From: Undaria pinnatifida
Lineage: Eukaryota; Sar; Phaeophyceae; Laminariales; Alariaceae
Direction of reading: 5' to 3'
Assembly (NCBI GenBank): GCA_012845835.1
Contig: JABAKD010000016.1
Coordinates: forward strand, 7,285,919-7,349,918
Length of the DNA: 64,000 nucleotides
The notes beneath the pieces were generated by a model. The model ran no database searches, was not told where the DNA came from, and saw only the letters and a list, made by a program, of their open reading frames with translations. The translations under genes and the position numbers were made by a program. Position 1 is the first letter of the stretch. Every line of letters begins with the position of its first letter. Shown here one piece after another: positions 1-64,000 of this stretch.

Positions 1-12350: not shown

Positions 12351-15164
12351 GTGTTCGTTGTTGATGTTCGTCGTGTGTTCGCTAAGCAAAAAGCAAGGTT
12401 TGTCAACGGCCAAGGTTAGGGCAAGGTAACACACACCTACACGCCCTCGGACGAAGTTCTAAAAAAAAGCTGAAACGGCCGGGCGGGGAGAGAGTTGCCG
12501 ATGATCCATGAGTCGTGCGGTTGGTTGCATGCACATTTTTGTTTTTTGCCCTCGCGCCCATTGCGGTTGAGATATTGCATGCTGGCCAAAATCACCTTGC
12601 TTGCTTGCTGTATTTGCAATATGTGTATATCTCTCTCTCTCTCTCGTGTTTTGTGACCACAGAGGAAGCTCGCCTCTCTGTGAGGCATCAGCACGGATGC
12701 TACTAATAGTTGTGCTGGCTGTAGATGGGTGGAAATATCAGTGTAAGGTGAAGAACACCAGGGACATAGATCTCGATATCTTTCACAAAAAGGTGACCGT
12801 TTTTTGTTGTGGGTATAGACTATATATATACAGCAGCATGCAGCAATAAGTAGTACAGCAGTCAGTGGTACGTACGAGGTAGCAGTAGAGTGTGTTATAC
12901 CCCCCACGTTTTGGAGGACATGGGCTCGGGAACTTCATGCATGCTAGGGTGTGTGTTCTCACAAAGGACGTGTTACACGACGACGGTAGATCGCAGGGGT
13001 GCAACGTCTCGAAGTAAATATGGACGCTAGGACGTACCATAAGATCCTAGGGGCTATCCTAGGAACAAGAATATGTCCAACTTGTCAGATTTTTCAGGGT
13101 TTTTCATCCCAGTGCCGTTCGTCAATGGTAATGAAGGATTCTTACAGAGGGGGTTGGGGTGTAAAAAAAGGAACCTCGTTTTTGTGTTTTTTTTTGCAGG
13201 AAAATAAAAATGGGACATGGGAACGTTTGCTACGTTTGATAGTACACGGTGCTGCGACCAGGCCTTTGCGTGCTGCTGTTGCGCGAAAGAGGAGGAGAGA
13301 CCACTACCCGCGTGTCCCCTGACCAAGGGTGCTAGTTAGTAAGGTGAGCACTGCCAGTAAGTCGAGGGCCTGTCGCATGTTCCCTTTGACCTTTGAAGGT
13401 TTTTGCGGCTAGCCGAAAAGCCGTGCGTGTGTATAGATAGAGCAGCAGCAGCCAGCAGCGAGGGTATACACGAGCGGAGCTTATTGCTCTTCTACGGGCT
13501 GCGCTGACTACGGCGAACCGTGCGCCTCGTGCCGAGGATTCGGCCATGCGAACTTCTCTGTGCTGTCAGCGTAGCCGTGGGTACTCGTTCCTAGCTTTTC
13601 TCGTGGTCAATAGGTCACGCTAAAAGCGAAGCAAGGCATTCTTGTTGTGTCTCATCAACCTCTCTTTTTGCTACGAAAATTGTGGACCGGGCCGGATTTG
13701 GAGCCGCCTTTCTCATTTTTTTTAGAAGTGACTATGTTTTAGTGTAGAATTTGACGGATTGGTTTAGTTTTGTGGCATTTTGGTTAGGATTTTTCATTTT
13801 TCTCTCGAGAAGGTCGGACGGCGACACACCCACCACAGAGCAAGGCGACGGAGAGAGAGGGAGGAGGAGAGATGTGCAGCCTGATACGTTGCACCCTCTC
13901 CAACCTGATAAATGTTTCACCCTTTCCCCCCACTGCTACCAGTATGCTACCACGTGCCAGGCTCAACAAGCAGTGCTGTGAACGATCTTTCATTGCATAC
14001 GATGAACCTTGCTGTGCTTGCAGAGAGAGTGAGTTGCAGGAGGAATTAAGAAAGTTTGGAAATTGGCGCTCGAGAATACTGCTGTACCATGAGAACTGGT
14101 CCAAAATCGAGAATACGGTGAGAATTGGGCCAAAATATATAACCAGGTATGAGACGAGCTGTCGCAACGTGTGTATGATACGAGTGCTTGTGGTGACTAC
14201 CATAGCAGACGAGGAGAGCGTTGGATTGGGTTGGGTCGCCCCTGGGTCGCCACCTAGGCTGCGGTGGGTTGCTGGCTGTGTCACTGCTGCGTTATGCACG
14301 AGGTGTAGTAAGAAAATTGGCACTTGATAGTACGGTAAGAAATGGGCAACAATAATAAGAAATGGACCTAAATCGAGAATAGCAGTGTTTTGATAATCAC
14401 GAGTGTTTTGCGGTGGCCGCCGCAGATACTGGATAGGCAGGAAGAGTGTTGAGTTGGGTCGCATGGCGCCACCTAGGTTGCGTTGCAGTGGATTGGGTCG
14501 CCACTAACTACGATACGGCAGCAGTTGCAGGCTCTATTTGTTGCGGCCCTAGGCCCTCATCATGCGGATGGCCGCAGCCAAGTAGGGTAGAGTATAGATT
14601 CACCGGCTTGGGATGGAACCCTACAGCAGTAGTTTATTTATTTCGTCTGTTTTAACGTATAATAGAAGGGCGCTGCTACTGCTGCTACTAGTAATATTAA
14701 TAGCTGGTACTAGAGCACGCGTTCTGCTGCTGGTTATACTCATATACCGGTACTTTAGATGCTACTGCGAACCTACAGAGAGTCAGTATTGTCTATGAAC
14801 AGCATTTATTGGTATGGTCTCTTCCAGGCGCTACCCCTGCACTCTTCACAGCGGTCGGTCATTTTCATGTTACAAGCACGAGGCGGTCAAATTGAAGTGC
14901 AACCCAGTTTGTGACTTGAAAAGGACAATTTGTCGAAGAAAACTTACGATTCCAGCACCTATCCTCTATCCTTTCATACTACACGCGAAGAAACTCGGGC
15001 TGCAGGGGTAGGGGGTAGGAGATGCTTCCGTGTATCATGTGTAAGGAGCTGTGCGGTCACTTGCAAAGCATAGTGGTATTATACTTGCACCGCATCACGC
15101 TCTTACTCGTATTCGTGTTAGTTGGTGTTAATAGTCGCTCGATATGACCGCAGTCGTGGTGTAT

Positions 15165-15320
15165 TTGGGGCTGTTGATTCGATGCGAGTCAACGAGGGAA
15201 GAAAGGGCTGAAGTCTTCTCGCGATACAAATTAAGGCACCCACCGTAGCGGGGAGGGGGGGGAAGAGCCTGCTTATGTGACCCCGGGTCTGATTTACGTC
15301 CAGGGAGGGAGAAGGAGAAC
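15165..15320 (+). repeat. ~150-bp dispersed repeat, copy 1 of 2
   Basis: TCGATGCGAGTCAACGAGGG, a GTAGCGGGGAGGG part and TATGTGACCCCGGGTCTGA match 52010-52150 (TCGACGCGAGTCGACGAGGG, TATGTGACCCCGGATCTGA). The reverse-strand frames over both copies are shadows of this repeat. Confidence 0.55.
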
Positions 15321-15751
15321 CCAAAAATGCGAAGAAAACAGAGGGAGAAGGAGAAAGAAAAAGTGTCAAGATTGTCTGTTGCTGCTCACCTTGGCAACAT
15401 CCATGAAAGCCAAACCAGTATATCTTCAAAGAAAAATACACACGTACTTAAAATTCAAATGGCGCGGCTGGTGTGTCACGCAGCTTGCAGAGATACGTCT
15501 AGATTATTATATAGGATAAAGAATGGAAATCAGAAAAAGTTTTGATACGTGAGTTTTGATTTGGTCTACCAAATTTTCAGCGAAAAAAAAAAAAAGGTCG
15601 TATTTTCTCCGGACAAAGTTTTACGGGCAGGGTTGGGGTTGGGGTCGGGGTTAGGGTTTTTAACTTTATATACTTGTGTTAATAGTTAGAATATCGTAGA
15701 AAGACAGGTAAGACCGGCAGGCTGAGTGATACCTGGTGTACCCGGAAGCCG

Positions 15752-15841
15752 TTAACCCCTTTACAACTGGAAACCCGTTTTTGGGGACAAAATTACTTGG
15801 ATTTAGTATAGGGAGGGGTTCGGGGGCTCTAAAGGGGTTAA
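15752..15841. mobile_element. 90-bp MITE with TTAACCCCTTTA ends
   Basis: Perfect 12-nt terminal inverted repeats, TTAACCCCTTTA and TAAAGGGGTTAA, enclose GGGGACAAAATTACTTGGAT. Related copies lie at 16190-16273 (-) and 27282-27372. Diverged parts occur in introns at 31978-32069, 35063-35117, 37688-37735 and 38228-38312. Confidence 0.65.
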
Positions 15842-16189
15842 GCTAAGCTTAGTCTCCCTAATAAGAAACCCAGCCTGGGTCAGAAGTATTTATGGTTCTT
15901 GTCGCGTGTCCGGTTGTGCTATAGTGGTGTGTCGGAACAGCCACGTGTCACCGAACAAGGCCCGGTCGTATTCCGCGTGGTGGTTACATGGTTATTTACC
16001 CGGTAATTGCTACCTTGTGTATGCCGTACCATATGCTACTGTGGTACGTATGATCCTTACCGATACACCGGTACAGCAAACCACGGTACGTTACCTGTAC
16101 ACCTGTACAGCGGCGGCTGCGGGAATATTTCGATACACAGTGGTGTCCCCGATTTAAGAGCACCCAAGATAAGAGCATTCGGGACCTGA

Positions 16190-16273
16190 TTAACCCGTTC
16201 AGAGCCCACAAATCCCTCCCTGTACTAATTCCAAGTAATTTTGCCCCCAAAAGGGGTTTCCGGTTGTAAAGAG
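16190..16273. mobile_element. TTAACCCC-type MITE, second copy
   Basis: Inverse orientation of the 15752-15841 element, sharing CTAATTCCAAGTAATTTTG and GTTTCCGGTTGTAAAG. One end is degraded. Confidence 0.5.
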
Positions 16274-18392
16274 GCCACGGGGGATCGCACAGGAACATTT
16301 TGAGTAGGAGTTCGCACGGAGGCATTTCGCGTACATACAAACCACTTGAAAACTGAGTATGACATCTGCAAACAAGATCCTTATTTCGATGTTTGAGACA
16401 AATTTCAAAAAAGATCCATTACTACAGAGCTTTCGAGGTGCTTTTAGCCCTTTGTTGGACTCCATGACTAACCACCCTTTTTCCGAGTGTTCCTCTCCTT
16501 TTCTCCAAAGACCTTGTACCTCAGACTACAAAGAGAGTTATATTATCCGCCTGGTGAGCAGCAGGCTTTTGGTGAAAACCGTTTTTTCATCGGTGTTGTA
16601 CCCATTGTATTAGGCTCCCGCGCGTGAATTGAATCACATCAGCGATTTCGGTAGCTTTTGATGTTGCTGGCTCGCAAGTTCGAACTCACGAAAACATCTC
16701 GTGGGTCGCTCCTGACTGCCCGCGACTGCTGGCTGGCGCACCCGACGTCGACATACCCCACTAGGAGCCTCCCTCAATTTCGCGGGCCGTGGTTGCTTGT
16801 GGGGAGCTGTAGCTGCCCGCTAATGAAGTGCATACGTTCTGTTGGGGGTTGTTTTTAGTCTCGTTTTGTGTACCCCAAATTTCGATCACTGCAGTGCCTC
16901 AAAGTCGAGGTGTGGACCTCTGCTGAGAAGAAGAGGGACACCGATCTGAAGAGACTCACAGCATCTGTGGATTAAGCCCTTTCTTTTATAGGTTCACGGG
17001 TCTGTGTTCCACGAACCACCCGAAGCTCTAAACTCAGCGTGTTAACGTAGCCATGTGTTTCACTCTTCCGATAAAACTTTCAGATTTAAGAGTTACCGGA
17101 AAACCGGGGACCAGGGGACGCTTGGGTCCCCCCGTGGCCTTAAGAGCGGTCTAATCGGCATGTCCCGCCATACTAAAAAGCTATATATTGCCCACTACAG
17201 ATAAGAGAAAACGTGTAGTTAAGAGCGTCTGTTTCGGTTCGTCAAGGAATGCTCTTAATTCGGGGTACCCATTGTACTGGTATTTTCAGCCCTTGTACTT
17301 GTGCACAGACTGTCTCACACTAGTTGTCCTCGAATTTTCGGAGCAAATTGCTAAGAATTAGGGCCTTTCCTAACGAGCACCCGAAAAAGTCGGGATTTGT
17401 CGCAAGAAAAACATGAAATGTTCGCGAGTCGGGATATTTGATGTTCGTCAGGAACTCAGAAGTTGAATCGGAGATGTCAGGATTCCTGACCCAAAGAACG
17501 CGATATATTTTTAAACGTGACATTCCAGGATCAAAATGTCAGCAATCGTGACATTGTGTCAGAATTCGTGATTTGTTGCGTTTGTTGGGAACGACCCCAA
17601 GGGCGAGCTGCCTTGCATGTCGAGTCACCCAAACCCGCTGAATCGGCCCTTCGCCTCGTTGAGCTCGTACACACACCCCCAGTCCGTCTTGGTTCAGAAA
17701 TGGGTCAGGCTCTCACGTCTCGAGGGAGAACTCCAACCACGTATATAGCATCAACGGTCTCCTCAAACTTGGCAGAGAGCTCTCTCAGAGCAGTGGAGTA
17801 TACGGGCTCGAAGGTTTGACTTCATCCCGCGCCCTGTCAGGCGAGGAATCATGGGCGGCGGTTGGTGCTGTATGCGGAAAGCACAGTTTTTTGCTGCTTC
17901 GGCACATGAAACAAATTTCTATTGATAGCGACTGTGTGGGGTTCAACACCATAAAGAAGAAATCATGTTTTGTTTCCCTATTTCGTCTCCCATCAGAGTT
18001 GACCGCATAACCAGCTGAATTTGAAATCCGGAAATGGAGGTTTCGACACCTTCGCCGGCGTGTTTGACCTGGGGAACGGGGGAATCGGGCCCGCTTTGAT
18101 CGAGTTCCGACTATCAACAGCCATTTAAACCGGAACTAATCCAAACCACATCACAGGGCGTTATAAATCCTGCGAGGGGGGCTCCTTGGTTGAAGTCGGT
18201 CCTTGACCCTTCAAGCTGCAAGCCAGTTTTCATTGCCTCTCAAACTCCACCCTCCCCACACAATGATATCATGTTCTCCTCGGGACGCTCTACATCAATC
18301 ATCAATCAGCCCTATCGCGCATGGACACGAGATAGATGAGGCCACCACCACAGCAAGGCCGGGAGGGCCCTCCCGGCTGTACTGTGGTGGGC

Positions 18393-18395
18393 TAC

Positions 18396-18427
<32 letters not shown>

Positions 18428-18515
18428 GTGCTGCTGCTGCTGCTACTACTACTACTACTACTACCACTACTGTTGCTACTGCTACTGCTACTGCTGCTGC
18501 TGCTGCTGCTGCGTC
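18393..18515 (+). repeat. CTG/CTA triplet microsatellite
   Basis: Compound tract of CTG, GTG and CTA triplets. The poly-Leu and poly-Cys frames over it are artefacts. Confidence 0.95.
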
Positions 18516-20048
18516 TTCTTCACGTTTGTCGCCACACATGCGTGCTCTCGTCCTTTGTTATGTGTGTCGCCCGCCCTTGTTTTGCCCATCCATCATGTGT
18601 ATCGCATTTCCCGTTGTTAGCGCCATGCTCAGCTGCCAACAACGTGTTCAGGCTCGCACATTCACACGCCCTGGCGGCAGATGGGCTGTGTGAAAGGCTA
18701 CCGTACAGTCGTACGGGCGAAGTTCTGTGAGGGGCCGCGCACGCGCCCACGCCGTACTACTCCAACGCATCTCGAGGGTTGCGCACACAACGAAGGCGGT
18801 CTATCCCCTGTGTAGGACTCGATCCGATCTACGAAGAAAACTCGTTGATCTTCAAGAAATGATTTTGCCGGAAAATTTCTAGCATGATTTTCATCAGAAA
18901 ATTCGTCGTGGGGGTATGTTTTTCAGTGGTGGGAAAAAATAAAAAATAAACTGAAAATAGGTTTCCAAGTACATCGCTGGCATTATTCCTATCTGACCTA
19001 GAAGGCGTTATACACTCTTGATGCGCATCCGACGGCGTTTGCCGTTTCTTCAGGACTGGAGCTTGGCACAATGTCGATATCCTGTGTGCTCCTACTCGTA
19101 CTAATAATCAGTCCCGAAAAATAGACCATTACAGTATTGCGGATGAAGCGGCGACATATCTAGAAATACCTATCCGAAAATAACTTCCTGATGTTGTCCG
19201 AACATGACAACACCGTAAAAACTTCGAGCGACGCCCCGGGAGAAAAGAAACAGGGGTCCTGGATACCCCTCACCTACGGCTCGCAAGCACTCTGAGAAGA
19301 GCGAGCCCGATTCGATTCAACTTTGGGTCAAAAACGTGCTAAACCGCGTATGAAGCAGAGCTTTGAATTTCGAAATGCTCTTCTATGATGGTGGGCTTAT
19401 TCTAGACCCTTAGATAAGAAGCACGTTTATAGAGGACAGATGGTAGTCTGAATTCCGGAGTCCGACGAAGCTCTCTTTTTTGTCAGTACTCGTCGAATCT
19501 GGTCATATTCGTACGGTGCGAAGTATGTATAAATACATGGTCGTGGTCGTGATCGCAGTCGTACTTCGTGTTTATATTCATATGACGACGACTGCAATCC
19601 TGCAGCTAGTCAAGCTGTAAACGTAGAAATACCCATAAGAACTTTGGCAGTCAATGGGAGTATGCTAGAAGCTGGAAGGAGGAACTGCGGCATTATTTAC
19701 TACCAGGTACCGGTGTAATGTTGCAAAGCCGAGAGTGAACCACCGCCGTAGCTCGATTCGTTTAATGGCACCTGTGCAGCAGAAGGACGGGGGTATGTCG
19801 CCGCTCCTCGCACCTGCCGAAAACCTCCACAAAACAGCTACAACCACAGGAAAAACATGCTACAGTGTTGAGGGTTAGCGCAGAGAGCAAGTAGTTTAAA
19901 TGCTCGTCATCACCGACCGCTCGTACTGCTGGCAACATGCATGCGCTTCGCTCGTGTTTGCTCTTTTGTACTGGTCCTTTTTTAATACTGGCAATACCGT
20001 AGCGTAGTGATGATGGTGTCCAAAGGAGTCTTCACGACTATGCTGGTT

Positions 20049-20700
20049 TCAGCATGCCCCGTTCCGCGTCGGCTCTATTGTGCGGCACCAGACCGCCGGC
20101 GCCACGACGACCGTGCCACGGTCGCCCCAAACGTCAGTCCTCGGTGTCCCTGGCGAAAGAACAGGCGCCGACGCCGAGCTCGGCGAGCGGGGGGCGGGTG
20201 AAGCCGCCCTCCCGGGGACGGCTTGCTCTCTCCCCGGCGTGGCGGAGAATCGTAAAACAATGGAAATCCCATCACGAGTCGAGCACGAGTACAAACCAAT
20301 CGCATCTGTCTGCTTCTGTACGTACTGTTGTAGGCTGTAACGCATGGTGAATGGTTTGTTTGGTGGGTGGACGGGTTGGTCGGTGTGTTGTTGGGTGGGT
20401 GGCTGGGTCGTTTCGTACGTGGGTGAGTGCTGTCGTGCCTGTGCCCCGTTCTTTTTTTGGTTCATTGTGTTTGTTTTCTCCGCTCTACCGGCCCGATCTG
20501 GCGAAGTACAAGTACGAACCAACGCATTTGTTTGCTGCTGTACATGCTTCTGTACTGCTGTAGCACGTGGCGGTTGTTTTGGCTGGTCGGTGGATGACTC
20601 TGTCGGTGGGTTGGTGCGTCGTTTGGTACGTGGTTGAGTCTTTTCTTGCCTGCATACCGACTGGCCCGAGCAATACTCCGGGAGTACCACTAGCACGTAC
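20049..20700 (+). repeat. GGGTGGTTGG-type repeat region, inverted partner at 23380-24000
   Basis: The order CCCCGGCGTGGCGGAGAAT, CGTAAAACAATGGAAATCCC, a CTGTACGTACTG-like part, then GGTGGGTGG-rich sequence matches the reverse complement of 23400-23870 (CCCCGGCGTGGCGGGGAATA, AACAATTGCAAATCCC). The GGTTGG part is itself repeated (20360-20440, 20580-20640). The long minus-strand frame here (215 codons) is Thr/Gln/Pro-rich repeat translation. Confidence 0.5.
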
Positions 20701-20865
20701 CAGGTATAAATACCGTACCGGACAAGTCCTTCGGTGTATCGTTTTTTGTTGGTGGTGGTGCTGGTGGTGGTGGTGGTGGTGTTAATGCTCTCACTTTAAT
20801 TCATCATCGCCATAAAAATACGTAGTTAGTGTTTTGTTGGTGTAGTGGGAGAAGTGTTTGATCAA

Positions 20866-21050
20866 TATTAACCGGTGGCTCGCTGCGCTCGTAGGCACTT
20901 TACGATCGTCGCATGTGGTGAGGTGTTTTATCGCACTAGACCAGTGGCTCGCTTGGCTCGTAGACCCTTTACGATCGTTATGCCATGTTTAATCGCACTA
21001 GACTGGTGGCTCGCTCCGCGAGCAGGCACTTCACGATCGTCATGCCCTTC
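20866..21050 (+). repeat. Tandem repeat of ~65 bp, three units
   Basis: GTGGCTCGCT..GCTCGTAG..C.CTTTACGATCGT recurs at about 20873, 20943 and 21005, with ATCGCACTAGAC between units. It is upstream of the J-domain gene. A similar short tandem (ACGGCTTGACTGA..GCTCCCCTA) lies at 22250-22400. Confidence 0.6.
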
Positions 21051-21229
21051 TTTTTTCTTTTTGTTAGACTTAGTTAAGTCAAGGTTCATCAATGTTTCGT
21101 ACTCCCCCTGCAAATCAAACCTATGATACCTGAAACCCTTCTTTTCTACAGTGCTTCATGTCCTTCATGCACAAAAACAAGCATGTTCCCGTAGACAGTC
21201 GATGTCACGCTCCATATGGCTACAGCATA

Positions 21230-21440
21230 GCCCCCCCGCCCCCCGCCCCGCTTCCCACTGCCCGCCCCTCCCCTACGCTCCCCACCGCCTCCCTCCCCCC
21301 CCCCTCTGCTTCCCACCGCTTCCTCAACCTCTCCTCTCTCCCACGTCCCACCTCCCTGCTATTGTATATACATCGGGTCCCCCCCTCTTCGCCCCTCACC
21401 CCCTTCCCTCCCACCGCCTCATTTTGCCTCCCCTCTTATT
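21230..21440 (+). promoter_or_regulatory. Pyrimidine-rich leader upstream of the J-domain exon
   Basis: About 200 nt made almost entirely of C and T directly precede the start region. It could be a CT-rich promoter or 5' UTR. It could equally be the polypyrimidine tract of an intron, in which case the J-domain exon is not the first. A GTGAGT sits at 21459 between the two candidate ATGs. The sequence does not decide between these. Confidence 0.3.
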
Positions 21441-21473
21441 ATGTATACGTGGAAAAGGGTGAGTAAAAGAAGA

Positions 21474-24400
21474 ATGAATTTGGAAGCCGCGGCGGCGGTG
21501 TTAGGGGTGGCCGTTGACGCCGACCCGGAGACGCTTAAGGCCGCCTATCGACGGCTGGCATTGAGATGGCACCCGGATAAGTGCAAGGAGGCGGACGCGA
21601 AAGAGCGCTTTCAAGAGGTGGGGTACAACGCGAGGCTTGCTTTGCTCGTCTCTTGTGCTATTGCGCACTATATAGTATCATACTACTTGTTATAGTTTGC
21701 ATATTTGCTAACATTAACATTGTACTTGCTTTGCAGTATTGCTATTATTTAATAGTACTTGTGAGCGTGTTAAACCACGGGTATGTATTGCAAAGCTGCT
21801 ACTGCTACCTGGTAGTCTGTAGAAGAGCCGCGGTTTGACCTCTTGATTACGCTGTTAGTGCTTGTACTTATACTTGTATTTGTAGATCGTACTTGGTAAA
21901 ATTAGTTCGAAATCGTTCAGCTGCGAGTTCGATCAACGTAATGGTCGATACTCATCTTTGCAAGCTGCGTGATACTCCGGCCGCTCGTTTTTTACAGATG
22001 TATTAACCTTTGAATATGTATGGCTGCTATGGCTGCTGCCAGGGTCAGTAGGATATTTTTTTTACCAAGGACGATTTTTTGTGTTTGTACAAGATGCTGC
22101 TGTGCTGTAAGTAGGAAGCCGCAGTTCGATCCCTTGACTGACCGCTCGTACAGCTGTTACTTGGTATCGTATATACTTGGTACAGTAGTACTTGAACTTG
22201 TCGGTGGTGTATTTGCACAAGATGCTGTACGAAGTAGTACATAGGAGACGGCTTGACTGATGGCTCCCCTATACTAGAACGGCTTGACGGCTTGATTGAT
22301 CGCTCCCCTACACTTCAGAACGGTTTGACGGCTTGACTGACCGCTCCCCTACACGAGAACGGTTTGATCGCTTGACTGCCTGCCCCCCTCGAGTAAAACT
22401 ATCGTAATATATTCCGGCCGAAAGAGGCCTTGACGAAAGCATGTGTACTTTGATACACTAGTTTTATACACTACCTGGTACAAGGCTTTCCTTCGGAGTG
22501 GCCGTTTCTTAAGACAATTTACCATTTTATTACCTGGTAGTTAGTTTTGGGCTTTTATGCCAATTCTTGTTCTATTATAAAAATAAAAATACACTCCAGC
22601 TGTGAGATCGACGATTTTGTCGAAACTCATATTTGCAAGCTGTGTGTGATACTCCGATCGCGCGTAATACTGGGTGTGTGTCCTCATTTAATATTAAGGA
22701 TATAGGTCGGCGACTCCCCTTGGAACTACAGTGTAGCTTGTACCAGGGTCAACAGGGTGATGTTAGTCAGGCTGTGCGCGGAAACCATAAAACCCGTTTT
22801 TGAGGGGGACTAAATCTGACAGCTGTTGAAGGAAATGCATCAGTTTTATCAAGTGTATCCTGTAAGTCGTATAACTGGTGAGAGGAGGGCGGAGTTTTTG
22901 AGGGCGTGGAGGGGCTGGGTTTGAACAAGAGGGAGCGCAGGGGGGGGGGGGGGATATGCTTTCAAATTTTGTAATACCCTAGAGCTTTGTACTAAAAATG
23001 AACTTGTTCAAGATAGCGGTACTCCCGAAGTATGCCTGTTGCCGGCCGGTATGGCGGACAAGAACAAATTAATTGGTGCTGTATCATCCTCTGTATGTAA
23101 GTACTACAATAATAACAAAATATTAACTTTTCATAAAATAACAGGACAGTACGGCAGTGCAGCAGTACGTACGGTAGTAAAGGTATCATCCTCTGTATGC
23201 AAGTACTAAAAGAACGAAATAATAACAGGGCAGCAGTACGGCAGTACGGCAGTGCAGCAGTACGGCAGTGCAGCAGTACGGACGGTAGTAAAGGACAGAG
23301 GAGTGCAGCAGTGGGGACGGTGGTACTCCCAAGCACCAGTGGGAGGCCGGTATTTGAGAAACAAAAAAAAAGGTTCATCTCCCACAGGACAAAAAAGACT
23401 CCCACGTACGGAACGGCCCACCCACCCACCACGGACGACGCCGTGCACTCTCCACCCACCCACCGACCAAACCTTTACTACATGCAGCAGTACAGCTGTG
23501 CAGCAGTACGTACAGCAGTACACCTGGTACGCGGGGAGCAGCTACGAGTAGTTGGTTGGTTCTTGAGGACCTTGTATGAAACAGGAAACAGACGGGGGGA
23601 GTTTCATTTTTTGACGATACTCGACCATCTCGGGGAGCGAGCGAGCCGCCATCCACCACCCACCCACCACCCACCACCCACCATCCACCCACCATTCACC
23701 CACGGACCTAACCAGTACAGCAGTACAGCAATGCAGCAGTACGTAGAGCAATACACCTGACAGGCGAGCAGCAGCCGATTCGTTGGTTACAATGCTCTCG
23801 GGCTGGGCGGGATTTGCAATTGTTTACTATTCCCCGCCACGCCGGGGGCCAAGCGAAAAGCGCTCGCGTTGCCAATTCTGCGCACGGCGAGCGGCGACGG
23901 CTGGACGCTGCTGCCATTGGCCCTGGTGTTGTTGTGCTTGCTGTTGTTGTGCTTGCTGTTGACGCAGGCGCGCTTGTTGTGTCGTGTCCATGGCTCAAGT
24001 GGCCGAAAAGCAATTTGACAGTTTAATATGGTTTGGAGTTCGAAAAAATAAAAAAAGCGGGCAGCGACGAAGAAAAAACGGGGGAGGGGCAAACGAGCCG
24101 CCCCCAGGAGGGCAATATCCACACTCCCCCCTCGCCGAGGTGGGGCACCAACGGCCGTTCTTTCGCCGGCACGTCGTAGTGCTGCTGTGCGGATGGGACG
24201 TGGCGGCACCGCGAGGCCGCCGGAGGCCGAGTGGAGCTCGGGAGTCGCAGTTTTTTGGGGGGATTTTATCACCAAAATAAAAAAAATAAAATAAAAAAAA
24301 ACGCCACGACCACGTTAGCGTATTGTATAATTAGGATTAACTATTTTTTTGTTCGTAGTACGCATTATATCAGTCTTTACTCCGTAATACTGTTATTTAG

Positions 24401-27400
24401 TAAGTTTTTTGTATATTATACCTGGTGCCTGATACTGCTGTTGTAGTTGTTCGTTAGTTATTGATAGGTAAACTGGTTGGTTATTTTTTAGTTAGGTTGT
24501 TTTGTGTGTTCCCTGTTTCGGTGATGTGGCGTGTGTTGCGATGTGCTGAACTGTGTTTTGTTGTTTTTGTGTTACGGAGTGCATCTGGTGGTGTGTAGTC
24601 CAGGACATTAGTTGGCTGCTTTTGCGCTGTTGCGCGGGGGCAACTTTTTATGTCGGTATTGTTGGTTTGCGCAACAGGCGCCGGAAGGCGTGTTTCGCTG
24701 GAGGCGCGAAAAAAAAGTGGGGCAACTTTCTTGTGTTTGCCGTAGGCGAAAAGAGTTAAAACGTACGTGGTCAAGTGGTTTTCCCGCGTACGATCACGTG
24801 TGTATGGCGGAAACAATGTTTCCAAGCGTCTAAAAGGCACAGGGTCAAGTGGTTCCCAGGCGTACATTCACGCATATATCGCAAAGTTTTGGCTACGACG
24901 ACCCGTACCCCTTGGCTCCTGTTGTGCTGCGCCCAACAGACGCCAGAGCCCTAGTTAATGCTGTATGCCCTGTGGTATAGCGTATTGTTTTGTAGTGTTT
25001 TTTAGTGTATTGTATAGTAGTGTGTTGTGCATTTAATGTAGAGTAGTGTGTTAAAATGTGTTGTGTTTACCCCCGCCTGCGACGGCACCCGCGGCGCGTG
25101 CGACATGCTCGACGGCGTTGTGTGCGCCATTTGTCAGTATCCGTCCCTGCTGTGGCCGATTTTTCCTCCGCCCGCCCTCCCCGAGCCCAAGCTCAAGCTT
25201 GTTCGGCTCGCTACATACCCCCCTCCGCCCTCGTTCGGCTGCATGGTGTTTTCCCTTTTCAGCGACCTTTGCCCGAATGAACTAATACTGCACATTGTAT
25301 GCGGCTCTCGCCCGAATGGGCTCGTATGTCTTGACTGAACTGATTCCGACCGGACTGATTTCATTCACGCTGCCTGGGTATCGGGAATCTCGATCGGACC
25401 CTGCGAGCAGGTTTCGGTCGCCTACACTCGCTTGGTCCCTGCGGAGTCTGGGCGCGAGCACGACGGAGAAGGGTGAGAACAAGTCACCGCGGTCAAGGGG
25501 GGGGGGGGGGGGGGGGGGGGCGTTGACGTCGGGGCCTGCTTTTGTCCGTTTTCGGCTCTCGAGGTGTTCGCTGGGTTCTGAGCGGTCTTATCTTGGCCCG
25601 TGTAATACTTGCTCTCGCTTTTTTTGGGATAACCTCTTGGACCTAGTGTGGAAGTAATTTTGCAGTGGCAAAAGTTTGTTTTTCTGCACGACAGCACCTA
25701 TTTGGAACTAGATTCGGAATGTTGGTGATGGCCCGAACGCTTTACCATTGCTCCTACTTTTTCGGTAACAAAAGACTGTGAAACAGAGTTGTAATATTCT
25801 TGTAGCAACCCCTTTCGCACTTGCGTTTGCTTTTTAGATACAACCTACTAGGAATTAACGGTGGGGATGTTTTTGTAGTGATAGTAGCCGGTATTGGTAT
25901 TACTGATAAAAGGGTTAGACTAAGTACACACGTGTACCTACTTTTCGGTACCAATCGAGCACGACGGAGAAGGGTGAGAACAAGTCACCGCGGTCAAGGG
26001 GGGGGGGGGGGGGGGGGGGGGGGCGTTGACGTCGGGGCCTGCTTTTGTCCGTTTTCGGCTCTCGAGGTGTTCGCTGGGTTCTGAGCGGTCTTATCTTGGC
26101 CCGTGTAATACTTGCTCTCGCTTTTTTTGGGATAACCTCTTGGACCTAGTGTGGAAGTAATTTTGCAGTGGCAAAAGTTTGTTTTTCTGCACGACAGCAC
26201 CTATTTGGAACTAGATTCGGAATGTTGGTGATGGCCCGAACGCTTTACCATTGCTCCTACTTTTTCGGTAACAAAAGACTGTGAAACAGAGTTGTAATAT
26301 TCTTGTAGCAACCCCTTTCTCACTTGCGTTTGCTTTTTAGATACAACCTACTAGGAATTAACGGTGGGGATGTTTTTGTAGTGATAGTAGCCGGTATTGG
26401 TATTACTGATAAAAGGGTTAGACTAAGTACACACGTGTACCTACTTTTCGGTACCAATCTACTTGGAGTTGGAACAGCAAGTACGTGTACACAAACACAA
26501 CGTACTGCATGGACACGAGCTTATATGGTTCGAAGTATTGCCCTAAGGCAGTAATGTTCGGTAGTCGATCGAGACAGATACCAGATGGTTCTCGCTGTTT
26601 GTTGTCCGTAGAGCCTGCTGTGAGCGCTTTTTCCCTCCTTTTTTTGTGAAACATGCCTCATATTCTATAGAAATTCACCGCGTTTCGTACGTTGTCGTGC
26701 TGTGTTTGCGGTGGCCGTAACTGCTTCTTCAGACAAAACTAAACCTGCCTTTTGTGCGTGCTGTGTTGTATGTGTGCCAGGAGCGAGCACGACGACGTAG
26801 ACGAGATGCGCGCGTTCATGTCCATGTTCATGGAGCTAGTGGGCATGTTCGGGAGCGATATCCCGAACGGATGCGGGCCAGGCTGCAAGGGGGGACATGG
26901 GCACGTCCCATCCGGTGAGTAAATAAAAGGAAAAATAAGCACGAATTAGACCGGAAAATAATTATCTGTCCGGGAGATGCCCGGTACGGGACGCTACAGG
27001 ACGAGACGGGGCGGGCCGGGACGACTGGAAAAATTAAAACTGTCCTAGAGATTACCGAGATGCGACGCTACTGGGCGATATTGGATGGGGCGGGACAGTA
27101 CGAAGCGGGGCGAGGCTGGATGTCTCCCGATCTACTGGCTATCATATGTTGGCCTTTTTGTTTTGTTCCTGGAGATTTTATTCACGGTGGGTGGGTGTAC
27201 CCCCCTGGATCGTCATGATGCCATTTTTTAATGTGCTGCCGAGGGTTTGTGGATGGGTGTATATTTTCTGCAAGGCTGTGTTTAACGCCTTGACAACTGG
27301 TAACCCTTTTTCGAGGACAATTTCACTTGAAATTAGTATATGAAAGGATTTTGGGGCTTTAACAGGGGTTAATAGGGTTCTTACTCCTGGGTGTCTAATT

Positions 27401-30400
27401 GAGCATGACTAGACCAGGGTTGGTACCGGGGTAACCCCCAGTATGCACCCTACCAAACGCTCCCTTGATCGTTTTTGTGTTAAAAATTGGGACACAGTGT
27501 CCAGTAGAGGACACCTCGACGCATGAACCGAGCCTTCATGTCATTGCTCGCGTTTTTTTTTCGATGTGACTTGCACATTGTGTGATGTGAGGGGGTGCAA
27601 ACCCGCACTGTTGTATTGCCAATCCTGCGAGGCGTTTATGGTCCTACGGTTTACGGCCATGCATGATGCGATGATTACCCCCCCCCCCCCCCCCTCCCCC
27701 CCCCCCCCCAACCCCCCAACACACGCTTTGGCTTATTAATCGTCCATTGTTTTGTCCGTTTTCATGTGCAGGCATACCATCAGATATGGCGGGCATGTCC
27801 AGCACTAGCGTGGCGGTAAGTATGATGTTCGGCGAAAGGCCTCAGGAGGAGGTAAGAGGCAAAATAGTTTTTTTCGTCGCTTTCGGTGTCGTGGAAAGAG
27901 CGCGGGTTACCGACGGTTGTGCCGTGTTGGGTGCATCAATTTGGCGCGGGGGGGGGAAGCTTGCAGGCGGCACGTACGTTCTATACCACTCTGTCCGGAA
28001 GTTTAAGCACGCTTTTGATAGCTGTGTTGGGTGATCTATTTTGGGGAGGGGGGACGTGGGGGGCTTGCAGGCGGCACGTGCGTTTTATACCACTCTGGTG
28101 TAAACACTCTTTTGATATTCATCACCTGGTCGACGAGCGCTGTGCCCCGCGGACATGGGATGCCTTGCTGTTCTACCGTGTAATATGAACATGATATGAT
28201 TTTCAAGGTTACCCGTCGGCATGAGGTTAACTTGATATCCCGGGGGCGTCTCAAGTCGAACAGGGGGAACACAGGCGTTCCGATGATATGTGCCGTTTTG
28301 AGCTACGGTACTGATTTTGCTGCTGCTGTATGCTTCGTATACGTGGTATGAGGTCCGGCAATGTGTGTTCGAGTGTTGCGTTGGACGTGTTAATGTTGTC
28401 GTGGTTCTATCAGGAACCAGCCACACGCACACACACCGTGACTAATGGCACAAAGGCGAGAGCTTGGAGTGCGGCTGCCGTTGTACCGCTGCCGTTGCAC
28501 TGTTGTATTGCTGCATCATGCTTTTGTGGCTGCTAGGCTGAGCGGCTGTTTTTGCCAAAACAAATCCACCGTTCTTCTTGATCGTTTTGTGTGCCTATGA
28601 CAGCCCACAACCCACGCACATGCACAGAAGCGCGCACGCATACACACAGAAGCACCGCCGGTGGCTGTCACAATGGAATGCTGCTGCTGCGGCGTAGCAG
28701 ACTGCAGAGAGGCTAAAACAATTAGACTTATATTGTACGGCGGACGGGAAAGCGGAGCGAATACAAGATTGCGAGAAGAGAACTGGCTATTTAAAAACAA
28801 CGTGGGATTTTTCATGCACCTGCTCGGCTTGAGCACGAGGCGGAACGCAACCCTTTGAAATAGCCAGCTCAGCGACGTGAATGCTCGGAGCACCGCCACG
28901 GAGCTCAGCCGGGATCGAGACATGCGTCGTAATGTACCGATGGGCGCCTTGCGAGAAAAAACCTCGACTGCCGTAGAGGATGAATCCAGAAAAAAGTGCA
29001 TATTTTACGTAAGGCATACCAGGTATAACATATGAGTATGATAGGAGCAACGATTCAACAACAGACTTTACATATTTTGCATATGCACTGCTCTGTTTTG
29101 TCGTGGAACTCCCGGGCAGGCTTGGAGTAGCGAGGAAGAGGAGGGCGATGGGCGGGAGGAGGACTACGACCACGACGAGGAGGAGTTTGACCTAGATGAA
29201 GGTAAGCGTGTCTCAATCCCCAAAAACCTACACATGTAAATACCTATTTTGCTATTTTTTTTGTGCACCTGGCGTCGTGGCTTTTGCCTCCTCTGCAACC
29301 CTCGCGGCGTACGTTGTGTTGAGCGTGGTGTGCTCTCGCTTGCGTGTTCGCTTGCGCTTGAGCGTGGCTCATCTGCTTTGCGACGACGACGGTGGCGGCG
29401 ACGGCGGTGGCGACGGTGGCGACGTGCGGTACGTTGTCAGTATCGGGTCGAAACACCCATTCGTAGCAACCGTGCGCGCGTCGCGCCCGATTTTTTCAGA
29501 GAGTGTACGTCATATTTCGATTCACGCTGGTGGCGATCGAGATGGAAGATATCCAAAGCTGTCAAACACGTTCATGTTCTCACCGTTGTCGCCTGCGTAC
29601 CTGCTTCACGTAACGCGTCGCGATACGTCGATATTTCGATAGACCCGGAAACTTCTGATATGGTGCTTGCGATATGACATGCACACGATACCCAGCACTA
29701 ACACACACCTGCATACAAACCGCCGTTGTCGCATGCCCCTGTTTCACGTTTCGCGTCCGTCTCGCAGTCCGTTGCGTCTTGATGTTGTGAAGCAGAGCCT
29801 ATCGCTCACGGGCTGGAGAAAGTTTCGTTGTTTCGATAGATATTTAGATAAGATACCGATTTTATAAAATTATTCTAATGACGTCAGCTGTGAGTTCGAC
29901 AGATTTAGGGTCGATACTCATTTTTGCAAGCTGCGTACTACGTCGATCGCCCGTTTTTAATAAGTTTCATGAGTCAGGACCGATTTGTTTCGTGTGATAC
30001 AATATCGCCACTAACGCAAACATAAATACACACCATTGTTTCATGCCCATGTTGCTAGTTTCGCGTCTCGATACATCGATAATCGATATTTCGACAGACA
30101 TCGGATATGTTTTAGCCTGATATTCCGATCGATATCGGATATTTCGATAGGCGTCGAATCTTTCGATGATATGATATCCAACACCAACACTACCGCACGC
30201 CATTGTCGCATGCCTGTTTCACGTTTCGCCTCCCAACACCCACGTTTTAAGATTGCGAAGCAGAGCCCGACGCCCGCAAACAGGACGCCCGCGGCTATTC
30301 GCGTCCGATAGGATGTATCGAAAATTCGACATATCGAAACACCGATTTTTTAGTAATTCCTTGGTTATCGAATTTTTCGATATCATATATCTAACACTTG

Positions 30401-33400
30401 ACGCACCCATGCCCCTGTTTGCACGTTTCGCGTCCCGATGCGCACGCCTTAAGATTGTGAAGCAGAGCCCGACGCTCACGGACAGGACACCCGCGGAGTC
30501 AGAGGGGGTGACGACGGCGAGGCGGGTGCGGGGTCTTCGTCGGCTTCGGCGGCCGCTGTTGCTGCCGCTGCCGCTGCGGAGGCGTTTAAAGCGGGGGCAG
30601 GGGCTGCTGAGGTAGCCGGTGGGGAGTGCTTGTGGGAGCCGATGGTCCGCCACTATTTCCATATGAATCTGAAGGTGGGTGGACCTTCTGTGGAGGGGAA
30701 CCGGAGGGGGGACGGGGGTCAAGGGAGTAGGGAGAGGGGTGTTTGTGTTTGCGTTGGAGGTGGTGGTGTTGGTGGTAGTGGTTTTGATGCTGGTGATATT
30801 GCGTTGGTGGTGGTGTTGGTATCAGTGACGTTAGTGTTGGTGTTGATGTTGGAGGTGGCGGTGATGATGGGGAGGAGGGGTTAGCGGTAGTGATGGTGTT
30901 TGTGTTTGTGTTGGTATTGGTGTCCTTGTTGTGGTTGTTTTCAGTGTTTTGCTGTTGCGGTTGTTGTCGTTATGATTGTTGTTGCTGTTTGACTTGCTAT
31001 GGAAAATCCTTCTATCGTTTCAATGTACGTTTTGGCTGTGCCCCGGCGGGCAGGAGGAGGTGGAGCAACAGCGGGCGGCAGGGCTTGGGAGCGCAAGCGT
31101 GGGCTCGAGCGAGGCGGCGGAGCTGGAAGAGGAGGTGATCAAACTTGACGAATACGTGAAAACATAACTGGTACTACGCTGTCCGGCAATGTACGAACCG
31201 TTCGGTGTTATATATTTACAAGTAAAGGGTCCTTAAATACGAAGTATTTTTGTGTCTCGTCGGGTTTTTGGTTCAGTGTGTTGTTGGTTAGTTTTGAATA
31301 TGTGTACGTGTTTTTTACATGGCAGTTGTTATTTGTTTCTTTTGTTCGAGTTTTACTTTTTTGTAAATGTTTTGTGTTTTCGCGTATCGTACGTGTATGC
31401 GAGTTTTTCCCGAGGTGGCCCTCCTCCGGTGCGAGCTCTGTCTGACGCTTGGAGCGATCGCGCCCGACGCTAGCAGGCCCTTCGCCAGGCGAGAGCTCTT
31501 AAGAGGCGGCAGGACAAGAAACGAAGACAGAAGGAAAAGAAACAGAGGGCATCGGCGGCGAAGATTCAGGAGGCAGCCGATCAAAGAGACAGTGCCCAGC
31601 AAGAGGACGAGGTACGGAGCACGGCACAACCTCTCACTCCATCGCACCAACGCACGCACGCACACGAGTGTCGGGACCCCAAAAGGCTACCCTCCATCTT
31701 GCGCATCGTTGTTGTGGACGTTGTCGCGGACGTTGGTTGTTGTATTGTTTGCCGTTTTTTCTATTTTCTGTAGGTTAGTCGCCCCCCCCCGTGGTTGTAG
31801 TCGTTGCTGTTATCGTTATGATTGCCGTCGGTGTTGTGAGTTTTCGAAAAAACTTGTCAGTTTTTCCGTAGTTTAACCGATTGCTGTTGTCGCTGTCTTT
31901 TGTAGATTAGCCGGTGGCCGTTGTCGTTGTCGTTGTCGTCAAGCGTTATGCGTGTCAGTTTGTTCTCCTTTTTTCTGTAACTTAACCCATTTCCAACTCC
32001 TAAAAATGATCCTAGTCGAATTCCAAGTGTTTTGTCCCCATGTCGGGAGTGCGGTGCTAAAAGGGTTCCCCCCCCCCCCCCCCTCCTGCGTTTGGCGTCG
32101 ATAACAGGGGAAGACGGAGGAGGAAACGCTGGCGTCGAAGCGGAAAGAGGTGGTGCGATTGCGGAGAAAGGCGGAGGAAGACCGGAGGGTGGGGCTGTTT
32201 GCCGCGTGCAGGGCGGGCTCTGTCGAGGAGGTGGGTAAGAGAGAGGGGGACGGAGGGAGGGAGGGGGAGGGAGAGGGAGGGGGGCGGAGGGAGGGAGGGA
32301 ATGAGAGGCACGGAAGCGTAGTGAGGGTCGATTTGTTTACACCGCTGGTGGTAACCCTGACCTCAACAAGACGTGCCCTCAACATGTGCTTGACACATTG
32401 CTCTTTTTTTTCGCCAAAATCATTGTTCAAGACAGTTGGAAGGCTTGTTCGTTGTTATCGATGGTCATGCAGGGTCATCGACCATATGGCGGGCGTTGTT
32501 GGGGTGATAGTTGTGGTGGTGGTGGTGGTGGTGGTGGAGGAGGTCGTGGTCGTCGAGGTCGTGGTGATTATGGTGGGTGGTATTGTTTTGGTTGTGGCTA
32601 TTTGTATCTCAGAATGATACGATCGATCGACGCTCCTACTGAAACGCCTTTCTCCTGATGCGAATCCCTTACTGCAGGTGCGAATGATGCTTGGGACGGG
32701 GCTGGTTCGGTACCAGGAGAGAGAGAGGGGGAACGGGCAGACGGGGGCGTCGCTGCTCCACGCGTGCGTTACGGGCTTCGCGCGGGGCCCGGAGAACTCT
32801 CCCCAGCTGAAGGAGGTGGCGATCGGCCGCCTCAGCATAGCGGCGGTGAGAACTCACTTGCCTGTCCTTCCTTTTTCCCCTCCCTGCACGCCTCCGTTTT
32901 TGGTGCAGTAGTGGTCCCTGTATAGTTCCGGTATGTGCCAGCCGGGATTACCGGCACTGTAGCGGCAACCGGCACTGTAGCGGCAATCGGCACTACTCCG
33001 CATACTGCCACTGCTGTTTGTTTCATCTGTGCCAAGCGATTTCACAGGCACTATAGCGGGCAATCGACACTACTCGATCGGCACTATATAGGGATCACTA
33101 CTCGTAATGTGGTTGGTTACTGCGCGCTCCGTGTCTTTGTGTTGGGGTTACTTCCAGTCTGGTTCATGATGGGCTTTGTTTTTTCGTTGCGTGGTTGTCT
33201 TCACACTATCCCTAACCCTTTGGTTCTACTTAACGGCATCCCGCACACCTATTGCGGCGAAACAGCGATCGGCTGACGATGCTCGTGGATGCTTGAGTGC
33301 TTGGGCGGACACGAGCGATTTGATCGTCATTTGTTTTTCCATCCCACGGTGTATCGATCCCCCCCCCCTCCTTCGCCCTTCATGCGACCCGCGGAACACC

Positions 33401-36400
33401 TCACGGCGATTCGCGCTTGGTACAAGCAATGTCTGCTAGGTTGGTGAAAACCCGACGTGCCCCGTCCCGACATAGCAGGGATGCGAGGATCTATGGTCAT
33501 ACGACTACGGCCATGCACAAACTGAGTACACCCCCCCCCCACCCTCCCTCCCTCGCCCTCGCCCCCTTCTCTTGCCCCCCGCTCACCTTCCTCGCGTCCG
33601 TCCGCCCGCCTATATATGTTTTTGAACGGACGCGAGCGAATTGAAAACCATTGTATGTTCTACCCGAAGGTGTATCCACCCCCTCCCCCCACCCGTCCCG
33701 CGCACCTCCTCTTCGCATTCGCCCGCCCGCCCGTCCACCCGTCCCCTTCCGGCCGTGTTGGAGCAGATGATCCTCGCTGGCGTTGATCCTGGCGTGGATG
33801 CCGGGGCGGTGGACTCGGCGGGGCTTACGGTCCTGCACAGGGTGGCGGAGGCGTTGGATATGCCGTACTTGGCGCTGTTGCTGGAGGAGAGAAAAAAATC
33901 GCAAGGTATACCTATCAATGTGCAAATTGTGCTGTAGAGGTGATGGTGGCGCGGTGAGGGCGGAGGAGGGGGTGGTGGTGATGGTGGTAGCGGCGGTGAT
34001 AGTATCCCCTGGGCGTTTCTTGGTGTGGGGGCGATCCAACCATAACCTAGGACTCTATTGGAAAGCTCGAAAAGCGAGCCAATGCGGTGCTGTCCGGATG
34101 AGAAGGGTGCCACCACTACCTTTACCACCACCACCTGCCGCCGCCGCCACCACCACCACCACCACCACCACCACCGCCACCACCTCCTCCCAAGCGCCCC
34201 ACCGCTTCACTCCTCCCCCCCCCTCCCCCCCACCCCACCTCTCCTGCGATCCTCATGAAACGACTCCCCAGCACCATTGCGTCCCCCCTCCCCTCCCCTC
34301 CCCTACCCTCCCCTCATCAACCCCCTCCCTCCCCCGCTTCGCCTTCGCCACATTCGCACCCCGACCAATCAGCGCGACGCGATCAAATCCTCCTTAACGA
34401 GCGGTGTCTCTTGAAAGGGTGGACACCCTTGCACTACGCAGCCGCGGAAGGTAGCCCAGTAGGGGTTTCCACCCTCATTGCAGCAGGCGCTAGCGTTAGC
34501 GTTCACGGAGCGGTCCTTCCCGGTACCGGCTCTAACGGAAGCAACGGCGGGATTAGTTCCGGTTCGGGAAATGGAGGCGGTGGAACCGGGGGTGAGGGGG
34601 ATGGCGCGGAGGCGGGTACAGCGCTGCAGCTGGCGCGGGCGTTGCTCTCTAAGGAAGGGGCGGGGCCGCGGAAGAAGGGGCTACAGGAGGTGGCGCGGCA
34701 GCTGAGCGCGGCAACGCAGGCCGTGGAGCGGGCGAAGGAGCAGCGGGAGCGCAGGGACCGAGAGGCTAAGGTGAGGTTATAATCGCGTATGGGTCTTCAG
34801 ACGGCAATGTTGTCGAAACCAGCTGATGCTTACTTCAGCTTCGGCCACCCGATGTGATTCGACCTGCTGGGGTAGGAGATGTGTCCAAACCGCAATGCCG
34901 GTGACTGTGCACCGTGACGGTACTCGCACTGCTGCAAAACGGTCTTCCTACGCTAAGACGCTCTCGATTCGATCTCGCTCGTCGCTTTTTTTGGCCGGTT
35001 TCTATGGGTCTCGAAAGGATTCATTTACCCTTACGTGTCACTACAAGCACGTGAAAACACACACTAATTTTGAGTAGTTTTCCCCCAAAAACGTGGGTGC
35101 GGTTTGTAAAGGGGTTGAGCTCCCGACGGACTAGGTGACAGTCGATTGCGGAAGCGTTTTGGGGAGGGGACAGGGGCGGGGGGAGGGAGGGAAGGGATGG
35201 GGAAGGAGGGGGGCGGGGGCGGGAGGGAGGGGAGAGGGGAACGGGTATAGGGAGAGGAAGGGGGGTAGGGACCCTCGCCACCGAACGGGGCAGACGGTGC
35301 CGCGGGAGTAGCCCTAACAGCTGACGTACGATGGTTAACATAGGAACTAGACATGCCAGGCGACAGCGTTGGCGGCGGCGGGTGGGGGCGGCGGGTAGAG
35401 GGGCTGCAGTACGGGCGCGTCAGCGGATCATCCAGGCCGATTGACGCCCGTGGGCGCTATATAACGCCTCCAGAGAACATGTCACACGAGTTTTTAAAAA
35501 GTACCCCGCGTGTGATGTGTTCGCCAAGCGATAACATGGCGTCTGTGCCAACCAGGGTTTTTGCTGGCCGTGTCTGCTATTTTTTGTCCTGGCGGTAATG
35601 GGGGTGGCGATGGTGGTGCTGGCGGCAGCGATGGCGGCGGTGGCGGCGGTGGTGGCGGCGGCGGCGGCGGTGGTAGCGGTGGTGGCGGCGAGGTGGTGGT
35701 GGGTTCTTCAAAGAAGCTGGCGAACTCCTTTTTTGTGTGTGTGTTTTATACCGTTCTGGCTCGTGAACCTTTCTGAACGCAAACGTGCGGGCCATGACGA
35801 CACGGTGGCTTACAATAACGAGCTGCTGCTGCTGCTGCTACTGCTGTTATTACTGCTGCTGCACCTTGATTGCTTATTGTTTTCTGCTGCTTGGGAAGGA
35901 GAGGTACTGGCTGACATATCTACCGCAGTATCTACCTCTGTGGCGCGCCCCCATGTCTTTGCTTATAACACGCGTCTGGAATCCTACTGCTGTGCAGTAC
36001 GCGTTCCCGAATTATAGAGAGGCACCGAATGGTCCAACGTCCCATCCTCCGATTGCTGTGAGCTGCGAAGAGTGTTGTTTTTGTAGAAGGGTAACACTAC
36101 TGCTACTACTGTTTGTGGTAAGACTACGCGGCAACCCTAAGCCCGGTTCTAACCCGTTTCCAAAACAAGCCAAAACTGGCTTGGTCTGAAACGCTGCTGC
36201 GCCGCTTTCGCATCGAAAGAGAATTTTCCGAACTGCGGACCTTGATTTGCCTTCCTGGCCATAAAAATGGAGTATAAAAATCCAGGAAGTGTGCCTCCGA
36301 GCACTTCGTTAGAAGTAGAGGCCAGCGTACATTTCCGACACAGGCCAGCGGACTGACGCCGAATTTCCGTACGCCCTCCGCCCCCACCTCCACGCGCGTG

Positions 36401-39400
36401 TGTATTACGTTTGCGTTTTCGCGTATGGTTGTGGTTGTGCGTGTGCCTGTGTTCATGCTTGTGTTCGTTCATGTGCGTGTTCTTGCCCTTGTTCTTGTGT
36501 TTGTGCGTGTGCCGTGCTTGTGCTTGTGCCTTCGCTTGCCCGTGTTCTTATGTATATTTTGTTCTTGTGCTTATGCTTGTGCTCGTGCCCGTACGCGTTC
36601 CATGTACTCTTGCGTGTTGGGCTTGTGTTGTGTCGTGTTTTGGTTTGTTTTTTGGTTTGTTTTGTTTTGTTTTCGTTTCTCGGCGACAACACACGACGCG
36701 GAATAACGAATTTCGCGGCATAATACAACCCAGCTGGCGAAGAAACGGTCCGAGGTTCAGAAGGAAAAGAAGAAAGAGGCGAGGGAGAGAGAACTGCTCT
36801 CCCGGAAGCAGCGGCAACTCAAGGACAAGCAGGTGCCCACCCCCCTCGGACCTCGAACGCATTGTAGGTATCTGTCCCTAGCTCGCCGTAAAAGTGTCTC
36901 GGATGGGTTGCTGCCGCGTGTCGGGAGAGAAGGTATAGTAAGAGAGGAGCGCCAGGAGAGGGCGGATGGGGGGGGGGTGTACTCGTATCGTGCATTTAAG
37001 ATCATAGACTCTCACATTCCCACAACGCCAATACCGAGCGGGAGGCGGATTTTTACGGGTTGTTGGCGCGTGCCGAGAAAAGTCGAAAGGAGCGCGAGAA
37101 GGGTAGTGATGAGGGCGCGGGGGGTGTGTGTGTCTTGGATAGGCTGCCGCGTTGGCGCGAAGGTGGGGGAGGGCGGGAGTGGGGGCTAATGGAATAGCCC
37201 TTCCGCCGATAGCGTCCGGCCAAGCGTGTGTTGGACTGACGAGCTCTGTAGGTGCCATGAAGGCAGGCCCGTTTTCAGGCCTGTTTTGTTTTGTTTTGTT
37301 TTGTTTTGCGTTACTACGTACTTCGTACAATTTTATTCTTATTATTTATTTTTTTGTGACGCCGGTCCGCGTGAAACAGGAGCGGCAAGAGCGCGAGGAG
37401 CGGCAGGAGGAGGAGAGACAGGGCCGCAAAGAGGAAAGCAGGGCCGAGGAGGGGAGGACGAAAAAGGCCAAGAAAGCCAAGAAGAAGAAGAGCAAAACGG
37501 GTGAGCACCCTTTTTTCACATGAGTGCCCGCGCCATCATTATCATCGCCACCACCATCATCGCTACCGCCCAACCTGCGCAGCGGAAGAGTACTCTCTCT
37601 CTGGGCCATAGGGCATACGTATACCCCCCCCGCGTGCTCGCATTACGATAGACTCAAGTCTTGTATACCTATGAAAGGGCATCCCGTACTTAGTCCAAGT
37701 AGTTTGTCCGTGAAAACGTGGGTGCAATTCTGAAAGGCATATCTTCCGTTGTTCTTCCCTGCTTTGCCCCTGCTGGCTACTTTCTCCATTTCGTTCTGTG
37801 TTTGCCCGCACACGAACCTGTTCTTGAGAAGGGGGTGACGATGACGACACGGCTGCTGCTGCTGCTGCTGCCGCCGCCGCTGCCACCACCGCGACCGCTA
37901 CCGCTACTGCAAGAGGTACCGCGAACGGCGCGGGAGGCGAAGATGTCGTCTCTGGTAGCGGTGCGAGGAGAGGGAAGGAAGAGGAGACTAAACCGGCGCC
38001 TGCTAACAGCAGCAGTCCACCGGGTGCGCCGTCATCGCGGCAGCCGCACTCTGCGGCGGGGGGTAATACTGGCGTGAGCGCTAGTACTGTCGCGAGTGGT
38101 GTCGGCAACGGGGGAGGCGCTACGCCTGCGGTGTCGGAGAGCGCCCATGAGTCTTGCATGTCGAGAGACGACCTCCTTGCTCAGGTGAGTAACGGGTTTG
38201 CTCCGCCACGGGAAGGCGTGTTTTGGTGCTAACCCTTTTAGAACTGCGTACAACATTCTGACACAAATTCCAAGTAATTTGTCCCGAAAAACGTGGGTGC
38301 AACCCCCCCTCGGAAGGAAGACGCGGCGGAAGAGAGCGAAGGGAACCGTTGTTGGCACCCCCTGTTCTCCACAAGAAGCTACGAACTCGTCCACTTTCCG
38401 TGACGATTTCGTTTTTTGAATGTGAAGTAGCGCCTACAAATATCAAAATCGTAAACCGCGTTAGCCGCACGAAGATTGGGGACTGGGGAAGACGAGGGGT
38501 GGGGGAGTTTAGCGCTCATCCTCTCTCCCACCCTTGTCCGTGCCTTTTGCGTTGCGTCCGGACCGCCTCGCTTCGAAATAATTGCGCGCGACGGACCATC
38601 CCCGCAGTTGATAACGATGGGGTTCCAAGAGCAGCATGTGCACCGCGGTACCTCGTGTGTCGGCTTCGATCTAAACGCTCTCTTGTCTTGGTTGGTCGAC
38701 CATCCGGACGGCGGGACGACTCCCGCGGAACAGCAAGCGAGCGCGGGGGCGAGGTGAGGGCGTTGACGACTTCGGCGAACGGAACGTCTGCAATATTGAA
38801 CGTGTGTTGGGGGGGACCGGAGTTGGCGACGAGCGCGAGAGGTAGATATAACGTCGGATTACTGTAGAGGAAGTTGATGGTGATGTCCTCTCAGTAGCTC
38901 GTTTCCCTGGCATCTAGCCCGCGGTCGCCCTAAAGGCTGAAAAAGCATGTCGATGCCCCCCAAAAAAAAGGTGCGGCGGACGGGCACAAGAGGCGCAAGA
39001 TGCAGACCGTCCGCGGTTCTTTGGCGCCTGCGTTGTTTGGTGTGTGGGAGCGCGTTGCTCCTGGGTTTGGCTGTTGTGGTTGCGGTGGTCCTGGTGGCCT
39101 TGATGGTCGTGGTCGTGGTGCAGGAGAAGGCAGTAAGGCCCCGTTATTTTTTCCTGCTCGTCGCTGTCCGGATCTGTTGTGTCGGTTTCTTTCGTTCCAA
39201 CTGTGCCGTTGCCTTGTGACTGAGCAACTGACTTGGACGCCCCGGGAAGCATTAGTAGTACCGTCATAATCCCCCTCGTACCTTTCTTCTTTCTCCTTCT
39301 CCGTCTCCTGATCTGCTCGCGCTGTACGCCCGCCCCCCCTCGACATAATAACAGCAGCAAGGCGACAGCAAACACCCGTCGCAAGGGCACCTCTAAGGCG

Positions 39401-42400
39401 AAAACAAAAGTCGACGCTGGCAAGGGTAACTCGGGCACTGTTTCTTCGGCGCTCCGAAACCGTGGCGCTTTCGCCACGACCGGCCCGCCGGGGTGGGGGG
39501 CTAGCGTGAGAAAGGAGGGCGTTGGCGGTGCCGGCGCAGGCGGTGGGGCGGGGGGCGGTGGGGGGAGCGAGGCGATGACTGCGGCGGCGGCGGCGGCGGC
39601 GAAAGCAGAAGAAAAGAGGAGGTGACGACGGTTGATTGGTTGGGTGGAGTGGCGGGTAGGCGACAGGTCGTTAATTCGCTCCAGTGGTCCCTCTACGATG
39701 CCGCTATGTGCCAGCCGGAAAGACCTGCACTATAGAGGCAACCGGTACTAATCCGCATGATGCCACTACTAGTCATTCTTGTATATGCTAAGTGTTTGCA
39801 GAGGCACTATAACGGGCGACCGGCACTACTCAGCCGGCACTATAGATGGGCCACTACCGTATTGAGTTGTTGCGCTGGCGCAGGTTCCCGTGGAGTTGCT
39901 GCTTGGCTCAACGGGAACGAGGAAGGGTTATGGAAAGATGTAGGTTGGTGTGCAAATGGGAGAAGGGGGGAGAGGATGCGTGGATGGGGTAGGGTAGTGT
40001 GTGTCTTTGTGGATGCCGTTTTTGGAGAGGTTTTTGCCCCGATCGGTCGATATAGGACCGAAATATGGGCGGTGACACGGCCTTTCGCCGCCTTCGTTGA
40101 TGGACACCGAGCCACGTCAAAGATATAAATTGATAACTCTTACTGCTGTGCCCATGGACAAAAGAGAGGAAGAGAGGGGGGAAGGGAGGAAGAGGAAGAT
40201 AAGCGGGGGGAGGCTAGGAAAGCTGCTGAGACGGTGGGGGGACATACCGGGGCACTGCCGCTGTGATTGCGAGAGTCTCATCCGTACGCCAAGAGGCGAA
40301 GGCGGCCATGGTCGCACCCGCGGGCGCTCTTGGTCCTGCATGTGGGAGGAAGGCATGGGCCGGGGGGGGGGGGTATATAAGCGATGCACCTCTGCTTGCT
40401 GTCCTGAAACGAGCCACCACACGGCTTTTTGTTGCTGTTATTCAGAGTAGCTCGCTTAAACCCTTCGTGTCTGCACCAAGGGCTTGTTTAGTACGGTATA
40501 TACTCTAGGCTACCCGGGTACCATGTCTGATTGTTGTTGTTGGTACTCGGGTGTGTACCCGGGTACTGGCATGGTCTTTTCCCTACTAAACATACCCCTG
40601 CACTGGCTTATCAACAACTGTACTTGGAATTAGAGTTGGGCTAGTTTCTGCCGTATTTTATCGGGTTAGTCCTAACATCTCCCTCGCCTCCGCGCTACGA
40701 CTGGCGCACGACGCTGCTGCCACCGTCACCGTGTGTGCCCTCGATCACGCAAAACCCGTACCGAAGACAAAACTTGGAGCTGAGGCGCATCAACCGTGCT
40801 TGGAACGCGTCGCTGCCCCTCCGACGGGCAGAGGAAGAGGTGAGCCAATGCTGCCGTCTGTCTCTCCTCTGTCGATATATTGTGGGTCAGCATAGTACGT
40901 TACAAAAAAAGATGGGGTGCAACATGAGACCATGCGGTGGAACCTAACCTATTGAGCTTCAGCAAATGTAGATAATCCGTTAAAGCGTATATCCGACGTC
41001 CTCCTGGTGTTGGAACGATCAAAAGGTAGCCTTGACGTAACGGCTGCCCAGGTCCTGGTATGATCAAGTCGGCGTGGGATCATAGTTCGGTGTGCCAAGT
41101 GGGGGCATTACACGGCATGGTTTGTCTGTTGGTACCATTATTAGACAGCACGCGGGGTTCTCGAGTTGGGTCTGCGGTTGCGTTTTATGTTATCGTTTGT
41201 TGTGTTGGTGCCATTATTTGATAGCACATGGAACTCTCGAGTTGGACCTGCCCAGTTTGTTTGCCCTGGTCTCTGACCGCTTGATGGTCGAGCACACCAC
41301 GGCTTTTGCCTGCTTTCACGGCATTTGTTCCGTCACCGCCGCATGCTTTGCCGCGGGAATGATGCCGCTACGTGAATAGCTCGGGCATGGGCTACCTAGC
41401 CCTTTTCGTCGCAGCTAAGGGCAAGGATTGCGCGAAAGGCTGTGTCTTGTGTGGTGTGCGGCGTACGACAGCGAACACACCTCTATATCATCTCCCCGAG
41501 AAAAAACAAGTTATTAATTGCCCCCCTGTTACCCTTATCATTATCTTCTATATACCTGATACACAACAAAACAAAACAAATTATTATTTGTTTCGCCCCT
41601 TGATCGTGCATCCTTGCAACACGCGTGTCATCATTATCTGCAACGTTGCGATATGGCTTCAAGTTTTCTCGTGCTGGTGTTGAGGATGCGGTGCGAGCTC
41701 CGTGGTCATCGCCTCGTCCTCCTCGTGCGTAACGTACGGGGTGGTACGAGAGAAATGGCATCAAGGTTGGAATTGTGATCGTATCTCCGCCCCCCACCCG
41801 CGAAACACACGCCCGCTCTCCTGTCTATTTCCCGCCTGCTCTTCTCTCTCGCCGCCATTGCCTCGCCCCTCTCTGCCTGATGTGTTTTTGATCACGTGGT
41901 TTCTTTCATTTGTGTATAGTTTTGACCCCTCCGTGTCTCTTGTTTCATCTGTTTTGTGTATGTTTCATTGTATATGCGTTTGCCTCACCCCTCCCTCCCT
42001 CCCTCCCTCCCTCCCTGGCTCTTGTGTATATCTTTGTCTTTTTTGCGAACCTTAGGAGAAGAAAGCCGCGGAATCAGCTCGAGAGAAAGAGCTGGAGGAC
42101 GCGAAGGACGAAAAGCGCCGCGTGATGGACTCACAAAGGTTTGTTGCGACCTCTACCTTTTGTGGTGCAGTTTACCGAAGAAAAATGAATGAATTGCGAT
42201 CGCAGGACCAGCCGCCGCCGCCGCCAGGACGTGGTGTTCTCCCGCATAGTGCTTCTAAATAGGTTTTCATTTTTTCTCTCTTGTGTTGTGTGCTTTTTGT
42301 CCCCAGGACCCCGTCAACAGCGGCGGTGGTCGCGGCACGCCAGGTGGCCTCGATGCAACGCACATCGCCGGGAAAACCCACGCAAGGGGGATCTATGGCA

Positions 42401-42741
42401 AACCCTTTCCCTCTCCTCGGAAGCGGCGGTGGAGTGGGGGGGCTCGGGATAAGCAGCAAGCCGATGCCTCGCGCGACAACGATGTCAGGCTCGAAGCCGC
42501 AAGGTATACCACCAGGCTCGCCCGTCGTGCCGATTCAACGGAGTGTGGTGGGGGCTGCAAGCCCCGGGGGTGCTAGCGGTGGGGGTGGTGGCGGTGGTGG
42601 TATCCGCGCGAGTGTAGCGACAGATAACATCAAGGTTAACATCCACAATGGTCGCGCTCCGTCGCCCGGAGGTATCGCTGTTGGCGGTAGCGGCGGTGGT
42701 GATGTGGGGGCAAGCAAGGGTAGCAGCACCGTTACTGCCCA

Positions 42742-42773
<32 letters not shown>

Positions 42774-42784
42774 GACAGCAACAT

Positions 42785-42831
<47 letters not shown>

Positions 42832-42970
42832 ACAGCAACAACAACAGCAGCAGCAACAACAGCAACAACAACAGCAGCAGCAACAGCAGCAGCAGCAGCA
42901 GCAGATTAGTGCCTCTGCTAGGCGCGGAGCAGGAGATGCCGCGGGGCGTCTGACCGGTAGCGCCCAGCGA

Positions 42971-43019
<49 letters not shown>

Positions 43020-46000
43020 TGCTCAACAAACACGCGGGGGCTGTTCCTTACGGGAACAGGGCTGGGGTTTCCAACGGCGCTGGCAATAGTGCTGGGGGGG
43101 CTGTAGCCGGCGGAGGGGTTGGAGTGGGATCTCCAGCGGCGGGGCCGAGGGCAGCACCGTTTCCGCCGGGGGTAGGACGCGGCCTAATGGCCCCGATGTC
43201 AGGGTTTCCTGCGCACGGTGAGCAATGAGCTGACGTGGTAACAGGAGTAGTACCGTTGCATATCAAGCCCCCGGTGCCAACATTTTGGACTCTAAAAACC
43301 TTTTATGTGTACTCCATGGGGTGTGGTATACAATGTACCCCGGTGTTAAGCTTGGCGGTTGTTTTGGAGTTGACAACAAGTATCACCGGGGTGGTGTACT
43401 CCAGGCGGTGTGATATGCAACATCCCGGGTGATAAACGCCGTCCTACACGGTAGCTGCCCTGGCCAAGCACCCTAATTTAGTGCTGGGCTGCGGCCGGTC
43501 GCTGTTCCCCAACGAAAACGGGAGGAGAAAGAAGACGCTCACGTCGAGCCCCAACATTTTTTTTCGTGTTCTATTTTGAGAAATGTTTATTTGCCCTCGA
43601 ACGTGGACATCTCGTGAAAATCGTATTTTTCCTTTCTTGCCTCCATGCTTGCGGCTCTGCCGAGGCCTCATCTCCGCTATCTCCCGCTCGCCCATTGCGT
43701 AGGGTAGAAAAATGCTCTCTCGCTCTCACGCTGAACGGAAGGCTGTCGCCACCGGGTAATTGTCAACGACAAAGAACACGCCCTCACTAGATGCAGGATT
43801 AACGAAAGAGTAGCCATCCCACGGTAGGGGAGCAGCATATTCTAAGATTTTTCTGAGCTCCTAACATGAAGAGCTAGCTCAATATCTCACCCGAAACTTG
43901 ACTTGAAAGGCATTCGTCCGCCCAACCCGACCAAGCTTCTACTCCCTAGCCCTAAACCCAATTGTGCTCGTAAAGTTATTGGACTAACTGGTAGTTCCTC
44001 ACTTGAAGAGCCCAACCGGCCAGAGGTGTACGTTTTTTTGGCTCAAAAAGTGCAACCCCTAGCGTGGTATGACTCGAAAGGCAATGTTAATGCTGCGTAC
44101 CTCGATTCCATGCTGTATTATATGGCTTTTCATCAGTCCTGCGTTTAGTGAGGGCGTGTTCTTTGCTCTTGGCCTTCACTGGGTGGCGAAATCGTTTTTT
44201 TCAGCGCGAGAGCGAGAGCGCTCCGTTCGACCCTCGTGGACGAACGTGAGATTGTGGTGGTGAGCCCTCAGCAGAGCCGCTGCCATGGTCACTGCTGGAG
44301 TCTGATTGGCTGGCGTATGATCGAACGGAAGGGCGGAAGAAATAAAAAGTTAAAATGACCCGAAACAACTGCCATGCAGCTAGCCCACTCTTCATCCGAA
44401 TCGCTGAACAACCCACGGCGCTTCGCACTTTTCACAACTGTTTGATCGGCAAAAACCCGAAGTGCTCCGTCCCGGCTTCTTAGGGATGCGAGGGTCTACG
44501 GTATGCAGCGATGCATGCTAATGAGTACAATCACCCACACATCCACAACAAGATGGGGACAAGATGAGCAAGTGTTTTTTTTTAATGCAACGCATGAAAA
44601 AAAATGTGCTGAGCGCCCAAATGTTGAAGGTGTATATTATAGGGGTAGGAACGGTGTTTCGTCTTGAAAAGGATGCGTAGCGACAAGTCAAACGAATAAG
44701 GCAACCAGCAAATGAGTACCCCCCCCCCCCCCATTCTATGGCATTCTATGGTCATAAAACTACGGCCATGCACAAACTGAGTACAACTTCCCCCCCCCCC
44801 TTCCCCCCCCCCCCACCGCGTTGTCGGCAGGCCCAGGTCCGCACGCTGCTCCCCCTGCCGGAGCACCCCTAGGAATGCCCATGGGCGTTCCGTCTCACCT
44901 GGGTCACATGCCGCTGGCTGGACAGCCCATACCGTTCCCTGGTTTCAGACACGCGCAGTCGGGTCAGAGTTACGGCCCGCTGCAGGCCGCCCGCCGCCCG
45001 CGCGGCACCCCCCCGCCGGGACCGCATGGGTACGGCGCTTCGCCGACGATGGGGCCTGCTGTGTTGCCAGCCCAACAGGTGTGAACCGTTTTTTCTTTTT
45101 TTCCTGTGAATCTTTTTTTTCTTTTTCCTGTACACCTTTTTTTTCTTCGCGTGTATTGGCGGGGTGCTTGCGAGCGGCCGGGCGCAACCGCGATTAGCGC
45201 GGTTTTGGGTTGGGTTGGGTTGGGTTGGATTGGGTTGGGCTGGGTTGGGTTGGGTTGGGTTGGGCTAGGCTGGGCTGAGCTGGGCTGGGTTGGGTTGGGT
45301 TGGATTAGGTTGTGCTGTGATGTGTTGCGTTTCGTTGTGATGCATTGTGTTGCGTTGTGATGTGTTGTAGTGTTGTGTTTTTGCATTTTCCCTGCCCTCG
45401 CCCGTTTGCACTGTGGTGTACTTTCATCACCGTACGCGTTCCGGCGGTTTGCGTCCTTGTCCTACCCTTGCTTATGCTCTTGCACGCGCGTGTCTTGCCT
45501 TTTTTTGCCTCGATCTTGCCGGCCTCCCCGCCACAGCAGCCCCGGGGTCCGGGTCAGCACGCGGAGTGGGCGGCCCGGCAACGTGCCGCTGCCGCCGCCG
45601 CTGCCGCCGCCGCCGCCGCGGCCGCTTCCGGCTGGAGCAACAGCCCAGCAGTACCCGTGTCCGGAGCAGGTGCAGGGCCAGGGCTGCGTCCGCACTCTAT
45701 CCAACAGCAACATCCTCAACATCACGGCGGTGGTGCTGCAGCGCCGCCGACGGGGTCCCCGATGCCTTGGGGGGAGACGTGGGGGGTCGCCCCTCGGGGT
45801 GGTCAGGCTGTGGCGCTTGTTGCATCGGATGGGGATCGACCGGCGGGTTCACCCGGGCTCGCGCAGCAACACCAACATAGAGAGCGGGAGATGGGCAGTC
45901 TTCAACAGCAGCAGCGACGACGGCAACACCAGCACGAGCAGCAGCAGCACGAGCAGCAGCAGCAGCAGCACGAGCAGCAGCAGCAGCAGCATCACCAAGG

Positions 46001-47066
46001 ACAGCATCGGCAGCGGCAAGAGGCAACGGCAACGGCGGCCTCAAAAGCGGCCGCTTCTTCGCCGGCCTCTTCAGCGGTGACGACCGCGGCAGGGACTGGG
46101 TCAGCAACAACGACAACGACAACGGCAGCAGCAGCAACAGCAGTAACGACGACAACAACGTCAACACATACTCCGTCGTTATCGTCCTCCCGACCGGACT
46201 CTCCAGACTCTCCAAACGATATCTCACTTGCGATGCAAAACGGCGAGCTCTCCGCCGCCGCGCGGGTGTTCGTCCCCACGAACACCTCCCCAGCCAAACC
46301 GCCAATGCAATCCGCGGGCGTAACTGGTACTCCGGGAAGACGCAGTCGAGCGAGCAGCTTCGGCATGGCAGGACTCTCGTCGGCGGGGACAACGCCCCCC
46401 AGACCTCCGGCAAACTCCGGCAGCAGTCCCGCGTTGAGGCCGTCCCCGGCGAAGTCCGGGGTGTCAGGCCTTGGACTCCCGCTAGGCGACCGCGTGTTCG
46501 GCTCTTCCTGGGGAAGCATGGGCAGCGGTGGCGGCGTGGGGAACGCGAATACAGGCTCTTCCGCGGCTGACGTGGGCGGAGAGGGGGACACCAGCGCTGG
46601 GGGTCTTTGGGGCACTCTTGGGATGGACGTGGGGGGAACTGTGCCACCCAGCGGACAGGCCATCTGGGGCAGCAGTTCTCTGTTAGATTCCACTCTTTCT
46701 GGGAGCGTTGGTGCTGGCGGAGACAACATGTCTCTGCTCTTAGCGCCGTCCACGGGGGCTGCTGTTCACGCAACGGTTGATAATCCCACGATGTCGTCGT
46801 TCGCGTCTCCGCTGGATCTTTCTCCGTGGGATGTTGGCGGGGGGGGTGGAGGGCGAGGGGTGGGGGGCGGGGCGGCAGCCGTAGCTGTCGACGATTTCGC
46901 CGGCAGTCTAAGTTCGTCGCTAGGAGAGCTTCAGTTGGATGTACCTTCTAACAAGAACGGAAGGAGTAAATCCGGCGAGCAGCAGCAGCAGCAGCAGCGA
47001 CAGCGGGGTTTGTTTGGGGCAGGGGCGGGCTCGGCTGGTTCTACGGGTGGACTAAGTTGGGGTTAA
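21474..47066 (+). CDS. J-domain / ankyrin / UBA-like / polyglutamine protein, 24-exon gene
   Basis: Candidate exons: 21474-21617, 25411-25472, 26781-26914, 27772-27851, 29120-29201, 30505-30674, 31054-31155, 31477-31611, 32108-32230, 32678-32845, 33767-33905, 34373-34770, 36734-36832, 37380-37500, 37829-38184, 38608-38753, 39355-39621, 40274-40341, 40670-40839, 42056-42138, 42206-42262 (doubtful), 42307-43217, 44831-45078, 45537-47066. Every border is GT..AG and phases agree at all 23 junctions, giving 5,793 nt and 1,930 residues. Domains: J domain 1-60 (HPD at 33-35), ankyrin-type repeats about 332-494, basic helix about 580-652, UBA-like about 772-815, polyQ about 1180-1234, low-complexity C-terminus. 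J domains stimulate HSP70 ATPase; ankyrin and UBA segments usually bind protein and ubiquitin, so a chaperone-adaptor role is inferred. The start is the ATG just before J helix I; an in-frame ATG at 21441 or an upstream exon is possible. Exon 7, 18 and 19 borders are the least certain. Confidence 0.85.
22568..22955 (-). repeat. Dispersed ~0.55-kb repeat, copy C, inside intron 1
   Basis: Reverse orientation of the 5265-5790 family, from the GAGATCGACGATTTTGTCG end to a G12 run. It lies in intron 1 of the J-domain gene, antisense to it. Confidence 0.75.
23200..24000 (-). repeat. CAGCAGTACG array and inverted partner of 20049-20700
   Basis: From 23228 the motif GCAGCAGTACG is repeated several times, then again at 23480-23522 and 23713-23745. 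CACCCACCCACC-rich blocks lie at 23410-23465 and 23652-23705. The order is the mirror image of 20200-20640. It lies in intron 1. Confidence 0.5.
25454..26459 (+). repeat. 502-bp tandem duplication covering the end of exon 2
   Basis: The segment 25454-25955 is repeated at 25956-26459. By eye the copies differ by one substitution (G at 25811 versus T at 26315) and by the length of a G run (24 versus 26). Each copy starts with the last 19 nt of exon 2 and its GTGAGA donor. The first half of exon 2 and its acceptor are not repeated. Very recent event, or an assembly artefact at the G run. Confidence 0.85.
27282..27372. mobile_element. TTAACCCC-type MITE in intron 3
   Basis: Ends TTAACGCCTTGACAACTGG and AACAGGGGTTAA, with the shared core GAGGACAATTTCACTTG. 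It lies in intron 3 of the J-domain gene. Confidence 0.55.
27640..27710 (+). repeat. Repeat with C-tract end before exon 4
   Basis: TTTACGGCCATGCATGATGC is followed by TTAC and a C tract of more than 30 bases broken by one T. It stands 61 bp before the exon 4 acceptor. Confidence 0.55.
29575..30504 (+). repeat. Diverged direct repeats in intron 5, the last abutting exon 6
   Basis: The segment ATGCC(CC)TGTTTCACGTTTCG ... GTGAAGCAGAGCC(C/T) ... CGCTCACGG recurs at about 29733-29815, 30207-30290 and 30410-30504. Between the copies are AT-rich palindromes of the type ATCGATATTTCGAT. The third copy runs right up to the exon 6 acceptor, so that acceptor lies inside the repeat unit. Confidence 0.55.
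32907..33115 (+). repeat. ~200-bp repeat shared by introns 10 and 17
   Basis: AGTGGTCCCT, GTATGTGCCAGCCGG, repeated CCGGCACTGTAGCGGCAA and GGCACTATAGCGGGCAA appear in the same order at 39680-39870 in intron 17. The internal 16-18 bp CCGGCACT unit is locally tandem. Confidence 0.6.
33437..33545 (+). repeat. Repeat with C-tract end, intron 10 copy
   Basis: Shares GGTGAAAACCCG.CGTGC.CCG, GGGATGCGAGG.TCTA.GGTC, ACTACGGCCATGCA and a terminal C tract with 6355-6518, 27640-27710 and 44440-44816. All four copies stand within about 20-220 bp upstream of a predicted splice acceptor. Confidence 0.6.
36400..36625 (+). repeat. CTTGTG/GTGTTC minisatellite in intron 12
   Basis: Irregular 6-12 bp units (GTTCTTGTGCTTGTGC and variants) over about 220 bp, followed by TTTTG pentamers near 36640-36675. 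TTTTG pentamers also occur near 37286-37310. Confidence 0.8.
36734..38184 (+). other. Exons 13-15: Lys/Glu/Arg-rich helix and low-complexity linker
   Basis: Exons 13 and 14 encode about 73 residues made almost only of Lys, Glu, Arg and Gln, ending in the basic cluster [12 protein letters not shown], a possible nuclear localisation signal. Exon 15 begins with an Asp run, continues through an Ala/Thr repeat derived from a GCT/GCC triplet tract near 37853-37915, and ends in a Ser-rich segment ([17 protein letters not shown]) leading straight into the UBA-like exon. The exon 14 to 15 phase (1) fits only the acceptor at 37827-37828, which has a weak pyrimidine tract. Confidence 0.7.
38608..38753 (+). 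other. Exon 16: UBA-like domain
   Basis: The exon reads [11 protein letters not shown], then [18 protein letters not shown]. This is the layout of a ubiquitin-associated domain: an MGF loop after helix 1, a glycine before helix 3, and a hydrophobic LLxWL ending in HP. Nearly the whole domain sits in one exon of 146 nt, with phase 0 at the start and phase 2 at the end. It suggests ubiquitin or ubiquitin-like binding. Binding itself is inference, because UBA folds can also bind other partners. Confidence 0.7.
39680..39870 (+). repeat. ~200-bp repeat, intron 17 copy
   Basis: Matches 32907-33115 in order and orientation, more diverged, with GGCACTATAACGGGCGACC near 39803. Confidence 0.55.
40485..40592. 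mobile_element. 108-bp inverted-repeat element in intron 18
   Basis: Outer ends TGTTTAGTA and TACTAAACA are perfect inverted repeats. Inside are two ACCCGGGT palindromes with flanking CATG. It lies wholly inside intron 18. Confidence 0.5.
42307..43217 (+). other. Exon 22: Gly/Pro-rich region with long polyglutamine
   Basis: After a Ser/Thr/Pro/Gly-rich start the exon holds 55 nearly uninterrupted Gln codons (42740-42904) broken only by one Arg and one His. A second Gln run follows at about 42968-43018. CAG and CAA are mixed, so the tract is less slippage-prone than pure CAG. The reverse strand over the same region reads as poly-Leu or poly-Cys; those long open frames are shadows. The exon closes in a Gly/Ala/Pro segment (GFPAH) at a GTGAGC donor in phase 1. 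Confidence 0.8.
44440..44816 (+). repeat. Repeat with C-tract end, intron 22 copy
   Basis: Two stretches (44440-44530 and 44738-44816) of the same family as 33437-33545. The terminal C tracts end 14 bp before the exon 23 acceptor. Confidence 0.6.
44831..47066 (+). other. Exons 23-24: Pro/Gly-rich and low-complexity C-terminus, stop codon
   Basis: Exon 23 is Pro/Gly/His-rich. The terminal exon 24 (510 codons with stop) starts [20 protein letters not shown], runs into about 15 Ala, then His/Gln and Gln/Glu/His repeats near 45900-46010, then Ser/Thr/Pro/Gly-rich sequence with scattered short hydrophobic motifs ([23 protein letters not shown]). It ends [11 protein letters not shown] before TAA at 47064-47066. 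The long reading frames on the opposite strand here are shadows of the GC-rich third position. The region looks intrinsically disordered. Confidence 0.8.
45206..45302 (+). repeat. TGGGT pentanucleotide array in intron 23
   Basis: About 95 bp of GGGTT units with a few T/C and A substitutions, followed by degenerate TGTGTTGCG sequence. It resembles a G-rich quadruplex-forming tract on the coding strand. Confidence 0.9.
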
Positions 47067-47185
47067 GAGTGTGGGTGTGGTTGTGGGCAAAAGCGTTGGT
47101 TGTAGGAAGAGCCGTGACTTGCCGTTACTGATTGCTTGCTCTTCTCAAAGAGTGGAGAAAAGGTATTTGGAAAAGTCCGGGCACC

Positions 47186-47191
47186 AATAAA
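47186..47191 (+). terminator. Poly(A) signal AATAAA after the J-domain gene
   Basis: AATAAA lies 119 nt after the TAA of exon 24, a normal 3' UTR distance. It supports this as the true gene end. The 3' UTR itself shows no obvious repeat. Confidence 0.6.
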
Positions 47192-47864
47192 TACCCCTCC
47201 CTCCTCTTGGGTGTTTCTGTTTTTAGCCAAAAGTAGAACGAGTAAAAAGAACCCTGATCGTGAGGGTGCTGATGGTAAAAAGGGAAGGAAGGTATATGCG
47301 CTGATTGATTGATCTGCTGCGTTACTAATCGCAGAATATTATGATGGTTTGTTTTTGCGCTCTACAGCTGGTATACATAGTTTGTTTTGCCTTCTGTGTC
47401 TTCTTCTGTAGCATGTTGTTGGCCGTTTCATTCAAGGTAGTGGTGGTGCGGTTGTTGTGTTGCCGTTCCTTCCTTAACTTTATTGGTAGAATCAATGTTT
47501 TTGCGTGCGGTTTGCGGTTGTCGGTTTGTCGGGTAGGTGGTGATTTTCTGTCTCGTACGAGCGATCCGTGGCCGGATTGCTCACACAGTAATCAATCATG
47601 GCCGATCCCTCCTGCCTTTTTTCGGTCATCATCGGAAGGGCGCGCGGCTGGGTGCGTCCCACGATATTTTCTCTACGTAGATACCTCTTGCTGTTATTAA
47701 ATGGAAGGAGACAATCGTACATTGCTCAAGGTGGAGGCAATATGTTCCGTAGCATGATGTGTGGAAATTGCCGCCATAAAATCGATCCAGTACACACCCA
47801 TCGTTTCAATTTAACATTGTTGTCTTTTCTTGCAACACTTCGTATCATATGTACCCCACCCCCT

Positions 47865-48405
47865 CGAACGCTCCGCCCTCTCCTCACTGGTTGTACGACT
47901 TAACAGGATAGGATTTATAGTTTCCACGCACAGATTGAGCTGCCCCCCCCCCCCCCCCCCCCCCCCCGCTCCCTCTTGATCAAACCCAAGCCCCCACGTC
48001 CTCAAAAACTCGGCCCTCCACGCACAGATTGAGCTGCCCCCCCCCCCCCAACTCCCTCTTGATCAAACCCAAGCCCCCACGTCCTTAAAAACTCGGCTCT
48101 CCCCTCACCGGTTATTATTCGACTTACAGTATTCACTTGATAGACTCAAGCATTTCCTTCCACAGCTGTCAGATTTTGTCCCCCTCAAAAAAGGGTTTTG
48201 TAGTGTCCGCGCACAGACTGACTAACATCACCCTGTTGACCCTGATAGCTAAAGTGTAGTTGCAAGGGGAGTCGCCGACCTATATCCTTAATGAGGACAC
48301 ACAACCCGTAGTACGCGCGATCGGGGTATCACACAACTTGCAAAGACGAGTTTCGACAAAATATTCGATCTCACAGAGCTGAAGTGTATTTTAATTTTTA
48401 TAATA
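47865..48405 (+). repeat. Dispersed ~0.55-kb repeat, copy D
   Basis: Same landmarks as 5265-5790. Its C-rich first part is duplicated (47915-48010 and 48018-48075) and contains a C20-plus tract at about 47943. Confidence 0.75.
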
Positions 48406-49394
48406 TATATTTAGTCTAGACTTTATACTATAGTCTAGATCTATATGTCACAATTAACACTTATTTTGCCAACTGCCGAAAAAAAACTCAAGGACAAGCA
48501 TAGTGACTGAACAAGTCGCGTGCACTACTCGTACGAATTTAAGTAGGAATGAATAATGCGTGAAAACTGTGCCGCCACAGCACTCTCCTATTGTAGGAGG
48601 GCTCTCGTAAGCCGCCTCACGCAGCACGCCCGATGCTCGTCTCATAACCATCTCCGCGTCATGCCCCATGCATCCCCTTTCTCCCCCCCTGTTGTTGCTG
48701 TAATAATGTAGTCCCGCCTCCGGACATGGCACGTCTTATAGAAGTATACAATAATGGCGACAGGAGGGAAGTGCATGCTCGGGTGTCCCAAACTAACATT
48801 TTTCCCGTACACGTGAAGTAAAGGCTCGTTTTGTTACTTGGTCCGCGAACACAACACATTCCATTCATCATATATACAAGGGCTCCGCTTCGCTCGCGCA
48901 AGGCAAGGAAGAATGCAACTAAAACCATGTAAAGGGGGCAGAAAGAAGAGGCGCATGATTTGGTGCGAACAGCGATTTGATAATGCCAAGAGCTGCTTGT
49001 GCAGAGCAAATTGCCCTGTTGTGCTCAGCTGTGCTGTGTGCTTGTTACCGGTGTTACGTTCTGATCGGCAGTACGGGGGTAATTTGCATCGGGGAAAAAA
49101 CAGGGGGACCGTGAGAGATCAAATATCCAATACATACATGACATGTAGAAAAAGAGAGAAGAAAAAAGTAGACTTTTTAGTACACAACAACACATAATAT
49201 ACCCGGTACTGCTTCATGTTCGAAAGAAAGCACACAGCGCAACACGACACAGCACCGCAGCGGAGGGCACGGCACCGCACCGCACGGCTCCGCACCGCGC
49301 TACGCTGCGCTGCTGGGCTATATTTAGCCGGACTGATCTGAGCTGGGCGTGCATTGTGATCCAACAGCGTAGTATTACCTGGTATGTACAAACC

Positions 49395-49610
49395 TGGTCT
49401 AGTAGTGCCGGTACGTACTATAAGCCTCAAGGTCTTCGTTGCTTCGAATCCCGGTGTCATCGGGGAAAAAAAATTATCCCCATAACAAAAATAATAGATA
49501 TCAATGTGACTTTGTGGTCTTGAGACTTCTAGTAGTAAATAGAATAGACTGTCCGCTTATATAAGCCTGGTTTTCGTTGGTTGAATCCAGGGGTCATCGG
49601 AAAAAAAATG
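49395..49610 (+). mobile_element. Two further short tRNA-like elements, diverged
   Basis: Units at 49395-49480 and 49503-49612 match the family at 53063-53335. Both keep the terminal GTCATCGG followed by A-rich sequence. The B box reads TTCGAATCC in the first and is degraded in the second. Confidence 0.45.
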
Positions 49611-49718
49611 ATACAAAAAAATTTATATATAAATATATATATAAAATCATTCCTTGAATATCGAGTCATTCCTTGGTGTCATGGACTTTGGTCAGGAGTT
49701 TTTTGTCTCGGCCTAAGT

Positions 49719-49895
49719 ATGCGATTCGCGGAACTGGAATTCTCGGTCGAATATGGCTTGGTTCGAGCGCCGCCTTCGGGGGGCGGCTCTAACGCCCCTC
49801 GCTCTGCCGTGTCCGTTCCGCACATCGACGTGAACGCGGACGGGCGCCGAGCGAGACGAGCGAGTGTCGAGGAGGAATTTTGGAAAAATTGTTGA
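49719..49895 (+). CDS. Short protein-like ORF, unrecognised
   Basis: The 58-codon frame reads MRFAELEFSVEYGLVRAPPS, then a Gly/Ser/Ala stretch, then VPHIDVNADGRRARRASVEE ending EFWKNC before TGA. The frame stays open upstream to about 49581. The composition is more protein-like than its surroundings, but there is no complete gene around it. It lies between tRNA-like repeats and a direct repeat (49907-49965 and 50042-50100), so it may be an exon or gene fragment carried by a repeat. Function unknown. Confidence 0.35.
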   Translation: MRFAELEFSVEYGLVRAPPSGGGSNAPRSAVSVPHIDVNADGRRARRASVEEEFWKNC

Positions 49896-50099
49896 ATCTT
49901 AATGGTTGCAACGCCTGAATGATTTACAAAATTGGCATCATTTCCAAACGGTACGTGATAATGTTTGGTATTTTGCGGTGGCATGTGCAACTTTCTATTG
50001 TTTGGTCACAGATTGTGCACCAGGAGGTGTGTTTAATTGCACGCGCCTGCATGATTTACGAAATTGGCATCATTTCCAAACCGTACGTAATAATGTTTC

Positions 50100-53060
50100 C
50101 ACTGGCTTTAGCATGGCCGCTGACACTCCAGGCAGCCTCTCGCTGCTGTAGGCATGAACGAGTGCAGTTGATTCGCAGCGAACTATCCCGCTGTGCTCGC
50201 TTCTATGTGGCCATTGTCCACGCCATTTCATGTCACCTCCCTTCTGTTTTGAGCTCGTCGTCGTGCCGTCGAGGTACGAGGAAACCCTTACGTACTGGGT
50301 GAGAACAGCAGTATGTACGACGAGCATGAACGCCAACTGACGACATTGGCAAACACACAACATCAGGTGCAGCAGCAGTAGCCGAAGGACGAAACTTCTA
50401 GCACATACTGCAGCAACTAGTAGCAACCAGAACCACAGCAGATAGCTCAAAGTGCAGTACGAGTGCCGTTGGCAAGTTTAGTCGCACACGCATCACTCTG
50501 TCCAATATATAACAACCGTTTTATGTTGTTATTGAAATAGAAAAAAAACATTACATTTCCTGTAAGAATGATACGTCGTACGAGCGGACGTTCTGATCTT
50601 GGTGTGTTGCTGCCGTGAGACCATGGAGCACACCGCATGTTTTACCCAATCAAGAGCCAACAAGAGGCAGCGCACAGGGGCCCCCAACACAGAGACACGT
50701 GACAACCACAGCCAGCTGTCGATCGCGTAATTCGCCGGTAGTCCGTGCTTCGGTGGGTGTATCGGAGGTCGTTCGTAGTACTGCTGTAGATCGTCGAAAA
50801 ACCACGTGGCATCGTTCTGGTGGTAGACTCGCCAGTAGACCCCCCAAAATTTATTTACCTTTTCTTTTTCTTGGCCCCATGCACCCATTTCCTTTCCTTT
50901 CTCTTTGTTTGTTTCTTTTTGCCAATTGGCTTTGCGTCTGTTGTGCGTATGCGTAGTGATAGATACCACGTGTAATATATGCGTGGTAGTCTTTCTTGGG
51001 TGGCAAGCGGTATAGTCGGTTTTTCCAGGCGCGAGTAATGAGACGTATGCACCAGCATGGACCTGGCACATACATCGTAGACTGACTCCCGATTTCACTT
51101 TTATATGTTTCTGGTGGAGGCATGAATTGCGTCAGCTGTGATTCATGCGTGTACCACCTTTGGTTTGTGTTTTTCCCCTAGGGTATTCCTCAGCTCCAGA
51201 GTGACTGGAGCCTGTCCTGTGACCACGGACTTGATTATGCGACTTAATGTGAGAACGACAACAGCAACAACAACGGAAATATTGCCTGTTTCTTGACCTT
51301 TCAGCTGCTTCCTGCAAATTTGGTTTTTCTGCCAACACGATTTTGAACCTTTTCGCGATTTTTCTTCCTTTTTGTCTAGTAAGTTGAACCTCCTACCATT
51401 TGCCGCTAATTTGCCGCCTGTGCATTAGTTGCGGAACGGTCCAGCTTCAGCTTTTCTTTGATTCGCACCATTTGTTTTGTACTTGACGAAGCTTCATCGG
51501 CTGAGATCTGGGCTTGGCTCATCAGCTCGACACCGCCCAGCACCCCATCGCAGCGCTATAGCTTACAGCAACAAAGCGCCGTGCAGTGCCCTGCGATGCC
51601 CTGCGGCTCAGCTCAGCAGCGCACCGCTAGCTCAGCAGAGCGAAGCGCTATGCTTTGCCGTGCTCTGCCGTCGCGGTCGTTCGTTATTCATGATATCTAA
51701 AACTCCGCGTACGCTGATATTTAGGTATTTGGCGCTTTATTCTATACATATCGCGTCTACCATCGTAATATCATACAATATGGGGGAGGGAATGTAATCT
51801 CTATGCAAAGATCCTGTTTTGTTTTAATCAATTGTCAGCCGGCCGCCCCGGTGGTCTATTAAAAATAGTGGTTATACCCTCGAATACTACTAACGTTTGG
51901 TTGTCCTTGAGTTCGACACCCACCACGATGAGATTGGACTTTATTTGCAAAAATGCAAAAAAAACAGCAGGGATCAACTAATTGCTGAGAGCGCCTAGCA
52001 GCGTGGGTTGGTTCGACGCGAGTCGACGAGGGAAGAAAATGCGGGATTCTCCTGGCGGTAAAAATGAAAGCACGTGCCGAAGTGGGGAGGGAGGAGGAGG
52101 GCCCGCTATGTGACCCCGGATCTGAGTTACTACTGGGAGGGAGCGCGAGAGTGGTGCGGGGATAATACATGGGATGAAGAACAAAAAATGTTGCAAAGGT
52201 ATATTAATATTATAACTACCAGTAAATAATATGCCAGTCTCTAGGAAATACGCACGGCACTATCAGCAGTCGTCATGGTAGAGACACTCCGGATATTATG
52301 CATTGAGGGGACGCGTGCGATTTCGACAACGTGAAAGCCCCCACGAAGAAAAGACAGCAGACACACATATCCCGCCTTCCCGAGAAAAAACAGAGAAGAA
52401 GCGCTACGCCAACCTCCCGTACGAGCAAAGCCATCCCCGCACCAATCTTAGACAACGCCGCCTCAACGAGAGATCGCCCTCCTCTTCTACGTTTTCCTCC
52501 TCGCCCGCGACCACGCAGACCAATCAATGCGACAGCCTTCACGTAACAAACAAAGCTATCTTCTTCCAAAACCTCGCCGGCTGACATGTCCTCATGTCGA
52601 CGTTTGATGCACACCGACTTTGCATCCTGTCGACTTCGAACCTCCATTGCCACGGGGACAGCAGTGCAGTCTCTTCATTAATGCCAAGGCCTCTTTTGTT
52701 TCGCCTAGAGGCGACGCAGGTTCTCAATAGTACTCTTTTCGGTATTTTTGTTTGATAGACGCCAACTTTTACTTGACGGCGCATTTAACATAGTTTGTTT
52801 CGCCTATCCTTGCCTTCTTTGTTGTATAATATTACGTTGTTTCTTCTGTCAAAGCATGACTTTCATAATCCCATGTTCGTCTTAAACTCTTGGCATTACT
52901 TTAAAGTTCAATGCATGCCAAATCGGACAGCTACACCTTAAGTTGTCGAAGTGCTGCCCTGCCCTACCCGAAGCATGGGCGCCGGCGAATGCCGGCGCCC
53001 ATGCGGAGCCCTTGTATTTGTAACAAAATAGTACTGACTGGTAGATACCACTCACTGCTG
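50100..53060. other. Stretch without a supported gene
   Basis: Frames on both strands near 52273-52653 and 50529-51098 are open, but I see no domain or convincing splice pairing. A GC-rich segment at 51540-51680 shows GCCCTGCG/CAGCAG short repeats. A GCGCCGGCGAATGCCGGCGC palindrome (hairpin) lies near 52979-52998. Confidence 0.4.
52010..52150 (+). repeat. ~150-bp dispersed repeat, copy 2 of 2
   Basis: Same order and orientation as 15165-15320, diverged in the middle. Confidence 0.55.
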
Positions 53061-53062
53061 CT

Positions 53063-53335
53063 GTGACATTGTGGTCTATTAATAGTAGATAGACTGTCCG
53101 TTTATAATCCTGGCCTTCGCTGGTTCGAATCCGGGTGTCATCGGAAAAATAAATGATCCTCATGAAAAATCGATACTTACTTGAGTCTTGATACTTAAGT
53201 CTTGGTATTTATTTATCAATTTTATTTGTAGAAATAAAATAGACATCAATGTGACGTTGTGGTCTAGTAGATTGACTGTCCGCTTATAAGCTTGGTCTTC
53301 AGTGGTTCGAATCTGGGTGTCATCGAAAAAAAAAA
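53063..53335 (+). mobile_element. Two short tRNA-like elements with A tails
   Basis: Units at about 53063-53150 and 53246-53335 share GTGAC..TTGTGGTCTA (A box), GTCCG(C/T)TTATAA.C and GGTTCGAATC (B box), then GGTGTCATCG followed by an A run. The ends GTGAC and GTCAT can pair as a short acceptor stem. The T-stem pairs poorly, so these are retroposed tRNA pseudogenes or minimal SINEs rather than working tRNAs. The first exon of the 53-kb gene begins 60 bp after the second unit. Confidence 0.5.
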
Positions 53336-53394
53336 GTGACACATAAAAAAATTGATATATATATGTCGTCATATTTGTAACAAAAATAGATTAG

Positions 53395-54261
53395 GTGGAG
53401 CAAGAAATCAAAGAAAAGCTGGAGCGTTCCGCAAGTAAGCTGGACCGTCCGACCCCGGAGATGCCAGGGATGCACCAACCGAGCGCTTTCAGCACAAAGA
53501 TATTAGTAAGTAAGTCTATACATGTTACCCGTCCGTGTGCTCACGTGATCCATGCGCCTGCGCAACTCATAGGAAACAGTGCGCGGTCCCTGTGTCATCC
53601 TGGGCGCAGCCTATCTTTCCTAGTAGTGGGGTGTTACAGACTATACGGCTAGCTACTAGGTTGTTCATTTTTTCATCTCTGGTATCATGTACCACAGGTC
53701 ACATGTACATTGTACGACGTCGCGAGTACAGCTGAGTCGTGTCTTGTCTTGTTATTTCTACTTTTATAAAATACCGTTACGCTCATCCCCGAACCCCGGC
53801 CAAACATGGGTTTCTACACGTTGTTTCACAAAGGCATGTTTGAAACTTTTGGACGAAACAACAAACGATTTTTTTGGTTTGAACTTTCGACCTCGACATC
53901 GACCGGTAGACTATATTCGTCGCCTTCTCTATCCAGGTGGTCTACCGCTCCACAGCGGACAAGCACAGCAGTGTCCGCTTGCAAAACTTGTCTCGAGTGT
54001 ACCTTCTGGTGCTGAGAGGCTCATCATAGCAAAAGCGCGAGAGAGGGAGGAGGGACGAAGCCAAAGTCGTGCTTGTCCGCCGTTCGTTGTTGTCGTTGTG
54101 CTTTTTATAAAAAAAACTCGTGTGGTGGTCGGACGCTGACCGCAGCAGGCAGGCATCTAAGCTATCTTGGCGAGGGCGATGTTTCCGCTATCTGTGGAGG
54201 TGGTGGAGGGGACTGAGATGGGCCCCGTCTTCTACAAGATCAACCACGAGCGCGATGGGAG
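53395..54261 (+). CDS. Two exons of an unrecognised gene (53395-53509, 54162-54261)
   Basis: The first exon follows a GATTAG acceptor and reads VEQEIKEKLERSASKLDRPT, then PEMPGMHQPSAFSTK, ending at a GTAAGT donor in phase 1. The second exon starts after CTAAG and reads ILARAMFPLSVEVVEGTEMG, then PVFYKINHERDG, ending in phase 2 at GTGAGG. Phase 1 fits both sides of the join. An alternative in-phase-0 donor lies 4 nt upstream. The second exon suggests the start of a beta-rich domain, but I do not recognise a family. The upstream exon is close to short tRNA-like repeats, so the 5' part of this gene was not found. Confidence 0.45.
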
Positions 54262-55093
54262 GTGAGGCTAAGTAGGCACGATCCATACCGGGTTGCTTTT
54301 GTGGTGTAGGCTCAAGGGTTTGAAAAAATGTGTGAAACGAAATGTTTTTTATCTCCGTCTTCGGAAAAGTTGATGTACCTGGTATGATAGATCGTCGACC
54401 AGCTACTCAGATCTAACCGAGTGAGACTGTGTACCCTGGGGACATGCTGTACTCGCACTGCTTTCGGTGCGCGCGGATGCCATATATCGCGTCAAGATGA
54501 GTGGGGATGGTTGTGGAGAGTCACGGACGGTCCTGTAATGTATGTTCAATGTATGGTGTGGTACCATGATGGTACGCCGTCTGCGTCAACGTAAAAAAGC
54601 GGCCAGAAAAAATATAAGTATACGACAGGTACATGCACCACTTTGTACTAAAACATAGAGACCGTTATGATTTTAATATGAATTTTCTAAAGGTCCTTAA
54701 ATTTACGTCCTATTTGTATAAAACAATTATCCACGTGTTTCGCCACCGCGCCCGCACGAGTCTGTAGGTACAGATAGGATCCATCCATCCATGCGTTGCC
54801 AAACCAACCAATCCTCGCTCTTAGCGTCAACTTTTGCCAAGCTGAACGTCCTCGGGTGAGGTGCACCGACACCACAATAATAGAGAAAGGTGTCGGCAAC
54901 ACAACAGACCACTACAGCAGCAGCTAGGGGCAGAGGAGGGCGTCAACATACAAAACGCCGCGATGTTGAAACAACACACAACAAACAGCAGTGCTCGTAT
55001 CGGATCAATTTTTTTCATTTTTTATGGAAAAAAAATGGTTCCCCCATGTATGCAGACTAGCTGAATCTTGTCGGTCGAACCTCGCCCCAACAG

Positions 55094-55324
55094 GTCCCCC
55101 CCAACAGCTTCAACAGACAACACACAACCACAAACAGCAGGTCCCAGAGAGTCAGAACACGATACATGGATGACAACGGCAACACCGGCAACACCTACAA
55201 CAACAAATCGCGTATGAACGCGACGGGTGTGTACGAAATACAGGGGATCCCCCGTGCAAGCCCTGCGGGTGGCGTTGTGCTTCGTTTGACAACACCACCT
55301 CCACCAAACCTCTGTCTCATATAA
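55094..55324 (+). CDS. Possible terminal exon downstream of the 53-54 kb exons
   Basis: After an AACAG acceptor one frame is open for 76 codons: Asn/Thr/Gln-rich at first, then NATGVYEIQGIPRASPAGGV, VLRLTTPPPPN and TAA. A second frame, which matches the phase 2 left by the exon ending at 54261, is open for 40 codons to TGA near 55216. The longer frame looks more protein-like but does not match that phase, so an exon may be missing in between. Unrecognised. Confidence 0.3.
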   Translation, partial: VPPNSFNRQHTTTNSRSQRVRTRYMDDNGNTGNTYNNKSRMNATGVYEIQGIPRASPAGGVVLRLTTPPPPNLCLI

Positions 55325-55518
55325 ACATCATAATGTGTTCGAAGTTTTCGTGTGGGGCTCTACACGATACCAGTAGTTATTAAAAAGTCTTCGAGGAGTC
55401 TACTGCTGCTGTTGAGTATGAAGCACAGATTCGACTCTATGATACCTACGTACGTACACAGATTACTCGATGAAAAAAACTGTAAATCCGCCTCTACGAT
55501 TACAGTAGTACTTGCTAC

Positions 55519-56613
55519 TAGACACTTATAAAACTCAGAGGAGTGCGATATTTCGGATCTTCAACCCAAATTCTCCATCGCGATTTGCGATTTCGCAAAC
55601 CACCCGATATAAAACTCAAAATCGCCTTTTCTTCCAGGAGTACGTGAGATATAAAACTCGGGTTATGTGCCAAGATACGAACAAATTCGGTGACAATCCT
55701 GTAGCCCTCGGTCAGCTCCTCACTCCTCACAACACACACAGCACACCGCTGGTCGAAGGACGTGGCTGCTGCTGCTGCTGTAGCTGCTGCTCCCGGTAGC
55801 TCGGCCAGCATCAGCGCCTGCATCTATCATGAGTTTGGCTCTTGGCATGAACGATGCCGCAGCGCAGACACGGCTCGCGCTCGTGGTGAGACACATTGTC
55901 AAAGCTTGTGCCTACGCGACGCTAGCGGGCATCGGTATCTCGCTACTCCCACGACGTAAAATCTACAGCAGTAGTAGTGCTCGTTAGATCTCTCAGCTTC
56001 CGGCTGATGTTGCCGTGGGTAGAGCCCACACCAAAACCCATGGCATCAGCGACGGCATTGAAATGTTGCGGCTGCCATGTGTTGCCTCCTCCCCTCTGTG
56101 CGTCCTTCGCGCCAACCGCTACCCGCTTGTTGCCGGGTTGGGGGCATACCTCTACTCCGTCACAAATCCGTCCAAGGGTAGAGCACTGGATGTTGTGGTG
56201 GTGCCTCTGAATCCGGGCATCTCGGGCATGCGCCCTTCCCCAGCCACGGGAGCACCCACCTACTGTGTGTATTCAACCTCGTCCCCGCGGCCATCGCTGC
56301 TGTTGTTGTTCATGTTGTCGCGGTGACGATCGGATGGTATCGTGGAGAAGCAAGCCTCGTGTGGGTAGGTACGTGTTCTCCGGGGCGTGTCCAATCCTGT
56401 CTGTCAGTAATTCTGGCTCTACTCAACAAAAAGAACATTAAAAATCGCGATGGGGAAAAAAAGCCCTGTGCGATTTTTCGCACTTGGGTTGTGTTTTGCG
56501 GACCACAGGTCGCGAAAATATCGCAATTTCCGGCACGCGTATAAAACTCCAGGTGCGCATAATTTGGCTCTAAACACCCAAAATCGCGATTTTTTTTAGT
56601 TTTATAAGTGTCT
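55519..56613. mobile_element. 1.1-kb inverted-repeat element carrying an ORF
   Basis: A perfect 17-nt inverted repeat bounds the segment: TAGACACTTATAAAACT at 55519-55535 and its reverse complement at 56597-56613. Inside each end are further copies of the TATAAAACTC motif and CGCGATT-type repeats, giving the subterminal repetition usual for DNA transposons. The inner 500 bp encode a protein-like ORF (see 55829-56326) that does not look like a transposase. I could not define a target-site duplication. A non-autonomous element that picked up a gene fragment is the best reading. Confidence 0.5.
55829..56326 (+). pseudogene. ORF inside the inverted-repeat element, one in-frame TAG
   Basis: One frame runs from ATG 55829 to TGA 56324-56326 and is broken only by TAG at 55985-55987. 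The first part reads MSLALGMNDAAAQTRLALVV, then KACAYATLAGIGISLLPRRK, a possible membrane-associated helix. The part after the TAG reads AVGRAHTKTHGISDGIEML, then VLRANRYPLVAGLGAYLYSV and KGRALDVVVVPLNPGISG. Composition and frame length on both sides suggest former or current coding. A small intron removing the TAG (acceptor at 55998) is conceivable, but no in-phase donor fits well. Family not recognised. Confidence 0.45.
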
Positions 56614-57214
56614 ACTGGATGCAGTATTCTGTGTCTGTTTGTACTCGTGCGGCAGCTGTGACTGATAAATTCACGATAGCTACTTTTTTACACCAACCAC
56701 TTCTACTACTACACTGCTGTTGTACTTCCTGTAGTAGAATTAATAGTACCCCTGTTTGTTGTGTACCGGTAGTCTAGTCTAGAATACCCAGGTACACTGC
56801 TGCTGTACTTGTACTCGATACTCGAGTACGTTGTTACTACTCAAAGTACACGCCCTACAACCGAGCGGCCCTGGGAGAAGCAGGAAGACGGGGCAAAATC
56901 TCTTCTTTTTTTTCGTTCCTTTCGTCCATTCATTAATAGTACCATCGTACAGCAAGTACACAGCGGTCGTAGCGCGTATCTTTATCTTTTCGTCCCACGA
57001 GATTATTTTGTATTTATTCTGGATCCGGCGGGTGACATGTATGTGCTGGGGCGCGGTCCGCGCCGTCCTGCCCCTGGGTGGTTTGAACCTGTTTTTTTTT
57101 GCCTTTCTTTGCCCTTAAGGTCTTCTTATCGACCGCACACCACCAACAAATCAGAACATGCGCACATATTGTATAACAGATATTTAAATACTTGTTGTAC
57201 TGCTGTTGAGGTAT

Positions 57215-57520
57215 TAGTTTAGCTTACCCTAACTAAGCCTTATAACACTTTTCCCCCTGAAACGGCGGGATATCAGGTCGGCCGGATATACGGCGGACCT
57301 GCCAATATCCAAGCCGTTTCATTTCCTGGGCATACCGGGGAGAGTATTTTTCAAGTTCGACATGAAAGTCTGAAAAAGTTTATTATGTTGGGTGGATGGA
57401 TGTGGGATTTGAACTCACGACCCAAAAAAAACATGGTCTGTCGCCGACGCCATTTGTTAAGGTATTAGTGGGGTATTAGTCCGGTTGACCACTTGCAAAA
57501 GGTTAACCAATAGCATACCC
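57215..57520 (-). mobile_element. Second tRNA-related repeat family, copy 1
   Basis: Minus-strand A box TGGTCAACCGG (57491-57481) and B box GAGTTCAAATCCC (57416-57404) are about 65 bp apart. They are followed by a 190-bp body with the palindromic-looking segment around CCTGAAACGGCGGG (57258-57271). The same block recurs at 59430-59760. Confidence 0.5.
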
Positions 57521-57774
57521 AAACTAAGCCTTAAAACAATACGTCAAATCTGAGTTAAATCGACACACGACGCCTATGAAAATACGTGGAAGTGTGGTGA
57601 GCTAAAGCTTTATTTTTCCCCATCCGCCGGAGGATGAAAAAAAAAAAAAAAAGTCAAATAAATTTAAGGATCGTCTTGGAAGGCAGTTGATACTCATCTT
57701 TGCATGCTGCGTAATACACCGCCCGCTCGTTTTTACATTTTTACAATATATACAGTATATATTGATATATTTTT

Positions 57775-57978
57775 TTCTTCACACACATCTACTTTCCAGC
57801 ATCTGGACAAACCGTGGTCACAGGTGTCGTCCCTTCTTTCCCCCGGGCCTTGCCTTCAATTTTTATCGCGCATAGGGTTCAGCAGTCCCCCTGCGCGGCA
57901 ATTTTTCATCGAGTGTTGCTAACTCACGCTCTCGCGCTTTCCGCTAGTCAATTTGTGCACAAGAAAAAGTCCCCATAA
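57775..57978 (-). mobile_element. 5'-truncated SINE copy
   Basis: About 200 bp match 61972-62178 closely in the same orientation, including the segment that encodes TTTTTATCGCGCATAGGGTT on the + strand. The tRNA-like head is absent, as expected for 5' truncation during reverse transcription. A short A-rich end lies at 57762-57774 on the minus strand. Confidence 0.6.
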
Positions 57979-58008
57979 TAAGATGTACCAGAGGTATCAT
58001 ACTTAATA

Positions 58009-58158
58009 ATGAATTATCCTTCGAAGATACCCGAATGGCTCCCCCCGTGGATGCTGCCCGAGGGTGAACATCAACAACATATTACCGTATTAATGGTAGC
58101 AACTACCATGTACACAACAACAACAAAACAACAACAACAACAACACCAACAACACCAA

Positions 58159-58199
<41 letters not shown>

Positions 58200-58245
58200 A
58201 CAACAACAACAACAACAACAACAACAGCAGCAGCAGCAACAACAA

Positions 58246-58277
<32 letters not shown>

Positions 58278-58458
58278 TTCACCCCAAGGGAGTAAGTTAT
58301 ACCAGGATGGTCCAGTAAAGCACACGGCAGTACCGTCATACCGGTATCGATTATTAACATCATACATAAGTGTTCTCCCCATGGTTCCGGTGTCTCTGCT
58401 CACATCTCTCCTCATCATGGCTCGCTGTCTAGACGCAAGACTGACGTTAGTACTCTAA
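58009..58458 (+). CDS. ORF spanning a CAA/CAG tract, coding status uncertain
   Basis: The frame starts MNYPSKIPEWLPPWMLPEGE, crosses about 50 Gln codons (mostly CAA with some CAG and two His interruptions) and ends in a hydrophobic tail (SVLPMVPVSLLTSLLIMA). The start looks protein-like, but a triplet repeat keeps frames open by itself and no neighbouring exons or poly(A) signal were found. It could be a microsatellite only. Confidence 0.2.
58117..58275 (+). repeat. CAA/CAG triplet microsatellite
   Basis: Mostly CAA with blocks of CAG. Unlike the polyQ of the J-domain gene, no splice-consistent gene surrounds it. Confidence 0.9.
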
Positions 58459-58667
58459 GAGGACACTCAACGACAAAGCAGAGTAGTTGTGGGCAGTGGC
58501 GATGGGGGGTATTGCCCCACTAATACCTTAACAGTATCCAGCCTGAACCATCGTCAATTACATTCTTGCCCATCTACGATGGCCTTAATGTGACCGTGAC
58601 ATCTACCTACAGAAAAATGACGCTTAAATAATAAATACACACACGTACTACATACATACAGCAGATA

Positions 58668-59140
58668 TCATAAAAATAAAAATACACTCCAGCTAGCTGT
58701 GAGATCGAAGATTTTGTCGAAACTCATCTTTGCACGCTGTGTGTGATACCCCGATCGCGCGTATTGCTGTGTGTGTCCTCATCATTAAGGATATAGGTCG
58801 GCGACTCCCCTTGGAACTACAGTGTAGCTTGTACCAGGATCAACAGGGTGATGTTAGTCAGTCTGTGCGCGGAAACTATATAATAACCCGTTTTTGAGGG
58901 GGACAAAATCTGACGGCTGTGTACTGTGGAAGGAAATGCATCAGTTTATCGAGTGAATCCTGTAAGTCGTATAATAACTGGTGATGGGAGGGCGGAGTTT
59001 TCAAGGGCGTGGGGGCCTGGGTTTGAACAAGAGGGAGCGGGAGCGGGGGGAGGGGGAAACGGGCGGGGCAACTCAATCTGTGCGCGGAAGCTATAAAATC
59101 CTTTAAGGGAACAAATCTGACGGTTGTGGAAGGAATGCAG
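58668..59140 (-). repeat. Dispersed ~0.55-kb repeat, copy E
   Basis: Reverse orientation; it closely matches copy C, including GGATATAGGTCGGCGACTCC. A TA microsatellite (59145-59160) lies just past its end. Confidence 0.75.
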
Positions 59141-59429
59141 CAGATATATATATATATATACCAGGTAGGTATGGTTTTTAAACGACAACGGCAAGAAATA
59201 AGTAAATGTGTGTGTTTTTGCGAGTTCGAGGCCGTCCGTGCGGAAAGCTACCTACCTGGTACCTCTGGTGCGTTTTGCTGAATCTACGATGATATGTCCG
59301 AGTAAAACATCGGCTTCCCTCTCCCTCATTTCCGACGAAAAGATCTGCTATTATTGTAGTAATAATGTTGTTAAGGAATTAGTGGGGTATTAGTCCGTTT
59401 GACCACTTGCAAAAGATTAACCAATTCAA

Positions 59430-59760
59430 GCTTACCCACACGACGCCGTATAACTTACCCCCCCCCCCCCCCCCCGCCTGAAACGGCGGGATAGCAGGTC
59501 GGCCGGATATACGGGCGGACGTGTCAATATCCAAGCGGTTTCATTTCTTGGGGATACCGGGGAGAGAGTATTTTTCGAGTTCAACATGGGAAAAGACTGA
59601 AAAAGTTTACTATTATTATTGTGGATGGTGGGATTCGAACCCACGACTCAAAAAACCCATGGTCTGTCGACGACGCCATTTAATTTTGTTAAGGAATTAG
59701 TGGGGCATTAGTCCGTTTGACCACTTGCAAAAAGCTAACCAATAGTAGCTTGCTACCCAA
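59430..59760 (-). mobile_element. Second tRNA-related repeat family, copy 2
   Basis: The order matches 57215-57520: A box TGGTCAAACGG (59722-59712), B box GGGTTCGAATCCC (59642-59630), body, and the CCTGAAACGGCGGG segment after a C17 tract. A third partial head (the motif GACCACTTGCAAAAG) lies at 59365-59420, suggesting nested or tandem insertion. Confidence 0.5.
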
Positions 59761-59834
59761 ACTAAGCCTTATAACAATGCCCTGCCTGGTATATCTTATT
59801 GTGGCGGACCCCTACAATAACAATAGATCGTCAT

Positions 59835-62565
59835 CAGTGGGCCTTACAGTCTGGTCGAGAGAATCTTTCGGGTGTTTTCTTCCTGATAATTGGCAAGCGT
59901 GGTCCGCAGTATTCGTGTCGTGGTCGGCACTTCAGAGTGTTCTCGGGTGTTTATCGTTCGATTCAAAAGCGGGAGCTTGCCTAACAATCTGGTCGCCCGG
60001 ATCTTTCGGGCGGTGGGCTGCTCGCGTTTGCGAGCCAGGAAGCCCTTCCTGATGGGACTGAGGTTCAGGCGCAAGCAAAAGCGGCGTGGCGGCGTTTCTG
60101 GCCATTTTTTTGGACCGTTTTGGCTCCGGGTTGGGGTCAGGGTCAGGGCATTAATTAGTGGTTCGGCGTCTGTTGCGCGCCTGGAAAAAGTGCGATATTT
60201 GCGCGAATACACGCTTGAGCACCAAGTGACGAACTGCGTTTAAACGCCTCCCGAACCTCGAAAAGGCGTGTATCAGGATGCTTTGGGATGTTAAAGCAGA
60301 AATGAGCTGATCGCACTTACACTACCGAACGCAGTCAGGAGCATCGCTACACCCAGGTCAATCGATGAAAAAGGAAAATATTACTGAGTAATATTATACC
60401 AGGGGGGCTTCGCCGACGCGGACTGACGCCCGCCTGCGGTTCCGCGCTTGCCCGTAAGACGGGTAGTACACAAATCGAAGAGGAATCGTAGAAGCGACGG
60501 ATTACTGTCAAGGGGTATGGTGTGGTATTAAACCACTTCATAGTATTGCAAGTATGAGGTGGAGCGAGTGCGGCGGTGGGTTAAGAGAGAAAGCAAAGGA
60601 ATGGTCGGGAGGACGAGAATCCATGATGATCGTATCATATGCCAGGTACATACGGGTACAGGCGGGCAGTATGGCAGGACTACTACAACAGCATCATCAG
60701 CAGCAGCACTGATCGCCAAACCACCTCGTACTTCAGAGTTTTCGTATCCTGCTGTATTGCCACTTTTAGTAGTCCAACCATGCCATATTGCCGTATTTAT
60801 GCACCTGGACCGCCCTCCTCTCTTCTCCCCGGTATGCGAGTAGTCCTATGTATGTATTGGCCACGGGACTCAAGAATCACGCAGCTTGCAACGTTGAATC
60901 TAGACCGCTCAACTGTTGGAACTCAGCATCGACCGCTCAACTGTTGAAACTCCGTATCGGCCGCCCAACTGGCCGAACTCACATCTAACGTATTTGAAAA
61001 TATTTTGCCAAAAACGAGTACAGCACACCCTGCCAGCCGGCAGCCCGGGCACGGCGCAAGCACGCCCGAGGCCTCCTTCATCACAGTCGGGGTCGGGGGG
61101 CAAGATGAGGGAGTTTCGGGCCGAGGGGTGATCCTCATCGCAAGCTACCACGGCAAAGGCTCAAAAATACGTCTAAGAAAAGCTGAGGAGCCTTCTCCGA
61201 GCAGCAAGCTGCAATTTTGTACACATAGACTTATGCATTTGTTCGCCATTCGCCATTCGCCATTCGCCATAGATAGTCGGTGATCGGTGACGTTCCCGAT
61301 GCCCCGTCAGGGTGCCCAGTCAGGCTTATAGGGGTCCTTTTAAATTCTGGTCGCGTTGATCATTAGTCTAGGGGGCGAGCTGTTCACGTAAACGGGCTAG
61401 GAAGAACTTCCTGATCAAGGCATTAGTCCTGGCAATTACTTATTATTTGGGGCAGAAATTTCCAGAAAGAAGAAGACTCGTCGTGGTCCGCAGTTCGCCA
61501 ATCGATCGTGGCCCACAGCTCGGAATAAACACATTTTTAGCTAAAATTGCAGGCGGCGCAAGCTTCGCCACGTTTTTGGTCCGATTTGGGTCCGTGTTGG
61601 TGTCAGGATTGACAGAGTTACATAGGGTTAAGGGTTGGGTTGGGTCCAGTAGGTGCAACGCTCTATCCGACCGGATCTTTGGGAAGAAAAACCCGGGAAA
61701 AAAGTATTCACCGTTGATGTGAGGAGGCAAATCGTGGTCTGCAGGAGGGGGCGAATAGTATTGGTCCGTTGTTTGGGACTTTCAAACCAAAATCGAACAT
61801 GATGTTTCTGGCCCATTTGGATCCGAGTTGGGGTCGGGGTTAGGGTTTGGGGTTGCTAGGTTTGTCTACGCCCGTGCCTTGATCCACCATCGGAATTTTT
61901 TCCTAGCCTGAGCACTCGTGAGCAACCAACAACCCGAGGGAATGTGTTTGTTTTTCTTTTTTTTTTCTTTTTTTTCACACACATTTATTTTCCAGCTTCT
62001 CGACAAGCCGTGGACACAGGTGTCGTCCCTTCTCCCCCCCCGGTTCGCGCCTTCAATTTTTATCGCGCATAGGGTTCAGCCATCCCATTGCTCGTCGATT
62101 TTTCATCGAGTGTTGCTAGCTCACGCTCTCGCGCTTTCCGCAAGTCAATTTGTGCACAAGAAAAAGTCCCCACGAATTTATACGAGTATGCACTCGGGGG
62201 GATTCGAACTCACGAAACCGACTTATACCAGGCTCGAGGATAACCTGATGCGCCACCGGGGCGACCGAAATATAATATGTTGACTGAATTTCAGGAAGAC
62301 TCGAGCGAGGTGCGGGCGTAGGCCCAACCCCTATGAAACCTTACGGAGCCCTAGTGAGCAAACCTTGACCTCAATCCGAATGGCCAAAACGGACCGAAAC
62401 CGGCCAGAAACGCGTCTGCGCCGCTTCTTTCGCGTTGAGTGATATAAAATTGACAGAATTGTGAACTGCGAAGAAACACGATCCAAACTGCCGACCACGG
62501 TAATTGCTAGGACAAAACATTCCCCTGAAAAAACGCGCGACCAGATTGTAAGACCTACTGACCGA
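59835..62565. repeat. Three diverged copies of a GTTTCTGGCC-type repeat
   Basis: Copies at about 59835-60165 (+), 61330-61860 (+) and 62340-62565 (-) share TCTGGTCG, GGCAATTA, GTGGTCCGCAG, GTTTCTGGCC, TTGGACCGTTTTGGC and a G/T-rich end (GGGTTGGGGTCAGGG or GGGGTTAGGGTTT). A weaker match lies at 36137-36245 in intron 12. Class unknown. Confidence 0.45.
61942..62268 (-). mobile_element. tRNA-derived SINE, near complete
   Basis: On the minus strand the element starts near 62268 with a tRNA-like head: A box GTGGCGCATCAGG (62256-62244) and B box GAGTTCGAATCCC (62212-62200). A body of about 200 bp follows (62178-61972) and it ends in an A-rich tail (61971-61942). This is the standard tRNA-derived SINE layout. 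A second copy of the body without the head lies at 57775-57978. Confidence 0.6.
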
Positions 62566-62576
62566 GACACACAACA

Positions 62577-62681
62577 TATCGATAGATAAAAAAAAAATAG
62601 ATAGATTTTGATAGACAGGTAAATAGATAGGTAGATAGGTAAATAGATAGTTTGATAGATTGATAGATCGATAGATAAGTT
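62577..62681 (+). repeat. GATA-type microsatellite
   Basis: Degenerate GATA/GGTA units with one A run, next to the 62.8-kb exon candidate. Confidence 0.85.
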
Positions 62682-62831
62682 AACACCTACCTGGTGATTG
62701 TGATTATATCTGTCATTTCCATTCTTTGGGACGCCCGTATAACATACGGGCAAGCGAAGCAAGTGTGTTCTGCGTACAAAACGTCCGAACAGAGATTCGA
62801 GTCCATGTTCGGCCGACGACGCCAACTGCGT

Positions 62832-63028
62832 AAGTGTTGCGTATTATTGCCTGGTACTACGCCGCCCAAGTCAAAGGCCATCCGCCTACCCGAGGGCAAC
62901 TCGTATATCAGTACAACAGCATTCGTAGTGGCGTTCAATTTTTTTTGTCATGTTTTGCGTCTGACGCTCAAGCTGCGTATCGTCTGCTTCGACGACGGAA
63001 AATAACCAATTGTCTTGAATTAGTATGA
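62832..63028 (+). CDS. Candidate terminal exon, unrecognised protein
   Basis: The frame reads IIAWYYAAQVKGHPPTRGQL, VYQYNSIRSGVQFFLSCF and SDAQAAYRLLRRRK, with TGA at 63026-63028. AATAAA follows about 70 nt later, as it does after the J-domain gene. A neighbouring frame upstream (62752-62832) encodes CSAYKTSEQRFESMFGRRRQ up to a GTAAGT, so this could be two exons separated by an unusually short intron or a frameshifted sequence. Family unknown. Confidence 0.35.
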
Positions 63029-63095
63029 ATGAACTGATTCTGGGTCGTTGTGTCGTACAGTTTTGAATGTGTCGATCGCGTTGCAGTCGGATGGC

Positions 63096-63101
63096 AATAA
63101 A
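63096..63101 (+). terminator. Poly(A) signal AATAAA
   Basis: AATAAA stands in the context GGCAATAAATACT about 70 nt after the stop codon at 63028. It supports a + strand gene end here. Confidence 0.4.
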
Positions 63102-63146
63102 TACTATAGTTAGGTAGCGTGATACGCGGCGCTGCTTTATTAAAAA

Positions 63147-63247
63147 TTGTTCTTTCGGGCCAGAGGCTCGAAATTTTGCAAAAGGCAGTGTCCTACATTG
63201 TTCCTTCGGGCCAGAGGCTCGAAATTTTTCAAAAGGCAGTGTCCTCC
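63147..63247 (+). repeat. Two tandem 50-bp units
   Basis: TTCGGGCCAGAGGCTCGAAA and CAAAAGGCAGTGTCCT occur twice head to tail, with only a few differences, after the 63-kb poly(A) signal. Confidence 0.7.
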
Positions 63248-63675
63248 ATGAGTTTCCAATTTCAGTTCCAGGAATAAAAAATCTGGTGCGCTTATATAAT
63301 TATCGTCTTATGACTTGCCCTGAACTGGCTACAAGTCGTAGTTGATCGATGTTTTACCCCGGTAACTCAATAGGTAGCTATAGTAAAGGTTACTCTAGGC
63401 TGATTCGTTGGTTAGACTAAGATTCAGTTGCCAATGGCCCAAGGTAACACCGTTACACTTGACGTCGTCGGCAGAACTTGACGCGATGTCGTCGCGGACC
63501 GGAAGCAAGGGGGCAACAAGAAACAAGAGTTGTTCATAAAGGATAAGGGGAAAAAACGGGATCGATTTACACTTCAAACGTTTCTTTTTCGAGGAACACC
63601 TGCGCGTGATTCATAAAAATATACCTTGGTCCCTGGTATACCAGGTCTTTAATAGCATGTTTCTCTGTACAAAGT

Positions 63676-63777
63676 ATGTCCCGTCCCAAATATTACGTCG
63701 AAGATTGTGTAGGCAAGTACGACCGAATGGAGGATGATTCGACCTCCGACAGATACGTCCCCCAAGATTCCATCGTT
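63676..63777 (+). CDS. Possible first exon near the right edge
   Basis: ATG at 63676 opens a frame reading MSRPKYYVEDCVGKYDRMED, then DSTSDRYVPQDSIV, which reaches a GTAAGG donor at 63778 in phase 0. Without splicing, the frame continues to TGA at 63853-63855. The composition is protein-like and unlike the flanks. A continuation would lie beyond 64000. Not recognised. Confidence 0.3.
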
Positions 63778-64000
63778 GTAAGGGGGCGAGAAAGTTATGT
63801 CACGCGACTTGTTTGGTTGGTTAACATTTTACGTACTCGTAGCCCAGCACGATGATAGGCAACACCACCGTCACACAATACCTTTTTCACGATTAGTTTG
63901 ACGTTGTCGGGAACACGAGTTCGAACACCACTTGAGAACGTTTCTTGTACATAACGTCTTGCCCTTACGTCCTTAAGGAAACATGCCTCCCTGGGTCCTG

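Follow-up and report, generated by a model that had tools for sequence, protein, structure and literature searches.

A stretch of 64,000 nucleotides from Undaria pinnatifida (GCA_012845835.1, JABAKD010000016.1, 7,285,919-7,349,918, forward strand; hereafter the window) was analysed, and a single in-phase exon chain joining a J domain, ankyrin repeats, a UBA-like domain and a long tail with polyglutamine was rebuilt from it. The whole coding region runs from 21474 to 47066 on the plus strand, as do all the features given below, and its phases and translation yield 22 exons, 5466 nt and 1821 amino acids. The computed results support the open frame, the J domain and the ankyrin repeats, and they support the UBA-like domain weakly. 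The favoured reading, to which about an even chance is given, is that of one nuclear gene for a class C J-domain co-chaperone that would act as a scaffold: its ankyrin and UBA parts would select the clients that HSP70 is brought to, and its tail would sit in assemblies, perhaps of the mRNP type. J-domain proteins decide where HSP70 acts. One chain in which a J domain is combined with docking parts of the ubiquitin type and of the poly(A)-binding-protein type would physically tie together folding, degradation and mRNA granules, and if only the head of the protein works, the domain order would still be one that the literature searches did not show for this co-chaperone family.

The gene model was rebuilt from the sequence, with an open frame, splice signals and a matching phase as the criteria for each exon. 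Exons 1-8 were placed at 21474-21617, 25411-25472, 26781-26914, 27772-27815, 29120-29201, 30505-30674, 31054-31134 and 31477-31611; exons 9-16 at 32108-32230, 32678-32845, 33767-33905, 34418-34770, 36734-36832, 37380-37500, 37832-38184 and 38608-38753; and exons 17-22 at 39355-39621, 40767-40839, 42056-42138, 42307-43217, 44831-45078 and 45537-47066. The rebuilt coding sequence showed a single stop, at its end, with no internal stop, and all the introns (21/21) are bounded by GT and AG. The first-pass annotation, made from the letters of the window, had proposed the start at 21474, the stop at 47066 and the plus strand; these were confirmed by the rebuilt chain, and the J domain with its HPD, the ankyrin core, the MGF...DLNALLSWL segment and the polyglutamine all fall within it. 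An in-frame ATG at 21441 gives 11 more residues N-terminally. The 23 in-phase junctions claimed earlier are not those of the rebuilt model, which has 21, but the number is reached with two optional exons, 35344-35394 and 37039-37125, which are in phase and keep the frame open. Both stay candidates outside the model, the former because it would break the charged stretch and the latter for its poor acceptor; the exon number is thus provisional, 22 in the model and 24 if both candidates count. A minus-strand gene opposite exon 22 (e.g. ORF 45697-46947) was rejected, the best minus-strand stretch having scored 24.1 vs 50.5 for the plus strand.

Two further observations concern the surroundings of the exons. 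A tandem duplication at 25455-26299 of the window, with a spacing of 501-503 bases and with stretches of 300 and 66 bases that are 100% identical, begins within the last bases of exon 2 and duplicates the donor site of that exon; it must have arisen very recently, or else it is an artefact of the assembly. A 263-aa open frame at 6500-7288 (plus strand) resembles the exons of the gene in codon usage (score 18.8) and gave no Pfam match over the cut-off; it is perhaps an exon of another gene.

The evidence for one reading frame was then weighed against chance. The joined coding sequence holds 41 stops in frame +1 and 47 in frame +2, with only the terminal one in frame 0, and the profile matches of the J domain, the ankyrin repeats and the UBA-like domain each cross a splice join. 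As the splice sites were partly selected on such features, these figures and the following ones lean towards the model: G precedes GT in 21/21 donors, G stands at both -1 and +5 in 17/21 compared with 7.8% of all GT sites there (1874 in number), codon usage (leave-one-exon-out) was best in the modelled frame for 20/22 exons with exons 2 and 18 as the misses, and GC was 0.56-0.72 in exons and 0.43-0.62 in introns. Exons 4-8, between the J and ankyrin parts, gave no recognised domain in the Pfam scans, so what links these two parts is the matching phase and the open frame, together with the splice sites and the codon usage. This plain stretch and the length of introns 1 to 5 (3793, 1308, 857, 1304 and 1303 bases) would suit two neighbouring genes, one for a small J/acidic protein that starts with exon 1 and ends at about exons 5-8, the other for an ankyrin-UBA-polyQ protein, with phases that fit on paper. 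Such a division is quite improbable, since the 22-exon chain runs in phase with no stop before 47066 and the modelled frame is also the best-scoring one for exons 3-8. We infer that all the exons belong to one transcript, which is the gene structure of the favoured scaffold reading.

The J domain (aa 9-61, 21498..25449) is encoded by exons 1 and 2 with an intron of 3.8 kb between them. The profile search that had been proposed as a check returned Pfam DnaJ with 52.9 bits and an E-value of 4.1e-14 (cut-off 27.8), and the HPD lies in the RWHPDK of exon 1, an exon that was also recovered by a whole-genome DnaJ scan at 49.3 bits. The PDB matches include DNAJB8 (2dmx) and CbpA (3ucs), and also HSP40, with E-values of about 1e-10; the alignments of the two best, DNAJB8 and CbpA, cross the exon 1/2 join without a gap and so tie together the two exons that lie 3.8 kb apart. 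Pfam scans over aa 1-1071 and 1125-1821 gave no match to the domains that mark classes A and B, the zinc finger and the C-terminal DnaJ domain. By this predicted domain content, a J domain with HPD and without the class A/B domains, the protein would be assigned to the class C type. The role of HSP70 co-chaperone given to it earlier is well supported by the sequence, as the HPD is intact and the J alignments cross the exon join gap-free, and the step from J domain to HSP70 is the best supported one of the proposed mechanism.

Helix IV of the J domain looks non-canonical by eye (AESGREHD). This feature, the richness of the protein in Ala, Gly and Gln (15%, 14% and 9% of its residues) and the CAG/CAA repeat behind the polyglutamine would fit an ankyrin protein of mainly structural or regulatory role, with a J domain no longer working with HSP70 and a tail derived from microsatellite growth. 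Such a protein is very improbable, as the intact HPD and the matches to DNAJB8, CbpA and HSP40 structures argue for a working J domain, as in the favoured co-chaperone reading. Elsewhere in the genome, 11 J-domain matches were found within 411 kb (G000:C36:7279523-7690932), 10 of them at 85.6-89.2 bits, a clustering that suggests an array of related genes.

The stretches around the ankyrin part were read mostly from composition. Exons 3-5 (26781..29201) translate into a Met/Phe-rich, then a Gly/Cys/His and then an acidic stretch; Pfam gave no match in exons 3-4, including the Met/Phe-rich and Gly/Cys/His segment 26781-26914 just after the J domain. Exons 6-9 (first part; 30505..32185) form by eye an Ala-rich, charged linker. 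The ankyrin repeats follow at aa 311 to about 528 (32186..34719), with about four repeats followed by an insertion rich in Gly and by a final, degenerate repeat (...EVARQL); for repeats 1 and 2 and for the final one, the limits were judged by eye. The ankyrin-type repeats of the first-pass annotation held up in the profile search that it had suggested: four Pfam models, Ank_2, Ank_4, Ank and Ank_3, scored above the cut-off and Ank_5 below it, the best being Ank_2 with 2.3e-10 over aa 383-455, a match that spans the join of exons 11 and 12. Repeats 1-2, when scanned by themselves, had no Pfam match. In the PDB, many ankyrins were matched, among them ankyrin-1/2 and the proteasome subunit PSMD10; ankyrin repeats are common to these and to the present protein, and this is a generic repeat match in which the architecture is not shared. 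Exons 12-14 (34720..37500) then encode a long charged Glu/Arg/Lys stretch, the end of which could by eye be a nuclear localisation signal.

The ankyrin-UBA part was also used as a query against the own genome, where 8 matches were obtained among 47 scored candidates, 5 in the window and 3 elsewhere. The three outside matches (E 1.9e-5 to 1.2e-4) are all confined to the query's ankyrin repeats, and no second high-scoring copy of the ankyrin-UBA part was found among the 47 candidates. One scan of viral contigs, with the ankyrin part as the query, returned no relatives.

The UBA-like domain (aa 730-769, 38164..38706) lies across the exon 15/16 join and was recognised through UBA_7 and PDB UBA chains. 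UBA_7 matched with E 1.2e-3 on a segment of 308 aa and with 7.5e-5 and 1.1e-4 on fragments, at 19.2 to 23.0 bits, below the Pfam curated cut-off of 27. The real fragment matched three UBA models, and its shuffles were without any Pfam match in 9/9 cases. In the PDB the segment gave 7 matches at E up to 10, the best at 0.0057, of which 6 are, by name or presumably, UBA-bearing entries. An AlphaFold model of exon 16 only, built with no alignment, was poor (pLDDT 65) and contained two helices; it carries little weight on either side. The UBA-like domain announced earlier therefore stands as a pattern beyond chance, with all nine shuffles negative, but as a weak one below the Pfam cut-off; a ubiquitin-binding module is plausible but weak.

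The first-pass annotation had suggested an adaptor between folding and degradation, which is possible; the PAM2-like and GW features of the tail speak no less strongly for mRNA-protein particles, of which that annotation makes no mention. In its sharper form, a proteasome-side adaptor would use its ankyrin and UBA parts to take ubiquitylated clients over from HSP70 and pass them on to degradation, and its tail would be no more than a flexible extension grown by repeats. The presence of the UBA-like domain and of PSMD10 among the ankyrin matches, generic as that match is, agree with such an adaptor, which is still rather doubtful because the Pfam scans contained no proteasome-binding module, the UBA is weak, and the PAM2-like and GW features would be unexplained.

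The polyglutamine, encoded by mixed CAG and CAA codons at 42740..43018, was found in two runs. The first, aa 1071-1125, has 53 Q out of 55 residues with a longest run of 40 (32 CAG and 21 CAA codons) and was identified in the tandem-repeat search as a 6-base array; the second, aa 1148-1163, has 16 Q. The long polyglutamine described earlier is thus real, with 40 Q in a row, but it is a CAG/CAA repeat. Other Q-rich spots occur in this genome, in the ORF 57982-58455 of the window and in open segments at an ataxin-2-type locus, so polyglutamine is not peculiar to this gene. For these two reasons its suggested condensate-forming role is in itself doubtful, and the polyglutamine may be plain repeat growth. 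Long trinucleotide arrays were also seen in the window, (CTA)n at 12076-12343 and (ACA)n at 58114-58277, the latter reading as a long polyglutamine run in the ORF 57982-58455.

The Gly/Ser/Ala/Gln-rich tail encoded by exon 22 (45537..47066) is probably disordered. Its PAM2-like and GW features are new relative to the first-pass annotation. A PAM2-like peptide at aa 1548-1559 (46242..46277) follows the strict motif L[NS]xxAxxFxP. In PMC2854688, PAM2 is defined by a hydrophobic residue at position 3, an N at 4 that is sometimes replaced by S, two invariant residues (A at 7, F at 10) and, as a rule, P at 12; the peptide fits at 3, 4, 7, 10 and 12, but it lacks the P/V of position 5 and the E preferred at position 9. 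The strict motif arose in 10/20000 shuffles of exon 22 and 31/20000 of the whole protein, and a looser form in 15/5000 and 14/5000, figures that overstate the case, as the tail was read for any known motif. The Pfam PAM2 model had no match to the tail peptide. It likewise misses the double PAM2-like peptide at the ataxin-2-type locus (KSALRASAKEWKPNPAAKEWRP), so this model is no judge here. At position 10 the peptides of that locus have Trp, as against Phe in the tail peptide, a point that counts against PAM2. The locus itself (L015:5035-6520, G000:C38) shows an open segment with the double PAM2-like peptide (LRASAKEWKPNPAAKEWRP, with Trp in place of Phe) and after it another long open segment that is rich in Q, and lies about 5 kb downstream of the single LsmAD match of the genome.

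The exon 22 tail also contains 9 Trp, of which 7 adjoin a Gly (GW/WG type), a number reached in 36/10000 shuffles. The wider GW class, with W beside G/S/T/N/D, comprises 8/9, but it is reached in 1341/10000 shuffles and so shows nothing. Possible partners of these motifs are encoded in the genome. The MLLE domain, the partner of PAM2, was found as two exon pieces at one locus (G000:C22:12120666-12121074) and may belong to a PABP or to a UBR5-type protein. The Piwi domain of Argonaute type was found at a single locus in six pieces, of which five scored over the cut-off and two had a stop read through. MLLE, Piwi and LsmAD, like the introns, are in keeping with a eukaryotic genome.

Put together for the favoured scaffold reading, these parts suggest the following mode of action. 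The N-terminal J domain, its HPD intact, would stimulate the ATPase of HSP70. The ankyrin stack and the UBA-like domain, spaced by charged stretches, would select what HSP70 meets, as such modules do elsewhere; their targets would be a protein partner together with a ubiquitin or ubiquitin-like surface. The low-complexity tail of about 1050 residues, with polyglutamine, PAM2-like peptide and GW motifs, would place the protein in multivalent assemblies. From the short motifs, these assemblies would most likely be mRNA-protein particles, reached by a putative binding of poly(A)-binding protein.

Comparison with known systems puts this combination in context. Yeast Swa2/auxilin contains UBA, TPR and J parts and DNAJB2 contains J and UIM, so that both carry a J domain and a ubiquitin-binding-type module in one chain, as here. 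A J domain and a UBA in one protein are therefore not new as such, Swa2/auxilin being the precedent. The present protein differs from Swa2 in having the J domain N-terminal, ankyrin repeats in place of TPR and a long polyQ/GW tail. The earlier annotation knew of no well-studied protein with this exact order, and the literature searches agree, the order J, ankyrin, UBA, polyQ and PAM2-like not being found in the library searched; what was already known is the pairing of J and UBA.

The tail invites comparison with two further families. Ataxin-2, according to PMC4105795 and PMC12898128, combines polyglutamine and a PAM2-type peptide in a low-complexity chain, and this it has in common with the present protein, in which no Lsm or LsmAD was matched. 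Membership of the ataxin-2 family was ruled out, as the Pfam scans of the protein gave no LsmAD and the one LsmAD match of the genome is at a separate locus. For GW182/TNRC6, PMC5785596 gives the domain order UBA, Q-rich, PAM2, with GW motifs, and an RRM between the PAM2 and the C-terminal GW part. The same order of UBA, Q-rich stretch, PAM2 and Trp-Gly motifs is seen here, where UBA, PAM2 and GW are each weak alone. The likeness seen is one of domain order, the PAM2-like peptide here being putative. The N-terminal Argonaute-binding GW part of GW182/TNRC6 is replaced here by J, ankyrin and charged stretches. Neither the segment from exon 22 nor the piece of it that was scanned matched an RRM in Pfam, and on this ground membership of the GW182 family was ruled out while the likeness of order was kept. 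It is conceivable, though unlikely, that a J/ankyrin head has been set on a GW182-like tail that docks poly(A)-binding protein and perhaps Argonaute, the particle thereby carrying its own starter of refolding or disassembly; if true, a GW182-like plan would have been reached outside animals with a chaperone built in. As a scaffold of the kind favoured here, the protein is a J-protein and so of a known kind, and its domain order, not found in the literature searched, appears to be a new arrangement of familiar parts.
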